Positions 1-64,000 of a stretch of 64,000 bases of DNA are shown piece after piece. The notes beneath the pieces are model-generated. The model was not told the origin of the DNA, did no database searches, and worked only from the letters and a program-made list of their open reading frames with translations. Origin of the DNA: an uncultured Clostridia bacterium. Lineage in GTDB: Bacteria > Bacillota > Clostridia > Oscillospirales > Ruminococcaceae. The DNA lies in the NCBI GenBank assembly GCA_945829235.1, contig CALZUA010000014.1:1-64000 (forward strand). The letters run 5' to 3'. A program made the translations under genes and the position numbers. How positions within the stretch are numbered: position 1 is the first letter of the stretch; every line of letters begins with the position of its first letter.

Positions 1-2
1 AT

Positions 3-78
3 AGGGGTATAGTTCAGTTGGTAGAACGACGGTCTCCAAAACCGTATGTCGAGGGTTCGAGTCCTTCTGCCCCTGCCA
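3..78 (+). tRNA. tRNA-Trp (anticodon CCA)
   Basis: Full cloverleaf. The 7-bp acceptor stem AGGGGTA pairs with TGCCCCT, the T-arm reads GAGGGTTCGAGTCCTTC, and the anticodon loop CTCCAAA carries CCA. The discriminator is G75 and the CCA tail is encoded at 76-78. Two copies of one terminator-like hairpin follow. Confidence 0.96.
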
Positions 79-93
79 GCCGGTGCGACCGGC
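79..93 (+). other. small hairpin directly after tRNA-Trp
   Basis: GCCGG-TGCGA-CCGGC, a perfect 5-bp stem with a 5-nt loop, starts one base after the CCA tail. A related start recurs at about 173-185 and a similar small hairpin follows tRNA-Gly at about 23915-23929. It may be part of the tRNA 3' processing or termination region. Confidence 0.5.
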
Positions 94-100
94 AACGATT

Positions 101-135
101 TTCGCTCTTAGTATCATCTAGGGGCGAATTTTTTT
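101..135 (+). terminator. terminator after tRNA-Trp, copy 1
   Basis: Arms TTCGCTCTTAG (101-111) and CTAGGGGCGAA (118-128) pair with G-T wobbles around the loop TATCAT, followed by seven T. This is a classic intrinsic terminator. The same hairpin recurs at 196-229 and, in variants, after the tRNA-Gly gene. Confidence 0.85.
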
Positions 136-195
136 CCCGAAGTTAACTTAATCTATTTTTAAAGTGAAGTCAGCCGGTGCGACGCTAGACTCTTT

Positions 196-229
196 TTCGC
201 TCTTAGTATCATCTAGGGGCGAATTTTTT
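196..229 (+). terminator. terminator after tRNA-Trp, copy 2
   Basis: The hairpin TTCGCTCTTAG-TATCAT-CTAGGGGCGAA is identical to the one at 101-128 and is followed by six T. The 20 bases before it also resemble those before copy 1, so the whole tail was duplicated about 95 bp downstream. Confidence 0.8.
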
Positions 230-315
230 AATAAACCATTATTTTACAATATCCAAAAAAGCGTAAGTAGCGACCCCATCAGCCGCTACTTTTTGTTATT
301 AAATCGCTAAAATTG

Positions 316-972
316 TTATCCGACAATAATTTCCCCGTCCGAAATCTCGATAATCCGCCCGCACTGTTTCGCGATTTCGGGGTTGTGGGTGACAATCAAA
401 ATCGTCTTGTTCTGCTCACGGTTCATCTTGAGGAGCAACTCCATAACCTCGTTCCCCGAGCGCTCGTCAAGGTTTCCCGTCGGTTCATCGCAAAGAAGAA
501 TTTCGGGGTTGTTTATCAACGCTCGGGCAATTGCCGCACGTTGCTGTTGACCGCCGGAAAGTTGCGCGGGATAATGGTTGACGCGCTCCGAAAGCCCGAG
601 ATTTTCAACAATCTCGCTGTATTTACTCGCGGATTTTTTGGCTAAACGCGCGGGCAAAAGTATGTTTTCAGCGGCAGTTAGCTCAGGCAACAAATCAAAA
701 AACTGAAACACAAACCCGATGTTGTTCAGGCGAAAATCAGCGAGCTTTTCATCGTTCAGTGACGTGATTTCGGTATCGTTGAAAAACACATTCCCGCTTG
801 TTGCCTTGTCCAAGCCGCCGAGCAAATTCAAAAGCGTGGTTTTGCCGCTGCCCGATTTTCCGATTATTGCGACAAGTTCGCCCTCAGCGATTTCCAGCGA
901 AGCGTTTCGCAGAGGCGCGACAGCTCCCTCGCCTTTGCCGTAGATTTTGCATAAATTTTCGGTTCTTATCAT
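316..972 (-). CDS. ABC transporter ATP-binding protein, MacB/LolD-like
   Basis: 218-aa nucleotide-binding subunit of the group that works with FtsX/MacB-type permeases (lipoprotein, peptide or bacitracin-type exporters). Visible motifs are Walker A GKSGSGKT (about 38-45), Q-loop Q90, signature LSGGQ (138-142), Walker B ILLCDEP (about 158-164) and a switch His in ILIVTHN. Full family length. Its ATG overlaps the stop of the upstream permease reading frame (ATGA), so the two were one operon. That permease is broken, so this ATPase may lack its cognate membrane partner. The transported substrate cannot be read from the sequence. Confidence 0.9.
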   Translation of the reverse strand: MIRTENLCKIYGKGEGAVAPLRNASLEIAEGELVAIIGKSGSGKTTLLNLLGGLDKATSGNVFFNDTEITSLNDEKLADFRLNNIGFVFQFFDLLPELTAAENILLPARLAKKSASKYSEIVENLGLSERVNHYPAQLSGGQQQRAAIARALINNPEILLCDEPTGNLDERSGNEVMELLLKMNREQNKTILIVTHNPEIAKQCGRIIEISDGEIIVG

Positions 973-2665
973 TGCCTTGTCCTCCCGCTGTTCAAATCGC
1001 TCGCGATATCGCCCTTAAATTTTCTCATTGCCGCGAATGTCAAAACCACCGTCACTGCCGTGATAATCAACAGCAGAATAATCATCGGCAACTCAAGATT
1101 TGCCTGCCACCAGTTGTTGCGCATAAGTCCGGTTTCTTTTAGATTTTGGATAAATTCGTTGTTTGTGCTCGCAAGCTCGTCCCAGCGGTTCGCGAGGGAA
1201 TTTGCGGAAATTTGCATAATCTCGAGCACCGCGTAACCGCCGCCAAACGCCGCGAGCGGTATCTTCACGCTGTTCACGGCAAGCGTTCTCCGGAGGCTTT
1301 TCAGCGAGGTCCCCTGCGCGCGAAGAACCGAGATTTCGTATGATTTTTGGCGAATTTTCATTCCGATACCGTTAAAATACGCGGAAAATCCGAGCAGTGA
1401 CATCAACAAAATTGTCGCAATAGCCGCGCCCGCTTTCTTTATCCTTTCGAGGAAAAGTTCCCGCCGAAGCGAACTTCTCGACACGAGTTTCATTTGCGCC
1501 GAGGACGGAATAATGCTCCCGTCCATCTCCTTTTCGGAGAAAATTTCCGTGTATCTCGCGCCGCCGAGTCCCATTGCCAAAGCGCCCGTTGCGGTTGTGA
1601 GGAAATTGTACGTCATCTTGTTTTCGTCCGTTAAAACAAGCCGCTTCAGAAGCTCGTCTGCATTGTTTTTGACAACGATAACCGCACCGATTGAAACAGG
1701 CTCGCTGACCGAAATTCCACCGATACCAAGATTATCCTCGCCGCCTGTCGCTGAGCCGAAAACAAGGCTCTGTCCCGCTGAAAAAGCCTGATTTGAGTTG
1801 CCCGAAACAACAAGTATCTCCCTGCCCGAATTCAGCGCGTCAACATCAATTCTTCCGTCAACCGTGTACTCCGCAAGCCGCGCCAGCGTTTTTTCATCAA
1901 CAATCCGCGTTGGTGCCTGATACAGAATTTTCGTGCCGATTTGCCCCTCATCGAAGAAATTTTTGTACTCATCGACAGACTGCGCAATTATTGCTTTGCG
2001 AACCTCTGCTTCGGTGAAATCGATTTGGTTGGTGAAATTATCAAGCGGTTTTTCAGCAATAACAAACGGTTGTTTTAACGTCCCGCCGGCGTAAGCGTAC
2101 TCGGGAAGCCGTGCCGAGATATCGTCGCCGATACCCGCTGAGTAGCCGTTTTCCGTTGTATAGAAGCCGCAGTTGGGGTTGAAAATGTTTATCGTTCCGA
2201 AAACCTGCGGTTCGGGGGAGCTGTAATATTCCTCAACACCACATTCTTCAAGGTCAATTCCACCCGCCAACAGCGTGTCATCGGGCGCTCCCATCATCAC
2301 GGACTGCGCGTATTTTCCCATGTGGGTGCTGTCCATATAACACATCGCGGCGCAACAGCCGATAAGTGCAAGACACACAACTTGTACAACCGATGTTGTT
2401 CCGCCGCGGAAAATTGCCGAAAAGCACCTGCTGAGTTTCCGCTTACAATTTCCGCGCGAAGCTCATCGGAGGCGTTTGCGACAGCCAAGTCCAAATAACC
2501 GCCGGTTGAATAAATGCTGTCAAGCACCCTGCTCGTTTTTTCGCGCTCGCCAAGCCAAAAGGCAAGAACAACCGCTGTCATAAGCGACGCAGAAAATATC
2601 AGCGCGGCGAGATTTTTCTTGTGTTTTTTCCAGTATTTTGTGGTGATGTAAAGTGCAAAGCTCAT
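969..2665 (-). pseudogene. FtsX/MacB-type ABC permease, frameshifted and internally deleted
   Basis: Two out-of-frame pieces. The first starts at ATG 2665 behind AAAGGAGATAGT and gives one membrane segment plus about 60 residues of ectodomain, then runs out of frame to a stop at 2297. The second frame is open only from just after a TGA at 2463-2465. It gives a membrane segment, an ectodomain of about 300 residues, and three C-terminal membrane segments ending at 969. Intact relatives usually have about 800 residues in two membrane halves. Here the end of the first ectodomain and the first three-helix block are missing, which fits an internal deletion that joined the halves out of frame. A short product from the second frame remains possible. 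Confidence 0.75.
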
Positions 2666-2874
2666 ACTATCTCCTTTTGGTGGAATTGCACCGCGCGTCA
2701 AGTTGCGCCGATTTCCCCGAAAACCCGCGATTATTGTTCTCAGAAACATTTGTCCGACTGAGTTTATTATAGCATAGTGTGATATGCATTGCAGGGTACA
2801 ATGTGTACAAATATACGCAAAAATAACACTGTTTTCTTAGATATCTTTTACGAATTTTGCCGCAGTTTTTTGTG

Positions 2875-2903
2875 TTGACATCGAAATTGTTATGTGATAT
2901 AAT
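2875..2903 (+). promoter_or_regulatory. sigma-A promoter for the GNAT gene
   Basis: TTGACA (2875-2880), 17-bp spacer, TATAAT (2898-2903). Both boxes match consensus exactly, 43 bp before the ATG at 2946. Confidence 0.85.
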
Positions 2904-2945
2904 TGATATAACAAGCGTTTTTGCTGAATTTTTCGGAGGTAAAAT

Positions 2946-3380
2946 ATGAATTTTTCCATCAATGAGGAGCGCCTGACAGCCGCCGAATACATTGATTTTC
3001 TCAAAAAAACCGACCTCGGTTCGCAGTACCCGAAGGAGCGTTTTGCCGAGCGCATTGACACGCTGGTTCGGAGAACGTCAATCAGTCTGGTTGCGCGAAA
3101 CGACAGCGGCGAGATTATCGGCGTGTGTTTCGGGATAACCGATTTCGCGTACTGGTTGTTTATAACCGACCTCGGCGTTGTCCGCGAGTGTACGGGCAAG
3201 GGCATAGGGAAAGCGCTTGTGAAGCGGCTCCACGAGCTTGCCGGCGGTGAGAAGAACATCATAATGTACACCTGCGCCAACGAGAACGCAATCCCGTTTT
3301 ACAAGAAAATCGGTATGCACACGCCCGATGATGTTATGGTTCTTAACCACGCCGACTGGACGAATTTCACCGTTGAATAA
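2946..3380 (+). CDS. GNAT-family N-acetyltransferase
   Basis: 144 aa, usual GNAT length. GNAT enzymes move an acetyl group from acetyl-CoA to an amine; the substrate here is unknown. The acetyl-CoA loop is seen as VRECTGKGIGKALV, the R/Q-x-x-G-x-G/A pattern after a beta strand ending in TDLGV. The C-terminal ENAIPFYKKIGM is the typical motif B/D end. The start is ATG 2946 behind TTCGGAGGTAAA. It is a single-gene unit with its own consensus promoter and a downstream terminator. Confidence 0.85.
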   Translation: MNFSINEERLTAAEYIDFLKKTDLGSQYPKERFAERIDTLVRRTSISLVARNDSGEIIGVCFGITDFAYWLFITDLGVVRECTGKGIGKALVKRLHELAGGEKNIIMYTCANENAIPFYKKIGMHTPDDVMVLNHADWTNFTVE

Positions 3381-3437
3381 TCGGGGGTTTAGTTAACGCT
3401 TTGGTCGCATTAACAAACAATTTCGGTTGAATAAAAG

Positions 3438-3468
3438 AAGGCGCTCGGCTGAAACCGAACGCCTTTTT
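3438..3468. terminator. bidirectional terminator between convergent genes
   Basis: AAGGCGCTCGG and CCGAACGCCTT pair with one C/A mismatch around CTGAAA. A T-run follows on the plus strand, and a T-rich run follows on the minus strand. It can end the GNAT gene and, if read through, the large gene whose stop is at 3470. Confidence 0.75.
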
Positions 3469-3469
3469 G

Positions 3470-6400
3470 TTAATGCTTGACATAGAAGCTGAAATTGTCC
3501 TCGCCGATGAACTCGCCGTTGCCGATAAGCGCGGGAATGTCCGTGTACAACCGCATTCCCGTACACTCGAGCGTGCTTCTCATGCAACTCACCAAGACAA
3601 CAAAATAATCATTTTTGTGGCTCATCGCAAACTGCATTTGCGCGGGCGAGAGCAAAATTCTATCCGACACAGCGCTCAGTATCGTGTGCGTTTTCACCTC
3701 GAAATACCTGATATCCTCGCGTTGATTTTCGGCAATTTTCAGGCAAATGTCCCAGCCGCGCTGATGATAATTCCCCTTGTCGCCGAGCGAAACAACCGCG
3801 CGTTTTTGATTTGCCGTATCGAGGAGAACAACCTCGGTTTCGGTTCTTGATGTCACGGTAAAGCCTTTCTCGATAAGCTCAGCCGCGAGCTTTTCAAACA
3901 CAAATTTCTCGCCGGCATCACCGATTTTCTTGCAGTATTTTCGGAAATCATCATCGGTCATTCCGATTTCACGCTCGGTGCAAACACCAAATTCATTCAT
4001 ACAACCGGAGTCGTTTTGGTTGTTGTTCATCGACAACAGCTGTTGTTTGATTAACTCAAACGCATTCTCCTCGTCACCCAAATCGAGCGCGTTGCACAAC
4101 TCCCTGAACATATTCGCGCTTTTCTGCATTTTCACGGCAGAGCGCGGCGTAAGGAGCTTCATTCGGTCTTCCTCGGAGGAATAGCTTGGGAAATGCAGTT
4201 TTGCGAACTGCTCGTCCGTCTGGATAAGCGCGAGCAGATTTGAGCAGGCTTCTTGCTGAGCATCGGGCGCGTCGGAGAGAGTGCCTTGCGAGAATAGCAC
4301 AGACAGCGCGTGGTTTATCTTTTGGCAGATGTTCTCATCGTTCATCGGCGGCAGACCGAGCGCGGCGATGTTAAATCTCCGGTCAATGGTTATCGGCTTG
4401 ATATTATTCGACAAGTCGATACTCGCGAATGCTTCGGCGATTTCGTAGAGCTGTTTGTACTTAACAGCGTCATATCGCTTGTCAACCGAGTTGAAGATAT
4501 CGCTGAGCGGCACAAATTCCCCGTTCAAATTCGGGTAAATGTACGCGTTTTTCAAAACCGCGGAGCAACCGTTGCTTATCGCCGCGTTAACCAGCGTGAC
4601 GATTTGGTTAACCGCACCGTTTTCATCTGTTCCCAAAAACAACGCAAGCGATTTTGTGCAACTGAGGTTTTGGATAACGCTTGCCGACATTTTGAACACG
4701 TTGCTCAGCGAATAATGCCACAGATTTTTATCCGCGTAAAAATTCCCGGCAATTTTTGTGTGCTCGGGCAACTTGCTTTGCAAAAAATCCTTACAGCTGT
4801 TGTAGAAAACCTCGTCCTCGCAACACGAGCACATCAAAAGCCACGCTTTTTCCCAGCTTTCCTCGTACTCCGCGCGGTGATAGCAAAAGTTCATCACGGC
4901 AAAATCGCGGTTGGAGCGCTCGGCGATGAAGCTCGTGAGCTTGGTTATTTCATAGCTCGGAATGCCCGTTTTTTCGGGGAACTTGAAGCTCTTGTTGAGC
5001 AGGTTTTTCCTGATTTCAAGCGTTGGTCTTGTGGAACTTTTGAGGTTGTCGAGTTGCTCGGAAACGTCCTTGAGGATATCGGGGATATCGTTGTCGAGGA
5101 ACACCTCGCCGAACGAGTACAGCCGCCTGTCCGCGAGGTCTTGCGGGAGCTGGTTCGGGAAGATTTTGGCTTTGTTGGTTTTGATGAGCGCTTGCAGTTC
5201 CTCGTTGTTCTCGGACAGCGCGAACAGCCGCCCGCACCATTCAACAAGCTCGTCCGCGTTGCCCTTGAACCGCTTCAGATACTGCTCGGTATTGAGGAAG
5301 AGCTTCTGCGCGGTAATCAGCTTCTCCTCGTCAATTTCATACCCCGCAAAAGCCTCGTTCCAGCGCTCGTTACCGAGCGGTGCTTCACCGACCGGCGTGT
5401 ACACCCCGTCAAAGCTCTCGCAGAGCAACTTGACAGCATTCTTCTCCTCGGCAGTTTCCGCGTCAACAACAAGCAAGTCGTTATCGAACAGCCGCTTGAG
5501 TTCGCCCGTCCTGACGCGAATCATCGCGCAGTTGCCGATTACCTTGAGGAGCGCGTTGTAGATGTTCTCGCGAACCCACGTTGACGACATTTCCTTGTCC
5601 TCGTGAAACGGCGGTATTTCAACAATGTTCTCGATATCGGAGAAACCGTTTTGCACAGCGCTCGTGAGAAATTTCTCGTACAACCGCACAGCGCTTTGAA
5701 TAAGCACCTTGTTTGTTGCCGCGTGAACCGATGCCGCGTTATCGACAAGCGTGATGTTGCTTCGCGGCTCGTTCGGTTTAAAATCGGGCGAGTTGATGAT
5801 AACGGGGAACGGGAACTCTTCCGCCCCGACAAGCGGGAAAACCGTGAAAATTCGCGGAAGCAGGTTGCTAAGGCGGAGAAAATTCTTGTTCTCGCCGAAC
5901 AGCGCGGCGAGCGTGATTGTGCCGTCCTTCGCGAAGGCGATGCGGTGCTTTTTGACGGAGCTTTCGGTGATTTCGCTGATTTCGATTTGCCACAGAACAT
6001 CGTCAATCTGCGTGATTTCACCGCGCTCAAAGGTAATATGCTCGCCGCCGATTTTGTCGATAATCTCAACGCTTGCGATTGACTGCGAAAACAGCAGAAT
6101 ACAAAGTATCGTGTTTTTCAGGTCGGAAACGCCTGTCCGAGCGCAAATTTTGCCTTCCTCGGAGTTGAGGAAATAGGTGAAGCGGGTGTTGAACGCGCGC
6201 GGGTCAAACTCGGCTTCAAGCTCAGCCTCGTCAACGTTTTCCAGTTCCTTCATTGAGCTTGCGATTGACGTGAGAATTTCTTCTTTGGAGTGCCCGCGGT
6301 GGTCGAGAGTTACCTTAAACGGTCGATAAGGGAGAGCGGTTTCGTTGCCGAAATCGTCCTCGGTTTTGTCCGACAGCACAGAGCAAATCTCGACAATTTC

Positions 6401-6754
6401 GCTCAGCTGAAAGGTTGTCATAAAGCCGGTTCCGAATTGCCCGACGGTTTTCTCATCGGGATTTTTTGAGGAAGTCTGATTGATTATCGACAGGATATCC
6501 TTCACGCGAAAGGGCTTGCCGTTGTGCTCGAAAAAGAGCTTGTCCTCCGTGAGCGTTATCCGCACGTTTGCGGGCGTGTTCTCGTAAGCCACATCGCCGC
6601 AGTTCTGCAAAAGCTCCATTCCCCAGCGCCGCGCCTGCGAGAGGTCGCTCATATTGCGAACCTTGTCCATATATTGCAGGATTTTGTTGGCAATATTCGT
6701 GTGGTAAACATTTTCAATCCTTGATTGGATTATATCTTTGTAACTTGTTTGCAT
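3470..6754 (-). CDS. sacsin-like GHKL ATPase with C-terminal DUF3883 (NO VEIN-type) domain
   Basis: 1094 aa. The N-terminal about 200 residues look like the Hsp90/sacsin ATP-binding fold: a helix ending ELLQNCGD, the strand KLFFEHNGKPF and the lid motif VGQFGTGF. The middle about 650 residues are unassigned. The last about 150 residues match the DUF3883 pattern: GDAGEKFVFEKL, then GWDICLKI and RYFEVKTH, an arrangement like the D...E-x-K core of PD-(D/E)XK nucleases, and LSPAQMQFA near the end. The start is ATG 6754, behind AAGGAGGGATTTT; an in-frame start at 6853 lacks a site. ATPase-DUF3883 proteins are often found in defence islands (family knowledge), so an anti-phage or DNA-handling role is possible but unproven. 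Confidence 0.8.
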   Translation of the reverse strand: MQTSYKDIIQSRIENVYHTNIANKILQYMDKVRNMSDLSQARRWGMELLQNCGDVAYENTPANVRITLTEDKLFFEHNGKPFRVKDILSIINQTSSKNPDEKTVGQFGTGFMTTFQLSEIVEICSVLSDKTEDDFGNETALPYRPFKVTLDHRGHSKEEILTSIASSMKELENVDEAELEAEFDPRAFNTRFTYFLNSEEGKICARTGVSDLKNTILCILLFSQSIASVEIIDKIGGEHITFERGEITQIDDVLWQIEISEITESSVKKHRIAFAKDGTITLAALFGENKNFLRLSNLLPRIFTVFPLVGAEEFPFPVIINSPDFKPNEPRSNITLVDNAASVHAATNKVLIQSAVRLYEKFLTSAVQNGFSDIENIVEIPPFHEDKEMSSTWVRENIYNALLKVIGNCAMIRVRTGELKRLFDNDLLVVDAETAEEKNAVKLLCESFDGVYTPVGEAPLGNERWNEAFAGYEIDEEKLITAQKLFLNTEQYLKRFKGNADELVEWCGRLFALSENNEELQALIKTNKAKIFPNQLPQDLADRRLYSFGEVFLDNDIPDILKDVSEQLDNLKSSTRPTLEIRKNLLNKSFKFPEKTGIPSYEITKLTSFIAERSNRDFAVMNFCYHRAEYEESWEKAWLLMCSCCEDEVFYNSCKDFLQSKLPEHTKIAGNFYADKNLWHYSLSNVFKMSASVIQNLSCTKSLALFLGTDENGAVNQIVTLVNAAISNGCSAVLKNAYIYPNLNGEFVPLSDIFNSVDKRYDAVKYKQLYEIAEAFASIDLSNNIKPITIDRRFNIAALGLPPMNDENICQKINHALSVLFSQGTLSDAPDAQQEACSNLLALIQTDEQFAKLHFPSYSSEEDRMKLLTPRSAVKMQKSANMFRELCNALDLGDEENAFELIKQQLLSMNNNQNDSGCMNEFGVCTEREIGMTDDDFRKYCKKIGDAGEKFVFEKLAAELIEKGFTVTSRTETEVVLLDTANQKRAVVSLGDKGNYHQRGWDICLKIAENQREDIRYFEVKTHTILSAVSDRILLSPAQMQFAMSHKNDYFVVLVSCMRSTLECTGMRLYTDIPALIGNGEFIGEDNFSFYVKH

Positions 6755-6869
6755 AAAATCCCTCCTTGTTTCCTTTATATCACAAACGAGGGGAGTTGTC
6801 CATACAAATTTGTCGAAAAATGCAAAACCGCAACTTTTCCCGCTAAATCGCAACCGCTTCCGAAACCAC

Positions 6870-6898
6870 TTGACGAGTACCGCAAAATGTTGTATAAT
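6870..6898 (+). promoter_or_regulatory. sigma-A promoter for rlmD
   Basis: TTGACG (6870-6875), 17-bp spacer, TATAAT (6893-6898), 36 bp before the ATG at 6934. Confidence 0.8.
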
Positions 6899-6933
6899 TG
6901 ACTTAACAAATTCTTTGAAAAAGCGAGGACGTT

Positions 6934-8109
6934 ATGAACGAATTAAGCACCAACGCAAATCACCGCAAAGCTTGTCCAGTGGCGAAAAAGTGCAGTGGTT
7001 GTCAGCTGTCAAATCTGAACTATGAGCAACAGCTTGAGTTCAAGCAAAAGGACGCGGAGAAGCTTCTCGGGCAATTCGGCGAGGTGAAGCCGATTGTGGC
7101 TATGGAGAACCCGTATAATTACCGAAACAAGGTGCAGGCGGTTTTCCGAAGCGACCGTAGCGGCAGGATAATTTCAGGCGTTTTTCAGTCGGCGAGAAAC
7201 GGAATTGTCGGCGTTGACCGGTGTTTTCTGAACGATGAAAAAGCCGATGAAATTGTTGTGGGAATACGCGAGCTTTTGCGCTCGTTCAAGATACAGCCCT
7301 ACGATATCGGCACGGGGCGCGGCTTTTTAAAGCACGTTTTGGTGCGTGTCGGGAAGAAGAGCGGCGAAATTCTCGTCACGCTTGTCGGCGGCAACCGAAT
7401 GTTCCCGAAGAAGCGGGATTTTGTCGGTGCGCTCCTGAAAAAGTTCCCCGAAATCACCACGGTTACGTTCTCGGTAAACCAAAATGACGAGATGCTCTTG
7501 CTCGGTGAAAACGACGAGATTTTGTACGGCAAGGGGTACATTATCGATGAGCTTTGCGGGAAGCGGTTTCGGATATCGCCGCGGTCGTTTTATCAGATAA
7601 ACTCGGTGCAGACGGAAAAGCTGTACGATTACGCGATAAAATCGGCTGATTTGCAAAAGACGGACAATATTCTTGACGCGTACAGCGGTATCGGCACAAT
7701 CGGGCTTATCGCGTCCGATTTCGTGAACTCGGTTCAGGGTATCGAGTACAACTCGGCGGCAGTGCGCGATGCCGTGAAAAACTGCTCGGAGAACGGGATA
7801 ACGAAAAAGGTTGCCTTCAACAAGGGCGATGCGGGCGATTTTCTGCGGGAGCGCGCCAAAAACGGGACGTTTTACGATGTTGTGTTCCTTGACCCCGCGA
7901 GAGCCGGTGCCGACAGGAAATTCCTCACCGCGCTCACCAAAATCAAGCCCCGAAAAATCATCTACATCTCCTGCAACCCCGCAACCCTTTCGCGTGATTT
8001 GAAGTCGCTCGTCAAGGATTACCAAGTTGTCGAAATCCAGCCGTTTGATATGTTTCCGCATACTCGGCACGTTGAGTGCGTGGCGGTTTTGGAGAGGAAG
8101 GAAAAGTGA
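6934..8109 (+). CDS. rlmD: 23S rRNA (uracil-5-)-methyltransferase, RlmD/RumA family
   Basis: 391 aa TrmA/RumA-class enzyme that makes 5-methyluridine in RNA, probably 23S rRNA, using S-adenosylmethionine. The iron-sulfur cysteines are C14, C20 and C23 in CPVAKKCSGC. The Rossmann motif is LDAYSGIGTIGL and the catalytic segment is YISCNPATLSRDL with the nucleophile Cys. FLDPARAGAD is also typical. Relatives often carry an N-terminal TRAM domain, which is absent here, giving the short clostridial form. The exact uridine (U1939, U747 or a tRNA site) cannot be decided from sequence. Confidence 0.88.
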   Translation: MNELSTNANHRKACPVAKKCSGCQLSNLNYEQQLEFKQKDAEKLLGQFGEVKPIVAMENPYNYRNKVQAVFRSDRSGRIISGVFQSARNGIVGVDRCFLNDEKADEIVVGIRELLRSFKIQPYDIGTGRGFLKHVLVRVGKKSGEILVTLVGGNRMFPKKRDFVGALLKKFPEITTVTFSVNQNDEMLLLGENDEILYGKGYIIDELCGKRFRISPRSFYQINSVQTEKLYDYAIKSADLQKTDNILDAYSGIGTIGLIASDFVNSVQGIEYNSAAVRDAVKNCSENGITKKVAFNKGDAGDFLRERAKNGTFYDVVFLDPARAGADRKFLTALTKIKPRKIIYISCNPATLSRDLKSLVKDYQVVEIQPFDMFPHTRHVECVAVLERKEK

Positions 8110-8167
8110 AGCGGGGCGGTTTCGCACAAAATCTGATTGTAATCTATAAAAAATCGCACGATTTCTC

Positions 8168-8196
8168 TTGACTTTTTCGCGAAAATCGCATATAAT
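8168..8196 (+). promoter_or_regulatory. sigma-A promoter of the toxin-antitoxin operon
   Basis: TTGACT (8168-8173), 17-bp spacer, TATAAT (8191-8196), 31 bp before the antitoxin ATG. The start region is AT-rich and is the likely autoregulatory target of the antitoxin. Confidence 0.8.
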
Positions 8197-8227
8197 ATAA
8201 TTAACAAATTTACAAGGAGGTTTTAGT

Positions 8228-8455
8228 ATGGTTGTAACAGCTACCGAATTTAAGACTAACTTCGGAAAATATCTTGAGCTTATCGCGCACGAAGACATTT
8301 TCATTACACGAAACGGAAAAACCATCGCCAAGGTTGTTAACCCGCAGGTTTCTGCGGTTGATTCTCTTCGCGGAATGTTAAATCAAGCACCTCAAGACAT
8401 TGACCTCGATTCACTGAGAGAGGAGCGTCTTTCAAGATATGAAGATAATGGTTGA
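8228..8455 (+). CDS. Phd/YefM-family antitoxin
   Basis: 75 aa. The N-terminal TATEFKTNFGKYLE followed by DIFITRNGKTIAKVV is the Phd/YefM DNA-binding fold, which binds its own operator and whose C-terminal tail neutralises the toxin. It comes first in the operon, overlaps the toxin gene by 17 bp, and has an AAGGAGGTTTT ribosome site. The tail (SLREERLSRYED) is charged, as expected for the toxin-binding segment. Confidence 0.85.
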   Translation: MVVTATEFKTNFGKYLELIAHEDIFITRNGKTIAKVVNPQVSAVDSLRGMLNQAPQDIDLDSLREERLSRYEDNG

Positions 8456-8849
8456 CACCAATATCATTATTGATGTGTTGCTTGAAAGAGAGCCGTTTGT
8501 AGACGATTCCTGCAAGCTGTTATCCTTGTGTGAGGAACATAAAATAGATGGCTTTGTTACCGCTTCCTCGATTACCGACATTTATTATTTGGTACGAAAA
8601 TACACTCACAGCACCGAGCTTGCATATAAGGCAATCGGAAAGGTTCTTGAAATTGTCAAGGTGTGTAGCGTCACCAACAACGAAGTGCTCATTGCTTTTC
8701 AGAAAAAAGCAAAGGATTTTGAGGACTGCCTTGTTGCTGTTTGTGCGGAATCTATACACTGCGATTATATTGCAACGAGAAATATCAGGGATTTTGAGGA
8801 TTTCAACATTCCCGCCATTTCTCCAACCGATTTGCTTAAACAATTCTAA
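8439..8849 (+). CDS. PIN-domain toxin (VapC-like ribonuclease)
   Basis: 136 aa. PIN domains are Mg-dependent ribonucleases, and as TA toxins they cut tRNA or rRNA. Acidic residues of the PIN core are visible: D6 in MVDTNIIID, D in SSITDIYYLV, and the DFEDCLVAVCAE and RDFEDF segments near the end. The start is ATG 8439 inside the antitoxin gene; ATG 8448 is a possible alternative. The overlap suggests translational coupling. Pairing a Phd-type antitoxin with a PIN toxin is a common mixed combination. Confidence 0.87.
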   Translation: MKIMVDTNIIIDVLLEREPFVDDSCKLLSLCEEHKIDGFVTASSITDIYYLVRKYTHSTELAYKAIGKVLEIVKVCSVTNNEVLIAFQKKAKDFEDCLVAVCAESIHCDYIATRNIRDFEDFNIPAISPTDLLKQF

Positions 8850-8856
8850 CAACTGA

Positions 8857-8888
8857 AAGCCTTGCGGATAAAAACGCAGGGCTTTTTT
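8857..8888 (+). terminator. terminator of the toxin-antitoxin operon
   Basis: AAGCCTTGCG and CGCAGGGCTT pair with one T-G wobble around an 8-nt loop, and six T follow. Confidence 0.85.
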
Positions 8889-8912
8889 CTTTGCAAAAAC
8901 ACGCTCGTAACA

Positions 8913-8942
8913 TTTACGACTGCAAAAATAACGTGGTAAAAT
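8913..8942 (+). promoter_or_regulatory. candidate promoter for the 9016-11896 gene block
   Basis: TTTACG (8913-8918), 18-bp spacer, TAAAAT (8937-8942). The leader to 9016 contains two small hairpins: GCGC-AAAGG-GCGC, and CCTGC-GTTATT-GCAGG just before the AAAGGAG ribosome site. Confidence 0.55.
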
Positions 8943-9015
8943 ATAAACATAGGGAGCGCAAAGGGCGCTTTCACAAAACAAGAACCTGCGTTATTGCAGG
9001 AGAAAGGAGCGGCTT

Positions 9016-9672
9016 ATGAATTTAAGCGAGCTAAAGGAAAACGCGCAAGCGGGCTTTGTTAATCCGCAGGTTATCGAGATTTACCTGAAAAAGCTTGTCG
9101 GTTGCCGAATGGTTGACCTTGTTGACGAGCCGACAGCGATTACCGGGTTTACCGAAGCGTGTGCAAGAGAGCAGGATGGCTTTGACGCATTGCCGATTGG
9201 TGAACGGGAGGAGAAGCTGAGGACAATCAGGAACACCGTCACACTGGGCGACTTCATCGAGCTTATCGCGAAGCATTGCGGCGGGAACATTCTCCGCCCG
9301 TACCTCGGGTATCTTAACATCAGCGAGGAGAAACTCCTCGATTTTCGCTTCCCGCAAGATGTTCAGCACCGCGAAAATCCTGAGGAACACGGCTTTGAGG
9401 CTTGGTTTCGCAACCTGCCTTACACCGAGCCGGATTATTTCACGGATTACGAGGAAGAGCAGGTTGTATACAACGAGGTCTGTGCTCAGCCTGACGAAGA
9501 CGGCAGTGGCTTAACGCCAACCTATCTCGAAGCACCCGCCGCGCCGCTTCCGAGCGAAGAGCCGCCCAAAGAACCGCTTTTCGCCGCGCTCGATTACAAC
9601 CGCACGTTTGATACACTGAACAGCTTTTTGCCGTTGCTTGTGTTTACTGTAATTTTAGGGAGGGCAAAATGA
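9016..9672 (+). CDS. hypothetical protein with acidic/proline-rich linker and C-terminal hydrophobic tail
   Basis: 218 aa, no family recognised. It opens MNLSELKE, almost the same as residues 4-11 of the next protein (KNLSELKE), so both may share an N-terminal docking segment. Residues about 130-190 are acidic and proline-rich (APAAPLPSEEPPKE). The end, NSFLPLLVFTVILGRAK, is a short hydrophobic stretch with a basic tail, compatible with membrane anchoring. The start at 9016 follows AGGAGAAAGGAGCGG. It overlaps the next gene by 4 bp (ATGA) and is first in a block with a ClpP-like protease and a VirD4-like ATPase. Confidence 0.6.
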   Translation: MNLSELKENAQAGFVNPQVIEIYLKKLVGCRMVDLVDEPTAITGFTEACAREQDGFDALPIGEREEKLRTIRNTVTLGDFIELIAKHCGGNILRPYLGYLNISEEKLLDFRFPQDVQHRENPEEHGFEAWFRNLPYTEPDYFTDYEEEQVVYNEVCAQPDEDGSGLTPTYLEAPAAPLPSEEPPKEPLFAALDYNRTFDTLNSFLPLLVFTVILGRAK

Positions 9673-10049
9673 CATACAAAAATCTTTCTGAGCTTAAGGA
9701 AAAAAGCACTTCCATAGCTTCCTCAGCTGATATCGTCAACCTGAAATTGATAATCGGGAAAATGACGCTTGCGACGCTCTACAAGTTCCTTTACACCAAC
9801 GCGGAGTTTCGCCTGAACCTGCTTGCCGACAAAATCCACACGCTTTATCCATACGTTCCCGTGGAACACGTCAAGACGATTATGCCGATTTGGGAAATCG
9901 CCACAATGCTTGCCGGAAACCCGCCGCAGATGTTTACGAACCCGTTAAGCCCGCTCTTCAGCACGCCAAGCGAGGAGTACAAGCTTTACTTGTCCGTAAT
10001 CTTCGAGCTGTTTTTTCTGCCGTTTTATTTTGTTAAGGCAACCGATTGA
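9669..10049 (+). CDS. hypothetical protein, alpha-helical, hydrophobic C-terminus
   Basis: 126 aa, no family recognised. It is helix-rich with the N-terminal KNLSELKE motif also found in the preceding protein. The C-terminal about 20 residues (LYLSVIFELFFLPFYFVKA) are strongly hydrophobic and could insert in the membrane or pack against a partner. It is translationally coupled to the gene before it (ATGA overlap) and lies 11 bp before the protease gene. Confidence 0.6.
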   Translation: MTYKNLSELKEKSTSIASSADIVNLKLIIGKMTLATLYKFLYTNAEFRLNLLADKIHTLYPYVPVEHVKTIMPIWEIATMLAGNPPQMFTNPLSPLFSTPSEEYKLYLSVIFELFFLPFYFVKATD

Positions 10050-10060
10050 AAGGAGCAAAA

Positions 10061-10639
10061 ATGAACTACATAATCGAACAATCCGCAAGAGGCTACGACA
10101 CCTTGTCCGTTGAAGCACTTCTTGCAACAAAGCGCAGGATTTTCCTCACAAATCCTGTTGACAGCGACAACTGCGCTGAGATTATCCGGCAACTGATGTT
10201 CTTCAACAGCCAAGACGCGGCGGCTGAAATCGTTTTGTACATCAACACGCCGGGCGGCGAGGTTGACAGCGGTTTTGCGGTGTACGACACAATGCGTATG
10301 ATTGACGCGCCCGTGCGGACGGTGTGCATCGGCGTTTGCGCGAGTATGGGCGCGCTGATTTATCTCGGCGGGGAGCGGCGCGAGATGCTCCCGCACTCAC
10401 GGCTGATGATACACGACCCGTCCTTTGGCGGCGGAAGCTACGCGGGCAAAAAGCCGCACGAGTTGCAAGCCGAGGTGAACAAGCTCAGCGAAACCCGCGA
10501 CGCACTTTGCCGCGTTATCGCCGAGCGCACGGGGAGAACCTTCGCTGAGGTCTGCGAGAAAACCGCAACCGATACCTATTTCACACCCGAGCAAGCGATT
10601 GAGTTTGGTTTAGCGCACGCTGTTGCCGAGCGCATTTAA
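10061..10639 (+). CDS. ClpP-fold serine protease
   Basis: 192 aa, same length as ClpP. The catalytic triad is intact by motif: Ser95 in GVCASMGA, His118 in LMIHDPS and Asp171 in TATDTYFTPEQA. INTPGGEVDSG forms the oxyanion/handle-side strand. The start is ATG 10061 (MNYIIE), because AAAGGAG lies just before it; an in-frame ATG at 10046 overlaps that site. Its setting between hypothetical genes and a VirD4-like ATPase, with no clpX or tig nearby, suggests a dedicated paralogue rather than the housekeeping ClpP. Whether it works with a Clp unfoldase is unknown. Confidence 0.87.
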   Translation: MNYIIEQSARGYDTLSVEALLATKRRIFLTNPVDSDNCAEIIRQLMFFNSQDAAAEIVLYINTPGGEVDSGFAVYDTMRMIDAPVRTVCIGVCASMGALIYLGGERREMLPHSRLMIHDPSFGGGSYAGKKPHELQAEVNKLSETRDALCRVIAERTGRTFAEVCEKTATDTYFTPEQAIEFGLAHAVAERI

Positions 10640-10651
10640 AGGAGGTTGTTT

Positions 10652-11896
10652 ATGGATAACTTAAACAAATTCTACGGAAACCGACAGATTGCGAAAGGCA
10701 TTTTTGTTTCCGATAACACGTTTGCAACTCAGCTCAACAACAACGATTTGATTATCGGTCCATCGGGCGCGGGCAAGACAGGCGGCTATGTCGCGCCGCT
10801 TATCTGCAATTCGGTTTCGAGTATGATTATCACCGATACCAAGGGAAATCTTGCCAAAAATTACGGTGCGGTTCTTGAACGAAAGGGGTTCAAGGTGATA
10901 ACGCTGGACTATGTTGCCCCCGAGAATTCCTGCGGCTACAACCCGCTTGATTACATCGGGCGCGACAGGCGCGGGCGATACAGCGAGAAGGATATCAAGA
11001 CAATTTCCCAAGCGCTTGTGCAGACGTGTGATGAGGACGCGTTCTGGTCGGACAGCGCGCGAACGGTTGTTGAAACGCTGATTGCGTTTGTTCTGGAGAA
11101 CCTTCCCGCTGAGGAGCACAATCTCGCTTCGGTTGTCGAGGTGTACAGATTGATGGAGAGCCGGAGCGAGCCGAGCGGAATTGCGTTTCTGAATGAAATC
11201 GAGCTGTTGCACCCCGAGAGCATAACCGCGCGGCGTTATTCCACGTTCAAAAAGGTTTTGTCCTCCGAAAAGACGTGGGGTTGTATCAACCAGTTCGTCA
11301 CAAACGCGCTGAACAAGTTTTATGTGAGCGAGGTTATGGAGATGTTGCAGAAGGGAAACGACTTCACGTTTGAAACTATCGGCAGAACGCCCACGGTGCT
11401 TTTCGTCAACGTAAGCGACTCCGACCGTTCGCTTGACGGGCTGATAAACATCTTCTACACGCAGTGCCTGCAAATGCTGATAAAGGAAGCCGACAGGAAC
11501 GCCGATAACCGCTTGCGAGTGCCGGTGAGGTTGGTGCTGGACGACTTTGCGGCGAGCACCGTTATCCCCGATTTCGACAATCTTATCTCGATAATCCGTT
11601 CGCGCGATATTTATGTGAGCGTGATTTTGCAGAGCCTCACTCAGCTTGACGCGCGGTACGGCTACAACAAAGCGCGAACCATTATCAACAACTGCGACCA
11701 CATCATCTACCTCGGCGGAAGCGACAAGGAAACCTGCGACTACATCGCAAATCGTTGCGGTTTGACACCCGACAAGATTATGTATATGCCGTTGGATATG
11801 GAGATAATGATTGAGCGCGGAAGCCGCGGCAGACTTGTGGATAAGGTTGCGCCTTATTTCTTCGGCGCGGACGCGGAGGAAAACCCGCTTTGCTGA
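10652..11896 (+). CDS. VirD4/TraG-type coupling ATPase, soluble form
   Basis: 414 aa. Walker A GPSGAGKT is at 36-43, Walker B LVLDDF at about 294-299, and SVILQSLTQLDARYG follows as in VirD4/TraG coupling proteins. No N-terminal membrane segments are seen, unlike many family members, so it should be cytosolic. Coupling proteins are hexameric ATPases that pass DNA or protein to a type IV secretion channel. No relaxase, VirB4, VirB6 or integrase lies in the window, so a role in conjugation is not supported by context. The start is ATG 10652 behind AAAGGAGGTTGTTT, 12 bp after the protease stop. Confidence 0.85.
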   Translation: MDNLNKFYGNRQIAKGIFVSDNTFATQLNNNDLIIGPSGAGKTGGYVAPLICNSVSSMIITDTKGNLAKNYGAVLERKGFKVITLDYVAPENSCGYNPLDYIGRDRRGRYSEKDIKTISQALVQTCDEDAFWSDSARTVVETLIAFVLENLPAEEHNLASVVEVYRLMESRSEPSGIAFLNEIELLHPESITARRYSTFKKVLSSEKTWGCINQFVTNALNKFYVSEVMEMLQKGNDFTFETIGRTPTVLFVNVSDSDRSLDGLINIFYTQCLQMLIKEADRNADNRLRVPVRLVLDDFAASTVIPDFDNLISIIRSRDIYVSVILQSLTQLDARYGYNKARTIINNCDHIIYLGGSDKETCDYIANRCGLTPDKIMYMPLDMEIMIERGSRGRLVDKVAPYFFGADAEENPLC

Positions 11897-11901
11897 AGCT
11901 A

Positions 11902-11930
11902 TTGACAGCCGAAGCGTTTTTGGCTATAAT
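11902..11930 (+). promoter_or_regulatory. sigma-A promoter for the 11961-14786 genes
   Basis: TTGACA (11902-11907), 17-bp spacer, TATAAT (11925-11930). It sits right after the VirD4-like stop, so the last two genes of the block have their own transcription start. Confidence 0.82.
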
Positions 11931-11960
11931 AAAATTACGAATACTCACGGAGGTACTTTT

Positions 11961-13643
11961 ATGAAGAGAATTTTCACCGATAAAGATAAACCCGCTTTTT
12001 CGCAGAACCGCAAGATGTTCATCAACACCCTCAAGTCAATCGAGGACAACTTTTTCGCGCGCACCCGAAGCTATCTTGATGAAATCGTAAACCCCGACAA
12101 TTCCACCAACAACGAGAAAGCTCACGAGTTTGCCAAGCGGCTTGTTGCGGGCATCGCGGACGAGCTTTCCGAGTATCAGCGCGATGTGTACGAGAGCTTT
12201 CTCTACTGCGCGTTTATCTGTATGGAGCGCAATCTGCTCCCGTCTTTCGAGAACGTCATTGCTCTCGCGAAAAACACCGAGATACACGGTCAGAGCCTGC
12301 GTAATATAACGCGCAAGGAGCTTGGCAAGGACAAATTTCTCCCGCAGTTCGGGTTGGCGGGAATTGTAAACCGACTGTCCTTGACGCTTGAAAATGGGGA
12401 AACCCTCAAGGATACGGAATACGCTTTGGGCGAGCCGAATTACTTTGATTTTTGCAAACGCTTTGGTTACGGGACATTCTGTCACGCGGTAGGGCAGAAT
12501 TACTCGATTACCGAGGACAACTCGGACGAGCTTTTCTTTCAATACCGCGACGAATGGGACGCGGCGATTACCATGACAATTCCCGATGCCAAGGACTTTT
12601 TTGACAGTTACAGGAACTTTAGCTGGCAGTTTCACGGGCGCAGACGTTGGTTCAAGGCGGCGGATATCGAGAAGATGATTGACGTTTACCTGTTTACCGA
12701 GGGGAAAAACGTTCTCGCGACCTCGGACAGCCGCTTGAACAAGCTGTTAAGCGACCTTCAGCGCGTTGACGCGGATATTCTCGATGAACGCGATTTGCTT
12801 GAGATTGCGGAAGATGTTGAGGACATCGCGCCGCTTGAAAGCTCGCTTTCCGTGTTTGAGGTGATACGCAAGCAGAACGATTGGATAAACGACACCACGC
12901 GCTACATCAACGATATGCTCAGCGGTATGAACATCAATTTCCACGAGCTGATTGTCGGTTCAACTCCCGAGGAAACCGACAAGCGAATCCGCAGACTTAT
13001 CGCGATGATTGAGAAATCCGGCATCGACAACACTTGGGCTGTTTCCGGCGATGACCGCGAGATGCTTCGTTGTTTTCTCTACTGCGCGATGTGGGAGAGC
13101 CTTGCGATACGCGGGAAAACGGGGTACGGCATTGAAAAGCGCGAAAGCACCTTCGGTGAGCTTTTGCACAGAGCGGATATGGCTGTCCACTTTTATCGTT
13201 ACAGCAACCCTCCGCGTACGGTAGATTTGCTCGACGGGACAACACGCACATTTTTGTGTGAGCAGAAGGATACCGAGGTGCATTTTGAGCACGATGACGA
13301 TGAAAACGCGAGATTTGACGCGGAGCTGTTTGACAAGGCAGAGTATGTTGCCCGTGCGGAGCGGCTGAGGGAAATTCTTCGCGCGCAAAGCGAGTTAAAC
13401 CCCGACGTGACCTCCGACGACTACAATTTGTATCTGTACAATTTTCAAAGCCTGATTTCGACCGCGATAAAGGCGTTTCTCTATTCGTGTGGACTCACGG
13501 CGTTCTCGTTCGGGAACGACTTTGAGCACATCTCGGACGATATCAGCCGCGCAATCCACAAAATCGAAAAGGTTTCCAATCAAATGCGTTTCACCGCGCT
13601 TCAAAGAACTTTCAAAGCGATTTCCAACACCGACTCGGAGTAA
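11961..13643 (+). CDS. hypothetical protein, 560 aa, with recurring FLYCA-type helices
   Basis: No family recognised. The start is ATG 11961 behind ACGGAGGTACTTTT; the frame is open upstream, but that part overlaps the VirD4-like gene. The protein is soluble, acidic and mostly helical. A helix pattern recurs: YESFLYCAFICMERNLL near residue 75, REMLRCFLYCAMWESLAIRG near 375, and STAIKAFLYSCGLTAF near 515, suggesting an internally repeated helical fold. No nuclease, protease or ATPase motif stands out. It is followed 12 bp later by another unknown gene and probably forms a pair with it. Confidence 0.65.
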   Translation: MKRIFTDKDKPAFSQNRKMFINTLKSIEDNFFARTRSYLDEIVNPDNSTNNEKAHEFAKRLVAGIADELSEYQRDVYESFLYCAFICMERNLLPSFENVIALAKNTEIHGQSLRNITRKELGKDKFLPQFGLAGIVNRLSLTLENGETLKDTEYALGEPNYFDFCKRFGYGTFCHAVGQNYSITEDNSDELFFQYRDEWDAAITMTIPDAKDFFDSYRNFSWQFHGRRRWFKAADIEKMIDVYLFTEGKNVLATSDSRLNKLLSDLQRVDADILDERDLLEIAEDVEDIAPLESSLSVFEVIRKQNDWINDTTRYINDMLSGMNINFHELIVGSTPEETDKRIRRLIAMIEKSGIDNTWAVSGDDREMLRCFLYCAMWESLAIRGKTGYGIEKRESTFGELLHRADMAVHFYRYSNPPRTVDLLDGTTRTFLCEQKDTEVHFEHDDDENARFDAELFDKAEYVARAERLREILRAQSELNPDVTSDDYNLYLYNFQSLISTAIKAFLYSCGLTAFSFGNDFEHISDDISRAIHKIEKVSNQMRFTALQRTFKAISNTDSE

Positions 13644-13655
13644 CGGAGGAGTTGT

Positions 13656-14786
13656 ATGGATACACAAGGTTTACTTAATAAACTGTTGAAAAACTACAAC
13701 CAATTCTACCACGACAATAACCCCGAAACGACCTCTCGTGAGCGCACCAAGAGCTTTATCTACGGCTATTTCCTCAACGAAAAAAAGCGTGAGCTTGCGA
13801 AATACACCGAGCGCAAAACCGACTTTTTCAAGGGGGTTGCCGCGCTTGTGAAAGGGCTGACAATCGAGAGCGCCGAGGATTTGCTGAAAATCACGGACAA
13901 GAGTGTGAAAATCCGCGACAACTACCTGTTGCTTGCAATTTCGCGCGAAGCGTTTGAGAGCGGCTGGATTTCGGAGGAGGAACTCAGAGCGGTTATCAAA
14001 AAAACGCGCAAAATCAAGAAAGTGCCGCCTGTTCTGTTTCAACGGGAGAACGCAGGTTATGGAGCGGCTTGGGAAAGATATTTGCGGATATTGTTGCACA
14101 AAACGATTTGCGATTTTTTCAACTCAAAGGGATTTGTCGTCAACGGAAGCGGCTCGGACAATCACACGGCGAAAAGGAACGGTCGTTTCAGCACGAAAAA
14201 GCGTGAACCCGATGACCGAAAGGAGCGCGACCTTGTTCACCTGTACAGCGAGTATCACAATTACCAAAAGGCGCACTCCGAGCAGTCAGGCAAGATAACG
14301 CGCGGGCGATTCTCGGAGAATGCGACAAAATCCGCCGCTGAGTACAAGGAACGAGCGAAGCGTTTGTTGCGGGCAATCGATGACAACAGCGTAAACCACG
14401 CCAAGTATAAGCGCGACATTATCCCGATTTATTTTGACGAGAAAATCGGCGCGGGGATTTACCTTATCGGCAAGGAGTGCTTTGAGCCGACCGTGCTTGA
14501 GAAAGCGGATATCGCGCAGGAAATCGTGTGTGTTCCTTGCATCGTGAGCTTTTATTCGGCGGTTTATGATAACCTCGGGCGGTTTGTGTATGCAAAGAAG
14601 CTGGAGAATAACTCAGAGCCGATAAAAGCGCGGTTTGAGATGAACGTAGAGCCGTGCGCGACGCTTGACAAGGCGTTTGAACAGTTTGCACGGAAAATCA
14701 ACAATCACAAATTCGACAAGGATTTCCGGTACAGCAATCAGAGTGTTTGTCCGCTGAGCGATGAAGATTTCAAGCGGATTATGTGA
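13656..14786 (+). CDS. hypothetical protein, 376 aa
   Basis: No family recognised. The first half is basic and helical. A middle segment GYGAAWERYLRILLHKTI followed by DFFNSKGFVVNGSGSDNHT could be the edge of an alpha/beta domain, but it has no clear active-site pattern. A charged linker (about 175-250) leads to a beta-rich end with FYSAVYDNLGRFVYAKKL. The start at 13656 follows ACGGAGGAGTTGT. It is last in the unassigned block and co-transcribed with the 560-aa gene. Confidence 0.62.
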   Translation: MDTQGLLNKLLKNYNQFYHDNNPETTSRERTKSFIYGYFLNEKKRELAKYTERKTDFFKGVAALVKGLTIESAEDLLKITDKSVKIRDNYLLLAISREAFESGWISEEELRAVIKKTRKIKKVPPVLFQRENAGYGAAWERYLRILLHKTICDFFNSKGFVVNGSGSDNHTAKRNGRFSTKKREPDDRKERDLVHLYSEYHNYQKAHSEQSGKITRGRFSENATKSAAEYKERAKRLLRAIDDNSVNHAKYKRDIIPIYFDEKIGAGIYLIGKECFEPTVLEKADIAQEIVCVPCIVSFYSAVYDNLGRFVYAKKLENNSEPIKARFEMNVEPCATLDKAFEQFARKINNHKFDKDFRYSNQSVCPLSDEDFKRIM

Positions 14787-14792
14787 AGCCTG

Positions 14793-14821
14793 TTGACTTT
14801 TGGAAAAACTTGTGCTATAAT
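14793..14821 (+). promoter_or_regulatory. sigma-A promoter of the second GNAT gene
   Basis: TTGACT (14793-14798), 17-bp spacer, TATAAT (14816-14821). The leader to the coding start is about 155 nt. Confidence 0.8.
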
Positions 14822-14878
14822 ATCAGTAATCCGGCTTCAAGGCTTGATTATAAAATTTCATTTTAAGGAGAACGCTGT

Positions 14879-14911
14879 TTGAAGAACAACACCTTGGAGA
14901 TTGTAGCGTAA
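14879..14911 (+). CDS. possible 10-codon leader peptide
   Basis: A TTG start 8 nt after AAGGAG opens a 10-codon frame, MKNNTLEIVA, ending in TAA at 14909-14911, three bases before a terminator hairpin. Small ORFs of this kind precede terminators in ribosome-mediated attenuators of antibiotic-resistance genes (established principle). That it is translated is inference. Confidence 0.35.
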   Translation: MKNNTLEIVA

Positions 14912-14914
14912 ACG

Positions 14915-14954
14915 GGAGGTTTGCGAATACAATCACACAAACCTCCGGTTTTTT
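14915..14954 (+). terminator. leader terminator/attenuator before the GNAT gene
   Basis: GGAGGTTTG (about 14915-14923) pairs with CAAACCTCC (14938-14946) around a 14-nt loop, followed by GGTTTTTT. It lies between the promoter and the coding start, so it should cap expression unless read-through is induced. Confidence 0.65.
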
Positions 14955-14981
14955 CGTCAACATTTTTCGGGAGGTAAAACA

Positions 14982-15608
14982 ATGAATAAAAATGACTACA
15001 TTATCCGTTTGGAAAGAAAAGACGAGCACCGTGAGGTTGAAAATCTCGTCAGGGAAGCGTTCTGGAACGTGTACCGTCCGGGTTGTTTCGAGCATTTTGT
15101 GCTCAATCAGCTCAGAAACGACTCTGCGTTTGTGAGCGAGCTGGACTTTGTTATGGAAAAGGACGGCGAGCTTATCGGGCAGAATATGTTTATGCGCGCG
15201 GTAATCAAGGCTGATGACGGCAGGGATATCCCCATTTTCACAATGGGCCCGATTTGCATTGCACCCGAGTTCAAGCGCCAAGGCTACGGCAAGAAGCTGT
15301 TGGATTTCTCGCTTGAGAAGGCGGCTGAAATGGGCGCGGGCGCGGTTTGCTTTGAGGGGAATATCGATTTCTACGGCAAGAGCGGCTTTGTGTGCGCGAG
15401 TGAATTTGGGATAAGATATCACGGTGTTCCCGAGGGCGAGGACGCGTCGTTCTTCCTCTGCAAGGAGCTGAAAGCGGGATATCTTGACGGTATCACGGGC
15501 GTTTACACCCCGCCGCAGGGCTATTTTGTGGACGAAGCGGCGGTTGAGGAGTTCGACAAAGGTTTTCCGCCAAAGGAAAAGCTGAAGCTCCCCGGTCAAC
15601 TTTTCTAA
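14982..15608 (+). CDS. GNAT-family N-acetyltransferase
   Basis: 208 aa. The acetyl-CoA site is FKRQGYGKKLLDF after a strand GPICIAPE, and YGKSGFV is the typical end of the core. The N-terminal IIRLERKDEHREVENLVREAFW matches the large clostridial GNAT group annotated only as acetyltransferases. The start is ATG 14982 behind TCGGGAGGTAAAACA. The attenuator-like leader hints at inducible expression, perhaps by a translation inhibitor; the substrate is unknown. Confidence 0.87.
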   Translation: MNKNDYIIRLERKDEHREVENLVREAFWNVYRPGCFEHFVLNQLRNDSAFVSELDFVMEKDGELIGQNMFMRAVIKADDGRDIPIFTMGPICIAPEFKRQGYGKKLLDFSLEKAAEMGAGAVCFEGNIDFYGKSGFVCASEFGIRYHGVPEGEDASFFLCKELKAGYLDGITGVYTPPQGYFVDEAAVEEFDKGFPPKEKLKLPGQLF

Positions 15609-15618
15609 ACGAATAAAA

Positions 15619-15655
15619 AAAGCTCCCCGAGCGCAATGTTCGGGGAGCTTTATTT
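15619..15655 (+). terminator. terminator of the GNAT gene
   Basis: AAAGCTCCCCGA and TCGGGGAGCTTT form a perfect 12-bp stem around a 9-nt loop, followed by a T-rich run. It may also work in reverse for phoR. Confidence 0.85.
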
Positions 15656-15746
15656 GTCGATAAAGGCACATCTGCTACATATTCGGCAGGCAAAGACTAG
15701 CCGAAATACCGTTCTTCACCTTTCTCGCCGGACAGCTTTGTAATAG

Positions 15747-17420
15747 TTATTTGTGCTTCGGTAGCAAAACGGTGATTTCCGTGCCGCTTCCCTCGGTGCT
15801 TTTTATGCCGATTGTGCCGCCGTGAAGCGTAACGCCGTGCTTGACGATGGACAGCCCCAGCCCCGTGCCGCCGATTGTGCGCGAGCGGCTCTTGTCAACG
15901 CGGTAAAAGCGCTCGAACACTCGGTCAACGCTCTCGGGCGGGATTCCGATTCCCGTATCGGTGAAGGTTGCCTTGACGAAATCATCGGTCTGCGAGATGT
16001 TGATTTCAGCGGTACCGTCGGGTTTGTTGTACTTTATCGCGTTGTCGAGCAGGTTGTAGAAAATCTCATCGAGCACGGGGTAAACACCCGTGATTTCCGC
16101 CTTTTCGCCCGTAACCTTGAGCGTAACCCCATTGTTCTCCGCGGCTTTTGAGAGCCTGTCGGCGCAGGTTTCCGCAAGCTCGTGCAAATCGACAATTTCA
16201 CGCTCGTCCTTGTAGGAATTTTCGTCAAGCCGCGAGAGGTTGATGATGTCCTCGATGAGCGTTATCAGGCGGCTTGCTTCGCTTTTGATTTTCTCGGAAA
16301 ACTCGCGGACATCCTCGGGCTTGACGATGCCGCCGGCAAGCATATCGGAGATACCGTAAATCGTGGTGAGCGGCGTTTTCAGCTCGTGCGAAACGTTTGA
16401 GGTAAACTCGCGGCGAAGCTCCTCGCGGCTTTCTTTCTCGGTGATATCGAGGATAATGATAACCGTGCCGTTCGGCTCACCGCGCGAGAAAACGGGGCTT
16501 GCGATGACCTGATAAACCCTGTCGGAGAGCGTGAGATTAACCTCGTTTCGCTCACCCTTGAGCGCGTTTTCGATAGCTTGAATAAAGCTCTCGTTGTGGT
16601 TTAGCGTGAAAATATTGCGGGAATTTTCGTTGAACTCAGCACCGAGAATTTTCAGCGCGGAGTTGTTGTACGACAGCACTTCCGCGTTTTTATCGGTGAT
16701 GATGAAGCCCTCGCTCATATTCTCGGTAATCAGCGAAAACTCCGCGCGCGCCCGCGAAAGCTCGTTCATACGGCTCTCGATTTCGATATTGCGATTTTTG
16801 ATTTCGTGCAAAAGCGGCGCGATTTCAGCGTAATTTTCATCGATATCGGGATTTTTGAGGTCGATTTCGTTTATAGGCTTAACTATTTTGTTCGCGGTCA
16901 AATCGGCAAGCAAAAGGCTCAAAATCAGCGCCAAAATCAGCGCCAGTGCAACTCCCCACCACATATCCGCGAGCATACCGAGAACGGTTGCCTGCGTGCC
17001 GGAAACGCGGATAATATCGCCGTTTTCGAGCACAAAAGCGCAGTAAATCGTGCGCTCGGAAAGCGTGTGACTTTCGCGGGTTGCGGTGCCCTTGCCGGAC
17101 TGTTTCGCGGCGATAATCTCATCGCGATTTGCGTGATTTTCCATTTCCGCGGGATTTGCCATATTATCGAACAAAACCGTGCCGTCTGCCGCGATGTAAG
17201 TTATTCTGCTCGAAAAACCGGTGAGCTTCGCCAGATGCTGTTCGATTTCATCGGCGGTTTCATCGGCAAGCGAAACGCTCAGAAGACCGGTTTCATCTTC
17301 GAGCTGTTTTGTAAAATTATCAAGATTTTTCGCATAGTTTGCCCCCAAAACTATCACAATCGCAATAATCACCGAGGCAAACGAAACGAAAAAGGTTGAC
17401 AAAAAAATTCGTTTTGTCAT
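15747..17420 (-). CDS. phoR: PhoR-type sensor histidine kinase
   Basis: 557 aa membrane kinase that phosphorylates the PhoP-type regulator under phosphate limitation. There is an N-terminal membrane helix (about 5-28), an extracytoplasmic sensor region to about 155, a second helix (about 160-185), a short linker, a PAS-like domain (EGFIITDKNAEVLSYN), a dimerisation/H-box SNVSHELKTPL, and an ATPase domain with N-box NLLDNAIKYN, G1 DTGIGIP and G2 GTGLGLSIVKH. The start is ATG 17420, 4 bp after the regulator stop; an upstream in-frame start would overlap the regulator gene. It is last in the pst-pho operon. Confidence 0.9.
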   Translation of the reverse strand: MTKRIFLSTFFVSFASVIIAIVIVLGANYAKNLDNFTKQLEDETGLLSVSLADETADEIEQHLAKLTGFSSRITYIAADGTVLFDNMANPAEMENHANRDEIIAAKQSGKGTATRESHTLSERTIYCAFVLENGDIIRVSGTQATVLGMLADMWWGVALALILALILSLLLADLTANKIVKPINEIDLKNPDIDENYAEIAPLLHEIKNRNIEIESRMNELSRARAEFSLITENMSEGFIITDKNAEVLSYNNSALKILGAEFNENSRNIFTLNHNESFIQAIENALKGERNEVNLTLSDRVYQVIASPVFSRGEPNGTVIIILDITEKESREELRREFTSNVSHELKTPLTTIYGISDMLAGGIVKPEDVREFSEKIKSEASRLITLIEDIINLSRLDENSYKDEREIVDLHELAETCADRLSKAAENNGVTLKVTGEKAEITGVYPVLDEIFYNLLDNAIKYNKPDGTAEINISQTDDFVKATFTDTGIGIPPESVDRVFERFYRVDKSRSRTIGGTGLGLSIVKHGVTLHGGTIGIKSTEGSGTEITVLLPKHK

Positions 17421-17424
17421 AAAA

Positions 17425-18102
17425 TTACCCCATTGAATTGTCGGAGAATTTATACCCCACGCCGCGCACGGTTTCAATCATATCGCCGCAAACGCCGAGC
17501 TTTTGCCGAAGCGTTCTGATGTGAACGTCAACCGTTCTGCTCTCGCCCGCGAAGCCGTAATCCCACACCTTTGCGAGAATTTTTTCGCGCGTGAGAACAT
17601 TTCCCGCGTTCTCGAGAAGATAGCACAAAAGCTCGAATTCCTTGAACGTGAGCTGAATTTCAGCGCCGTCAACCTTGACGATATGCTTTGCGGGATTGAC
17701 GTAGAGCTTTGCGTTTTTGTACTCCTTATCGGCGGTCGAGGAGGTGCGGCGAAGAAGCGCTTTTATGCGGGAAATCATCTCCATTGTCCCAAACGGCTTT
17801 ACGATATAGTCGTCCGCGCCGCTGTCAAGTCCGATAACCTTGTCGTACTCCGAGCCTTTTGCCGTGAGCATAATCACGGGCAGTGCCGCAGTTTTCGGCG
17901 ATTTTCTCAGCTTTGCGAGAACCGAAAGTCCGTCCTCCTCGGGCAACATTATGTCGAGCAAAACAAGCTCCGGCAACTCCCCGTTCATCGCTTCCCAGAA
18001 CTCCGAGGGACGCTCAAAGCCTCTTGCGTCAAGCCCCGAGTTTGTGAGCGCGTACAGCACAAAACTGCGGATATTCGCGTCGTCCTCCAACAAAAAAATC
18101 AT
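17425..18102 (-). CDS. phoP: PhoP/PhoB-type response regulator
   Basis: 225 aa OmpR-family regulator. The receiver has the acidic pair after MIFLLEDDA, the phospho-acceptor Asp in LVLLDIMLPEEDG, Thr in VIMLTAKG and Lys in YIVKPF. The C-terminal winged helix shows LTFKEFELLCYLLEN and the recognition helix SRTVDVHIRTLRQKLG. It should bind the TTTAACA repeats upstream of pstS. It is coupled to phoU (14-bp gap) and phoR (4-bp gap). Confidence 0.92.
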   Translation of the reverse strand: MIFLLEDDANIRSFVLYALTNSGLDARGFERPSEFWEAMNGELPELVLLDIMLPEEDGLSVLAKLRKSPKTAALPVIMLTAKGSEYDKVIGLDSGADDYIVKPFGTMEMISRIKALLRRTSSTADKEYKNAKLYVNPAKHIVKVDGAEIQLTFKEFELLCYLLENAGNVLTREKILAKVWDYGFAGESRTVDVHIRTLRQKLGVCGDMIETVRGVGYKFSDNSMG

Positions 18103-18116
18103 AATTTATCACCTTA

Positions 18117-18755
18117 TCAATGCTCGCCCGTGATTGAAAAGATAACCCATTCCGCGATATTTGTCGCGTGGTCGCCGATACGTTCGAGATACTTTGCAAC
18201 CATAAGCAAATCCATAAAATACTCCGCGTCCTTTGTATCCTCGCGGATTAAGTCAACGAGCTCGTTCTTGACTTCAAGGAAAAGGCGGTCAACGTTATCG
18301 TCCATATCGATGGTTCTCTGCGCGAGCGCCAAGTCTTTCTTGACGAACGAGTCCACGCCCGTTGTCACCATCTTCACAGCTTCGGTCGCCATCTCGGAGA
18401 TGTGGACTTTACCCGCAAGATTTGTCGAGTGGACAAACCCCGCGATTTCCGCGATATCCTGCGACTGGTCGCCGATTCTCTCCATATCGGAAATCATTTT
18501 AAGCGCCGAGGACACGGTTCGCAGGTCCTTTGCAACCGGCTGTTGTTGAAGCAACAGCTTCATACAAAGCGCTTCGATATCGCGCTCGAGGTGGTCGATA
18601 TCCTGCTCGTTTGCGTTGACCTTTTCAATCATCGCGGCGCTTTTCTCATCAAACAGCGCCTTGACCGCGCACGAAATGCTCTCCTCGCAGAGCGCGCCCA
18701 TTTTTATCAAGGCAATGCTCAGCTGTTCAAGTTGCTCATCAAAACGGTTTCTCAT
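18117..18755 (-). CDS. phoU: phosphate transport accessory protein PhoU
   Basis: 212 aa with the two three-helix PhoU repeats. The metal-binding E/D-x-x-x-D patterns are seen as DMERIGDQSQDIAE and YLERIGDHATNIAEW. PhoU links PstB to PhoR and keeps the kinase off when phosphate is plentiful. The start is ATG 18755 behind TAAGGAGGCAGTT; the open frame continues upstream, but that part overlaps pstB. It lies 10 bp after pstB. Confidence 0.93.
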   Translation of the reverse strand: MRNRFDEQLEQLSIALIKMGALCEESISCAVKALFDEKSAAMIEKVNANEQDIDHLERDIEALCMKLLLQQQPVAKDLRTVSSALKMISDMERIGDQSQDIAEIAGFVHSTNLAGKVHISEMATEAVKMVTTGVDSFVKKDLALAQRTIDMDDNVDRLFLEVKNELVDLIREDTKDAEYFMDLLMVAKYLERIGDHATNIAEWVIFSITGEH

Positions 18756-18765
18756 AACTGCCTCC

Positions 18766-19512
18766 TTAACCAAATCTTCCGGTGATATAATCCTCGGTGC
18801 GCTTATCCTGCGGCTGAGAGAAAATCTTCTCGGTGTCGTTGAATTCGACAACCTCACCGAGCAGGAAAAACGCGGTTTTATCGGAAATTCTCGCGGCTTG
18901 CTGCATATTATGAGTTACCATAACAATAGTATAGCACTTTTTGAGTTCAATTGCAAGGTCTTCTATCTTAGAAGTTGAAATCGGGTCGAGCGCGGAGGTC
19001 GGTTCGTCCATCAAGAGCACATCGGGTTCAACCGCAAGCGCGCGTGCGATGCAGAGTCGCTGCTGCTGACCGCCCGAAAGACCGAGCGCGGATTTTTTCA
19101 GGCGGTCTTTCAGCTCGTCCCAGATTGCCGCGTCACGAAGCGATTTTTCGACAATATCGTCCAGCTTAACTTTGGAGTGAATACCGTGTGTGCGCGGACC
19201 GTAAGCGATATTATCGTACACGCTCATCGGGAACGGGTTCGGCTTTTGGAACACCATTCCAACGCGCTTTCTGAGAACATTCACGTCCATTTTCCCGTAA
19301 ATATCCTCGCCGTCAAGCAAAAATTCTCCCGTTATCCGACAGCCCTCAACCAAATCGTTCATACGGTTGAGCGACTTTAAAAGCGTGGATTTTCCGCAGC
19401 CCGAAGGACCTATAAATGACGTAATCTGCTTTTCGGGAATTGCGAGATTTATGTTTTTGAGAGCCTGAAAATTGCCGTAAAACAGGTCTACATTTCGTAT
19501 ATCAAATTTCAT
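18766..19512 (-). CDS. pstB: phosphate ABC transporter ATP-binding protein PstB
   Basis: 248 aa, usual length. Walker A is GPSGCGKST, followed by the PstB hallmark [37 protein letters not shown] is the signature and [12 protein letters not shown] Walker [20 protein letters not shown] is also typical. It drives phosphate import through PstA/PstC. Confidence 0.96.
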
Positions 19513-19514
19513 TT

Positions 19515-20432
19515 TTACCCCTTTTTCTTCTGAATGTGCCGTTCAATCAAATCGGACGCAAGGTTAATCAGGAATGTCAGCGCGAGCAAAATCACGCCCG
19601 AAGCAAATGCCTGATTGACGTGAAGTCCCTCGTTGGACTGAACGTACATATGAACCGTGAGCGTTGCCGAGGAGTCCCAGATACCGCTGGGAGTACTGCG
19701 GAAAGTACCCGAGGTGTAGATAAGCGCGGCGGATTCTCCGACAATTCTGCCTATTGCAAGGATAACTCCCGACATAATTCCGGGGATTGCCGCGGGGAGG
19801 ATTATGCGGAAAACGGTACGCATTTTGCCTGCACCCAAGCCGTAGCTGCCCTCGCGGTAGCTGTCGGGAACGGCAAGCAGCGCTTCTTCGGTTGTTCGGA
19901 TAATCAGCGGCAAAATCATTATCGCAAGCGTGATAATACCGCCGAGCATTGCGTATTGCCAGCCGAGCTGCATATTGAACAGCAAAAATCCGAAAAGACC
20001 GTAGACGATTGACGGAATACCGGAGAGCGTTTCCGTGGTAACGCGGATAATTTTCACCAGCTTGTTGCCGCGTTTCGCGTATTCAACGAGATAAACCGCC
20101 GCGAAAATTCCCACGGGAACTGCGATTAACAGCGTGAGCACGGTCATCGTGAGCGTGTTTATAATCGCGGGCATCATACTCTGATTTTCGGGCGTGTATT
20201 TCCATTCAAACTGCTCGGCGGTGAGGTGCGGGATACCGTTTGCGAGAATGTAAATCATCAGAAACAGCAGTATTCCCACGGCAAAAACCGCCGACAGCAT
20301 CACCAAAATCATTATCACAAGCGATTTCGGGTGCTTTTTGTACTCGCGGAGCTTGTCGCGGAAGGTGACCTTGTTGATGTAGTTTTCGGGCTGATTTTGT
20401 TCAACTTTTTTCATTTCGACCACTTTCTCCAT
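19515..20432 (-). CDS. pstA: phosphate ABC transporter permease PstA
   Basis: 305 aa with about six membrane segments after a cytoplasmic N-terminus. The permease loop [20 protein letters not shown] is the EAA-type contact with PstB, and [15 protein letters not shown] is typical of PstA. It lies 2 bp upstream of pstB and 3 bp after pstC, so the genes are tightly coupled. Confidence 0.94.
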
Positions 20433-20435
20433 AGA

Positions 20436-21284
20436 TTAGTCCTTTCTGCGCTTGAGCACCGAGAAACACAGGTTGATAATCAGAATAAACACGAACAGCA
20501 CAACCGCTGTTGCAACGAGAATACTCTGCTTGTGTTCATCGGCGTAGCCCATCTCGAGGATAACGTTTGAGGTGAGCGTGCGAACGCCCGAGGTTATGCT
20601 CTCGGGGAGAATTGCCTGATTTCCCGCGACCATAACAACCGCCATAGTTTCGCCGATTGCTCTGCCGATACCGAGGATAATTGCGGCGAGAATACCCGAC
20701 TTTGCCGCAGGGAGCGCCGCGAAGAACACGCTTCGTTCGTGCGTTGCGCCGAGCGCAAGCGAGCCTTCATAATAGCTTGTGGGAACTGCGTTGAGGGAAG
20801 CTTCTGTTGTCTTGATAATTGTCGGCAAAATCATTATCCCGAGCAAAATTCCCGCTGTCAAGAGCGATTTTCCCGAGCCGCCGAAAACGTTTCTGATAAA
20901 CGGAACAAGCACCATTACACCGAAAAATCCGTAAACAATCGAGGGAATACCGGCAAGCAGATTTATCGCGGGCTTGACGAATTTGTACAGCTTTTTCGGG
21001 CAGTAAAACGACATAAACACCGCACACAAAACGCCAATCGGCACGCCTATCAGAATAGCAATTCCCGTGACCAGAATTGAGCCTATTATCATCGGGAAAA
21101 TGCCCCAGCTGTCCACAGCGGGACGCCATTCCGTGCCGAAAAGGAACTTGAAGAAGCCAACGTCCGCCATTGCGGGAATACCCGTTCCGAACAGGTAAAC
21201 GCAGATTACGACAACGGCAAGAATTGACACGCAGGCGCAGATTAAGAACAGCGCGTGCATAATTTTTTCTTTAGCTTTTTGCAT
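20436..21284 (-). CDS. pstC: phosphate ABC transporter permease PstC
   Basis: 282 aa, about six membrane segments. The contact loop is GSLALGATHERSVFFAALPAA, and [13 protein letters not shown] is shared with PstA. It pairs with PstA to form the channel. The 151-bp gap to pstS holds a terminator, so it probably receives less transcript than pstS. Confidence 0.94.
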   Translation of the reverse strand: MQKAKEKIMHALFLICACVSILAVVVICVYLFGTGIPAMADVGFFKFLFGTEWRPAVDSWGIFPMIIGSILVTGIAILIGVPIGVLCAVFMSFYCPKKLYKFVKPAINLLAGIPSIVYGFFGVMVLVPFIRNVFGGSGKSLLTAGILLGIMILPTIIKTTEASLNAVPTSYYEGSLALGATHERSVFFAALPAAKSGILAAIILGIGRAIGETMAVVMVAGNQAILPESITSGVRTLTSNVILEMGYADEHKQSILVATAVVLFVFILIINLCFSVLKRRKD

Positions 21285-21340
21285 AAAAACCTCACAAAAT
21301 CCTGAAGCAACGCGCGGTTAAATGTTGACAGCGCGCCGAT

Positions 21341-21367
21341 AAAAAAAGCCGGCGCAGAGCATCGGCT
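21341..21367 (-). terminator. partial terminator between pstS and pstC
   Basis: Read on the minus strand, AGCCGATGC and GCGCCGGCT pair with one mismatch around TCT, followed by seven T. Such a site after pstS lets the binding protein be made in excess over the permeases. Confidence 0.75.
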
Positions 21368-21435
21368 TGAACCGAGTGCCGAGCGCCGTGGTTAAGGGAA
21401 AAACTCGGAAGAGTGATGAAAACATCAGTGGAATT

Positions 21436-22284
21436 TTACTTGATTTCGGACCAGTTCTTAATCTCGCCGAGGTAGATTTTCTTAATCTGCTCGGAGGTGA
21501 GATTGTCGATTTTGCTGTCCTTGTTGACGATAACGGCAATTCCGTCGTCCGCGATTTTCAGCTCAGTCAAGCCTTTGTCAAGCTCAGCCTGTTTGAGAGC
21601 GCGCGAGGACATACCGATGTTGCAAGCGTCCGAGGTTACTGCGGTGATACCCGCACCCGAACCTGTCTGCTGAATTTGAACGGTAACGCCGCTGTTCAGC
21701 TCCTGATACTTAGCGGCGAGCTTCTCCATAACAGGACCTACGGAAGTAGAACCGTTGAGGGAGATTGTGCCCTTCTTGCCGGAGGGAGTGTAGGACTGAG
21801 TTGCTTCAACCGCGATGTAGTGGTTGTCGGCGATAATCTGCTGACCGTCCTTGCTCATTATGAAAGCGATGAAATCCTTGGACAAATCGTCAAGTTTGTC
21901 TTCCTTGTAGCAGATTTCAAACGGACGCGCAACTGCGTATTTGCCGGATTTAACATTGTCTGCGGTTGCCTCAACGCCGTCAACCTTGACTGCCTTTACG
22001 GTATCGTTCAGCGAGCCGAGTGAGATGTAACCGATAGCGTCAGGGTTGCTGGAAACGCTCATCATAACGCCGTTTGTGGACTGGTTGATTTCAGCCGTGG
22101 AAACAGTCGCGTCCTTTTTGTCCGCATCGAGAACACCCATAAGCTCAACGAACGCCGAGCGTGTTCCCGAGCCGTCCTCACGCGAAACAACCGTGATTGC
22201 CTTGCCACCGTTTGCACAACCCGTAAGCGAGGTTGCCAAAAGACCTGCGGATAAAACCGCCGCAAAAATATTCTTGATTTTCAT
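21436..22284 (-). CDS. pstS: phosphate-binding lipoprotein PstS
   Basis: 282 aa. The signal peptide has the lipobox SLTGC (about 18-22). The phosphate-binding loops are seen as VVSREDGSGTRSAF and LNGSTSVGPVMEKLA, with two lobes in the class II order. It captures phosphate outside the membrane for PstCA. First gene of the operon, directly under the Pho box. The start is ATG 22284 behind AAAGGAGAATTTACA. Confidence 0.95.
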   Translation of the reverse strand: MKIKNIFAAVLSAGLLATSLTGCANGGKAITVVSREDGSGTRSAFVELMGVLDADKKDATVSTAEINQSTNGVMMSVSSNPDAIGYISLGSLNDTVKAVKVDGVEATADNVKSGKYAVARPFEICYKEDKLDDLSKDFIAFIMSKDGQQIIADNHYIAVEATQSYTPSGKKGTISLNGSTSVGPVMEKLAAKYQELNSGVTVQIQQTGSGAGITAVTSDACNIGMSSRALKQAELDKGLTELKIADDGIAVIVNKDSKIDNLTSEQIKKIYLGEIKNWSEIK

Positions 22285-22326
22285 TGTAAATTCTCCTTTT
22301 TGTTAGCAATTTTTGATTACAGTTAA

Positions 22327-22382
22327 ATTATATCACGCAAATGTTAAATCAAAAAGCGCACAAATGTTAAATCGATGTTAAA
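22327..22382 (-). promoter_or_regulatory. pstS promoter with Pho box
   Basis: On the minus strand TTTAACA occurs at 22376-22382, 22365-22371 and 22342-22348, spaced 11 and 23 bp, followed by TATAAT (complement of 22327-22332). Direct TTWACA-type repeats at 11-bp steps are the known binding pattern of Gram-positive PhoP. No good -35 box is present, as expected for an activated promoter. Confidence 0.8.
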
Positions 22383-22429
22383 TATCGAGGGGAATTTCGG
22401 GGAAACGGCTCGGAAAAGCGGGAAATTGC

Positions 22430-22458
22430 TTGCATTTTGCGTGATTTTCTGATATAAT
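22430..22458 (+). promoter_or_regulatory. promoter for the macro-domain gene
   Basis: TTGCAT (22430-22435), 17-bp spacer, TATAAT (22453-22458), 38 bp before the ATG. Confidence 0.75.
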
Positions 22459-22496
22459 GTAAATAAGTGGAAAAATTCAACCTTGGAGGAAAAATT

Positions 22497-23033
22497 ATGA
22501 GCAAAATTGAGTTATTGAACGCTTCGTGCGCGGATTTGACGGTTGACGCTGTGGTGAACGCCGCGAACAGCAGGCTGTGGGAGGGCGGCGGAATTTGCGG
22601 CGTAATTTTCGCAAAAGCGGGACGCGCGGAGCTTACAGCCGCGTGTTCTCAATACGAAACCCCGCTTAAGGACGGCGAGGCGGTTATTACACCCGCATTT
22701 CAGATGACGAACGCGAAATTCATTATCCACGCGGTAGGCCCGAATTTCGCGATAACCCCGAACGCGTTCGACAAACTGTTTGACGCGTATTACAACTCAC
22801 TTCGCGTACTTATGGACAACAACCTGCAAAGCATCTCGTTCCCGCTGATAAGCTCGGGCATTTTCGGCGGTTCTCTCGCAAACCCCACTGCCGAATCCAC
22901 GAAACAGTGCTGTCGTGCGTACAAAAAGTTCACCGAGGATTATCCCGATTATGAGGTTGACGTGAAGCTGTGCGCGTTCTCACGCAGACAAATGACCGAA
23001 GCAAAGCAGGTTTTCGACAGCTTTTTCGGTTGA
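22497..23033 (+). CDS. macro-domain protein (ADP-ribose binding/hydrolase)
   Basis: 178 aa, a single macro domain. VDAVVNAANSRLWEGGGICG is the ADP-ribose loop, close to the family NAAN...GGGG pattern, and FPLISSGIFGG is the second phosphate loop. Members remove ADP-ribose from proteins or hydrolyse O-acetyl-ADP-ribose. The start is ATG 22497 behind TTGGAGGAAAAATT; a GTG at 22467 lacks a site. No DarT toxin or ADP-ribosyltransferase adjoins it, so its substrate is unknown. Confidence 0.88.
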   Translation: MSKIELLNASCADLTVDAVVNAANSRLWEGGGICGVIFAKAGRAELTAACSQYETPLKDGEAVITPAFQMTNAKFIIHAVGPNFAITPNAFDKLFDAYYNSLRVLMDNNLQSISFPLISSGIFGGSLANPTAESTKQCCRAYKKFTEDYPDYEVDVKLCAFSRRQMTEAKQVFDSFFG

Positions 23034-23098
23034 ATTTAAACGAAAAATCCGTTTTCCGCGAAACTTGTCGGCGATTTGCGAAACTCATCTTTTTTGTA

Positions 23099-23127
23099 TT
23101 GAAAAAAATTTCCTCCGCGTGTATAAT
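23099..23127 (+). promoter_or_regulatory. promoter for the DUF2975-like gene
   Basis: TTGAAA (23099-23104), 17-bp spacer, TATAAT (23122-23127). Confidence 0.7.
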
Positions 23128-23150
23128 GAAAACACAAGGAGGGATTTGAA

Positions 23151-23714
23151 ATGAATAATAATCTTGAAAAAATCCAAAAGGTATTTGGCGTATTTAAAAT
23201 TCTGTCGCAGGTATTTATGATTATATGCTTTGTTGCGGCGGGGCTTACTCTTGTGAGCGTAATATTGACGCTTGCGGGCGGCGAGAACACTCCGATTATG
23301 AAAATCGGCGGCGTATCGATTTACTTGCCGGTGTTCTTTGAAACGAACGAAACTGCTCTCGAAAGCGAAAAAGCGTGCTGGGAAATGGCGGCGGGATTTG
23401 TTGCGGCGGCTTGCGAGGGAATTTTGCTTGCATTTGCCAACCGTTATTTCACAATCGAGCAAAAAGAGGGCACACCGTTCACGGAAAACGGCGCGAAGCT
23501 CACGCTTGACCTTGGCATCACGGCAATCGTTCTCTCGGTTGTTTCATCGGGAATTCAGTCTACAATTTACAGTGTGATGAAAATCTCGGAGATTTCCAAG
23601 GACTTGTCAAACGAGTGGGGTGTTCTTCTCGGAGTTGCGCTGATTTTGTTCTCGCTTATTATAAGGTACGGCGCGGACTTGGAGAAAAACCGCGAAAAAG
23701 AAAAGCTTGAATAA
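23151..23714 (+). CDS. four-helix membrane protein, DUF2975-like
   Basis: 187 aa with about four membrane segments (near 18-42, 82-98, 120-140 and 155-175). The EQKEGTPFTENGAKLTLDLGI stretch between helices 2 and 3 closely resembles the G-x-PF-x-x-x-N-x-x-x-L-x-x-x-G motif of DUF2975. Function of that family is unknown; members often sit beside a small Cro/XRE regulator, which is not seen here. The start follows CAAGGAGGGATTTGAA. Confidence 0.72.
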   Translation: MNNNLEKIQKVFGVFKILSQVFMIICFVAAGLTLVSVILTLAGGENTPIMKIGGVSIYLPVFFETNETALESEKACWEMAAGFVAAACEGILLAFANRYFTIEQKEGTPFTENGAKLTLDLGITAIVLSVVSSGIQSTIYSVMKISEISKDLSNEWGVLLGVALILFSLIIRYGADLEKNREKEKLE

Positions 23715-23788
23715 CCGCAAAAATTCCCGATAACAACACGCTTTTTCGACAACCCGATAAAAATTTGCCCGACAACTCCGCAAAACTC

Positions 23789-23817
23789 TTGACAAATCTC
23801 CGCAGATGTGGTATAAT
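23789..23817 (+). promoter_or_regulatory. promoter for tRNA-Gly
   Basis: TTGACA (23789-23794), 17-bp spacer, TATAAT (23812-23817), 24 bp before the tRNA. Confidence 0.85.
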
Positions 23818-23841
23818 TTATATGTTGCAAAAACCATATTT

Positions 23842-23915
23842 GCGGATATAGTTTATCGGTAAAACATTAGCTTCCCAAGCTGAGGTGACGGGTTCGACTC
23901 CCGCTATCCGCTCCA
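23842..23915 (+). tRNA. tRNA-Gly (anticodon CCC)
   Basis: Acceptor stem GCGGATA pairs with TATCCGC. The anticodon stem TTAGC/GCTGA holds loop TTCCCAA, giving anticodon CCC. The T-arm is ACGGGTTCGACTCCCGC. Discriminator T and encoded CCA (23913-23915). Confidence 0.95.
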
Positions 23916-23936
23916 CTAGCGTGACGCTGGACCCAA

Positions 23937-23969
23937 TTTCGCCCCTAGTATCTTCTAGGGGTGATTTTT
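23937..23969 (+). terminator. terminator after tRNA-Gly, copy 1
   Basis: TCGCCCCTAG and CTAGGGGTGA pair around TATCTT and are followed by TTTTT. It is the same hairpin type as the two after tRNA-Trp, with nearly the same loop. Confidence 0.82.
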
Positions 23970-24043
23970 GTGCCCGAAAGCGAATTTTGTGCCTGTCCTC
24001 TTCTGCGTTTTTGTGCGTAAATCTAACTTTGATATATTCCGTT

Positions 24044-24074
24044 TCGCTCCTAGCTGAACTAGGGGCGATTTTTT
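24044..24074 (+). terminator. terminator after tRNA-Gly, copy 2
   Basis: TCGCTCCTAG and CTAGGGGCGA pair around CTGAA, with six T following, about 105 bp after copy 1. Confidence 0.78.
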
Positions 24075-24120
24075 GTTGTCCGAAAAAGTTTTGCAAAATG
24101 TGACAAATCCCGCTGTTAAT

Positions 24121-24130
24121 TTGTTATAAT
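24121..24130 (+). promoter_or_regulatory. extended -10 element before the ECF sigma gene
   Basis: TTGTTATAAT contains TGN plus TATAAT (24125-24130), 43 bp before the ATG. The -35 region is poor. Confidence 0.5.
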
Positions 24131-24173
24131 TACAGAAGGACGTCTTTCAGGTGAATTGAAAGGAGGCGAGTAA

Positions 24174-24647
24174 ATGGATAACGATGAGCTTGTCGGCTAT
24201 GTGAACCGTTACCACAAAACGGTTTATCGTTTGGCGTACAGCTATGTCAAAAACTGCGCGGACGCTGATGATATCTGTCAGGACGCTTTCGTGAAGCTAA
24301 TGGATTATTCGGGGAAATTTGCTTCCGAGGAAGACTGCAAGCGCTGGCTGATACGCGTCGTTATCAATCTTTCAAAGAATTTGCTCAAATCCTGCCGATT
24401 TACCCGCACCACTGAGCTGAACGAGGATATACCGCTTGAAACCGCCGCTGACGGGGAACTGCTTGCGCTTGTCAAACAGCTCCCGATAAAGTACGGCGAA
24501 TGTATCCACTTGTATTACTACGAAGGCTATTCCGTGAAGGAAATCGCCGAAATTCTCAAAATAAGTCAAACGGCGGTAACCTCTCGGCTCTCGCGCGGAA
24601 GAAACAGGCTAAAAACACTCTTGACGGAGGGAAACGATTATGAATAA
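24174..24647 (+). CDS. ECF-type RNA polymerase sigma factor (SigV/SigW-like)
   Basis: 157 aa. Region 2 is seen as LAYSYVKNCADADDICQDAFVKL and region 4 as VKEIAEILKISQTAVTSRLSRGRNRLK. ECF factors direct RNA polymerase to stress or envelope promoters and are held by a co-encoded anti-sigma. It overlaps the next gene by 8 bp, the usual sigma/anti-sigma coupling. The start follows GAAAGGAGGCGAGTAA. Confidence 0.92.
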   Translation: MDNDELVGYVNRYHKTVYRLAYSYVKNCADADDICQDAFVKLMDYSGKFASEEDCKRWLIRVVINLSKNLLKSCRFTRTTELNEDIPLETAADGELLALVKQLPIKYGECIHLYYYEGYSVKEIAEILKISQTAVTSRLSRGRNRLKTLLTEGNDYE

Positions 24648-25710
24648 TTACAAACGGCTTTTCGAGCAAATCTCTCCAGGTGAGAGCGATGAAACTCTTG
24701 TAACAAAGGTTTTGGCACGAAAGGCGGAACTTATGAAAGAAAACAATACCAAAAAAACCACCAAAAATATATTTTTAAGAAAAGCGGTTGTCATACCTGC
24801 GGCGGCTGTTTTGACGCTCGGAACGGCAACTCTCACCGTTGGCGCGGTTAATAATTGGGATTATTCAAAGGCGTTCAGGGGAATGTTCGCCGCGAAATAT
24901 GAGGGAAATGTTTCGGTTGTCGAGATGGTTAAGGACAATCCCGAAAAAACCATCGGCTCATTCGATTTCGACAAATACGGCAAATCTCTCGGAATTGTTA
25001 TGCAGGGCGACGGAATTACCGTAACGCTTGACGGAATGCTTGTTTATGACGATTCGTGCTACATTATGTACACGGCTGAAGCAACAGACGAGCTTCTTGC
25101 AAAAACCGGCGGCGAAGTGCCGGAGTTAGGACCCGATTACGAAGCCCCCGGCTTTCTGATAAACGGACTGAATTTTAGCGGAATGAGTTGCTTTACCGAG
25201 ACGATTTCCGAAGAAGGCAACACAAAAATCGGGTTAATAGGAATTTCTTATGATACCGTGGATTTCTCGGGAAAAACGCTGAATTGTGACTTCCGCGTGC
25301 AAATAAAAACAGGCGACAGGGAATACACACCCATTCTCAGAGAGCATAAGGACATCAAGGTTGACGTTATTCCTACCGCAAGCGTTGAAAAGGAGATTTC
25401 CGTCAAGCTGAAAAACGACAACTTTGACGGTGAATTAAACAAGGTTAAGGTATCGGGACTTCGCTCAACAATTTTCTATTCAGGCAGAACAACCGACGAC
25501 CATTATGAACACTATGATTTGGAAGACGCAGTAATCAAGCTGAAAGACGGCACAACGGTTGTTGCAAAGCGCACGGGTTCAGGCAGTGGTCTTATTTTGG
25601 AAGGCGGAAGTGTTGATTGGTCAGGTCAAATCGAGCTTCGCTACACCTACCCCATCGACCCCGCAGACGTTTCAAGCATAGCCTTCGGCGACTACACCAT
25701 CAATTTCTGA
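24640..25710 (+). CDS. membrane anti-sigma-like protein, DUF4179-type
   Basis: 356 aa. A short cytoplasmic N-terminus (about 45 residues) is followed by one membrane helix (AVVIPAAAVLTLGTATLTVGA, about 45-68) and a large extracytoplasmic beta-rich part. This layout and the WDYSKAFRGMFAAKY opening resemble DUF4179 proteins that follow ECF sigma genes. It probably holds the sigma factor at the membrane until an envelope signal arrives. No metal-binding zinc anti-sigma motif is visible. Confidence 0.75.
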   Translation: MNNYKRLFEQISPGESDETLVTKVLARKAELMKENNTKKTTKNIFLRKAVVIPAAAVLTLGTATLTVGAVNNWDYSKAFRGMFAAKYEGNVSVVEMVKDNPEKTIGSFDFDKYGKSLGIVMQGDGITVTLDGMLVYDDSCYIMYTAEATDELLAKTGGEVPELGPDYEAPGFLINGLNFSGMSCFTETISEEGNTKIGLIGISYDTVDFSGKTLNCDFRVQIKTGDREYTPILREHKDIKVDVIPTASVEKEISVKLKNDNFDGELNKVKVSGLRSTIFYSGRTTDDHYEHYDLEDAVIKLKDGTTVVAKRTGSGSGLILEGGSVDWSGQIELRYTYPIDPADVSSIAFGDYTINF

Positions 25711-25731
25711 TATCTTCCCTCAATTATTTTT

Positions 25732-25766
25732 GCTCCCTCGGAAACTTTTCGGGGGAGCGGTTTTTT
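25732..25766 (+). terminator. terminator of the sigma/anti-sigma operon
   Basis: GCTCCCTCG and CGGGGGAGC pair with one T-G wobble around a 9-nt loop, followed by GG and six T. Confidence 0.78.
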
Positions 25767-25775
25767 CGATAACGC

Positions 25776-25815
25776 AAAACCCGCGTTGTACAAACGGCTG
25801 TACAGCGCGGGTTTT
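25776..25815. terminator. long bidirectional terminator
   Basis: Perfect 17-bp stem but for one T-G pair: 25776-25792 with 25799-25815, loop AACGGC, AAAA and TTTT at the ends. It separates convergent operons and ends the minus-strand hydrolase gene immediately before its stop-adjacent region. Confidence 0.8.
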
Positions 25816-25816
25816 G

Positions 25817-26479
25817 TCAGTAGAAAAACCTGTTCCCATCGATATCGATAGAAAGCGTCTGTGTTTCGTGCCAAGCGGAGGCAACCATTGTTGAGTTGTA
25901 GTAACAGTAGATGTCATCGTCCACGCACTTCAGCCCCTTGTCGAACACATCGGAAACGGCTTTTTTGCTTCGCGGATTTGCGTAGCTCATTGCCGCGTAG
26001 CCGAAGTTGTCGAAGGTTTCGTGCGGGGTTTGGTCGAACCGCTCGCAACCGTTTCTTATGCACTGCGCGGTCAAAATCAGAAGCCGATAATCGGGACACC
26101 AGCCCGCCTCGTGCATCACGGTGCGCTCAATCAAATCGCGTTCACTCTCGGAGAGCGCATACGCGCCGTCATAGTAAAACGGCTCCTCGATAACGTCCGT
26201 TTCCTTGACAACATCATACCACTCCCATTCAACACTTGCGGGAATTTCCGGCTCTTGCTCGAGAACCTGCTCCGAAGCGGCTTCCTGAGCGAGTTCAAGC
26301 TCTTCCGCGGCTTTTAACTTAAATTCTTCGTCAATGTCGCGGATTTCCTCGAAAAACGGCTGTTCCACAACAACCGACTTTGTATTTTGCACGCATTTTT
26401 TCGCGGAAACGCCCCCGCAGATAAACATCGGAGCCGCCAAGACAACAGCCGCGAACGCTGTCAAATGTGATTTGCTCAT
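25817..26479 (-). CDS. SleB-like cell-wall hydrolase (Hydrolase_2), secreted
   Basis: 220 aa. A signal peptide (about 1-26, ending CGGVSA) is followed by a Glu-rich spacer (about 50-85), then a SleB-like domain starting SESERDLIERTVMHEAGWCPD, where the Glu in MHEA is the expected catalytic acid, with LLILTAQCIRNGC and a C-terminal YYNSTMVASAWHETQTL. Related enzymes cut spore cortex or vegetative peptidoglycan. No peptidoglycan-binding repeat is seen. A candidate sigma-E -10 (CATATTCT, near 26515) lies upstream on the minus strand, but this is weak. Confidence 0.8.
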   Translation of the reverse strand: MSKSHLTAFAAVVLAAPMFICGGVSAKKCVQNTKSVVVEQPFFEEIRDIDEEFKLKAAEELELAQEAASEQVLEQEPEIPASVEWEWYDVVKETDVIEEPFYYDGAYALSESERDLIERTVMHEAGWCPDYRLLILTAQCIRNGCERFDQTPHETFDNFGYAAMSYANPRSKKAVSDVFDKGLKCVDDDIYCYYNSTMVASAWHETQTLSIDIDGNRFFY

Positions 26480-26567
26480 ATTCTTCGCCTTTCAAAAAAA
26501 GTTTTCAAGACATAGAATATGCGCGGAATGTGCAAAATAATTATTGTTGCAACCGGTAATTTCTGAC

Positions 26568-26604
26568 AAAAAAACCGAGCTTATCCAAAAGATAAACTCG
26601 GTTT
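26568..26604 (-). terminator. terminator of the CCA-type gene
   Basis: A 14-bp stem with one mismatch (26572-26585 with 26591-26604), loop CAAAA, followed on the minus strand by a run of T (26568-26574). Confidence 0.82.
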
Positions 26605-26621
26605 CGTTATTCAACAGCGGC

Positions 26622-28118
26622 TTACTGCTTGTTTTTCCTGAAAATCGGCTCGGAGCGTCTGCCCTTGGCTTTTTGCTCTTTTTCACGCTGAGCTTTTTCG
26701 CGTTGAGCGCGGCGGCGTGCCTCTTCGATTTGCTCGAGCTTTTGCTTACTGCTCTCAACCAAGTCCAACAGCATCAGCCGATTGTTGAACGAGGGCTTGT
26801 CCAAAACCACGTCAAAAAGCGCGTTCATCAGGCTGTCCGCTTCGGCGTCCGATTTCACGAGCCTGCGCTCGATAAGCTCTTGTTTGGTTATCGCGAGTTG
26901 GCTTATATCGTAGCACTCGCCCGTTTCCATTATCTCGTTCAACGCGGCAAGACTCTCGCGAAGCTGAACGGTTTGCTCGGGCTCGCTGTCAACCTTTTTG
27001 GCACGGCTGTCGGCGATTTCGCATAGCAACAGGTTTTTCAAGTCCTCGAAGCCAAGCTCGCGGATAAGCCCTTTGAGGTTTTTTCGTTCCTCGGGAATGG
27101 GGTGGTCGTGGTGATAAACCAGCCAGCTTATCTCCTCAGCCATATTTTTCGGGAACTCAAGTCGGCGCATTATCCCCTCGGCAAGCAGTCTGCTTCGTTC
27201 ACCGTGCCCCTTGAAATGCCCGTGACCTTTCGCGTCGATGGACATACAGTCGGGCTTCCCGAGGTCGTGAAACAGCATAGCAAAGCGGATTTTTGGCTCG
27301 GGGAGAGCGTAGCCGACTGCCTTTGCGATATGCGTCCACACGTCAAAATCGTGGTGACGGGAACGCTGTTCAAGACCGATGCACGGCTCAATTTCCGGCA
27401 GAACATATTTGAGAATATCCGCATTTTGTTCAAGCGCACGCGTAGCAAATTTTCCCATAACGATGCGCTGAAGCTCCTCGCGAACATCGTTATTGTCCGC
27501 GTAATCAAAGCAAGCGACATTTGCGCGCATACAGTCGCGGGTTTTCTCCTCAATTTCGTACTCGCCTTCGGCGCAATAGCGGATTGCCTCGAGCAGGCGC
27601 GTGGGCTTTGTGGTAAAGCTCCGCGACATATCGTAAACCGTTTCTGCGACAGGTTTCCCGCCAACTTTGACGTTCACCGTGACATTTTCCCCGATAGCGA
27701 CAATCTGCTTGACTTCACCCGAAAGCGCGGATTTCCCGTCATACAGGTCGATAAGCCCCGTTTTCTGCGAGTAAGCCATCGCGTTCATCGTGAAGCCGCG
27801 CCGCGCGAGGTCGGTTTCGAGGTCGGTTGCGTACATAATGCGGTTTCCGACAATTTCACGGCGGTACGGCGAAATCTGTATCACCATTCCGAGAATCGTC
27901 ACCAAAATCTCACCGCGCGCCACGCCCTCCTCCGAGAGCCGATACTCGCGGAACGCGAAAAGTATGTCGTTAATCTCAGCGTTGGTCACGATATCGTAGT
28001 CCTGCGGCGAGTTCCCCAGCACAAGCTCCCGCACGCACGCGCCGACTATATAAGCCTCAAAGCCTGCGTCCTCGAGCTTTGTGAGAGCCTCGGTTATCTG
28101 GTCGGGCAGTATTATCAT
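26622..28118 (-). CDS. cca: CCA-adding-type tRNA nucleotidyltransferase with HD domain
   Basis: 498 aa class II nucleotidyltransferase. The catalytic core is GFEAYIVGACVRELVLG followed by DYDIVTNA with the two metal-binding Asp, then RRGFTMNAMAY and a tRNA-binding head (RLLEAIRYCAEGEYEIEEKT). An HD domain follows with MLFHDLGKPDC and HGERSRLLAEG. The C-terminal 40 residues are a charged helix rich in Arg, Glu and Lys. Since tRNA genes here encode CCA, the enzyme probably repairs tRNA ends. About 25 residues (ENVTVNVKVGGKPVAETVYD region) look inserted relative to usual proteins. Full CCA addition versus poly(A) activity cannot be read directly. Confidence 0.85.
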   Translation of the reverse strand: MIILPDQITEALTKLEDAGFEAYIVGACVRELVLGNSPQDYDIVTNAEINDILFAFREYRLSEEGVARGEILVTILGMVIQISPYRREIVGNRIMYATDLETDLARRGFTMNAMAYSQKTGLIDLYDGKSALSGEVKQIVAIGENVTVNVKVGGKPVAETVYDMSRSFTTKPTRLLEAIRYCAEGEYEIEEKTRDCMRANVACFDYADNNDVREELQRIVMGKFATRALEQNADILKYVLPEIEPCIGLEQRSRHHDFDVWTHIAKAVGYALPEPKIRFAMLFHDLGKPDCMSIDAKGHGHFKGHGERSRLLAEGIMRRLEFPKNMAEEISWLVYHHDHPIPEERKNLKGLIRELGFEDLKNLLLCEIADSRAKKVDSEPEQTVQLRESLAALNEIMETGECYDISQLAITKQELIERRLVKSDAEADSLMNALFDVVLDKPSFNNRLMLLDLVESSKQKLEQIEEARRRAQREKAQREKEQKAKGRRSEPIFRKNKQ

Positions 28119-28256
28119 CTTTTCAGCTCCTGTTAAATTTTTACAATTTTTGCTATAATCACAAATTTATCTATTTTAATTATACAACTTTATCGTGATT
28201 TATTCAAGATATTTTCCGAAAAATTTGTAAAAAGGTGAAAAAATTCACAAAAACAC

Positions 28257-28285
28257 TTGCATTTTGTGAGAAGATATTGTATAAT
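28257..28285 (+). promoter_or_regulatory. promoter for the EF-G-like gene
   Basis: TTGCAT (28257-28262), 17-bp spacer, TATAAT (28280-28285). Confidence 0.78.
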
Positions 28286-28338
28286 ATTATTAAATCGGGG
28301 GAAATAACCCGAATATTCTAAATCGGGAGGAAAAATCT

Positions 28339-30351
28339 ATGAAAACTTTCAAGGCAGACAACATCAGAAATATCGTGATGGCAGGTCACGGCGGAAGCGG
28401 AAAGACCGCGCTCACCGAGGCTATGCTGTTTAAGTGCGGAATTATCGACAGAATGGGAAATACCGCCGAGGGCAATACCGTCTGCGACTTTGACGATGAG
28501 GAAATCAAGAGAAAAATTTCGATAAATGCCGCTATGGCAAATATGGTTTGGAACGACACCAAAATCAATGTTATCGACGCTCCCGGACAGTTTGACTTTA
28601 TCGGCGGCTTGTACGAGGGAATCCGCGCCGCGGAAAGCGTTATCGTCTGCGTTAACGGCAAGGACGGCGTTTGCCCCGGAACAATCAAGGCTTACAAACT
28701 CGCCGAGAAAATGAACAAGGCGAGAATGTTGGCGGTAACCTGTATGGAGGTTGAAAACAGCGACTTTTACCGCGTGTTCACCGAAATGAAAACCAGCTTT
28801 GGTCCGACGGTTTGCCCGATTGTTGTGCCTTATGACAAGAACGGTCCCGTTGAAGCGTACATAAATCTGCTCACGATGAAGGCGTACAAATACGACAAGA
28901 AGGGCGTTCCGACCGAGGTTGAGATGCCCGCGTCCGAGAACAGAATTGCGGGACTTCGCGCGGCAATGGCAGAGGCTGTTGCCGAAACCAACGAGGAGTT
29001 TATGGACAAATTCTTCAACGAGGAGGAGTTTACCCAAGAGGAGCTTGTCAAGGGTATCCACGATGGTGTGGCAAACGGCACGATAACGCCCGTTGTTTGC
29101 TGTGCGAACGACACGTTGTCGGGCGTTGATATGCTCCTTGACGCGGTTACGAAAATGCTCCCCTCGCCGAACGAGAGAAAGCTTGAGGAAGCTGACGGCA
29201 AGGTTCTCGATTATGACGAAACCAAGCCGCTGAAGGCGATTATATTCAAGACGGTTGCCGACCCGTTTGTCGGGAAAATCAGCTATGTTAAGGTTGTTCA
29301 GGGCAAGCTCGCGGCAAAATCTGTTCCCGTTTCAACAGCGGGCGCGGAGTTGCGTTTCGGAAAACTTGTGACGGTGAACGGCAAAAAGCAGGAGGAAACC
29401 CCCGAGGTTTGGGCGGGCGATATCTGCGCTGTCACGAAGCTCGATGCAAGCACCGGCGATACGCTCTGCGATGCGTCCAATTTGACTGCGCTTGCGCCGA
29501 TGGAGTTCCCGAAGGCTTGCTATTTCAGGACGGTTAAACTCGCGGCAAACGGCGATGAGGGCAAGCTCTCGACCGCTATCAGACGCTTGCTTGAGGAGGA
29601 CAGAACGCTCGAATATGTCCACAACCACGAAACGCACGAGCGCATTATCGGCGGTCTTGGCGAACAGCATTTGGACGTTGCCGTGGGCAAGCTCAAGAGC
29701 AAATTCGGTATGGACGTGACGCTCCAAGCACCGAAAGTACCGTACCGCGAGGCAATCCGCAAAAAGGTTGTTATCGAAGCGAAGCACAAGAAGCAGTCGG
29801 GCGGTCACGGACAGTATGGTCACGTTAAAATTGAGTTTGAGCCGTATGATAAAGACGAGCTGTTGTTCGAGGAGAAGATTTTCGGCGGCTCTGTACCGAA
29901 GAATTTCTTCCCGGCAATCGAAAAGGGCTTGCAGGAAAGCTCGGAAAAGGGCATTCTCGGCGGTTATCCCGTGGTTCGCCTGAAAGCGACCTTGCTCGAC
30001 GGAAGCTATCACCCGGTTGACAGCTCGGAGCTTGCGTTCAAGACGGCGGCTTCGATGGCGTTCCACAGCTGTATGGAGCAGGCTCAGCCGTATCTGCTCG
30101 AGCCGGTTGACTCGTACAAAATTCTCGTTCCCGATGACAAACAGGGCGATGTGATGAGCGTTTTGTCGAAGCGCAGAGGCTCGGTGCTCGGAATGAACAG
30201 CGTTGGTGACGGAATGACCGAGCTTACCGCAGAAGCGCCCGAAGCCGAGATGCAGGATTTTGCGCTGGTTCTCAGGCAGATTACTCAGGGGCTCGGCGAG
30301 TTCACCGCAGAATTTGCGCGCTATGATATGGCGGCAACCGCGACAGTTTGA
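28339..30351 (+). CDS. EF-G-like translational GTPase paralogue with altered G motifs
   Basis: 670 aa, five-domain EF-G layout: G domain to about 275, then domains II-V, with the domain IV/V region HKKQSGGHGQYGHVKIEFEP intact. The P-loop GHGGSGKT (16-23) is good. G3 reads DAPGQFDF (80-87), so the His that positions catalytic water in EF-G is Gln84. At the G4 site the NKxD motif that reads guanine is replaced by TCME (134-137) before VENSDF. It therefore belongs to the FusA2-like paralogues rather than canonical EF-G and may bind or hydrolyse nucleotide differently. Single-gene unit with its own promoter and terminator. Confidence 0.85.
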   Translation: MKTFKADNIRNIVMAGHGGSGKTALTEAMLFKCGIIDRMGNTAEGNTVCDFDDEEIKRKISINAAMANMVWNDTKINVIDAPGQFDFIGGLYEGIRAAESVIVCVNGKDGVCPGTIKAYKLAEKMNKARMLAVTCMEVENSDFYRVFTEMKTSFGPTVCPIVVPYDKNGPVEAYINLLTMKAYKYDKKGVPTEVEMPASENRIAGLRAAMAEAVAETNEEFMDKFFNEEEFTQEELVKGIHDGVANGTITPVVCCANDTLSGVDMLLDAVTKMLPSPNERKLEEADGKVLDYDETKPLKAIIFKTVADPFVGKISYVKVVQGKLAAKSVPVSTAGAELRFGKLVTVNGKKQEETPEVWAGDICAVTKLDASTGDTLCDASNLTALAPMEFPKACYFRTVKLAANGDEGKLSTAIRRLLEEDRTLEYVHNHETHERIIGGLGEQHLDVAVGKLKSKFGMDVTLQAPKVPYREAIRKKVVIEAKHKKQSGGHGQYGHVKIEFEPYDKDELLFEEKIFGGSVPKNFFPAIEKGLQESSEKGILGGYPVVRLKATLLDGSYHPVDSSELAFKTAASMAFHSCMEQAQPYLLEPVDSYKILVPDDKQGDVMSVLSKRRGSVLGMNSVGDGMTELTAEAPEAEMQDFALVLRQITQGLGEFTAEFARYDMAATATV

Positions 30352-30382
30352 TTATTCGATTTCCTCATAAATTATATTGTTT

Positions 30383-30414
30383 TCCCGCTTGGATTTTCCG
30401 AGCGGGATTTTTTT
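30383..30414 (+). terminator. terminator of the EF-G-like gene
   Basis: TCCCGCTTGG and CCGAGCGGGA pair with one wobble around ATTTT, followed by seven T. Confidence 0.85.
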
Positions 30415-30433
30415 GTTCTAAGACCAAAATTCA

Positions 30434-30446
30434 CGTCATAGAATTT
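30434..30446 (+). promoter_or_regulatory. possible sigma-E -10 element of the spoIIIA operon
   Basis: GTCATAGAATT about 35 bp before spoIIIAA resembles the CATA-rich sigma-E -10 box. The known regulation of spoIIIA is by sigma-E in the mother cell. The -35 side is not clear, so this is tentative. Confidence 0.3.
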
Positions 30447-30480
30447 AGCAAAACGGACAAGTCAAAAAGGAGGAATTTCA

Positions 30481-31326
30481 ATGATAACAGCACGAAAACC
30501 GCTGTTGACAACAATAGCGAAAATCCGCATAACAAAGCCGATTTCCGACATTGCCGAGATAAGAATACGCGCGGGACGGGAAGCGGCGATTGTTGACATT
30601 CACGGCGAAACAAGCTGTTGCTCCGAGCCGTTTTCGGCGGAGGAAATTGCTGATGTTTTCGCGGAAATTTGCAGGTACTCGGTGTACTCGTTTCAGGGTG
30701 AAATCGCGCAAGGGTACGTCACGCTGGACGGGGGAAACCGCGTGGGAATTTGCGGCACGGCGGTGTACAAAAACGGAAAAATCGATTTTATCAAGGATAT
30801 TTCGGGCTTGAACATACGAATTGCACACGAGAAAATCGGTTGCGCGGACGAGCTTTTTGAGCGGTTTTTTCGACAAGAACCGCGCTCGCTGATACTCGGC
30901 GGCAAGCCGCTTTCGGGGAAAACAACGTTACTGCGGGACTTGGCGCGGCGGCTCTCGGAGAACCACCGCGTGACGATTATCGACAGCCGAAACGAGCTTT
31001 CGGGGAGCGTTCGCGGGACGCCGTCGTTTGATGTCGGCAAAAACACGGACGTGCTGTGCGGTGCGGAAAAAAGCGACGGGATAATGCTTGCGCTCCGAAC
31101 AATGAGCCCCGAGGTGATAATCTGCGATGAAATCGCCGATGACGAGGAAGCGGTTGAGCGGTGCGCGTTTTGCGGGGTGAAGCTGATTGCGGCGGCGCAC
31201 GCGGGGAGCATTTCCGAGCTGAAAAAACGCTTCTCCGAAACGGGCATTCTGCGTTTTTTCGACTGCGCGGCGATTGTACAAAACCGCGGCAAGCTAAGCG
31301 AAACCGCGCTCGGAGAGGAGCTTTGA
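30481..31326 (+). CDS. spoIIIAA: stage III sporulation protein AA (ATPase)
   Basis: 281 aa, secretion-type ATPase of the mother cell-forespore feeding-tube complex. Walker A is ILGGKPLSGKTTLL; VIICDEIADDEEA is Walker B, and the His pair AAAHAGS follows. Length is somewhat below the usual about 310. The start follows AAAGGAGGAATTTCA. First of eight consecutive spoIIIA genes. Confidence 0.93.
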   Translation: MITARKPLLTTIAKIRITKPISDIAEIRIRAGREAAIVDIHGETSCCSEPFSAEEIADVFAEICRYSVYSFQGEIAQGYVTLDGGNRVGICGTAVYKNGKIDFIKDISGLNIRIAHEKIGCADELFERFFRQEPRSLILGGKPLSGKTTLLRDLARRLSENHRVTIIDSRNELSGSVRGTPSFDVGKNTDVLCGAEKSDGIMLALRTMSPEVIICDEIADDEEAVERCAFCGVKLIAAAHAGSISELKKRFSETGILRFFDCAAIVQNRGKLSETALGEEL

Positions 31327-31327
31327 A

Positions 31328-31804
31328 ATGCGGATTTTACTTGCTTTAGCGGCGTTTGCGCTGTGCGTTTTCGCGGGAGTTCGCAAAAGCCTGTCGATGA
31401 AAAAACGCGCGGATTTCCTCGGCGAAATTCTCACAATGCTTAGCAATTTTTCCTCGGAAATTCAGCTTCGTGCGCCAACGCTGGAACAGCTTGTCGAGAA
31501 CGAAAGTTGTTCGTTTGCGCGAGATGTTGCCTTTCGAAAAACCAATTCGGTAGACATAAAAACCGCTTGGGAAAGCGCTTGCGCGGCTCTTCCACAAAAG
31601 AACGAGGAAGCGGCATTGCTTGCTGAATTCGGCAAAGCGCTGATAAACAGCGGTGCGGAGAGCGCTCACGAGGTTATCGCGGTGTATTCGGAGAAAATTT
31701 CGCGGGTTGAAAAGCGGGCGCGTGACGAGTATGCCCAAAAGGGCGGGGCGTTCAGGAAAATCTGGGCGCTTTGCGGAATTGCGGCGGCTGTGCTTATTGT
31801 ATAA
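31328..31804 (+). CDS. spoIIIAB: stage III sporulation protein AB
   Basis: 158 aa. An N-terminal membrane helix (LLALAAFALCVFAGV), then an alpha-helical region with RADFLGEILTMLSNFSSEIQ, and a C-terminal hydrophobic helix (ALCGIAAAVLIV). It resembles GspF-type secretion components. It starts 1 bp after spoIIIAA and is slightly shorter than relatives (about 170). Confidence 0.88.
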   Translation: MRILLALAAFALCVFAGVRKSLSMKKRADFLGEILTMLSNFSSEIQLRAPTLEQLVENESCSFARDVAFRKTNSVDIKTAWESACAALPQKNEEAALLAEFGKALINSGAESAHEVIAVYSEKISRVEKRARDEYAQKGGAFRKIWALCGIAAAVLIV

Positions 31805-31813
31805 GGACGTTTT

Positions 31814-32011
31814 ATGGAACTTGATTTGATTTTTAAGATTGCCGCAGTCGGCATTATTGTGGCAATTCTGAACCTTATTCTCAAAAAAACCGACCACGAT
31901 GAACAAGCGGTAATGATGACCGTTGCGGGAATAATCATCGTGCTTCTGATGCTTATCCCGGAAATCAAGGAGCTTTTTGAGATGATACAGTCGGTGTTTG
32001 GGTTGTGGTGA
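31814..32011 (+). CDS. spoIIIAC: stage III sporulation protein AC
   Basis: 65 aa, two membrane helices. LIFKIAAVGIIVAILNLILKK and the D-x-x-x-A segment TDHDEQAVMMTVAGIIIVL are the family pattern. A small integral subunit of the SpoIIIA channel base. Confidence 0.93.
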   Translation: MELDLIFKIAAVGIIVAILNLILKKTDHDEQAVMMTVAGIIIVLLMLIPEIKELFEMIQSVFGLW

Positions 32012-32014
32012 AGT

Positions 32015-32401
32015 ATGAATTTCGTGTTTTTATGCGGGCTTGGGGTAATCGCCGCGGCGATATGCGTGATTGTCCGCAAAATCTTGCCCGAGGGAGCGTT
32101 TTGGGTGAGTCTGGCGGCGGGCGTGATAATACTCGGCGCGGTTGTGGCAATGCTTGCACCGTCAGTGAAAGCGTTCACGGATTTGTCCGAGGCGGCGGGA
32201 ATTGACGGGGAATTTGCGAAAATTCTGTTGAAAGCGCTGGCGGTCTGCTACCTGACAACGCTCTGCGCGGGTTGCGCACGGGACGCGGGGGAATCGGCGA
32301 TTGCGTCGAAGCTGGAGCTGGGTGGACGAGCCGCCGTTGCGGCAATTTCGCTCCCCGCGTTCACTCGGCTTGCGGAGCTGATTACATCGCTGATTGCGTG
32401 A
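32015..32401 (+). CDS. spoIIIAD: stage III sporulation protein AD
   Basis: 128 aa, four predicted membrane helices. The middle FAKILLKALAVCYLTTLCAG and CARDAGESAIASKLELGGR are characteristic. It follows spoIIIAC by 3 bp. The next gene, spoIIIAE, does not follow directly: 335 bp of tandem repeats intervene. Confidence 0.92.
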   Translation: MNFVFLCGLGVIAAAICVIVRKILPEGAFWVSLAAGVIILGAVVAMLAPSVKAFTDLSEAAGIDGEFAKILLKALAVCYLTTLCAGCARDAGESAIASKLELGGRAAVAAISLPAFTRLAELITSLIA

Positions 32402-32425
32402 TTTTTCGGTGAATTTTGTGCAACC

Positions 32426-32730
32426 AAAGTCGCTTCTCAATAACAACTGCAGAGCCGTTTTCGCGCTAATTCGCCCGAACAAAATTGCTTCTCGATAACG
32501 ATTGCAGAGCCGTTTTCGCGCTAATTTGCTCAAACAAAATTGCTTTTCGATAACGATTGCAGAGCCGTTTTCGCGCAAATTCGCCCGAACAAAATTGCTT
32601 CTCGGCAACAATTGCAGAGCTGTTTGTTCAGCGAAACCACAACTCGGCAACGTTTGCCAAGCCGCATTGTTCAACGAAACCCCACTCAGTAACGCTTTCC
32701 GAGCCGATTATACAAGTTCAACGAAAAGGA
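32426..32730. repeat. tandem-repeat array inside the spoIIIA operon (55-bp then 42-bp units)
   Basis: The segment GCAGAGCCGTTTTCGCG recurs at 32449, 32504, 32559 and 32614 (last copy diverged), an exact 55-bp period. After that a related shorter unit beginning CTCGGCAAC / CTCAGTAAC recurs at 32601, 32643 and 32685, a 42-bp period. The units contain TTCTCGATAACG, seen in other intergenic repeats of the window. No coding potential is supported. The array fills the gap between spoIIIAD and spoIIIAE, where other genomes usually have few bases. Confidence 0.85.
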
Positions 32731-32736
32731 CGGACT

Positions 32737-33831
32737 ATGAAAAGATTTCTCGCAGTTTTCGCGCTGGTGGCGGCGCTGTTTTTCACGCTTGGCGGGCGGG
32801 CGTTTGGCGATGAGTTCGACTACGGTCGCGAGCAAATCGAACGCGCTCTGCCCGATGACGCGGAGCAAATTCTCGATGAACGCGGCATTTCTCCCGAGAA
32901 CAGCGGCGCGTTGAACCTGACGTTTGGCGGTGTGTTGAGCTGGCTCTGGGACTTGTTCAAGAGCGAAGCCGGCAAGCCGTTCACGCTTTTTTGCGTGCTC
33001 GGTGCGGCGGTTCTCCTCACGGCGTTTGCGGAAAGTCTTGCCGAGCAGGGCAATCTGAAGGGCGTGGTATCGGTTGTGGGAGTGCTTTGCGCGGCGGGTG
33101 CGGCGGCGGTTGCGATGAACGATGTGCTCGGTGAAACGCTCGGCGCGTTGTCGGCAACCGCGAATTTTATGCTGGTTTTTATCCCGTGCATCGCGGGAAT
33201 TGCGGCAGTGCTCGGGCACATAACCTCGGCTTCTGCGGTGAACTCAGCGGCAATCGCGGCAACTCAGCTTTTCTCTCAGCTCGCCGTGAATTTTCTTGCA
33301 CCGCTTTGCGGGTCGGTGCTGGGGTTGTCGATAGCGGGCGCGGTTCACCCGCAGTTGAAAACGGACAAACTCGGCGAGTTGATAAAGAAATTTGTGGTGT
33401 GGGGACTCACGCTGATAATGACGATATTTATGAGCATTCTCTCAGCGCAGACGCTTGTGGCAAGCGCCTCGGACAACACCGCGATAAAAGCGGCAAAGTT
33501 TATGGTATCGCAAGGCGTACCGCTGGTTGGCGGAACGATTTCGGACGTTGTGAACACGTTCAGCGGCAGTCTGTCGGTGCTCAAGGGGAGTGTCGGAACG
33601 TACGGGATAATTGCGGCGGCGGTAATTTTGTTCCCGTCAATCGCGCGGATTTTTTGTTACAAGGTCGCGCTTGCGTGTGCGGGAGCGCTGGCGGAAATGC
33701 TGGGGCTGAAGGAGCTGGGAACGCTGATGAAGAGCTGTTGCGCGGTGACGACGATAATTCTGTCGGTGAGTATATGCTTTCTTTTGTTGAATTTTTCGGC
33801 AGTGGTTTTGCTCCTCGCGGCAACAAGTTAG
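32737..33831 (+). CDS. spoIIIAE: stage III sporulation protein AE
   Basis: 364 aa polytopic membrane protein with a signal-like N-terminus (FLAVFALVAALFFTLGGRAFG) and about eight further helices. VLGLSIAGAVHPQLKTDKLG and FVVWGLTLIMTIFMSILSAQ fit the family. The start is ATG 32737 behind AAAAGGACGGACT; the frame is open upstream only through repeat DNA. It is probably the largest membrane component of the feeding tube. Confidence 0.92.
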   Translation: MKRFLAVFALVAALFFTLGGRAFGDEFDYGREQIERALPDDAEQILDERGISPENSGALNLTFGGVLSWLWDLFKSEAGKPFTLFCVLGAAVLLTAFAESLAEQGNLKGVVSVVGVLCAAGAAAVAMNDVLGETLGALSATANFMLVFIPCIAGIAAVLGHITSASAVNSAAIAATQLFSQLAVNFLAPLCGSVLGLSIAGAVHPQLKTDKLGELIKKFVVWGLTLIMTIFMSILSAQTLVASASDNTAIKAAKFMVSQGVPLVGGTISDVVNTFSGSLSVLKGSVGTYGIIAAAVILFPSIARIFCYKVALACAGALAEMLGLKELGTLMKSCCAVTTIILSVSICFLLLNFSAVVLLLAATS

Positions 33832-33832
33832 G

Positions 33833-33985
33833 TGCTCGTGAAACGGGGCAACGCGTTGTCAAGTCAAGCAACAATTCACCCGCCGATAATTCCCAGCACA
33901 ACTCTGCAACAAATCACGCGCTTGTTAAACGCGGGCAACGCGTTGCCAAGTCACGCGACAATTAACCCGCCGACAACAAACCGAG
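33833..33985. repeat. imperfect 87-bp duplication between spoIIIAE and spoIIIAF
   Basis: GGCAACGCGTTG...AAGTCA...GCGACAATT...ACCCGCCGA occurs at about 33847 and again 87 bp later at about 33934, with several substitutions. It forms a second non-coding insertion in the operon. Confidence 0.7.
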
Positions 33986-34008
33986 CCGGGACGTTGAAAG
34001 GAGAAGAA

Positions 34009-34506
34009 ATGGGATTTTTGACAAGCATTTGCATAGCGGCGATTGCAACGGCACTTTTTCGGTTGCTGGTGCCCGAGAACAAATTCTCGAAACAGCTTTG
34101 CCTGTTGATAACGTGCGTGTTTTTGTTGACAGGAATAACCGCCGTGAGCGGTGCGGAGTTTGACCTTGAGGACTCGGTTGAAATCGGTGAAAACGCTGAT
34201 TTTATCCGCTTTTCCGAGCGGGTTGACGGGAAACTCAAGCAACAGGTTTGCCGAAATATGGAAGAAAAAATCCGCGCGTTGCTGGCTGAGCACGGACTTT
34301 TTCCCGAAGAAGTTCACATTATCGTTAATATTTCGGGATTGTACGGCATAAATATTAGCGAAGTGAAAGTGTTGTTCGGTGGGGAAGAGTTGCCCGATAA
34401 CGCGCAGTCGGTTCAACGAAACGATGAGTCGGTTCTGCGAAAGGCTCAGGCAATTCTCCAAAACGCGCTTTCGGGGGATATTAAAGTAACGGTTGGCACA
34501 AAGTGA
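34009..34506 (+). CDS. spoIIIAF: stage III sporulation protein AF
   Basis: 165 aa. Two N-terminal membrane helices (MGFLTSICIAAIATALFRLL and LCLLITCVFLLTGITAV), then a soluble ring-building-like domain containing VHIIVNISGLYGINISEVKV. The start is ATG 34009 behind AAAGGAGAAGAA. The end is close to spoIIIAG (7-bp gap). Confidence 0.9.
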   Translation: MGFLTSICIAAIATALFRLLVPENKFSKQLCLLITCVFLLTGITAVSGAEFDLEDSVEIGENADFIRFSERVDGKLKQQVCRNMEEKIRALLAEHGLFPEEVHIIVNISGLYGINISEVKVLFGGEELPDNAQSVQRNDESVLRKAQAILQNALSGDIKVTVGTK

Positions 34507-34513
34507 GGAGCTT

Positions 34514-35029
34514 ATGAAAATTTCGATGACGCGGCTGAAGGATTTTGTATCGGGTGAAAAAGGGCGGAAAATTCTTCTTATCGGCGGGATTTTTCTGCTT
34601 GTGCTCTTGCTGTTCAGCACGCTTTTCACCGGCAAAAAGGAAACAACGGTTTCAACAAAAACCGAGAATGTTGCCGAGATTGAGGAGAAGCTGGAGCGGC
34701 GGCTTTGCGAGCTTATCTCGAAGATTGACGGCGTGGGCGAGGTGAGCGTGATGGTAACGCTTGACAAAACCACAACCGCTGTCTACGAGAAGGACAACAA
34801 GCTTGAGGAAACATCGGGGAACGCCACGGGAAGCTCCTCGAGAGAAACGGAGGTGGTTCTGGCGGGGAGCGCGAAGCAACCGCTGTTGTCGGGGAACATT
34901 ATGCCGACGGTACGCGGCGCGGCGGTTGTGTGCAAGGGCGCGGGAAATCCACTTGTGCGCGAAAAGGTTGCCAACACTGTCGCCAAAGCGCTTAACATCG
35001 GCATTTCGCGGGTTTATGTCACAGATTGA
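34514..35029 (+). CDS. spoIIIAG: stage III sporulation protein AG
   Basis: 171 aa. One N-terminal membrane helix (ILLIGGIFLLVLLLFSTLF) and a forespore-space ring domain with CELISKIDGVGEVSVMVTLD and MPTVRGAAVVCKGAGNP, the family motifs. SpoIIIAG forms the large ring of the complex. The start is ATG 34514 behind GAGGAGCTT; an upstream in-frame ATG lies inside spoIIIAF. Confidence 0.92.
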   Translation: MKISMTRLKDFVSGEKGRKILLIGGIFLLVLLLFSTLFTGKKETTVSTKTENVAEIEEKLERRLCELISKIDGVGEVSVMVTLDKTTTAVYEKDNKLEETSGNATGSSSRETEVVLAGSAKQPLLSGNIMPTVRGAAVVCKGAGNPLVREKVANTVAKALNIGISRVYVTD

Positions 35030-35123
35030 GTTCGGGACAACTCGGCATAATTTAGCGGATAACGTATATACCGTGCGGTGTTGTTCCGGGGAATATGGGT
35101 TTTGCAATTTTTGGAGGTTTGTT

Positions 35124-35690
35124 ATGAAGAGATTGAATATGATTATCGGGAAAAAACAGCTGGTGATTGCGTCGCTTGCGGTTGTTCTGGGAGCGGCGGC
35201 GGCGATAAACATTGCCATTCAGACGGGCAAAAAGGACGGTGTTCAACCCTCTCAGCAGGTTGGTGGAACAAATTACGGTGAAACAACTCTCGTTTCCAAG
35301 GACTTGACCTCGGGTGCATCGGGAACAACAAACAACTCAACGGACGCGTATTTTGCAAGCGCGCGTCTTGAAAAACAACAAGCGCGTGATGAAGCGGCGC
35401 AGGTTCTCGCGGTTATGTATCAGGGCGGCGATATGACCGGCGGCGAGCTGGAAACCGTTGCCCAGAATGCAAAGGAGCTGAGCGCAACCATCGAGAGCGA
35501 GAATGCGGTTGAAACCATTCTGAAAGCGCAGGGCTTCGAGGACGCGTTGTGTTACATCTCGGATAAAGGTGCTAATATTATCGTGAAAACGAGCGGTCTT
35601 GACGCGGCGGGTGCCGCTAAAATCAAGTCGGCACTCCTGTCCGAGGTTGAGGTCAGCTCGGATAAAATCACTATTGTTGAGGTCAAGTGA
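35124..35690 (+). CDS. spoIIIAH: stage III sporulation protein AH
   Basis: 188 aa. One N-terminal membrane helix (QLVIASLAVVLGAAAAINIAI), a Thr/Ser/Gly-rich linker, then a YscJ/FliF-like ring domain (FASARLEKQQARDEA and QGFEDALCYISDKGANIIVK). It pairs with forespore SpoIIQ in known systems. The start is ATG 35124 behind TTGGAGGTTTGTT; the frame is open well upstream but overlaps spoIIIAG. Last gene of the operon. Confidence 0.92.
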   Translation: MKRLNMIIGKKQLVIASLAVVLGAAAAINIAIQTGKKDGVQPSQQVGGTNYGETTLVSKDLTSGASGTTNNSTDAYFASARLEKQQARDEAAQVLAVMYQGGDMTGGELETVAQNAKELSATIESENAVETILKAQGFEDALCYISDKGANIIVKTSGLDAAGAAKIKSALLSEVEVSSDKITIVEVK

Positions 35691-35804
35691 GCTTAGTTTC
35701 TGCAAAACGCGGGCTGTTGCCGAGATTCATCGTTGGGCTTAGTTTGCAAAAGCCGTGGGCAGTTGCCGAGCTTTACCGTTTTGCTTGCTTTGCGAAAGGT
35801 TCTT

Positions 35805-35899
35805 GCAATTTCGGCGGCATCGAACCGCCGAAATTGCGCGGGTGAAGCAACGCCCTTTGTTGGCGAGAATTACAGGCTTGTAAGCGTTGCTTCACCCGC
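35805..35899 (+). repeat. two-hairpin element, copy A
   Basis: Hairpin 1: GCAATTTCGGCGG (35805-35817), loop CATCGAA, 35825-35837; 13 perfect pairs. Hairpin 2: GCGGGTGAAGCAACGC (35838-35853) with 35884-35899; 16 perfect pairs, 30-nt loop. Confidence 0.9.
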
Positions 35900-35964
35900 T
35901 CTGCGAGCTGAGTTTGCAAAAGCCGCAGGCTGTTGCCGAGCTTTACCGTTTCGCTTTCTCTGCA

Positions 35965-36295
35965 AAAGGTGCGGTCGATTTTTCGGGCATCGAACCCGAA
36001 AAATCGCGCGGGTGCAGTCACGCCCCGTTGTTATAGAAATTAACAAGTTTGTTAGGCGTGACTGCACCCGCGGCTTGAGCCGAGTTTTACCGTTTCGCTT
36101 GATTTGCGAAAACTTATCCCCTCCATTTTTCGGTATCGAACCGAAAAATGATAGGGGAGGTTGTTTGTGTTTAATTTTTAATTTTGCGCTTCGCGCCTAG
36201 TGGTCGCTTCGCTCCAGTGTGGGGCTTCGCCCCACGCCCCACAAGCCTTTTGAAAAAGGCTTGACCGAAAACTTTTTGTTCGCTTCGCGGTGCTC
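35965..36295. repeat. long direct repeat, left copy
   Basis: Base-for-base the same by eye as 40331-40660 (constant offset 4366 up to a one-base difference near 36278). It contains element B, the TATCGAA hairpin and the GC-rich tail. With its partner it brackets the operon 36342-39929. Confidence 0.88.
35976..36071 (+). repeat. two-hairpin element, copy B
   Basis: Hairpin 1: CGATTTTTCGGG (35976-35987), loop CATCGAA, 35995-36006; 12 pairs. Hairpin 2: GCGGGTGCAGTCACGCC (36008-36024) with 36055-36071; 17 pairs, 30-nt loop. Confidence 0.9.
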
Positions 36296-36309
36296 AAAAC
36301 CAACTTCGC

Positions 36310-36337
36310 AAAAAAGCGGGACTATCAAGCCCCGCTT
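36310..36337 (-). terminator. terminator of the Cthe_2159-like gene
   Basis: On the minus strand AAAGCGGG and CCCGCTTT pair around a 10-nt loop and are followed by a T-run (complement of 36310-36315). Confidence 0.78.
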
Positions 36338-36341
36338 TGTT

Positions 36342-38333
36342 TTATGCAACCGTGGAAGTGTGCTCCGGCTTTGTGAAGCCGTCCGGACGTTGTCCGCCCA
36401 TTCCGCCGCGACCGCCGAACCCGCCGTTCGCCGATGCACCGCCGCCCGTTACACCGGTTTCCGCTGTTACGGTTGACAGGAGCGTGTCATTCGCGTAAAT
36501 CGAGTAGCTCTCGCCGCTCTTGAACTTGTCGCTCGTGAATATCAGCGAGCCGCACTTTTTCGGCGTTGTTGTGCTCATCACAACGTTGCCAGAGCTGTCG
36601 CGAACCTCGATTTTGCTGTTCTCCGAAACGTCCGCGTAAATCGACAGACAAGGCTGTGAGAGAGTTCCGGGCGCTTGCGCCATACCCGAGCTACCGAGCG
36701 CAATCAGCTCGCCGCCGCTCACCGCAAAGGATTTCTCGTAGTCAATCGCGCCGTTTCCGCTGTCGGTCGGACCGTAAACCACAACAAAACCGCCGCTCAG
36801 CGCAATCGTGCCGTTGCTGTCAAGCCCGTCACCGTCCGCGTTCACCGTGATATTTCCGCCCGATATCGAGATGTAATAATCCTCGGTGTTCGAATTGAAG
36901 CCGAGCATATTGCCGTTGTCGCCGCCCGCCGCGTTGATTCCGTCATCAACCGCCTTGACGTTGATTTCACCGCCCGAAATCTCGATATTTTTACCCTCGA
37001 GCGCCTCGTAGCTCTTGGTGACGGTAATCTTGCCGCCGCTTATCACAAGCGTTTCATCTGCGTGAATACCGTCATCGCAGGATGAGAGCGCAAGCGTACC
37101 GTTTTTCACGGTAACATCGCCGTTGGAGTGAACGCTGTCGTCAGCCGCGTTGACGCTGATTTCGCCGCCCGTTATCACAACGCTTTTTCCCGCCTTCAAG
37201 CCCTTCATACTGTCTGAGGACTCGGTTGAACCGGTATCCTGAGCCGTTTTATCATCAACAGGAGTTGCTCCGGAAACCGCGTCGGCAGGGTTGAACCCGC
37301 TCGGCTTCTCGGGACGAGTCGTTCCGTTATCAGCGGGCGGCTTCATTGCACCGCCGTCGGGTGGCGTCATACCGCCGTTTCCATCGGGACGGAATTTGTT
37401 TCCGCCGCGGTTGTCGAAATCGAGGAAGCCGCGGTTGGTGGAGATATCCTTGTCGGCTTCGTCACCGCCGGCTTTGATGTTGATTTTGCCGCCGTTGACC
37501 GTGAGAACCGTTTCAGCCTGTATACCGTCTTTCGCGCTGTTTATCGTGATATCACCGCCGTCAATCGTGACATAGCCGCGTTTTTCGTCGGTATCATGCG
37601 TTGATTTTATGCCGTCACCGGTTGAGTTTATCGTGATTTTGCCGCCGGCAACCGTCACAAAATCCTTGCCGGTTATACCGTCATCGGCGGCGTTTATTTC
37701 AAGCGTACCGCCCGCAATCGAGAAGCCGTCCTTGCATTTCAGACCGTCCTTGTAGTTGCCGTTAATCGTGAGCGAGCCGCCCTCGCAGGCGTTGTACACG
37801 GTATCGCACCGCGAGAAAACCGCCGCATCGGGTTCGTCCTCACCCTCGGCAAAGGTGTAGTTTTCGGTATCGGCGAGCGTGTTTTTGGCGTTTTCGGCGG
37901 AGATTATCGAGAGTGATTTTGCCTTTTCGCAGTCGATAACCGCGCCGTTTTTGCTTGTCAGATTAACGCCGTTCAACAGCAGGGTTACTTCATCGTTGTC
38001 GGTTGCCTCAACCAGAATTTTCGCATCGGAACAATTTCCGCTGAGCGAGAAAACACCGGCACCGCTTATGGTGAGCGTGTTTCCGGAAACGGCGGCGTTT
38101 TTCCCGTCAACGCTGATTTTGTTGTCGGAGAACTCAACCTTGCAGGTAATCTGCTCGTTCTTGATTTCCGCAGAATTCAGCTTTGAGATTTCGCCGGTAT
38201 CGGAAGATGTTTCCGATACAGCACCTGTTGAGGAGCTGTCGGCGGGATTGCCCGTGCCGTTATCGTTTGAGCAACCCGTGATTGTGAAAGCCGCGGCGCA
38301 AAGTGCGGCGAGCATTTTGAAATTCATATCCAT
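36342..38333 (-). CDS. Cthe_2159-like carbohydrate-binding beta-helix lipoprotein
   Basis: 663 aa. A lipoprotein signal with lipobox ITGC (about 18-21) and a Ser/Thr spacer. Repeated turns of the form GDITINSAKDGIQAE, GTLEINAADDGITGK and GGKITVTKSYEALEGK mark the polygalacturonase-like beta-helix domain of the Cthe_2159 family, which binds acidic plant polysaccharides and calcium in its founding member. A low-complexity Gly/Pro/Asn-rich insert lies at about 325-375, and the C-terminus is Gly-rich (GGRGGMGGQRPDG). Third gene of the VTC/DUF4956 operon. The start is ATG 38333 behind GAGGTGATAAT. Confidence 0.85.
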   Translation of the reverse strand: MDMNFKMLAALCAAAFTITGCSNDNGTGNPADSSSTGAVSETSSDTGEISKLNSAEIKNEQITCKVEFSDNKISVDGKNAAVSGNTLTISGAGVFSLSGNCSDAKILVEATDNDEVTLLLNGVNLTSKNGAVIDCEKAKSLSIISAENAKNTLADTENYTFAEGEDEPDAAVFSRCDTVYNACEGGSLTINGNYKDGLKCKDGFSIAGGTLEINAADDGITGKDFVTVAGGKITINSTGDGIKSTHDTDEKRGYVTIDGGDITINSAKDGIQAETVLTVNGGKINIKAGGDEADKDISTNRGFLDFDNRGGNKFRPDGNGGMTPPDGGAMKPPADNGTTRPEKPSGFNPADAVSGATPVDDKTAQDTGSTESSDSMKGLKAGKSVVITGGEISVNAADDSVHSNGDVTVKNGTLALSSCDDGIHADETLVISGGKITVTKSYEALEGKNIEISGGEINVKAVDDGINAAGGDNGNMLGFNSNTEDYYISISGGNITVNADGDGLDSNGTIALSGGFVVVYGPTDSGNGAIDYEKSFAVSGGELIALGSSGMAQAPGTLSQPCLSIYADVSENSKIEVRDSSGNVVMSTTTPKKCGSLIFTSDKFKSGESYSIYANDTLLSTVTAETGVTGGGASANGGFGGRGGMGGQRPDGFTKPEHTSTVA

Positions 38334-38349
38334 ATTATCACCTCAAATA

Positions 38350-38580
38350 AACTACATTTCCTCGTGGTTATCGGTCAAAACACTGCACGAAATCGTGAGA
38401 AATCCGTTTGCTTCGCGCGGGAATTTAACTGCATTTCCTCGTGGTTATCGGTCAAAACACTGCACGAAACCGCGAGAAATCCGTTTGCTTCGCGCGGGGT
38501 TTTAACTACATTTCCTCGTGGTTGTCGGTCAAAACACTGCACGAAATTGTGAGATTTCCGTTTCGCGTGCGGATTTTGTC
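38350..38580. repeat. 77-bp tandem repeat, three copies, at the DUF4956 3' end
   Basis: AACTACATTTCCTCGTGG begins units at 38350, 38427 (AACTGC) and 38504, exactly 77 bp apart. The unit at 38504 is the last about 25 codons and stop of the DUF4956 gene; the other two copies lie after the stop. The period is not a multiple of three, so they cannot extend the protein. Confidence 0.88.
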
Positions 38581-39180
38581 GAGGAACTCCTTTTCCTTGT
38601 CGGCGTCCTTTATGACAACCTCGTACCTCAGCTCGTAGAGCGTTCCCATACTGACTGTTTTGGACATTATCAGACGGTAGCTTGAGAGGTACTCGGTGAA
38701 GATGTCCTTAAAGCAGTCCATATAGTTCATATCCTCGGGAATGAGGATTTTGAGCAACTTTGCGGTTTTTCTGATTTTGAACGCGGGGATAAAGTTGAGC
38801 ACACCGAGAATTAAACCCACGGCAACCGCGATGATAACCGCGTAGCCTATGTAACCCATACCGGTTGCCAAGCCGATTCCCATTGCGTAGAAAACGTAGC
38901 AGAGTTCTCTTGATGTACCGGGGGCGGAGCGGAAGCGAACGAGGTTGAATGCACCCATAACCGCAAGTCCCGCACCAACCGAGCCGTTAACCAGCATTAT
39001 TACCGATTGTACGAGAACCGGCAGGACAACCAGCGTTACCATAAGATTTTTCGATGGACGCGGGTTGTTGAGCCGATACAAAAGGGAAGCCAGAAGTCCG
39101 AGAACAGCCGAGGTGAGCGTGCAGAAAAACGCGCTTTCACCCGTAAGTCCAACCGTGCTGTCGATTATGCTTGAGAACAT
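38506..39180 (-). CDS. DUF4956 membrane protein
   Basis: 224 aa. Three to four N-terminal membrane helices (LTSAVLGLLASLLYRL, VTLVVLPVLVQSVIMLV, MGYIGYAVIIAVAVGLILG) with GAFNLVRFRSAPGTSRELCYVF between them, the DUF4956 hallmark, and a C-terminal cytosolic ferredoxin-like part. It overlaps the VTC gene by 16 bp. DUF4956 and VTC genes are commonly paired; the joint function, perhaps a membrane polyphosphate or cell-surface process, is not established. Confidence 0.87.
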   Translation of the reverse strand: MFSSIIDSTVGLTGESAFFCTLTSAVLGLLASLLYRLNNPRPSKNLMVTLVVLPVLVQSVIMLVNGSVGAGLAVMGAFNLVRFRSAPGTSRELCYVFYAMGIGLATGMGYIGYAVIIAVAVGLILGVLNFIPAFKIRKTAKLLKILIPEDMNYMDCFKDIFTEYLSSYRLIMSKTVSMGTLYELRYEVVIKDADKEKEFLDKIRTRNGNLTISCSVLTDNHEEM

Positions 39181-39929
39181 TGTTGTACACTCCTGATTTG
39201 TCTTATTTCGTTAAGGCAGATATTTCCATATTTGGAAAAAGAGCCGTTGTAAATTTTGTTTTCCGAGAGGATTTTCACAAGCCACATCGGAACTCCGCCA
39301 GCCGATTTCACTTCCATCACGCGAAACGGCTGATTTGCAAGCGGTTCGCCGTAATCGCCCTTGCGAAGGTCAAGCTCGGTTCGGCGACTGCGGATATTGC
39401 CGTCGAAGGTTAATCGGAACTCTCGGTCATCGTTTCCGTAAAACGCCTGCCTGTCGTAGCAGAGGACAATTGCGGGTGCAAGCTCCAGCCGCCTGATAAA
39501 GTAATCGGTTTCCTCGAAAACTTGGCGATTTTGCTCGTTAATCTGCGGCGGCGTGCCGTTCGTGATGTAATCGTGAAGCACCTTGTAGGGCAACTCCAGC
39601 CGCCTTTTGTACACAACACCCTTGAACTTTTTCTTTATCTCAAGAAACGCCTCGGAGTTGTCCGAAACCGTCCCGTAAGCGCGAAGCCGGAGCTTTTCCT
39701 TGTAAGCGGGCTTGCCGAGGGACGTGCGGATAACATCATTGTTTTGGTTGTCGAGGTAGATGTTGAGGATTGTGTTGAGGCCGTAGCTGTCGGCGGTCAT
39801 AAAGGGCCCGATTTTCTCGGAAATCAAGTTGAACTGCTCCTCGTTCAGCAGGAATTTCATCTCGTGCCGCTTGAACGTGTTGGCGTAGAACACTTGGTTC
39901 ACCACCTTTGTTTTTTCCGTTTCTGTCAT
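39165..39929 (-). CDS. VTC-domain protein (polyphosphate polymerase-like)
   Basis: 254 aa. The VTC tunnel fold of the triphosphate-tunnel superfamily is seen in FKRHEMKFLLNEEQF, LRLRAYGTVSDNSEAFLEIKKKFKGVVYKRR and RVMEVKSAGGVPMW: the E-x-K and Lys/Arg-rich strands that bind polyphosphate and metal. Eukaryotic VTC4 makes polyphosphate from ATP; bacterial homologues are mostly uncharacterised. First gene of the operon with DUF4956 and the beta-helix lipoprotein. Confidence 0.87.
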   Translation of the reverse strand: MTETEKTKVVNQVFYANTFKRHEMKFLLNEEQFNLISEKIGPFMTADSYGLNTILNIYLDNQNNDVIRTSLGKPAYKEKLRLRAYGTVSDNSEAFLEIKKKFKGVVYKRRLELPYKVLHDYITNGTPPQINEQNRQVFEETDYFIRRLELAPAIVLCYDRQAFYGNDDREFRLTFDGNIRSRRTELDLRKGDYGEPLANQPFRVMEVKSAGGVPMWLVKILSENKIYNGSFSKYGNICLNEIRQIRSVQQCSQA

Positions 39930-40124
39930 TATTATAGCAGGACTTTGTGATAATTTTATGTTAAAAAGGAAACATTTTTTAAAAAATCGGGGGAAAACTC
40001 CCCCGAAACCCTGTTTTCTCGAACTGAATTTGCCCTATAACTCAACTTTCTCGCAAACAGTCAACGCTTTGCGAGAAATTCGGGCGGTCTTTTGCGAACA
40101 GACGCGGGCTTCTGCGAAGCCTTG

Positions 40125-40219
40125 GCAATTTCGGCGGCATCGAACCGCCGAAATTGCGCGGGTGAAGCAACGCCCGTTGTTGGCGAGAACTGCGGGTTTG
40201 TAAGCGTTGCTTCACCCGC
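40125..40219 (+). repeat. two-hairpin element, copy C
   Basis: Hairpin 1: 40125-40137 with 40145-40157, loop CATCGAA, 13 pairs. Hairpin 2: 40158-40173 with 40204-40219, 16 pairs, 30-nt loop. The stems are those of copy A; the 30-nt loop differs at several positions. Confidence 0.9.
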
Positions 40220-40330
40220 TCTGCGAGCTGAGTTTGCGATATGTGCGGGTTGATGCCGAGCTTTAACGTTGGGCTGAGTTTGCTAAAGGTGCGGGCAGTT
40301 GCCGAGTTTTACCGTTTCGCTTGCTCAGCG

Positions 40331-40660
40331 AAAGGTGCGGTCGATTTTTCGGGCATCGAACCCGAAAAATCGCGCGGGTGCAGTCACGCCCCGTTGTTAT
40401 AGAAATTAACAAGTTTGTTAGGCGTGACTGCACCCGCGGCTTGAGCCGAGTTTTACCGTTTCGCTTGATTTGCGAAAACTTATCCCCTCCATTTTTCGGT
40501 ATCGAACCGAAAAATGATAGGGGAGGTTGTTTGTGTTTAATTTTTAATTTTGCGCTTCGCGCCTAGTGGTCGCTTCGCTCCAGTGTGGGGCTTCGCCCCA
40601 CGCCCCACAAGCCTTTTGAAAAAGGCTTGACCGAAAACTTTTTTTCGCTTCGCGGTGCTC
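40331..40660. repeat. long direct repeat, right copy
   Basis: Partner of 35965-36295, in the same orientation. Recombination between the two would remove or amplify about 4.37 kb carrying the whole VTC/DUF4956/beta-helix operon. Confidence 0.88.
40342..40437 (+). repeat. two-hairpin element, copy D
   Basis: Hairpin 1: 40342-40353 with 40361-40372, loop CATCGAA. Hairpin 2: 40374-40390 with 40421-40437, 17 pairs, 30-nt loop. Identical to copy B as part of the long repeat. Confidence 0.9.
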
Positions 40661-40680
40661 GCCACGGGTTTTGCAAAAAG

Positions 40681-42045
40681 TTAATTCTTCAGGCTCTGCA
40701 ACGGTGCCGGAATTCTACCGCCCCTCGAAATAAACTTCGCCGAGCTGAACTTGCTCACCGGCATAACCGGTCCGCTTCCGAACAGCCCGCCAAACTCCAG
40801 CGTTTCGCCCTCTTTCATTCCAATAGCCGGTATCACGCGCACCGCTGTTGTCTTTGAGTTCACCATACCGATAGCCGCCTCGTCCGCGATTATCGCCGAA
40901 ATCGTTTCTGCGGGCGTATCGCCGGGGATTACAATCATATCCAGTCCCACCGAGCACACCGCCGTCATCGCCTCCAGCTTCTCCAGCGACAGCGAACCAC
41001 GGTTCACCGCGTCAATCATACCCGCGTCCTCGGATACCGGTATAAACGCGCCCGAAAGCCCGCCAACGTGCGAGGAAGCCATAACGCCACCCTTTTTCAC
41101 AGCGTCGTTGAGCATCGCAAGGCAAGCTGTCGTGCCGTGCGCACCACAGCTCTCCAAGCCGATTTCTTCCAAAATGTGTGCAACCGAGTCGCCGACCGCG
41201 GGAGTTGGCGCAAGCGACAAATCTACGATACCGAACGGCACGCCCAAGCGCTTTGAAGCCTCCGTGCCGACAAGCTGTCCCATTCTCGTGATTTTGAACG
41301 CGGTTTTCTTGATAACATCGGCAATCTCCGACATATTCGCGTCCGGGTACTTTTTGAGCGCCGCTCTCACGACACCGGGTCCCGACACGCCGACATTGAT
41401 TTCACAATCGTACTCACCAACACCGTGGAAAGCGCCCGCCATAAACGGATTGTCCTCGGGAGCGTTGCAGAAGACAACAATCTTCGCCGCGCCGAAACAG
41501 TGGTTGTCGGCAGTTTTTTCCGAAGCCTCGCGCACGATTTTTCCCATCAACGCAACCGCGTCCATATTGATACCCGCTTTTGTTGAACCGATGTTCACCG
41601 AGGAACAAACGTTGCTCGTGCAGGCAAGTGCCTCGGGAATACTCTCGATAAGCTCGCGGTCACCCGCCGAAAATCCCTTGTGTACCAACGCGGAATAGCC
41701 GCCGATGTAGTTCACGCCCGTCCCCTCGGCAACCCGCTGAAGCACTCTCGCGTACTCCACGGGGCTTTGTCCGTTCGCCGAAGAAGCCGCGGAAACCATT
41801 GCAATCGGGGTTACGGAAATGCGCTTGTTGATAATCGGGATACCGTACTGCTTCTCGATATCCTCGCCGGTTTTCACGAGATTTTCAGCCTTGCGCATCA
41901 TCTTCTCGTAGATTTTATCGCAGGCAGTTTTCGCGTTGTCCGAGATGCAGTCGAGAAGCGAAATGCCCATCGTAATCGTCCTGATGTCAAGATTTTCCTC
42001 TTGAATCATCTTGATTGTTTCCAAAATATCGCCCGTATTAAGCAA
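40681..42045 (-). CDS. PFL family protein (UPF0210/DUF711)
   Basis: 454 aa, full family length. [37 protein letters not shown] and [15 protein letters not shown] are the conserved blocks. The fold resembles the glycyl-radical (pyruvate formate-lyase) barrel, but no glycyl-radical motif is present; the reaction is unknown. It starts at TTG 42045 after GAGGACGG and follows the ACT-domain gene by 48 bp, its usual neighbour. Confidence 0.9.
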
Positions 42046-42093
42046 AAATAAACACCGTCCTCTTGTCTGAATTAACAGAATTTGTTAAAATTG

Positions 42094-42363
42094 TCAAATC
42101 TTGTGCATTGAATTAAAGATATCCTCGTGCATAACGTGGATTTGGAGCCCCATTTCATCGCCGGCTTTTTTCAGCTCATCAGCAAATGCTGAAAATTCCA
42201 CGCTCAGCTCGGAAATCTCGATAAGCATTGTCATTGCAAACAAATCCTGCATAACGGTCTGCGTCACGTCCATAACGTTCGCGCGGTGCTCGGCGCATAT
42301 CGCCGTAACCCTCGCCAGAATACCAACCGTGTCCTTACCTATTACAGCCACAACAGCTCTCAT
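42094..42363 (-). CDS. ACT-domain protein (UPF0237)
   Basis: 89 aa, a single ACT domain (MRAVVAVIGKDTVGILARVTAI at the start, IHVMHEDIFNSMHKI at the end). ACT domains bind amino acids and act as regulatory modules. It is regularly paired with the UPF0210 gene, as here, and may control it. The ribosome site GCGGAGGTAAAATT is strong. Confidence 0.92.
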   Translation of the reverse strand: MRAVVAVIGKDTVGILARVTAICAEHRANVMDVTQTVMQDLFAMTMLIEISELSVEFSAFADELKKAGDEMGLQIHVMHEDIFNSMHKI

Positions 42364-42413
42364 AATTTTACCTCCGCTAATTTTTTCGCGCGTTCTTTGC
42401 GCAATATATTTCT

Positions 42414-42442
42414 ATTATACTATTTTTTTTGCGATTTGTAAA
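42414..42442 (-). promoter_or_regulatory. promoter of the ACT-UPF0210 operon
   Basis: On the minus strand TTTACA (complement of 42437-42442), 17-bp spacer, TATAAT (complement of 42414-42419). Confidence 0.78.
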
Positions 42443-42449
42443 TAAGTTC

Positions 42450-42478
42450 TTTACAAATTTTTTTATTTGTGGTAAAAT
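42450..42478 (+). promoter_or_regulatory. divergent promoter reading into element E
   Basis: TTTACA (42450-42455), 17-bp spacer, TAAAAT (42473-42478). The first coding region downstream is 640 bp away (43119), so this could drive a structured RNA carrying element E or a very long leader of the Lrp-family gene. Confidence 0.55.
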
Positions 42479-43118
42479 ATAATGTGAAAGATAATCGATA
42501 TCACGTTTGGGGAGATTTTCGGGCTGTTTCGTTGAACCGGCTCGGCTTCTCGTGGATACTTTTGCGAACAGCACTCGGTTTCTCGTGAAAACGGCTCCCG
42601 TTCCGTCTACGGACGCGGGTTTCTGCAAAGCCTCGCTCCCGTTTTGTCTGCTGACACAGGCTTCTGCGAAGCCTTGGCATTTTCGGCGGCATCGAACCGC
42701 CGAAAATGCGCGGGTGCAGTCACGCCCCGCAGATTGCGGAGCTGACGAGCTTGTTAGGCGTGACTGCACCCGCCTGTTGAGCTAAGTTTGCTAGAAGGGA
42801 TTTGCGAATTTTTTTTCGTTCGCAAAAAAATTTGGCAATGGTCGCAAACTGATGTACAAGTTTCTTCGCTGATTTAAACAAAGCAAAATTGTTCTTTTTT
42901 TGGATTTACGCTTCGCTCCAGTAGCGGCGCTACCGCGCCGAGTGCCTTCGGCGACCAGAAACCTTTTTCTGAAGAAAAAGGTTAGGGAAACCGAAGGTTT
43001 CTCGGGGACATTCCAAAAAGACTTTTGGCGCTTCGCGGTGCTTGATTACAACAAAGCGATTAGCCCCGCACGAGTTTGCGAAAAATCCCCCCGTGATACC
43101 CCCGAAAGGAGCTACCAA
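42479..43118. repeat. non-coding repeat region before the Lrp-family gene
   Basis: It contains linker-like units (CGGCTTCTCG and CGGTTTCTCG near 42540-42590), element E (42677-42773), and a GC-rich tail with AACCTTTTTC/GAAAAAGGTT (about 42960-42982), similar in style to the tails at 36200 and 40560. No protein-coding gene is supported. Confidence 0.75.
42677..42773 (+). repeat. two-hairpin element, copy E
   Basis: Hairpin 1: GCATTTTCGGCGG (42677-42689), loop CATCGAA, 42697-42709; 13 pairs. Hairpin 2: 42710-42726 with 42757-42773; 17 pairs, 30-nt loop. It combines the hairpin 1 type of copies A/C, with a paired A-T swap, with the stem 2 type of copies B/D. Confidence 0.9.
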
Positions 43119-43604
43119 ATGAACACAACCAAACTTCTCGACGTTCTCCGACAGAACGCCCGCCTCTCAAACTCCGAAATCGCCGTGATGCTCGGTGAAA
43201 CAGAACAGGCAGTCGCCGATGAAATCACCCGCCTTGAGCGCGAGGGCATAATTATGGGCTATTCCGCGATTATTGACGAGGAAAAAGCCGACGACAACGC
43301 CGTCACCGCGATGATTGAGCTCAAAATGACACCCATCAAAGACCGCGGCTTCGACGACCTCGCCCACACAATTATGTCCTACGAGGAAATCGACAGCGTT
43401 TTCCTGCTCTCCGGTCCGTACGACCTGATGGTCACAATCAGCGGCACCAGCCTGCGTAATGTCGCTCTGTTCGTCAGCGAGCGGCTTGCCGTGCTTGACG
43501 GAGTAATTTCCACGACAACTCACTTTATCCTCCGCCGTTACAAGGAAAAACACCACGTCTTTAACGAGGAGCTCTACGATGAGCGCGATATGATTAGCCC
43601 GTGA
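43119..43604 (+). CDS. Lrp/AsnC-family transcriptional regulator
   Basis: 161 aa. N-terminal winged helix (LLDVLRQNARLSNSEIAVML...VADEITRLEREGIIMGYSAII) and a C-terminal RAM/AsnC ligand-binding domain (VFLLSGPYDLMVTISG). Such proteins sense amino acids and often control neighbouring amino-acid genes; the aminotransferase 167 bp downstream is the obvious candidate. The start is ATG 43119 behind AAAGGAGCTACCAA. Confidence 0.9.
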   Translation: MNTTKLLDVLRQNARLSNSEIAVMLGETEQAVADEITRLEREGIIMGYSAIIDEEKADDNAVTAMIELKMTPIKDRGFDDLAHTIMSYEEIDSVFLLSGPYDLMVTISGTSLRNVALFVSERLAVLDGVISTTTHFILRRYKEKHHVFNEELYDERDMISP

Positions 43605-43771
43605 TAATTAGCCGATAAAACTATCGTAAACCACTGTTTTGGTGCGGAAAGCTGTCGGTTTCCTTAAACCAACAGCCCTGTTCCTGCCACAGAGCAAGTT
43701 GCCGCGAAAATTATCGATAACAACAGCTGAAATTGCGGTTTATCGACAGTATGTGTAAAGGAGATACAACT

Positions 43772-44935
43772 TTGGATTACAATAAACTGATTCCCGAGCG
43801 TATCAGCTCTATGAAGCCCTCGGGAATAAGAAGGTTCTTCGACATAGCTCAGACGGTTAAAGGCGTAATCTCGCTGTCTGTCGGCGAACCCGACTTCAAA
43901 ACCCCGTGGGAAGCGCGCAAAGAGGCTATCAATATCCTCGAGCGCGGCAAAACCGCTTACACCGCAAACAGCGGTCTTATGGAGCTTCGCAAAGCCGTTT
44001 GCGGCTACCTCAAGGACTTTATCCACACCGAATACGACCCTGCAACCGAGGTTATTATAACAGTCGGCGGAAGCGAGGCAATCGACCTTGCTGTCCGTGC
44101 GCTTATCGAGGACGGCGACGAGGTGCTTGTCCCCGAGCCGTCGTTCGTGTGTTATGCACCGATTGTGCGTATGATGGGCGGCGTGCCCGTGCCGATTGTG
44201 ACGAAGGCTGAGGATAAATTCAAGCTCACCGCCGCGGCTCTCAAGGAGAAGATTACGCCGAGAACCAAGCTCCTCTTCCTGCCTTACCCGAATAATCCCA
44301 CGGGAGCGGTTATGAGGAGAGCCGACCTTGAGGCAATCGCCGACGTTTTGCGTGAAACCAACATAGTTGTTGCCGCGGACGAAATTTACGCTGAGATGAC
44401 CTATAACGGCGAGAAACACGTCTCGATTGCCGAGATAGACGGAATGAAGGAGCGCACGCTCGTTATCAGCGGTTTCTCGAAAACCTACGCGATGACGGGC
44501 TGGCGGCTCGGCTATACGGCAGGACCTGCGCCGATTATCAAGCAGATGCTGAAGCTCCACCAGTATTGCATAATGTCAAGTCCCACGGTGAGCCAGTACG
44601 CAGCGATTGCGGCGATACAGAAATGCCGTGCCGATGTCGAGCACATGATTTCGGAGTACGATATGCGCAGGCGGCTTTGCGTGAAGAATTTCAACGATAT
44701 GGGGTTGGAGTGCTTCGAGCCGGAGGGCGCGTTTTATGTGTTCCCGTGCATCAGGTCAACGGGAATGACAAGCGAGGAGTTCTGCCAAAAACTGGTGTTT
44801 GAGAAAAAGGTTGCGGTTGTCCCCGGAAACGCGTTTGGCGAGAGCGGCGAGGGGTTTGTGCGCGTGTCCTACGCGTATTCGATAGCGCACCTCGAGAGCG
44901 CGTTCACGAGAATACGCGAGTTTATCGGCAAGTGA
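43772..44935 (+). CDS. class I/II pyridoxal-phosphate aminotransferase (aspartate-type)
   Basis: 387 aa. ISLSVGEPDFKTPWEAR, YTANSGLMELRKAV, PNNPTGAVM and the PLP Lys in VISGFSKTYAMTGWRLGY define fold type I, subgroup I-alpha/gamma. Substrate is probably an aspartate, alanine or aromatic amino acid; the sequence does not settle which. The start is TTG 43772 with AAAGGAG 8 nt before it; an ATG at 43751 would overlap this site. It follows an Lrp regulator, a common pairing. Confidence 0.9.
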   Translation: MDYNKLIPERISSMKPSGIRRFFDIAQTVKGVISLSVGEPDFKTPWEARKEAINILERGKTAYTANSGLMELRKAVCGYLKDFIHTEYDPATEVIITVGGSEAIDLAVRALIEDGDEVLVPEPSFVCYAPIVRMMGGVPVPIVTKAEDKFKLTAAALKEKITPRTKLLFLPYPNNPTGAVMRRADLEAIADVLRETNIVVAADEIYAEMTYNGEKHVSIAEIDGMKERTLVISGFSKTYAMTGWRLGYTAGPAPIIKQMLKLHQYCIMSSPTVSQYAAIAAIQKCRADVEHMISEYDMRRRLCVKNFNDMGLECFEPEGAFYVFPCIRSTGMTSEEFCQKLVFEKKVAVVPGNAFGESGEGFVRVSYAYSIAHLESAFTRIREFIGK

Positions 44936-44941
44936 TAAAAG

Positions 44942-45484
44942 CTAATGTGCGTTGATTTTGCTCATAATATCTTCGAGAGTGAAACTGCTGTTGGCGCTTC
45001 GGTCTGACTTTTTTGAATAAAATGACTTCGACTGCGCCGCAGGCATTTCTTCTTCTTTTTCTTTTATTTCTTTTTTCTTATTATAATAAGTAGGTTTGTT
45101 GTTTTGAACGGCAGATGTTTGTTGACTTTCGTTGGTGGTGCTTGTTGATAGCACGTTATCGGGATTGTTGACGCCCTGAAGCTCATCGTAAAAATTCAGC
45201 GTTATAATCGTGAATTTCGGGGTTGACTCGGTTGTTATGTCGCCTGTTGACTTTAGGTTGTTCAGCGCGGTGCGAGCTTGTTGAACTGTTAGTTGATTGC
45301 TTGTTGCAAGCTCAGCGATAGAAACGGCGACTTGACCGCGGCGGAGTTGCACGCCGAGGTAATTCATGTCCGTCCAAGCGGCGCGCATTATCAGGTCGAG
45401 GAACACGAGCCGAACGTTGCGGTTGCTGTACCAGCGCCAGTTGAGGAGATTTCGCGGAACTTTGACAAAGCCTTGATTTGTCAT
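44942..45484 (-). CDS. phage-type replication-initiation-like protein (winged helix, DnaD-like N-terminus)
   Basis: 180 aa. FVKVPRNLLNWRWYSNRNV and RLVFLDLIMRAAW, then LRRGQVAVSIAELAT and LTVQQARTALNNLKSTGDI, are typical of the winged-helix N-terminal half of phage and plasmid replication proteins. The C-terminal half is low-complexity (Ser, Thr, Lys, Glu) with a short helix at the end and no DnaD2 or helicase-loader motif. Start ATG 45484 behind AAAGGAAGTGTTTTT. No phage gene adjoins it, so it is probably a lone remnant. It converges with the aminotransferase gene with a 6-bp gap. Confidence 0.65.
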   Translation of the reverse strand: MTNQGFVKVPRNLLNWRWYSNRNVRLVFLDLIMRAAWTDMNYLGVQLRRGQVAVSIAELATSNQLTVQQARTALNNLKSTGDITTESTPKFTIITLNFYDELQGVNNPDNVLSTSTTNESQQTSAVQNNKPTYYNKKKEIKEKEEEMPAAQSKSFYSKKSDRSANSSFTLEDIMSKINAH

Positions 45485-45778
45485 AAAAACACTTCCTTTC
45501 ACACATTATTATAAAAGGAACGGAACTGCAATTTACTGCAATGTTTTGTTGATATAGCAAAATTTTGCGCGTGATTTTTGTTTATTTTGAACAACCAAAT
45601 CCCTGCGTTAACCGAAGAATTTTGGCGCTCGGCAACCAAATTTCAGCGAAATCGGAGCAGTGGTGTGTAGAATGTTAACTTTGTGCAAAATAAACAAAAT
45701 TGGTTATGAGCAGAAAAGCGCGGTGAAACGCGAACCAAATTGAGCGGTTGTGCAAGTTGCACAAATCGGGAGAGGCCT

Positions 45779-46630
45779 ATGTTGAACGAGAAAATCACTG
45801 TACTGGCGCACGCGAAGCTGAATTTGTACCTAGATATTGTGGGTACACGCACAGACGGCTACCATTTGTTGGAAACCGTGTTGCAAAGCGTGGATTTGAG
45901 CGATGTTGTTGAGGTAACGGCGGCGCGTGAGGGGATTTTGGTGAGTTGCTCAAACCCTGAAATTCCCACGGGCGAGAAAAATATATGTTACAAGGCGGCA
46001 AAGCGTTTTGCAGAGCGGGTTGGCGGGAATTTTGGCGCGGCAATCCACATCGAAAAGCGCATACCCGATGGAGCAGGCTTGGGCGGCGGAAGCGCGGACG
46101 CGGCGGCGGTTTTGTACGCGCTGAACGAGCTGAACGGGCTTCCGATGCGGCTTGACGAGCTTCAGCAACTCGCCGCGGAAATCGGCGCAGACGTGCCGTT
46201 TTGCCTGTTCGGGGGACTTGCGGTTTGCCGAGGAATCGGCGAGGTGATTGAACCCCTCAGCCCGCTTCCCGAGCGGTTTTACCTTATCGTAAAGCCGAAT
46301 TTTCGTTGCCCTACGCAGAAAGCCTATCAGCTTTACGACAATGCGCCCGTTCCCGCAAAAAACACGCTTAAAGCGTTTTGCAATGCGGGTTCACGCTATC
46401 CCGAGATGTTGTACAACGTCTTTGAGGAAATTTATGGTAATGTGGAAATATCTTCCATAAAAGCAAAGCTCCGCGAAACGGGAGCACTCGGCGCGTTGCT
46501 CACGGGAAGCGGCTCAGCGGTGTTCGGGGTGTACGAAACGGCTCAGGGAGCGGCTTCGGCGGCAAGCGCGTTCCCCGAGATGTTCACGGCGGTCGCTAAG
46601 CCGGTTGCCGCGGGGCTTGCGGTGATTTGA
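45779..46630 (+). CDS. ispE: 4-diphosphocytidyl-2-C-methyl-D-erythritol kinase
   Basis: 283 aa GHMP kinase of the MEP isoprenoid pathway; phosphorylates CDP-methylerythritol. AHAKLNLYLDIVGTRTDGYH is the substrate-binding start and IPDGAGLGGGSADAAA the ATP loop, with LTGSGSAVFGVY near the end. The start is ATG 45779 behind GGGAGAGGCCT; the upstream open frame lacks a better site. Confidence 0.95.
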   Translation: MLNEKITVLAHAKLNLYLDIVGTRTDGYHLLETVLQSVDLSDVVEVTAAREGILVSCSNPEIPTGEKNICYKAAKRFAERVGGNFGAAIHIEKRIPDGAGLGGGSADAAAVLYALNELNGLPMRLDELQQLAAEIGADVPFCLFGGLAVCRGIGEVIEPLSPLPERFYLIVKPNFRCPTQKAYQLYDNAPVPAKNTLKAFCNAGSRYPEMLYNVFEEIYGNVEISSIKAKLRETGALGALLTGSGSAVFGVYETAQGAASAASAFPEMFTAVAKPVAAGLAVI

Positions 46631-46684
46631 CTTTTGTGCAAATTGACGAAAAGACAAAAAGGGGCTGTTTTTTCGCGCGGAATG

Positions 46685-46693
46685 TGGTATAAT
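46685..46693 (+). promoter_or_regulatory. extended -10 promoter of the Asp23-family gene
   Basis: TGGTATAAT (TGN at 46685-46687, TATAAT 46688-46693) lies 33 bp before the ATG. No good -35 box is seen, as is usual with an extended -10. Confidence 0.6.
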
Positions 46694-46725
46694 GGTTGTA
46701 GGAATGCATTGAACGGAGGGAAATT

Positions 46726-47082
46726 ATGGTTATTTTGCAAAATCACGTCGGTAAAATTTCTTTTTCCGCGAACTTTTTCACCGAGCTTATCGGAAACACG
46801 GTCACGAACTGCTTCGGCGTTATCGCGATGAACGTGCGCGGCTTTCGCGAAACGCTCGCGGCGGCGCTCCCCAAGCCGAACAAGCGCGATTTTGCGCGCG
46901 GCGTGAAGGTCGATTTTAAGGACGGCGCGCTCACGATTGACCTGCACATCTCGCTGATGTACGGCGTGAACATAAACGCGGTGTCGAAGTCCATCATCAA
47001 CAAGGTTGCGTACACCGTGCGGCGTGCAACCGGCTTGAACGTCGAAAAAGTCAACGTTTTTGTGGACGCAATCCGCGTGTAA
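46726..47082 (+). CDS. Asp23/Gls24-family protein
   Basis: 118 aa. VGKISFSANFFTELIGNTV and VDFKDGALTIDLHISLMYGVNI, then TGLNVEKVNVFVDAIRV, follow the Asp23 pattern. The family is linked to envelope stress. A fakA-like gene follows, the order known in many Bacillota (asp23-like, DAK2, recG). The start is behind ACGGAGGGAAATT. Confidence 0.92.
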   Translation: MVILQNHVGKISFSANFFTELIGNTVTNCFGVIAMNVRGFRETLAAALPKPNKRDFARGVKVDFKDGALTIDLHISLMYGVNINAVSKSIINKVAYTVRRATGLNVEKVNVFVDAIRV

Positions 47083-47539
47083 AATTGGGGGTATTTTTTG
47101 TGGAAGTTCAGACTAATTTTGCGGGAATTTTTGCCGCAATTTTTGCGATAATTTTCGCGTATTTTTCGGGCGTTTTTTGAGGCATTTTTCGGGGTGTTTT
47201 TGAGGATATTTTTCGGCATAATTTTTGAGGTAATTTTCACCAATAATTATGATGAAAATCAACGCTTTTTATCACCTTAAAAACCGTATAACAACCGTAT
47301 TTGTCGGTGTTTTCTACAAGGTTGATTTCACCCGAAAATTGCGGTGAAAATTATCCTGTTTTTCGGGTAATTTTTGGAGTAATTTTTGACCAAAAAATAA
47401 CGGTGTTTTTCACACTGATTTTAGGCTGAATTTTAACGTTATTTTCGAGCTATTTTTGTGGTATAATTTCGAGAAAAAATTCGCGTAATTTTCGCGCGGA
47501 TATTTTATAAAAATTGAGATTTGGAAGGGAATTTTTGTG
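47083..47539. repeat. non-coding T-rich degenerate repeat block
   Basis: About 450 bp built of imperfect repeats of the form (T)ATTTTTCG/GAGG followed by 6-10 variable bases, nearly all T-rich on the plus strand, with few A runs. It has no supported gene and ends at the fakA-like ribosome site (TGGAAGGGA). It lies inside an otherwise conserved gene order. Confidence 0.65.
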
Positions 47540-49159
47540 ATGTCAATCAACGGTCAGCTCCTTCGCGACGCGGTCATTTCGGGAGCTAATAATGTGCGAA
47601 ACAAACGCGTTGAGGTGGACGAGCTTAACGTGTTCCCCGTGCCGGACGGCGACACGGGTACAAATATGTCGATGACCATCGGGAACGCAATCGGCGAGCT
47701 TTCCAACATTCCCGACGGCGCGCCTGTCGGTGAGGTGGCTAAAAAAGCGGCTTCGGCGATGCTTCGCGGTGCGCGCGGCAACTCCGGCGTTATCCTCTCG
47801 TTGCTCTTCAGAGGGCTTTCCAAGGGGCTTGCGGGCAAGTCCGAGGCAACCGCCGCCGACTTTTCTGCCGCGCTCAAGCTCGGCGTTGACGCGGCGTACA
47901 AGTCGGTTATGAAGCCGACCGAGGGAACTATCCTCACGGTTGCGCGTGAGGCTTGGGAAAATACCGCCCAAGCCGCTTCTGAAGCCACTTTAGCCGATTT
48001 CTTTGCGCTTTTTATCGATGAAGCGAAAAAGTCGCTTGAGCGCACACCCGAGTTGCTCCCCGTGCTCAAAAAAGCGGGCGTTGTGGACGCGGGCGGAATG
48101 GGGCTCATCGTAATTCTGGAGGGTATGTACAGCGTCATTTCGGGCGGCAAAATTGTCCCCGATGAATCCGAGAAAAAGCCCTCCGCCGCCGCTTCCGAAG
48201 CCGCGCAAACCGAGATGAAATACGGCTACGGCGCGGAATTTGTGGTAAAGAAGGGCGCCGGCTCGAAGGACCCGACCGCGCTCTCCGCGTACCTCGAAAC
48301 CATCGGCGACAGCATAACAATCGCTGATGATGATGATTTTATTCGCGTGAATGTTCATACAAATCACCCAGGAAAGGCGCTTGAAGAGGGGTTAAAATTC
48401 GGCAGTTTGACCAAAGTTTCTGTGGTAAATTTGTTGGAAAAGACGGAAAATTTGGTGAAAGCGTCCAAGCAAAACCGCAAATCTCCCGTTGAACCGGTGA
48501 ACGAAACGGGATTTGTTGCCGTTGCCGCGGGCGCAGGTCTGCAAGCGTTGTTCAAGGACCTCGGCGCGGACAACGTTGTAAGCGGCGGGCAGACGATGAA
48601 CCCGTCCACCGAGGACATTCTCGAGGCAATCGGGCAGACTCCCGCGAAAAATGTGTTCGTGTTGCCGAACAACAAGAACATTATTATGGCGGCTGAGCAG
48701 GCGGCGCGGCTTGCCGACCGCAATGTGTGCGTGCTCCAGACGCGAAATATCCCGCAGGGCATCTCCGCGATGATGAACTTTGACCCGAGCGCAGATTTCG
48801 CCACGAACCGCGCGGCAATGACCGAGGCGTTCGACCGCGTTGGAAGCGGGCAGATAACCTACGCGGTGCGCGACTCCGAGTACGATGGTCACAAAATCAA
48901 GCAGGGTGAAATTTTGGCGATGGATAATGGCAAAATCGTGTTCACCGAGAAGAATGTTGGAAAGGCGCTCGCGAAGCTCGTAAAGCGCTTGGTAACGTCA
49001 TCTTCCAGTTATGTCACCGTGATTTACGGCGCGGACGTGAGCGATGATGATGCAAGTGAGGCGTATGAACAATTGCAAAATAAGCTCGGTTCGGACGTTG
49101 AAATTGCGCTCGTGAACGGCGGTCAACCCGTGTATTATTACATAATCTCGGTTGAATGA
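47540..49159 (+). CDS. fakA: DAK2-domain fatty-acid kinase catalytic subunit (FakA-like)
   Basis: 539 aa. The DhaL/DAK2 ATP-binding domain (1-200) shows NVFPVPDGDTGTNMSMT and RGARGNSGVILSLLFRG. A middle domain has FVVKKGAGSKDPTALSAYL, and the C-terminal half carries GFVAVAAGAGLQALFKDLGAD and FVLPNNKNI. FakA phosphorylates fatty acids bound to a FakB partner; no fakB is in the window. Starts at ATG 47540 (GTG 47537 also possible). Confidence 0.88.
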   Translation: MSINGQLLRDAVISGANNVRNKRVEVDELNVFPVPDGDTGTNMSMTIGNAIGELSNIPDGAPVGEVAKKAASAMLRGARGNSGVILSLLFRGLSKGLAGKSEATAADFSAALKLGVDAAYKSVMKPTEGTILTVAREAWENTAQAASEATLADFFALFIDEAKKSLERTPELLPVLKKAGVVDAGGMGLIVILEGMYSVISGGKIVPDESEKKPSAAASEAAQTEMKYGYGAEFVVKKGAGSKDPTALSAYLETIGDSITIADDDDFIRVNVHTNHPGKALEEGLKFGSLTKVSVVNLLEKTENLVKASKQNRKSPVEPVNETGFVAVAAGAGLQALFKDLGADNVVSGGQTMNPSTEDILEAIGQTPAKNVFVLPNNKNIIMAAEQAARLADRNVCVLQTRNIPQGISAMMNFDPSADFATNRAAMTEAFDRVGSGQITYAVRDSEYDGHKIKQGEILAMDNGKIVFTEKNVGKALAKLVKRLVTSSSSYVTVIYGADVSDDDASEAYEQLQNKLGSDVEIALVNGGQPVYYYIISVE

Positions 49160-49302
49160 GATTATGTCGTTCATATTTTTGTGCAACTTGCATAAGTGCG
49201 TTTTATACAAACATTTTTGTGCAAATTGACGTGAACTTACATTGATAATAGCCAACTCCCCGCGTTTTTGCGGGGAAATTTGTATGGAAAAAGTTTACAC
49301 TT

Positions 49303-51312
49303 ATGGAAATTACTCTCTTAAAAGGCATTGGACAAAAGCGCGCTGAGCTTTACAAAAAGCTCGGAATTTCAACCGTTGAACAGCTCGTGCGGCTCTATCC
49401 GCGCGATTACATCGATTTCACAAATCCCGTTAAGATACGCGATTTACAGCTTGGCGAGAGTTGCGCGTTTCGGGCGAGTGTTGCCAAAAAAAGCTCGCCG
49501 TTCTCGATGTACGCGCGGACTGCGGTTTACAAGGTGCTCCTCACTGACGGCGAGGGTGAAATTACCGCTGTGTTTTTCAACACAAAGTTCGCGTTTGATA
49601 AGCTTGAATTATACAAAGAGTATTTATTTTATGGGAAAATCTCGGGCGATTTGGTGCATTTGCAGGTGAACACCCCGACCTATCTTCCCGTTAACCAAAC
49701 AGGCTTGCTTCCGAAATATCCCTTAACAGCGGGACTTTCACGCGAGAGCGTTACCAAAAATATCTCGGACGCGCTGGAAATTGTGCAAATTGACGAACGG
49801 TTGCCCGAGAGGATTGTGAAAAAATACTCTCTGTATAGTGCGGACGAAGCAGTCCGAAAAATTCATTTCCCGAAATCGCGCGAGGAGTACAAAGCGGCGC
49901 GAAAACGGCTTGTTTTCGAGGAGTTGCTCTCGCTGAAGCTCGGGCTGGCGCGGCTTAAAACGCGCGGAAAATCGCTCTCGGGTGCGGTTATGACCGAGGT
50001 TTCTCTGGAAGATTTTTACAATTCTCTCCCATTTACCCCGACCAACGCGCAAATTCGTGCAATTTCAGATTGCATTGCCGATATGAAACGACTGTTCCCG
50101 ATGAACCGACTTGTTCAGGGTGACGTTGGCTCGGGAAAGACTTTGGTTGCCGCCGCCGCCGCGTTTTTTGCACAAAGAAACGGCTTCCAGACAACCGTTA
50201 TGGCACCAACCGAAGTACTCGCCGCACAGCACTACGAAACGTTTCGCGGGTTCTTGGAGCCGCTCGGGATACGAGTCGGGCTGTTGTCGGGAGCGCTTTC
50301 GGCTACCGAGAAAAAGAAGGTGCGCGCCGCCGCCGCTGAGGGTGAAATCGACGTGCTCATCGGCACGCAAGCGCTGATTCAACGCAGTAGCGCGATGAAG
50401 AGACTCGGGCTTGCGATTGTCGATGAACAGCACCGTTTCGGCGTGTATCAGCGCTCGGAGCTTGCCGAAAAGGGCGCAAATCCGCACATTCTCGCGATGT
50501 CGGCAACGCCCATTCCGCGCACACTCGCGCTTATAATGTACGGCGACCTCGACGTTTCGATAATCAACGAAATGCCTCTCGGACGGCTCCCCGTCAAGAC
50601 TTACGCCGTTGACACCTCGTTTCGCAAGCGCCTTTACGCGTTCATCAAAAAACACATCGCGATGGGCTTGCAGGCGTTTATCGTCTGCCCGCTGGTTGAA
50701 GAAAACCAAGAGATGTCCGAGAAACAAAGCGCAATCGGTTACTACGAAAAACTCACGCGCGGCGAATTTGCGGGGATTCCGACGGGGTTGTTGTACGGCA
50801 AGATGAAGCAGGCGGAAAAGGAAGCCGTGATGCGCGATTTTCACGAAAACCGGCTGAAGCTGTTGATTTCGACAACCGTCATCGAGGTCGGGATTGACGT
50901 GCCGAACGCGGCGGTTATGCTCATCGAGAACGCCGAGCAATTCGGGCTGTCGCAACTCCACCAGCTCCGCGGGCGCGTCGGGCGCGGCTCGGTGCAGAGC
51001 TACTGCGTGCTGATGAGCGACAGCAAGACGGACTACGCGCGGGCGCGGTTTAAGGCAATGTGCGAAACGACCGATGGGTACAAAATTGCGGACGCGGATT
51101 TGGCTTTGCGTGGCCCCGGCAACTTTTTTGGCAAGGAACAACACGGGTTGCCGCCGATGAAGGTTGCTGATTTGGCGGACGATGCGGACGTTTTGGAGGA
51201 AGTTGAGGCGCTCGCGGACGAGATTTTGGCGGAGGACCCGCTGTTGGCACTCCCCGAGAACAAGGGCTTGCGGGAAGCCGTGGACGAGCTTTTTGCGGCG
51301 GGAAGTCTTTGA
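49303..51312 (+). CDS. recG: ATP-dependent DNA helicase RecG
   Basis: 669 aa. Wedge/OB domain at the N-terminus (LYPRDYIDFTNPVKI), helicase motifs I (GDVGSGKTLVAAAA), II (LAIVDEQHRFGV), III (LAMSATPIPRTL), and V-VI (STTVIEVGIDVPNA and LHQLRGRVGRG). RecG unwinds branched DNA at stalled forks. It follows fakA as in many Bacillota. The start is ATG 49303; the ribosome site (GGAAAAAG) is weak. Confidence 0.96.
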   Translation: MEITLLKGIGQKRAELYKKLGISTVEQLVRLYPRDYIDFTNPVKIRDLQLGESCAFRASVAKKSSPFSMYARTAVYKVLLTDGEGEITAVFFNTKFAFDKLELYKEYLFYGKISGDLVHLQVNTPTYLPVNQTGLLPKYPLTAGLSRESVTKNISDALEIVQIDERLPERIVKKYSLYSADEAVRKIHFPKSREEYKAARKRLVFEELLSLKLGLARLKTRGKSLSGAVMTEVSLEDFYNSLPFTPTNAQIRAISDCIADMKRLFPMNRLVQGDVGSGKTLVAAAAAFFAQRNGFQTTVMAPTEVLAAQHYETFRGFLEPLGIRVGLLSGALSATEKKKVRAAAAEGEIDVLIGTQALIQRSSAMKRLGLAIVDEQHRFGVYQRSELAEKGANPHILAMSATPIPRTLALIMYGDLDVSIINEMPLGRLPVKTYAVDTSFRKRLYAFIKKHIAMGLQAFIVCPLVEENQEMSEKQSAIGYYEKLTRGEFAGIPTGLLYGKMKQAEKEAVMRDFHENRLKLLISTTVIEVGIDVPNAAVMLIENAEQFGLSQLHQLRGRVGRGSVQSYCVLMSDSKTDYARARFKAMCETTDGYKIADADLALRGPGNFFGKEQHGLPPMKVADLADDADVLEEVEALADEILAEDPLLALPENKGLREAVDELFAAGSL

Positions 51313-51378
51313 CAGAGCGCGTTATAAAGCGCCGCGTTGCCCGAAATTGTTACATATACATATTTAAATATATCAATT

Positions 51379-51406
51379 AAGCAGTGCCTGACAGCACTGC
51401 TTTTTT
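51379..51406 (+). terminator. terminator after recG
   Basis: AAGCAGTGC and GCACTGCTT form a perfect 9-bp stem around CTGACA, followed by TTTT. Confidence 0.8.
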
Positions 51407-51458
51407 ATCTCTCGATAACAGCCGTTGAGTTAATTTCGGGGTTGGTCCGTGAATTTCA

Positions 51459-51559
51459 CGAACCGCGCTCAGCGGGAGTGTATAATAAAATCGCGAGGTA
51501 GCGAACCGCGCTCGGCGGGAGTGTATAATAAAATCGCGAGGTAGCGAACCGCGCTCGCC
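51459..51559. repeat. 43-bp tandem repeat carrying TATAAT
   Basis: Units start at 51459 and 51502, with one base different, and a partial third unit starts at 51545 (period 43). Each full unit contains GTGTATAATAAAATCGCG, so TATAAT occurs at 51481 and 51524. No gene lies between recG and the minus-strand sulfotransferase. Confidence 0.85.
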
Positions 51560-51709
51560 TTGCAGATTTATTGCACACCTTGAAATGAGCAAAAGTCCTT
51601 GATTTTCACGAACCACACCCGTCTGATGATACATTAACGGCGTGCAGGTGCGGCGAGTTGACCGAGCCGCGTGAGCTTCAGCAGTGTCGTTGACATTGCA
51701 CTTTCTGTG

Positions 51710-51738
51710 AAAAAACCCCCAAAGTTCAGCTTGGGGGG
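51710..51738 (-). terminator. terminator of the arylsulfotransferase operon
   Basis: On the minus strand CCCCCCAA and TTGGGGG pair around an 8-nt loop, followed by TTTTTT (complement of 51710-51715). Confidence 0.82.
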
Positions 51739-51753
51739 CATTGTTATTCACGT

Positions 51754-53241
51754 CTAAATCTCGTTCTTCTTAATCGATGCCACGCAAAAATCCAGTCGCT
51801 CGTCCTCGTCCTTCTTTTTGCTTGCCATACCCGTTATAACGCGCGCGTTCGGGTCAACACCGTCAACTGTGGTTATCTCGCCGACACCCGCACCGACAGG
51901 CGCTCCCGGAACTCTGAACGTTGCCGCGTCAATCGGCTCAATGCTTTCCTCAACGGGCTTCGCGAGTTGCGGAATCCAATCGTACGGCATACGGTACGCG
52001 CGGTAAATCATATTGTTGGTGAACTTGCCGAACATATTGTTGAAATACGGGTTGATGTACTCCCACACAATTTCGTGCTCGGGCGTAACCTCAAGCAAAT
52101 GCCCGTCACTGCCCTCGGTTATCAGCGTGTTTCCGTTGGGCAAGCGTTGCGCGGAGCTGATGTACGAGCTGTAAAACTTTGACGCGTCCGTGAACAAGAA
52201 GCAACCGTGCTCAAGCGGCGTGTATTGCCACGTTATTTCAAGCGTAACCGGATTGAACTGCAAAACTCTTGAATAATCGCGGTGCGCGTTGTTGTTACCG
52301 GTAGGAGAAGCGGGGTTCGGCACACCGTAGCCGCCCTCGCCGCCGTTGTCGTACACCAACAAGTCACCCTCACCCGGCAACCCTTTCGGTATCATATGCA
52401 GGTGATGCTGACCGATAATCCAGCCGAGCTTGCGGGTAGCCTCGTTCTCGTTGAAATCGGGTCCCAAGCGCCACACAATCTTGCCGGTGCTTTTCTCAAT
52501 GATAGCGAGAATGTTAGAGTTTCGCGCGTCGAAAATTATATTGTCGGGGTGAAAACGCGTGTCGCCTGCGTCATACCACTTGTTTTCACCGAGCGTTGCG
52601 AAGTTGTTGACGTGCATCCAGTCGCCGCCCGCTTCACCGTGCAGACCGGGGTTTCTGAACAGCACGTTTTTCGCCGCCTCGTCAAAGCCGAGTTCATCGA
52701 AATGGTCGCTTGCGCGCCAGCTCCAAACGATGTTTCCGTCCCAGTCAACCTCGATTATCTTGTCGTCAATCAGCCGTTTGTCCGAGATATTGTGGTTATA
52801 GAGGTTCTCGTGGGTGAGAATGAGCGTGTTGCCGCTTGATGTTTTCGGTTCACCGTTGGGATAATAGTAGCCGACAGTCGAGCCCTCGCGCTGAAAATCG
52901 TGGTGTTGACGAGCCATATAAACGGGATTTTCGGGGTCATCGGCAACCAACTCGGTCTTGTCGAATTTCCACACAATATGCCCGTCCCAGTCCACCTGAA
53001 CAAGGTCAACTTGGTCTTGATAAGCATTTTTTCCGGTACGCGCGGCGGTTGTTCCCATAACGTAACCGCCGGGCAAAATCTTGTTCGGGAAACCGCCAAG
53101 CCCTGCCCAGAGCTTAACCTCGTTTCCTCTCATATCAATCAACAGCGCGCCCTTTGATGACGGGAAAATCGTGTAGCCGCTGTACGCCTTTTCCTTATTG
53201 TAACGCAAAGTACCCGTTGGGAAAATTGTTGGATAACCCAT
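51754..53241 (-). CDS. arylsulfotransferase (ASST)-family protein
   Basis: 495 aa. The ASST beta-propeller family is seen in repeated blades DWDGNIVWSW, STGKIVWRLGPDF, TLEITWQY and EHEIVWEY, with H-rich motifs MARQHHDFQREG, GDWMHVNNF and GWIIGQHHLHMIPKG. ASSTs move sulfate between phenolic compounds using a His intermediate. Many are periplasmic; here no signal peptide is visible, so this one should be cytoplasmic. It is last in an operon with an ABC importer. The start follows TAAGGAGGACAAAAA. Confidence 0.88.
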   Translation of the reverse strand: MGYPTIFPTGTLRYNKEKAYSGYTIFPSSKGALLIDMRGNEVKLWAGLGGFPNKILPGGYVMGTTAARTGKNAYQDQVDLVQVDWDGHIVWKFDKTELVADDPENPVYMARQHHDFQREGSTVGYYYPNGEPKTSSGNTLILTHENLYNHNISDKRLIDDKIIEVDWDGNIVWSWRASDHFDELGFDEAAKNVLFRNPGLHGEAGGDWMHVNNFATLGENKWYDAGDTRFHPDNIIFDARNSNILAIIEKSTGKIVWRLGPDFNENEATRKLGWIIGQHHLHMIPKGLPGEGDLLVYDNGGEGGYGVPNPASPTGNNNAHRDYSRVLQFNPVTLEITWQYTPLEHGCFLFTDASKFYSSYISSAQRLPNGNTLITEGSDGHLLEVTPEHEIVWEYINPYFNNMFGKFTNNMIYRAYRMPYDWIPQLAKPVEESIEPIDAATFRVPGAPVGAGVGEITTVDGVDPNARVITGMASKKKDEDERLDFCVASIKKNEI

Positions 53242-53253
53242 TTTTTGTCCTCC

Positions 53254-54282
53254 TTAATTGTACGCGGTCAAAAGCCTTGCCGTTACCCGCTCGGGGAAGG
53301 CAACCTTAGCCGCTTTATCATTATAGAATTGCCGGATATTGTAATCCTCGGGGAACTTGCCGTTCGCGAACGCCCAGTCCTTCACGCTTGAAAGGTGCGC
53401 GGCGGCTTCCTCGGAAAGCCCGAATTTAATGGTGAGCTGAGTCCAGTTGCTCTTGAAATCCTCGGCTTCTATGCCAAATCTTGCGGCAATTTTCTCGGCT
53501 GATTCATCGAGATGGCTGTTGATATAGGCAACGCTCTCGTCAAGTGCCTTGATGTAATTCGCGAGCAACTCGCTGTTTTTCTCGGCAAAATCCTTGGTTG
53601 TGATAAGGTAACTGCTCACGTCAATCCCGATGTCCTTCGGCGAGGCAACCAGCTTCCAGCCTTGTTCTTCGTAACGCTTGCCCTGCGCACCCGTTGCAAC
53701 AACCGCCGATGCGTCACCGTTTTTCGCGAGTGCAAGTGAGGTCATATTCGAGTCAGTCTGAACAACCTTTTGCTTGGAGATATCCAACCCAAGATAGGTC
53801 TGAGCCTGCCAGTTGAAATATTCGATAACCGTGCCGATTTGCGTAATCCAACCCTCGCTGTCGTTGAGCGCTTTGAGGTTATCCGCATACTTTGGTGCAA
53901 CGTACAACCCGCCGTTTGTGGACACACCCGAAGCAAGGTCTGAGAAAATCACCAAGGTGTTCGCGTGGAGCGTGTTTCCGAAGCGGTTGACGGCGGCAAA
54001 ATCCGCGAGAATACCCGTATCCGCTGTACCGGTGACGATGGAGTCAACGGTGTTGATGCCCGCGACAAACTCGGTTGTCTGCACGTCAATGCCGTACTTC
54101 TTGAAAATGCCCTGTTCTATGCCGATATAGTCGGCGTACTGGTCGGGCTGTCCTGTCATATTGGCAACCCGAAGCGTCTTCAGCTCGCCGTTTCCCGTGG
54201 GTGCGGCGCTGTTCGAGCAAGCGGCAAGCGCTGTTGTCGATAAAGCCAGAATTGCCGATAAAATAATTTTCTTGATATTCAT
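53254..54282 (-). CDS. ABC transporter substrate-binding lipoprotein (SsuA/TauA/NMT1-like)
   Basis: 342 aa. Lipobox ALAAC (C22). The opening LRVANMTGQPDQYADYIGIEQGIFKKYGIDVQ is the usual nitrate/sulfonate/taurine-type periplasmic-binding start. Likely ligand is an organosulfur compound such as a sulfonate or sulfate ester, judged from the ASST and sulfur genes nearby. The start is ATG 54282 behind AAAGAGGTAACAATT; an upstream in-frame ATG overlaps that site. Confidence 0.88.
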   Translation of the reverse strand: MNIKKIILSAILALSTTALAACSNSAAPTGNGELKTLRVANMTGQPDQYADYIGIEQGIFKKYGIDVQTTEFVAGINTVDSIVTGTADTGILADFAAVNRFGNTLHANTLVIFSDLASGVSTNGGLYVAPKYADNLKALNDSEGWITQIGTVIEYFNWQAQTYLGLDISKQKVVQTDSNMTSLALAKNGDASAVVATGAQGKRYEEQGWKLVASPKDIGIDVSSYLITTKDFAEKNSELLANYIKALDESVAYINSHLDESAEKIAARFGIEAEDFKSNWTQLTIKFGLSEEAAAHLSSVKDWAFANGKFPEDYNIRQFYNDKAAKVAFPERVTARLLTAYN

Positions 54283-54443
54283 AATTGTTACCTCTTTCAT
54301 TTATTTTGTATTGCGAGAGAACCCGCGAAGCGTTTGTTGAAGCCGTTTCGCGCTGACGATTACCGCACTCGTTATCGATTACCGCGCCCGATACCGAGAA
54401 CCGCGCCGGTTATCGAGAACCGCGCGAAGCGTTGCCCGAAACG
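54283..54443. other. non-coding gap with recurring ATCGAGAACCGCG motif
   Basis: 161 bp between permease and binding-protein genes. GTTATCGAGAACCGCG and related ACCGAGAACCGCG copies lie near 54390-54425. The complementary form TTCTCGATAACG is found at 32.4 and 61.9 kb. No terminator or gene seen. Confidence 0.5.
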
Positions 54444-55223
54444 TCACTTTACTCCGAAATGCTTGAGCTTGTGTTTGCCGATGAAAAGCAAAATTCTGTC
54501 CATCGCAAAGCCGATGACCGCGAGCGTGACAATGCCCGCGAACGCCCAGCCTGTCTTGTAGTACAGCTTTGAGCTGTTGATGAGGTAGCCCAAGCCGTCG
54601 CTTCCGACAAGCATTTCCGCCGCCACAACGCAGGTTATCGATGAGCCAAGTCCGAGCCGCACACCCGTGAAGATGTTTGACACCGCGGACGGCACGACAA
54701 CCGTGAAAAACACGCGGATTTTCTTCGCGCCCATGCACGAAGCCGCTTCTGTGAGCGAGCGGTCAACCGAGGCTACACCCGCTATCGTGTTGACGAAAAT
54801 CGGGAAAAACGCCGCGTAAAATATCAGCGCAACCTTCGATTGGTCACCCACGCCAAACCACATAAGAAACAGCGTTGTGAGAGCAACTGCGGGTACAAAG
54901 CGGAAAAAGTTCAGGATAGGTTCAACAAGCCAGCGCACGGGCTTGAAGTTGCCGACAAGCAACCCGAGCGGTACGCCGACAGCCGCCGCCAACAACCAAC
55001 CTTTGAAAATCCTCCCAAAGCTTGCGAGAATGTCCTGCCAAAGCACGCCGCTTTCAACAAGCGTGCCCATACTCGAAACGGTTTCGGGCGGGCTTGGGAG
55101 AAAGTACTCGTCGTATGCGAGCGAGCCGAGCCACCAGATGCCGATGATGATTATCCACGACAACACGCCGCTTTTCAAAATCCTCCGCACGATATCGCGA
55201 GGAGTTGTTTTCTTCTTGTTCAT
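54444..55223 (-). CDS. ABC transporter permease (SsuC/TauC-like)
   Basis: 259 aa with about six membrane helices. EAASCMGAKKIRVFFTVVVPSA is the EAA contact loop, and PVRWLVEPILNFFRFVPAVAL is typical of nitrate/sulfonate/taurine permeases. The start is ATG 55223 behind TGAGGAGGAAACT; an ATG further up lies inside the ATPase gene. It lies 10 bp after the ATPase gene. Confidence 0.9.
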   Translation of the reverse strand: MNKKKTTPRDIVRRILKSGVLSWIIIIGIWWLGSLAYDEYFLPSPPETVSSMGTLVESGVLWQDILASFGRIFKGWLLAAAVGVPLGLLVGNFKPVRWLVEPILNFFRFVPAVALTTLFLMWFGVGDQSKVALIFYAAFFPIFVNTIAGVASVDRSLTEAASCMGAKKIRVFFTVVVPSAVSNIFTGVRLGLGSSITCVVAAEMLVGSDGLGYLINSSKLYYKTGWAFAGIVTLAVIGFAMDRILLFIGKHKLKHFGVK

Positions 55224-55233
55224 AGTTTCCTCC

Positions 55234-56301
55234 TCAGATGTAGTAGACATCGCTTGCGTCAAGACCTTTGTTCAAGAGGATTGCGGTTTCGTTGCCGCTT
55301 ATCGTGTACAGCTTCTTGATGAGCACCTTAACCTTGTCGCCGCGTTTCAGGCGGGGCGCGTTGAGGTCGTACCTGCCGGTGAGCGTCTGCCCGTCAATCT
55401 TCACAAGCACCTCAAAAACGTTCCCGCGGAACAGGATTTCCTCGACAACACCGTCCTCCATCGAGCTTTCGTACTGGTGGAAGCCGTTGTCCTCGAACTT
55501 GTTTATCTCGATGAACTCAGGGCGGATAACCGCGGTTTTTGACGCTTCGGACTGAGTGAAGCCCTTGAGCGAGCCGTAGTTCTCGATTACAGCGGATTGC
55601 CCGATAAACTGCGCTACAAACGGTGTTTTCGGGTTAAGGTAGATTTCAACGGGGTTGCCGACTTGTTCAACCTTGCCGTTGTTGGTGATGATAATCTCAT
55701 CGGCAACCTCAACCGCTTCATCTTGGTCGTGAGTGACGAAAATGCTGGTGATGCCAACCTTGTCGATTGTTTCGCGAAGCCAACCGCGAAGCTCCTTACG
55801 CACCTTTGCGTCAATTGCCGCGAACGGCTCGTCGAGGAGGAGAAGCTCGGGTTGCGGCGCGAGGGCTCTTGCGAGGGCAATGCGCTGTCGTTGACCGCCG
55901 CTGAGTTGGTCGGGGTAGCGTTTTTCAAGCCCCGGCAAGCCGACAAGCTCGAGCAACTCGGCAACACGGTTTTTGATGAACGCCTTGTCCTTTTTCTGCA
56001 CCTTCAGACCGTAGGCGATGTTGTCGAACACCGTTTTAAACGGGAACAACGCGTAATTCTGGAACACGAAGCCGATGCCTCTTTCGTTCACGGGCAAGCT
56101 GTTGACGTTTTTGCCGTCAATGAAGATATCGCCGCTGTCCTGCTTTTCAAGCCCCGCGAGAATGCGGAGGATTGTGGTTTTGCCGCTTCCGCTCGGTCCG
56201 AGCAGACCGATGAGCTTGCCTTTTTCGATGCCAAAGCTCACGTTGTCGCTTGCTTTGAAATCGCCGAAGGTCTTGTCTATGTTTTTTAACTCGATGTACA
56301 T
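55234..56301 (-). CDS. ABC transporter ATP-binding protein with TOBE extension (CysA-like)
   Basis: 355 aa. Walker A GPSGSGKTT, signature LSGGQRQRIALARAL, Walker B LLLLDEPFAAID. A C-terminal TOBE region of about 110 residues is present. The segments KELRGWLRETIDK, SIFVTHDQDEAVEVAD and FVAQFIGQSA look like sulfate CysA proteins rather than SsuB, which lacks TOBE. It thus combines a CysA-like ATPase with an SsuC-like permease, which hints at control by the ATPase C-terminus. First gene of the operon. Confidence 0.9.
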   Translation of the reverse strand: MYIELKNIDKTFGDFKASDNVSFGIEKGKLIGLLGPSGSGKTTILRILAGLEKQDSGDIFIDGKNVNSLPVNERGIGFVFQNYALFPFKTVFDNIAYGLKVQKKDKAFIKNRVAELLELVGLPGLEKRYPDQLSGGQRQRIALARALAPQPELLLLDEPFAAIDAKVRKELRGWLRETIDKVGITSIFVTHDQDEAVEVADEIIITNNGKVEQVGNPVEIYLNPKTPFVAQFIGQSAVIENYGSLKGFTQSEASKTAVIRPEFIEINKFEDNGFHQYESSMEDGVVEEILFRGNVFEVLVKIDGQTLTGRYDLNAPRLKRGDKVKVLIKKLYTISGNETAILLNKGLDASDVYYI

Positions 56302-56421
56302 ATTATTAACTCCATTGTCCGACTATTAAAATTCCGTTCAACATCGACCGCTCGGACACATTCGGAGCATACGAAAAATTCGTTTGCTTTTCATAAATGT
56401 TTGTTCCTTTGCTGAATTTCT

Positions 56422-56438
56422 CATATATTTCCTATATG
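56422..56438. promoter_or_regulatory. inverted repeat in the ABC-operon leader
   Basis: CATATA-TTTCC-TATATG, a perfect 6-bp inverted repeat with a 5-bp centre, lies just downstream of the -10 box. A regulator binding here would block transcription. The regulator is not identified. Confidence 0.45.
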
Positions 56439-56452
56439 TTTAGTGTGCTATG

Positions 56453-56481
56453 ATTATACAATTTTTCCCGAGAAATGTCAA
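56453..56481 (-). promoter_or_regulatory. promoter of the arylsulfotransferase/ABC operon
   Basis: On the minus strand TTGACA (complement of 56476-56481), 17-bp spacer, TATAAT (complement of 56453-56458): a full consensus promoter. Confidence 0.85.
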
Positions 56482-56602
56482 GAGTATTTTGGAAACTTTG
56501 GCGATTTTTACACATTTATCAAAAATCACTATAAACTTGTGTACATATTTGCCATATCTGATTAGTAGGATATGCCAATTTGCAAAAAATTCTCGAAAAA
56601 GC

Positions 56603-56631
56603 TTGACAAATGCGCCAAAATGGGATATAAT
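56603..56631 (+). promoter_or_regulatory. promoter of the thioredoxin gene
   Basis: TTGACA (56603-56608), 17-bp spacer, TATAAT (56626-56631), 52 bp before the ATG. Confidence 0.87.
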
Positions 56632-56683
56632 GTCTACAAAACTACTATGCATATAGGAATAACGGGATATGGAGGAACAAGAA

Positions 56684-56992
56684 ATGTTGACACAACTGAC
56701 GGCGGCGAATTTAAGTGAGGTTTTGGGAACGGAGAAAGCGCTGGTGGTGGAGTTTTACTCGCCGACCTGCGCACATTGCAAGAAGACGGAGGTAGGGCTT
56801 GCAGAAATCTCGGAGAGCGATGATGTAATGATAGCGAAATGCGACATCACCGAGGAAACCGCGCTTGCTGAAAAGTACGATATAACCGCGCTTCCAACGC
56901 TCCTTTTCATCAAGAACGGCGAAATTCGGGAGCGGCTGGTTGGGTTCACGCACAAGCTGATAATTTTGGAGAACATCAAAAAATTGCAATAA
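56684..56992 (+). CDS. thioredoxin-like protein with CAHC active site
   Basis: 102 aa, a single thioredoxin fold. The active site is C29-A-H-C32 instead of the usual CGPC, and the cis-Pro is in ITALPTLLF. CxHC sites are known to be more oxidising in DsbA-type proteins (established for CPHC), so redox potential may differ. The start is ATG 56684, with TGGAGGAACAAGAA before it; an in-frame ATG at 56669 contains the site. A trxB gene lies 3 kb away. Confidence 0.85.
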   Translation: MLTQLTAANLSEVLGTEKALVVEFYSPTCAHCKKTEVGLAEISESDDVMIAKCDITEETALAEKYDITALPTLLFIKNGEIRERLVGFTHKLIILENIKKLQ

Positions 56993-56997
56993 AAAAC

Positions 56998-57028
56998 GCG
57001 CGTTGGTGCAAAAGCCGACGCGCTTTTT
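56998..57028 (+). terminator. terminator of the thioredoxin gene
   Basis: GCGCGTTGG and CCGACGCGC pair with one wobble around an 8-nt loop, followed by five T. Confidence 0.82.
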
Positions 57029-57098
57029 GCGGTAGACAATGCTCTGCGGGAACTCTTGGCGAGGTTTGCGAACGGGGGCGGGTTTCTGCGAAACCTTG

Positions 57099-57194
57099 GC
57101 ATTTTCGGCGGCATCGAACCGCCGAAAATGCGCGGGCGAAGCCACGCACGAAGGCTGTTGAAAGAACGGGTTTGGATAGCGTGGCTTCGCCCGC
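57099..57194 (+). repeat. two-hairpin element, copy F
   Basis: Hairpin 1: 57099-57111 with 57119-57131, loop CATCGAA, 13 pairs. Hairpin 2: GCGGGCGAAGCCACGC (57132-57147) with 57179-57194, 16 pairs, 31-nt loop. The stem 2 sequence differs from all other copies, yet pairs perfectly. Located 14 kb from the nearest other copy. Confidence 0.9.
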
Positions 57195-57386
57195 TCTGCG
57201 AGCTTAGTTTGCGAGAGGTGCAGTGAGTTTTACCGTTGGGGCGGGGTGTGTTTATCGGGATTTGCCACGGACTTCCGAGAGCGTCCTGTTCGGCTTCTAT
57301 CCGCTTTTCGCGGCATAGTTTAGAAATGGTTTGCTACGGGATACCTCATTTTTCGGAGGCTTCCTTTGTTCCCCAAAACTCCGTAG

Positions 57387-58997
57387 TTACACCCTCTGAA
57401 GCTTCGTTTTAAGGGTTGCAATTTCAGAGTCTATCGCATTTATCCGAGCCAGCGCCTCTTTTTTCTTCCGTGCGCCCTCGCCGAAAATCTTGTTCTTGAA
57501 TTCTTCGTAAATTCGGCTCTGGTTTGCCCTTTCAGTGTTGAGTTGAGCAATTTGAGCGTTGATTGCGTTGTTGTTTGCAATCGCTTTTTCGCGGGCTTTC
57601 TTGGTTTCGTTTCTCTTAAAGCCGCCGGGAAGAGTGTAGTAGTTTTTCTTCATTTTGCATTCTTTTTCCAAAGCGCCTTCAGCACAAAGACCGTTGGCTA
57701 ATCCCGGATATCCTATGCCCATTACACCGCAAGCTTGGCTAAAAGCCTTGCCCAGAGTATCGTATGCTTCTCCGGAATCAAATATTTTATCGCCTGTAAA
57801 TACCGATTTGTACTTTTCGAACAACGCATCGGGATCAAGCAGAACTAAAATGTCATCCACAAACGTTCGGTCAACCTTGTTGGACGAACCGCCGTCCTTT
57901 TTGTTTAACGCTAAAGAAGATAAATCTAAATCAAAAACATAACCATTTTGTTTAGCAGTTTTCTTGTGCAATGTCAACAATCCATCACGTTTTCCGATTA
58001 TGTAGTCGTTTGCAAACGGGTCATAATTGTTTTGATTTGTGTGTTTGTCGTAATCATAGATGAAATTTGGTAGTTTACCGGTAGAAAAAGCGAGGTCATA
58101 AGAAAGTTCTTCGATAACGCTCATATCCGAGGATATACCGTCCTGAGAGAGTATTATTCCAACAGCGACTTGAAGTTCGTCCGGAGTGATTGTGGTCTTG
58201 TCTGCAAACGCCGCTGTCAATACACCCTTTATATACTCCTCACAAAAGTAAACAGGATTATCATCGACATAAAACGCATGATCAAGTGCTCCGCGTATCA
58301 GCGCAAGTTCACTTTGTTTCAGAAATTTAATTCTTGTATTGGCCACCTGTGTTTTGTTTTGGCTTACGGTAGCTGTTGTGTTTTTATCTCTGCTTTCGGG
58401 CTTTTGACAGTCAATATATCCGTAGGCATTGGCAGTGGTGCAAATTTTTTCAAAATCAAACTTTGAAATATCACCCGTGCCTTTTCGTGTAAGATATTTG
58501 GCAATATCTTTAAACAACTGATTTACATAGTTTTCATCATCGATAGGGAACGAGGTGATATTGTTTTCCAAACAGTATTTGTACAGCAATAAAGCTTGTT
58601 CTCTTATGCTTGCAACTTTGTTAGTTCTGGAATTGATTTTTGAAATAATCCCGGCGCAGGAATCCTTCGGCGGTTCCAGCTTGTTAGCAACAGAAGCGGA
58701 GGGCTGCCACTCAATGTTACAGTAGCGTTGCTTGTACCTGATAAGCGTTGATTCGTATTTCGCGGGGTCTGCCAAGGCTCTGTCTATGTCATTTTCCGTA
58801 AAGTCAAGCATAAGGTATCCCAAGTCCGAACCGCAGGCTCCGCAGTGATAATATCCCTTCTTTTTGCCCGCTGTACCTGCAACTGCGCCGACAGGTCCAA
58901 AAAAGATTGTTCCGGCAACCGCCTTTCCGACGCTGAAACCCTCGTTTTTTGTGCCATAAGAGACACTCTTGCTTCCGCAAGCCGCACATCTCGACAT
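57387..58997 (-). CDS. hypothetical zinc-ribbon protein with Gly-rich segment and C-terminal coiled coil
   Basis: 536 aa, no full-length family recognised. The N-terminus has MSRCAACGSKS and YYHCGACGSDLG, a four-Cys zinc ribbon, split by a hydrophobic Gly/Ala-rich stretch (VGKAVAGTIFFGPVGAVAGTAG) like those of membrane-inserting or TIGR-type zinc-ribbon proteins. The middle about 300 residues are mixed alpha/beta and unassigned. The last about 90 residues are a charged coiled coil (KKAREKAIANNNAINAQIAQ onward). Own consensus promoter. It is divergent from an XRE regulator, which probably controls it. Confidence 0.7.
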   Translation of the reverse strand: MSRCAACGSKSVSYGTKNEGFSVGKAVAGTIFFGPVGAVAGTAGKKKGYYHCGACGSDLGYLMLDFTENDIDRALADPAKYESTLIRYKQRYCNIEWQPSASVANKLEPPKDSCAGIISKINSRTNKVASIREQALLLYKYCLENNITSFPIDDENYVNQLFKDIAKYLTRKGTGDISKFDFEKICTTANAYGYIDCQKPESRDKNTTATVSQNKTQVANTRIKFLKQSELALIRGALDHAFYVDDNPVYFCEEYIKGVLTAAFADKTTITPDELQVAVGIILSQDGISSDMSVIEELSYDLAFSTGKLPNFIYDYDKHTNQNNYDPFANDYIIGKRDGLLTLHKKTAKQNGYVFDLDLSSLALNKKDGGSSNKVDRTFVDDILVLLDPDALFEKYKSVFTGDKIFDSGEAYDTLGKAFSQACGVMGIGYPGLANGLCAEGALEKECKMKKNYYTLPGGFKRNETKKAREKAIANNNAINAQIAQLNTERANQSRIYEEFKNKIFGEGARKKKEALARINAIDSEIATLKTKLQRV

Positions 58998-59058
58998 AAT
59001 AATTATCCTCCGTTATAGTATAATAGGCAGAATATTACAGAAAACTACCTTTAGTTGT

Positions 59059-59087
59059 ATTATATCACACCATATAGTTGTTGTCAA
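59059..59087 (-). promoter_or_regulatory. promoter of the zinc-ribbon gene
   Basis: On the minus strand TTGACA (complement of 59082-59087), 17-bp spacer, TATAAT (complement of 59059-59064). It lies in the 162-bp gap shared with the divergent XRE gene. Confidence 0.82.
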
Positions 59088-59159
59088 GACCAAAATGGTT
59101 TTTTAATTTATGTGTAATATCTGATACAATGTAATTACAAACTAATTAAGGTGGTTGCT

Positions 59160-59492
59160 ATGGTTAAGAACTTACGGTTGTTAAGAGAAGAAGCGGGATT
59201 ATCTCAACAAAAGCTCGCAGATATGCTGAATATTTCGCAACAGGCTATTTTTAAGTACGAGAAGACCGCCAACGAACCGGATATTGCCACGCTTATCAGG
59301 CTTGCCGAAATATTTAACGTTACCGTTGATTATCTGATAGGAAACACCGAAATAAGAGAACGCAATGCAAAATGCAGCGCAGTAATGCTGACCGAAAGCG
59401 AAGCTGAGCATATCCGCAAATGGCGGAGCCTGCCATCACCGATACAGGATAATGTAGATGAACTTATCGCGAATATTATTGCCAAAATATAA
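59160..59492 (+). CDS. XRE-family transcriptional regulator
   Basis: 110 aa. N-terminal helix-turn-helix: LRLLREEAGLSQQKLADMLNI and QQAIFKYEKTANEPDIATLI, followed by the FNVTVDYLIGNT end typical of the Cro/CI group. The start is ATG 59160 with AAGGTGG before it. It is divergent from the zinc-ribbon gene with a 162-bp gap, the layout of a local repressor. Confidence 0.88.
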   Translation: MVKNLRLLREEAGLSQQKLADMLNISQQAIFKYEKTANEPDIATLIRLAEIFNVTVDYLIGNTEIRERNAKCSAVMLTESEAEHIRKWRSLPSPIQDNVDELIANIIAKI

Positions 59493-59548
59493 TGGAGAAA
59501 ACGCCTTGTGAACTCAGAGCGTTTTGCATTGATTTTTATAAAACAAAA

Positions 59549-59592
59549 GCGGACAAAATCCACACGAAAGATTTTGTCCGCATAATTTTTGA
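59549..59592 (+). terminator. terminator-like hairpin after the XRE gene
   Basis: GCGGACAAAATC (59549-59560) pairs perfectly with 59570-59581 around CACACGAAA, followed by ATAATTTTT. Confidence 0.65.
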
Positions 59593-59859
59593 ATTTGTAG
59601 CTTAAAATCTGCTGTTTTTCACGAAATTTCACCCGAAAAATCTGAAAATAGAACATTTAACCGGCTCACACACACCATCGCTTTTTCTATCGGAGTTTGA
59701 AAACGCGGGTTGCGAGAGCCTCGCGGAGCTTGTTGCTCGGCTGATTGCAAAAGTATCTGATTGTACAAAAATGTCTGAACAAACAGCGGGTTGTGCGCTA
59801 TAATTTAGGTGTTATATCCCGCTGTAATGGTCGGAAAGTGAGGTTATTATGGAGAAAAA

Positions 59860-60048
59860 TTTAATCGTCGGGATTTCGTTCGTATGATTGACGACATTAA
59901 GGCGGAAAAATCGGCATTGTTATCACCGAAGATTTGTCGCGATTTGGGCGCGATAATTTGATAACAGGGCAGTATATCGAAATGATTTTGCCTGATTACA
60001 ACGTTCGATTTTAGCTGAAAATGACGTTGTGGACACGCTTGAGAAGTA
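59860..60048 (+). pseudogene. serine site-specific recombinase, decayed N-terminal fragment
   Basis: Two shifted frames give FNRRDFVRMIDDIKAEK and then GIVITEDLSRFGRDNLITG with YIEMILPDYNVRF, an in-frame TAG, and, one base off, AENDVVDTLEKY. These are in the order of a resolvase/invertase domain of large serine recombinases (the LSRFGRD motif, then the RFIA-x-x-D motif). At least two frameshifts and one stop break it, and the catalytic Ser end is missing. It is a relic of a mobile element. The 603-bp gap around it holds no other gene. Confidence 0.75.
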
Positions 60049-60095
60049 TTTGGTTTACGCTTTGTTTCCGAAAGGGCTTTTTTCGATTCGCGTGA

Positions 60096-61004
60096 CTAAT
60101 CGCCGCTTTGCAATAACTCCAAGTACCGCTCCGCCGAAGTTGCCGCATTTGCGCCGTCCGCCGCCGCTGTGATAACCTGCCTGAGCGGCGTCGTGCGTAC
60201 ATCTCCCGCCGCGAACAACCCCGCCGCGCTCGTCACACCGTCCTCGCCGGCAACCACATACCCGCGCTCGTCCAGCTCGCACACGCCCGCCAGCACTGCC
60301 GTATTTGGCACGCTTCCGACCGCGCAAAAAATACCGTCAACCGCAAGCTCTTTCCGCTCACCGTTCTGCGTGAATACAATCCCGTCCGCTTTCTCTCCGC
60401 CCGTCACCTCGTTCAGCGTTGCGTTGAGAATCGGCTTGATGTTCGCGCACTCACCAACCTTTTTCACAAGCGACCTGTTTGCACGAAACTCGCTTCGACG
60501 GTGAACAAGATAAACGGTTTTGGCAATATTTGCCAGATAAACCGCATCGCCAAGCGCCGTGTCACCGCCGCCGATGACGGCAACCGTTTTATCGCGGTAA
60601 AACGCGCCGTCGCACACCGCGCAGTACGAAATCCGAAGCTTGTCATCGCCGTTCACACCGAGCTTTCGGTGACTTGTACCGGCGGCGTAAATCACGGTTT
60701 TTGCGTCAACCGTGCTGTTGTCGCTGAGCCGAATTGTCCAAAAATCGCCCTTTTCAAGCGCGCTGACCTCGCCCTCAAGGAACTCCGCACCAAGCTTTTC
60801 CGCCTGTTCGCGGAACTTCTCGCCCAGCTCATAGCCGCTTATCCCGTACAACCCGGGGTAATTTTCAACCTTCTCGGTCACGGCAATCTGACCTGTTCCA
60901 AGGTACTCCTTCTCGATAACAACCGCGTTCAGCAACGCGCGTTTCGCGTAAATTGCCGCGGTAAGTCCGGCAGGTCCGCTCCCGATTATTGCCACATCTA
61001 CCAT
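60096..61004 (-). CDS. trxB: thioredoxin reductase
   Basis: 302 aa. FAD-binding GSGPAGLTAAIYAKR, redox site C128-A-V-C131-D, NADPH-binding IGGGDTALGDAVYLA and C-terminal GLFAAGDVRT with VITAAADGANAA. It reduces thioredoxin with NADPH. The CAVCDG site replaces the common CATCDG. The thioredoxin gene at 56684 is the nearest partner. The ribosome site is AAATTTGGAGGTAGAAA. Confidence 0.93.
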   Translation of the reverse strand: MVDVAIIGSGPAGLTAAIYAKRALLNAVVIEKEYLGTGQIAVTEKVENYPGLYGISGYELGEKFREQAEKLGAEFLEGEVSALEKGDFWTIRLSDNSTVDAKTVIYAAGTSHRKLGVNGDDKLRISYCAVCDGAFYRDKTVAVIGGGDTALGDAVYLANIAKTVYLVHRRSEFRANRSLVKKVGECANIKPILNATLNEVTGGEKADGIVFTQNGERKELAVDGIFCAVGSVPNTAVLAGVCELDERGYVVAGEDGVTSAAGLFAAGDVRTTPLRQVITAAADGANAATSAERYLELLQSGD

Positions 61005-61203
61005 TTTCTACCTCCAAATTTCGGTCAACATTACCTACTATAATACTATGGGCAAAGGTTGTTGACAGGATATGGTGCGTTTTTTGCCGTCAACAACCAG
61101 ATATGTGCCGCGCCGGTTCAACACCCGCCGCGCTCGTTACCGCAACAAAAGCGTTGGCGTTGGCAACCAGCCCCGCATATAGCACCTCACACGTTCTCGA
61201 CAA

Positions 61204-61653
61204 CTAGATATAGTACATCACCTGTTCAGCGGGCTGAAGGGTTTTCTTGACCTCGTTAACGATATCGAGAAGTGTGAGCGATGAGGTAAACTCGGCGAGG
61301 TACTGCTCAATCCGCGCCCAGAGCATTCGGTCAAGTATATCGGTAACGGCGTTGTTGCACTCCTCAAGCTCGGCGATGTCGTTACCTATTAAAGTGATGT
61401 CGATAGCATCGAGTATTTCCTTGACGGTAATATTCTCGGGGCTTCTTGACAAAATATACCCGCCGTGAGGGCCTTTTATGCTTTTGACAAGCGAGCTTTG
61501 GCGAAGGCGCGTGACAATCTGCTCGAGATATTTCACGGAAATCGCGCGTCGCTCGGCGATTTCGTAGAGGTTGACCGCGCCGCCGTTTTCCGAGTTTATC
61601 GCAATGTCGGCGATTATCACAAGCCCGCATTCAATCTTGGTTAAAATTCGCAT
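61204..61653 (-). CDS. Rrf2-family regulator, CymR-like
   Basis: 149 aa. Winged helix with ERRAISVKYLEQIVTRLRQSSLVKSIKGPHGGYILS, the Rrf2 hallmark, and an end AEQVMYYI resembling CymR. The three-Cys iron-sulfur cluster of IscR/NsrR is absent (only C9 and C98 are seen), which fits a CymR-type cysteine-metabolism repressor that works without a cluster. It is divergent from the MetY/sulfite-reductase genes, whose promoter holds a perfect inverted repeat, so that operon is its likely target. Confidence 0.88.
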   Translation of the reverse strand: MRILTKIECGLVIIADIAINSENGGAVNLYEIAERRAISVKYLEQIVTRLRQSSLVKSIKGPHGGYILSRSPENITVKEILDAIDITLIGNDIAELEECNNAVTDILDRMLWARIEQYLAEFTSSLTLLDIVNEVKKTLQPAEQVMYYI

Positions 61654-61701
61654 TTTCTCACCTCACTGTTGCAAATCATATAAATCCCATTTGTTTAGTA
61701 T

Positions 61702-61730
61702 ATTATATCACACTCCAACAACTTCGTCAA
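61702..61730 (-). promoter_or_regulatory. promoter of the Rrf2 gene
   Basis: On the minus strand TTGACG (complement of 61725-61730), 17-bp spacer, TATAAT (complement of 61702-61707). Confidence 0.78.
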
Positions 61731-61797
61731 CCCGTATTATTGTATAAAAAATCCCGTTTTTCAACCAAAATTTTTGGCAAAAAGGCTAAAAATATAC

Positions 61798-61822
61798 TTA
61801 ACCTATTGACATTGTAGGTTAA
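61798..61822. promoter_or_regulatory. operator: inverted repeat around the -35 box
   Basis: TTAACCTA (61798-61805) and TAGGTTAA (61815-61822) are perfect complements separated by TTGACATTG. The spacer contains the -35 box itself, so a bound dimer would shut out RNA polymerase. The size fits Rrf2-family operators. Confidence 0.75.
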
Positions 61823-61834
61823 TAGTGTTATAAT
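61806..61834 (+). promoter_or_regulatory. promoter of the MetY/sulfite-reductase operon
   Basis: TTGACA (61806-61811), 17-bp spacer, TATAAT (61829-61834): a full consensus promoter, overlapped by the inverted repeat 61798-61822. A leader of about 185 nt follows, with three CGGTTCTCG/CGGTTA units (61885-61932) of unknown role. Confidence 0.87.
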
Positions 61835-62021
61835 GGAAAAAAAGAACAATATCGCAAATATTTACTACGATTTTGTTGCAACCCGAGGCGGTTCTCGGCA
61901 ACGGGGGCGGTTCTCGATAACGAGGTCGGTTATATATAAGGTGTGCGGCTTCAATTGCAGAGCGGGCGAACGGTTACACAAAAAATCGCGGTATTGAAAA
62001 AAAGTTTGAGGGTGAGTCAAT

Positions 62022-63248
62022 TTGAAATTCAACACGGCTCTTTTACATAAAAACAACCCGTGCGAAAAGGCAACTGGCGCGACGCTTGCGCCGATTTATC
62101 AGGTGAGCGCGTTTGCGCAGGGTTCTGCCGAACAACTCGAAAACGTGTTCAACAACAGGGCGGCGGGGTTCGCGTACACCCGCATCAGCAACCCCACGGT
62201 TGCCGCATTTGAAAGCCGAATGAGAGCGCTAGAAAAGGGCATTGGCGCGGTTGCTTGCTCGTCGGGAATGACCGCGGTTTCGATGGCGCTGATGAACATT
62301 TTGCAGGCGGGTGACGAGATTATTGCAGGCTCGGGGCTGTTCGGCGGTACAATCGACCTGTTCGGTGACCTCGCAGAGTTTGGCATAACAACGCGCTTTG
62401 TCGAGCACGTTTCCGCTGATGATATTCAACCGTTGATAAACGAGAAAACAAAGGCGATTTTCGCGGAGCTTGTCGGCAACCCAAATCTTGAAATCGTGGA
62501 TTTGAAGGCGGTTGCGGCGGTTGCCCACGAGCACGGAATACCGCTGATTATCGACAGCACAACCGCCACGCCGTACCTTATAAATCCCGCAGATTTTGGT
62601 GCAGACATCATCGTTCACTCCACATCAAAGTACATAAACGGCGGAGGAAACTCGATAAGCGGCGTTATCATCGACAGCGGCAACTTCAAGTGGGATTTCA
62701 CCAAGCACCCGAAGCTCACAAAGTACAAAAAGTTCGGGCAATTCGCTTATCTGTTTTCGTTGCGAAACGGCATCTGGCGCGACTTCGGCGGTTGTCTGGC
62801 ACCGATGAACGCGTTTATGAACAGCGTTGGCTTGGAAACACTGGGTTTACGAATGGAACGTTGTTGCGAGAACGCGTTGGCGCTCGCTGAGTTTTTCGAG
62901 AGCACCGAGAACATTTCGGTGAACTATCCGGCGCTTCCGTCAAGCAAAAGTTATCGTCTCTGCAAAGAATTGCTCGGGGGAAAAGGCGGGGCAATTCTCA
63001 CAATCCGCGCGGGTTCAAAGGAACGCGCTTTTCGGCTGATAAACGGGCTGAAGCTCGCGACAAACGCAACAAATATCGGCGTTGTGCGGACGTTGGTTAT
63101 TCACCCCGCAAGCACGATTTACGCGCACAGCACCGCCGAGCAAAAGCTCCACGCGGGCGTTTACGAGGACACAATCAGAATTAGCGTGGGAATTGAAGAT
63201 AAAGAAGATTTGGTTGATGATTTCAAGCAATCGATTGAAAAACTTTAA
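62022..63248 (+). CDS. O-acetylhomoserine sulfhydrylase/Cys-Met metabolism PLP enzyme
   Basis: 408 aa of the Cys/Met metabolism PLP family. TRISNPTVAAFESRMRALE, ACSSGMTAVSMALM and the PLP Lys in VHSTSKYINGGGNSISG are the core motifs. With the sulfite-reductase-like gene next, the best guess is sulfide incorporation (MetY), but cystathionine synthase or gamma-lyase activity cannot be ruled out. Starts at TTG 62022 behind GAGGGTGAGTCAAT. Under the CymR-like operator. Confidence 0.88.
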   Translation: MKFNTALLHKNNPCEKATGATLAPIYQVSAFAQGSAEQLENVFNNRAAGFAYTRISNPTVAAFESRMRALEKGIGAVACSSGMTAVSMALMNILQAGDEIIAGSGLFGGTIDLFGDLAEFGITTRFVEHVSADDIQPLINEKTKAIFAELVGNPNLEIVDLKAVAAVAHEHGIPLIIDSTTATPYLINPADFGADIIVHSTSKYINGGGNSISGVIIDSGNFKWDFTKHPKLTKYKKFGQFAYLFSLRNGIWRDFGGCLAPMNAFMNSVGLETLGLRMERCCENALALAEFFESTENISVNYPALPSSKSYRLCKELLGGKGGAILTIRAGSKERAFRLINGLKLATNATNIGVVRTLVIHPASTIYAHSTAEQKLHAGVYEDTIRISVGIEDKEDLVDDFKQSIEKL

Positions 63249-63263
63249 CTTGGAGGAAAAGAC

Positions 63264-64000
63264 ATGGCGATAGATTACGGAACGCTCAAAAAGGGCGGTT
63301 TTATGCGGCAAAAGCAGAAGAACAACTTCTCGCTTCGCTTGCGCGTTGTAGGGGGAAATCTCACGGCAAGGCAACTCGCGAAAATTGCTGAGGTTTCCGA
63401 GAAATTCGGTGACGGACACGTTCATCTCACGTCAAGGCAGAGTGTTGAGATGCCGTTCATTAAAATCGACGATATCGATGCTGTGAAAAACGCGCTTGCC
63501 GAGGGCGGCGTTGAGCCGGGCGTTTGCGGACCGCGCGTCCGCACGATAACAGCTTGCCAAGGCGCGGCGATTTGCCCGAGCGGCTGTATCGACACCTACG
63601 CGCTGGCTAAGGAGCTTGACGAGCGGTATTTTGCGAGGGAGTTGCCGCACAAGTTCAAGTTTGGCATAACCGGCTGTCAGAACAACTGCCTGAAAGCCGA
63701 GGAAAACGATGTCGGCATAAAGGGCGGCATCAAGGTGAAGTGGGACGCGGACAAGTGTATAAACTGCGGCGTGTGCGAAAAGGCTTGCCGAGTGGGTTCG
63801 ATAACGATTGATAATGGGAAAATCTCTGTTGATGACAGCAAGTGCAACTTCTGCGGACGTTGCGTGAAATCCTGTCCGACCGAGGCTTGGGACACCGTTC
63901 ACGGCTATATTGTATCATTCGGCGGACTTTTCGGCAATACGATAAACAAAGGTGAAGCGATTATCCCGTTCATCGAGGACAAGGAAAAGCTCCTCAAAAT
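63264..64000 (+). CDS. sulfite/nitrite reductase-like siroheme iron-sulfur protein (cut by window end)
   Basis: The first 245 residues are present and open to the window end. N-terminal ferredoxin-like half-domain (FSLRLRVVGGNLTARQLAKI with VHLTSRQSVEMP). The siroheme/[4Fe-4S] ligands follow C-x5-C (C98, C104) and C-x3-C (C138, C142). An inserted ferredoxin holds two clusters (C165/168/171/175 and C194/197/200/204). This is the AsrC-like arrangement of anaerobic sulfite reductases. The start is ATG 63264 behind TTGGAGGAAAAGAC, 15 bp after the MetY-like gene. Confidence 0.88.
   Translation, partial: MAIDYGTLKKGGFMRQKQKNNFSLRLRVVGGNLTARQLAKIAEVSEKFGDGHVHLTSRQSVEMPFIKIDDIDAVKNALAEGGVEPGVCGPRVRTITACQGAAICPSGCIDTYALAKELDERYFARELPHKFKFGITGCQNNCLKAEENDVGIKGGIKVKWDADKCINCGVCEKACRVGSITIDNGKISVDDSKCNFCGRCVKSCPTEAWDTVHGYIVSFGGLFGNTINKGEAIIPFIEDKEKLLK

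Follow-up and report, generated by a model that had tools for sequence, protein, structure and literature searches.

The window, by which we mean the whole 64,000-nucleotide stretch analysed here, carries six copies of an intergenic element built of two hairpins, and all six were found at the positions and in the orientation given by the first-pass annotation of this DNA. Hairpin 1 is 33 nt long, with 13 bp and the loop CATCGAA, at 35805, 40125, 42677 and 57099, and has 12 bp at 35975 and 40341. It is followed directly by hairpin 2, with 16-17 bp and a loop of 30-31 nt. The stem arm variants noted earlier, each with a matching opposite arm, are indeed present. The elements and their neighbours, all on the - strand, are as follows.

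35805..35837, - strand: hairpin 1, 13 bp, - strand loop TTCGATG
35838..35899, - strand: hairpin 2, slot type GCGGGTGAAGCAACGC, loop of 30
35975..36007, - strand: hairpin 1, second copy, 12 bp
36008..36071, - strand: hairpin 2, slot type GCGGGTGCAGTCACGCC, loop of 30
36124..36150, - strand: hairpin 3, - strand loop TTCGATA, flanks CCCCT...AGGGG
36242..36263, - strand: gene-proximal hairpin CAAGCCTTTTGAAAAAGGCTTG, placed by its offset from the 40608 copy
36342..38333, - strand: adjoining gene, Cthe_2159 (PF14262), an exception in having its own intrinsic terminator
40125..40157, - strand: hairpin 1
40158..40219, - strand: hairpin 2, slot type GCGGGTGAAGCAACGC, loop of 30
40341..40373, - strand: hairpin 1, second copy, 12 bp
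40374..40437, - strand: hairpin 2, slot type GCGGGTGCAGTCACGCC, loop of 30
40490..40516, - strand: hairpin 3, - strand loop TTCGATA
40608..40629, - strand: gene-proximal hairpin CAAGCCTTTTGAAAAAGGCTTG
40681..42045, - strand: adjoining gene, DUF711 (PF05167), its stop codon followed at once by the array
42677..42709, - strand: hairpin 1 of an array between divergent genes, which breaks the orientation rule
42710..42773, - strand: hairpin 2, slot type GCGGGTGCAGTCACGCC, loop of 30
43015..43037, - strand: right-end module AAAAAGACTTTT...GCTTCGCG
57099..57131, - strand: hairpin 1
57132..57194, - strand: hairpin 2, slot type GCGGGCGAAGCCACGC, loop of 31
57387..58997, - strand: right-hand neighbour gene, no Pfam match, 3' end toward the element

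The related hairpin 3 (loop TATCGAA in the + strand reading, at 36124-36150 and 40490-40516) was absent from the first-pass annotation, which also lacked additional hairpins on the right-hand side and the copies in the rest of the genome. When one mismatch is allowed, GGCATCGAACC occurs eight times in the window (shuffle mean 1.4; eight reached in 0 of 100 shuffles). Relative to shuffled sequence, the region 40100-40680 folds with z scores of -12.0 on the - strand and -10.1 on the + strand; in absolute folding energy, the + strand is the better.

Mosaic hairpin arrays as a lineage-specific family

The loop core GGYATCGAACC has 46 exact copies in the host genome (reversed control, 0), grouped in 26 clusters that are all intergenic, and the array family is also found in two other genomes, its carriers being a small set of related gut bacteria. 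The position of hairpin 2 is a slot occupied by unrelated hairpins. What had been described as a two-hairpin unit is not fixed but belongs to a longer chain whose components can be exchanged, hairpin 2 being one of many alternatives; likewise, the loop CATCGAA is invariant among the six window copies, as claimed, but the family has 13 loop forms. Many arrays occupy orthologous sites in the three genomes, and their modules differ at 16 of 18 such sites, which were chosen by hand. A covariance-model search gave weak matches in a further 14 genomes from the order, most of which look unrelated by eye. Two of these (L129 and L137, from one genus) have the stem GCATTTTCGGCGG in common, with a loop other than that of the arrays, and a third (L139) has the loop CATCGAG on a different stem, followed by a T-run, and looks terminator-like. 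The arrays, the six elements included, are a lineage-specific family of mosaic intergenic hairpin arrays.

BIMEs are intergenic palindromes joined into mosaics with linkers, and our arrays resemble them in being dispersed between genes as mosaics made up of several palindromic modules. However, array chains keep the same orientation whereas REPs alternate, and unrelated hairpins share one slot in the arrays. Membership in the REP/RAYT system was rejected, as neither its transposase nor its tag was seen: the Y1/RAYT transposase PF01797 was not detected in the host genome by a search that was positive in 5 of 14 control genomes, and at 40 hairpin 1 sites the unpaired GTAG/CGTC foot tag was absent from the eight most frequent 5' tetramers (together 34 of 40 sites) and from all five 3' tetramers (40 of 40). 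The pneumococcal BOX, RUP and SPRITE repeats, in the descriptions available from parts of PMC3049150, are similarly modular, lineage-specific and variable in length at orthologous sites. The likeness is one of kind; the lineage is different, and array modules are whole alternative hairpins whereas BOX consists of repeated boxB units.

Such dispersal, limited to a few genomes, could also reflect non-autonomous mobile DNA, that is, REP- or MITE-like substrates of a transposase or recombinase that have no host function and are merely tolerated behind genes. We regard this as possible, at rather long odds. Relatives lack arrays behind their orthologues of the DUF711 and thioredoxin genes, and BOX, RUP and SPRITE, considered parasitic, are likewise enriched between convergent genes according to portions of PMC3049150. 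A clean empty site flanked on both sides did not turn up. Against mobility stand the lack of a Y1 transposase in the host genome and of the GTAG/CGTC tag among the listed flanks, the many arrays at orthologous sites in three genomes, and the lack of an abutting target site duplication at any of the 8 loci, out of 9, that could be read, where the best shared strings were 4-6 nt and the element ends are placed only roughly. With regard to carriage by phages or plasmids, 40100-40680 had no match in a phage or plasmid collection. Pattern matches in IMG/VR (18 + 18 stretches) look like chance, because paired hairpin 1 occurred in 0 of 36 loci and the partner arm of hairpin 2 in 0 of 18 (second set). 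Replication-strand targeting was also rejected: GC skew in element orientation is both positive and negative across the element-holding regions.

Constraint on a folded molecule and its strand

In hairpin 1, 9 of 13 pairs have changed on both sides. Its covariation score was 0.415, compared with 0.138 for shuffled and at most 0.130 for slid controls, and 51 cells carried a both-side change against 13.5. Selection on a folded RNA or single-stranded DNA had been suggested from the window copies, and covariation so far above the controls supports a constraint on a folded molecule. An alternative that we consider improbable is that the arrays are old palindromic repeats of no function, in which template switching or gene conversion, acting between arms and between copies, maintains the similarity of the arms. 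Only a handful of discrete stem types recur across many copies, some hairpins are chimaeric and combine arms of different types, two in each, and modules have been swapped at orthologous sites, all in keeping with such correction. The chimaeric hairpins mean that recombination at the loop happens, and modules are plausibly swapped by recombination between arrays. Yet the changes in the stem affect 9 of 13 pairs and leave its length constant, and unrelated hairpins in one slot require selection or modular insertion.

The mismatches also bear on this question. Read on the + strand, interior mismatches comprise 16 A·C, equivalent to G·U on the - strand, and 2 G·T; in a comparison set of 27 terminators read in the sense direction, G·T numbered 13 and A·C 4. 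Hand filtering, done after inspection, changed the raw 16 to 2 into 11 to 0; the mismatches removed were three A·C, which lay in terminators belonging to adjoining genes, and two G·T, of which the first fell outside the element and the second was a chance extension. Arm correction is not strand-specific and so does not predict this excess of A·C over G·T. The same bias could arise from strand-biased mutation in transcribed DNA. At 11 of the 13 tandem sites, the adjoining upstream gene has the - strand as its sense strand (11 vs 2, P = 0.022), and folding relative to shuffles is better on the - strand in 37 of 55 regions (P = 0.018), a small difference. The one-sided mismatches, the tandem orientation bias and the slightly better - strand folding together favour RNA on the - strand over single-stranded DNA, and the first two are unexpected for the hairpins of mobile DNA. 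The RNA strand is therefore probably the - strand, opposite to the earlier description, a conclusion with moderate support.

The first-pass annotation knew of no named RNA family of this form, and we found no Rfam family at its threshold: the whole window yielded two tRNAs only, and four loci searched with E up to 1 gave three weak matches, all below gathering scores.

Arrays at gene ends and their proposed function

For gene-end distance, 30 loci were examined and 29 kept, some of them orthologous to host loci; L161 was excluded as a weak match within a coding region. At the 15 loci with a recognised array end and a convergent right-hand gene, the right end of the array lies 1-73 nt from the stop codon (median 23). 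Right-hand genes pointing away from the array made up 4 of 25 loci in one count and 5 of 29 in another. Like intrinsic terminators, the arrays are strong hairpins right after stop codons and mostly sense with the gene; unlike them, they are hairpins in series, generally lack a U-tract and form a dispersed repeat family. A recognisable terminator directly behind the adjoining gene was found in 3 of 21 cases, whereas 7 of the 12 left-hand genes on the + strand had one (P = 0.016); set against the 26 of 78 among all remaining gene ends, the deficit is not significant (P = 0.11). Across the 21 intergenic regions, 14 have no - strand intrinsic terminator anywhere and 7 have - strand U-tract terminators with no fixed place in the array; the intrinsic form, a GC-rich hairpin with a U-tract, is thus not a general feature of the arrays.

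Small RNA genes transcribed independently from promoters of their own, perhaps on the + strand, would fit the strong folding of both strands and an AT-rich, promoter-like stretch seen by eye upstream of the 42677 array. However, stop codons adjoin most arrays, array make-up differs between sites and there is no Rfam match, and we consider this explanation highly improbable.

Our combined findings lead us to infer, with about even confidence, that the arrays are a BIME/BOX-like repeat specific to this lineage and serve as exchangeable 3' ends of mRNAs, with the - strand as the RNA. On that strand, a typical array would run from the neighbour's stop codon through several gene-proximal hairpins to the hairpin 2 slot, holding an interchangeable strong hairpin, and then to a terminal hairpin 1 of 13 bp with a 7-nt T-loop-like cap. 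This chain would form the 3' end of the adjoining gene's mRNA and would stop transcription, block 3'-5' exonucleases, or both. Effects on termination and mRNA stability have been proposed for REP/BIME (in sections of PMC3733652), and SPRITE repeats have been suggested to be co-opted terminators (in parts of PMC3049150).

The T-loop-like cap

On the - strand, YUNRANN fits all 13 loop forms, with loop orientation set by the neighbouring modules and two slot-hairpin loops left out of the 13; all 13 have a UNRA core in a 7-nt loop closed by a G-C pair. By the T-loop definition taken from part of PMC4810234, the array loops resemble the tRNA T-arm in the 7-nt loop, G-C closure, U at position 2, purine at 4 and A at 5. 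Position 1, however, is U in 7 of 13 forms and C in 6 of 13, and a C there would break the usual U1-A5 reverse Hoogsteen pair. The array hairpin also differs from the T-arm in its 13-bp stem and lack of a D-arm.

At 12-13 bp, the stem of hairpin 1 is about the length of an acceptor stem plus T-stem of tRNA. A genome-wide exchangeable mRNA 3'-end system whose ends are tRNA-like minihelices (12-13 bp plus T-loop) recruiting tRNA enzymes is conceivable but very unlikely; RNase P, RNase Z or the pseudouridine synthase TruB would then cut, modify or protect messages. One host loop form, GUUCGAUGC, fits GUUCNANNC, the motif reported for TRUB1 in the relevant portion of PMC5713356.

Whether mosaic hairpin repeats act as DNA or RNA has rarely been settled, though the repeats themselves are known. 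Here, covariation, the G·U-type mismatch bias, gene orientation and module differences make the RNA hypothesis directly testable, and if 3' hairpins of mRNAs do carry a conserved T-loop-like cap, this would point to the protein or RNA that reads it.

Modular hairpin arrays between genes

Re-reading the window sequence confirmed the places assigned to six elements in the first-pass annotation. They form part of mosaic chains of hairpins lying between genes:

About 35805, 35976, 40125, 40342, 42677 and 57099: starts of the six elements, each hairpin 1 plus hairpin 2
40681-42045, - strand: DUF711 gene

Hairpin 1 (33 nt) carries the loop CATCGAA in all six, with a stem of 13 bp in four and 12 bp in two, and is followed directly by hairpin 2 (stem 16-17 bp, loop 30-31 nt). 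Allowing at most one mismatch, GGCATCGAACC occurs at eight sites in the window, compared to 1.4 in shuffles; two of these are a related hairpin absent from the earlier list, hairpin 3, with the loop TATCGAA. An Rfam scan of the window returned two tRNAs and nothing else, and at E values up to 1 four array loci gave three weak matches, all sub-threshold.

Read rightwards along the + strand, a complete array comprises an GGCTTCTGCGAAGCC-type hairpin (not always present), hairpins 1 and 2, a linker after which these two may recur, in some cases hairpin 3, additional hairpins, and a right end (e.g., AAAAAGACTTTT...GCTTCGCG). At the 19 loci where this end was recognised, 1 to 104 nt separate it from the next gene. 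Hairpin 2 occupies an exchangeable slot. The 66 distinct combinations of a hairpin 1 with its follower hold 27 distinct arms (length variants counted), among them the unrelated GCGGGTGCAGTCACGCC, GCGGCTACCTACGCGCGCA, GCATTTTCATCGGC and TTGGGGAACACCCC; no slot hairpin was recognised in nine combinations.

The first two arrays differ in their left halves but are near-identical for ~300 bp on the right (35975-36290 and 40341-40655); a recent event, either duplication or gene conversion, would fit this pattern. To the left of the first array, at 35689-35800, are linker-like repeats with no hairpin 1. At another host locus (G000:C6:24500-36500), the array has to its left a tandem repeat whose unit is based on GCGAACAGTACCGGCTTTG, and similar strings occur as single copies left of other arrays. 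The 42677 array is flanked by divergent genes; the called start of the gene there (42942) probably precedes the true one, given that its AsnC-type domains set in only at about residue 63 and that an ATG is present downstream.

Extent of the family and turnover at fixed sites

The host genome (G000; 3.2 Mb, 52 contigs) contains 46 exact sites of the core GGYATCGAACC and none of the reversed control. These group into 26 clusters, all intergenic by gene calls made in this analysis. The ends of contigs C14, C10 and C44 and the starts of C4 and C8 fall within or close to an array or the gene-proximal hairpin of one; assembly thus likely breaks there, and copy numbers may be underestimates.

A DNA search in 20 relatives gave no match. 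A covariance-model search of the host and its relatives had been proposed in the first-pass annotation; with a hairpin 1 model, 16 of 394 genomes of the order had matches, strong only in G000 and G312, a genome of the same genus, and weak in the rest. The family is larger than first thought. A pattern scan of assembled genome contigs found hairpin 1 in nine stretches of two MAGs: JAGASH (Oscillospiraceae, water deer colon; three core sites, reversed control 0), which is G312 by identical coordinates, and CAMEQX (uncultured Clostridia; 15 core sites, reversed control 1). Of the 394 genomes, only G000 (23 copies) and G312 (19 copies) contain the gene-proximal hairpin ACCTTTTTCTGAAGAAAAAGGT. Two genomes of one other genus carry a hairpin with the stem GCATTTTCGGCGG and a different loop.

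Among the matches listed, array flanks are ~75-93% identical at many sites across three genomes. In 18 site sets hand-picked from these matches, with hairpin strings judged by eye, the string differs in 16 and is essentially unchanged in two (L091/L048/L074 and L163/L156). At the G312 orthologue of the 42677 site, hairpin 1 differs by a compensated pair and hairpin 2 is wholly different. Sixteen other genomes of the genus match the DUF711 gene, and in none of the 13 with at least 600 readable bases behind it was this array found (L185 and L188, not readable, and L187, with only 88 bases, were left out). One relative without this array, G006, has a different hairpin-rich stretch of ~150 bp behind this gene. 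The G312 orthologue of the thioredoxin gene is followed by a terminator instead of the array seen at 57099, and the next gene differs.

Structure and strand

Covariation was assessed on the - strand reading of 25 distinct hairpin 1 sequences, against shuffled and slid controls. Paired cells amounted to 95.1% versus 79.3% in shuffles, both sides had changed at nine of 13 pairs, and the covariation score was 0.415 versus 0.138 for shuffles and at most 0.130 for slid controls; a measure of further pair types was weaker, being reached by 31 of 500 shuffles. Watson-Crick pairs make up 567 of 598 cells at the 46 host sites, a count that includes hairpin 3 with only 11 bp. Two host hairpins join arms of two different types, so recombination at the loop does occur.

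On the + strand, the 95 distinct hairpins (1331 pairs) of 55 array regions have 16 interior mismatches of type A.C, two G.T and 14 other. An A.C mismatch there becomes a G.U pair in - strand RNA. The asymmetry is 16 to 2 in raw counts (P = 0.0013) and 11 to 0 by distinct context (P = 0.001) after five cases outside the element or extended by chance were removed by hand; related copies are not independent. Sense readings of 27 intrinsic terminators, the control, had 13 G.T, four A.C and 14 other. Strand-biased mutation could mimic such an asymmetry. Measured against shuffles, folding is better on the - strand in 37 of 55 regions (P = 0.018). For 40100-40680, the + strand has the better absolute energy (-276.6 versus -258.2 kcal/mol) and the - strand the better z-score. 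The earlier proposal of selection on a folded RNA or single-stranded DNA is supported by covariation as to structure; the probable RNA is the - strand, opposite to the one described.

On the - strand, all 13 loop forms conform to Y-U-N-R-A-N-N and are closed by a G-C pair. A T-loop is described as five residues around a U-turn, closed by a U1-A5 reverse Hoogsteen pair (in a passage of PMC4810234); the match is incomplete, with C at position 1 in six of 13 forms. The host form GUUCGAUGC fits the TRUB1 motif, given as GUUCNANNC in a passage of PMC5713356.

Position behind genes and probable role

The right-hand neighbour lies on the - strand in 21 of 25 host clusters where it is known, versus 54 of 114 intergenic regions of at least 100 bp (P = 0.0002); left-hand neighbours are + in 12 and - in 13. 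Since convergent sites are uninformative on orientation, tandem sites are the fairer test: 13 in the host favour - strand sense to the adjoining gene by 11 to 2 (P = 0.022), or 13 to 3 (P = 0.021) with three tandem loci lacking an orthologue among the compared stretches. Of 29 further loci, some of them orthologous, 24 have a - strand gene on the right. Intrinsic terminators were recognised after three of 21 adjoining genes (one being the array's own hairpin), compared to seven of 12 left-hand + strand genes (P = 0.016) and 26 of 78 other gene ends (P = 0.11); a stricter scan found - strand terminators in seven of the 21 intergenic regions.

No Y1 transposase was found in the host genome, no evident target duplications in eight readable loci and no REP tags, which weakens the alternative that the arrays are mobile DNA. 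Membership in REP was set aside, as neither this transposase nor these tags were found. The closest published picture we found is that of pneumococcal BOX, RUP and SPRITE, the last suggested to serve as a terminator (in a passage of PMC3049150), and a survey of 40 bacterial genomes (PMC2267715) includes families of stem-loop repeats presumed to function at the RNA level. No name for this family appeared in titles or abstracts found among open-licence papers. The arrays are best filed as a new variety of modular intergenic hairpin repeats, outside REP. Judging from strand, place and structure, the mRNA of the adjoining gene most likely ends in the hairpin chain, which would terminate or protect it.
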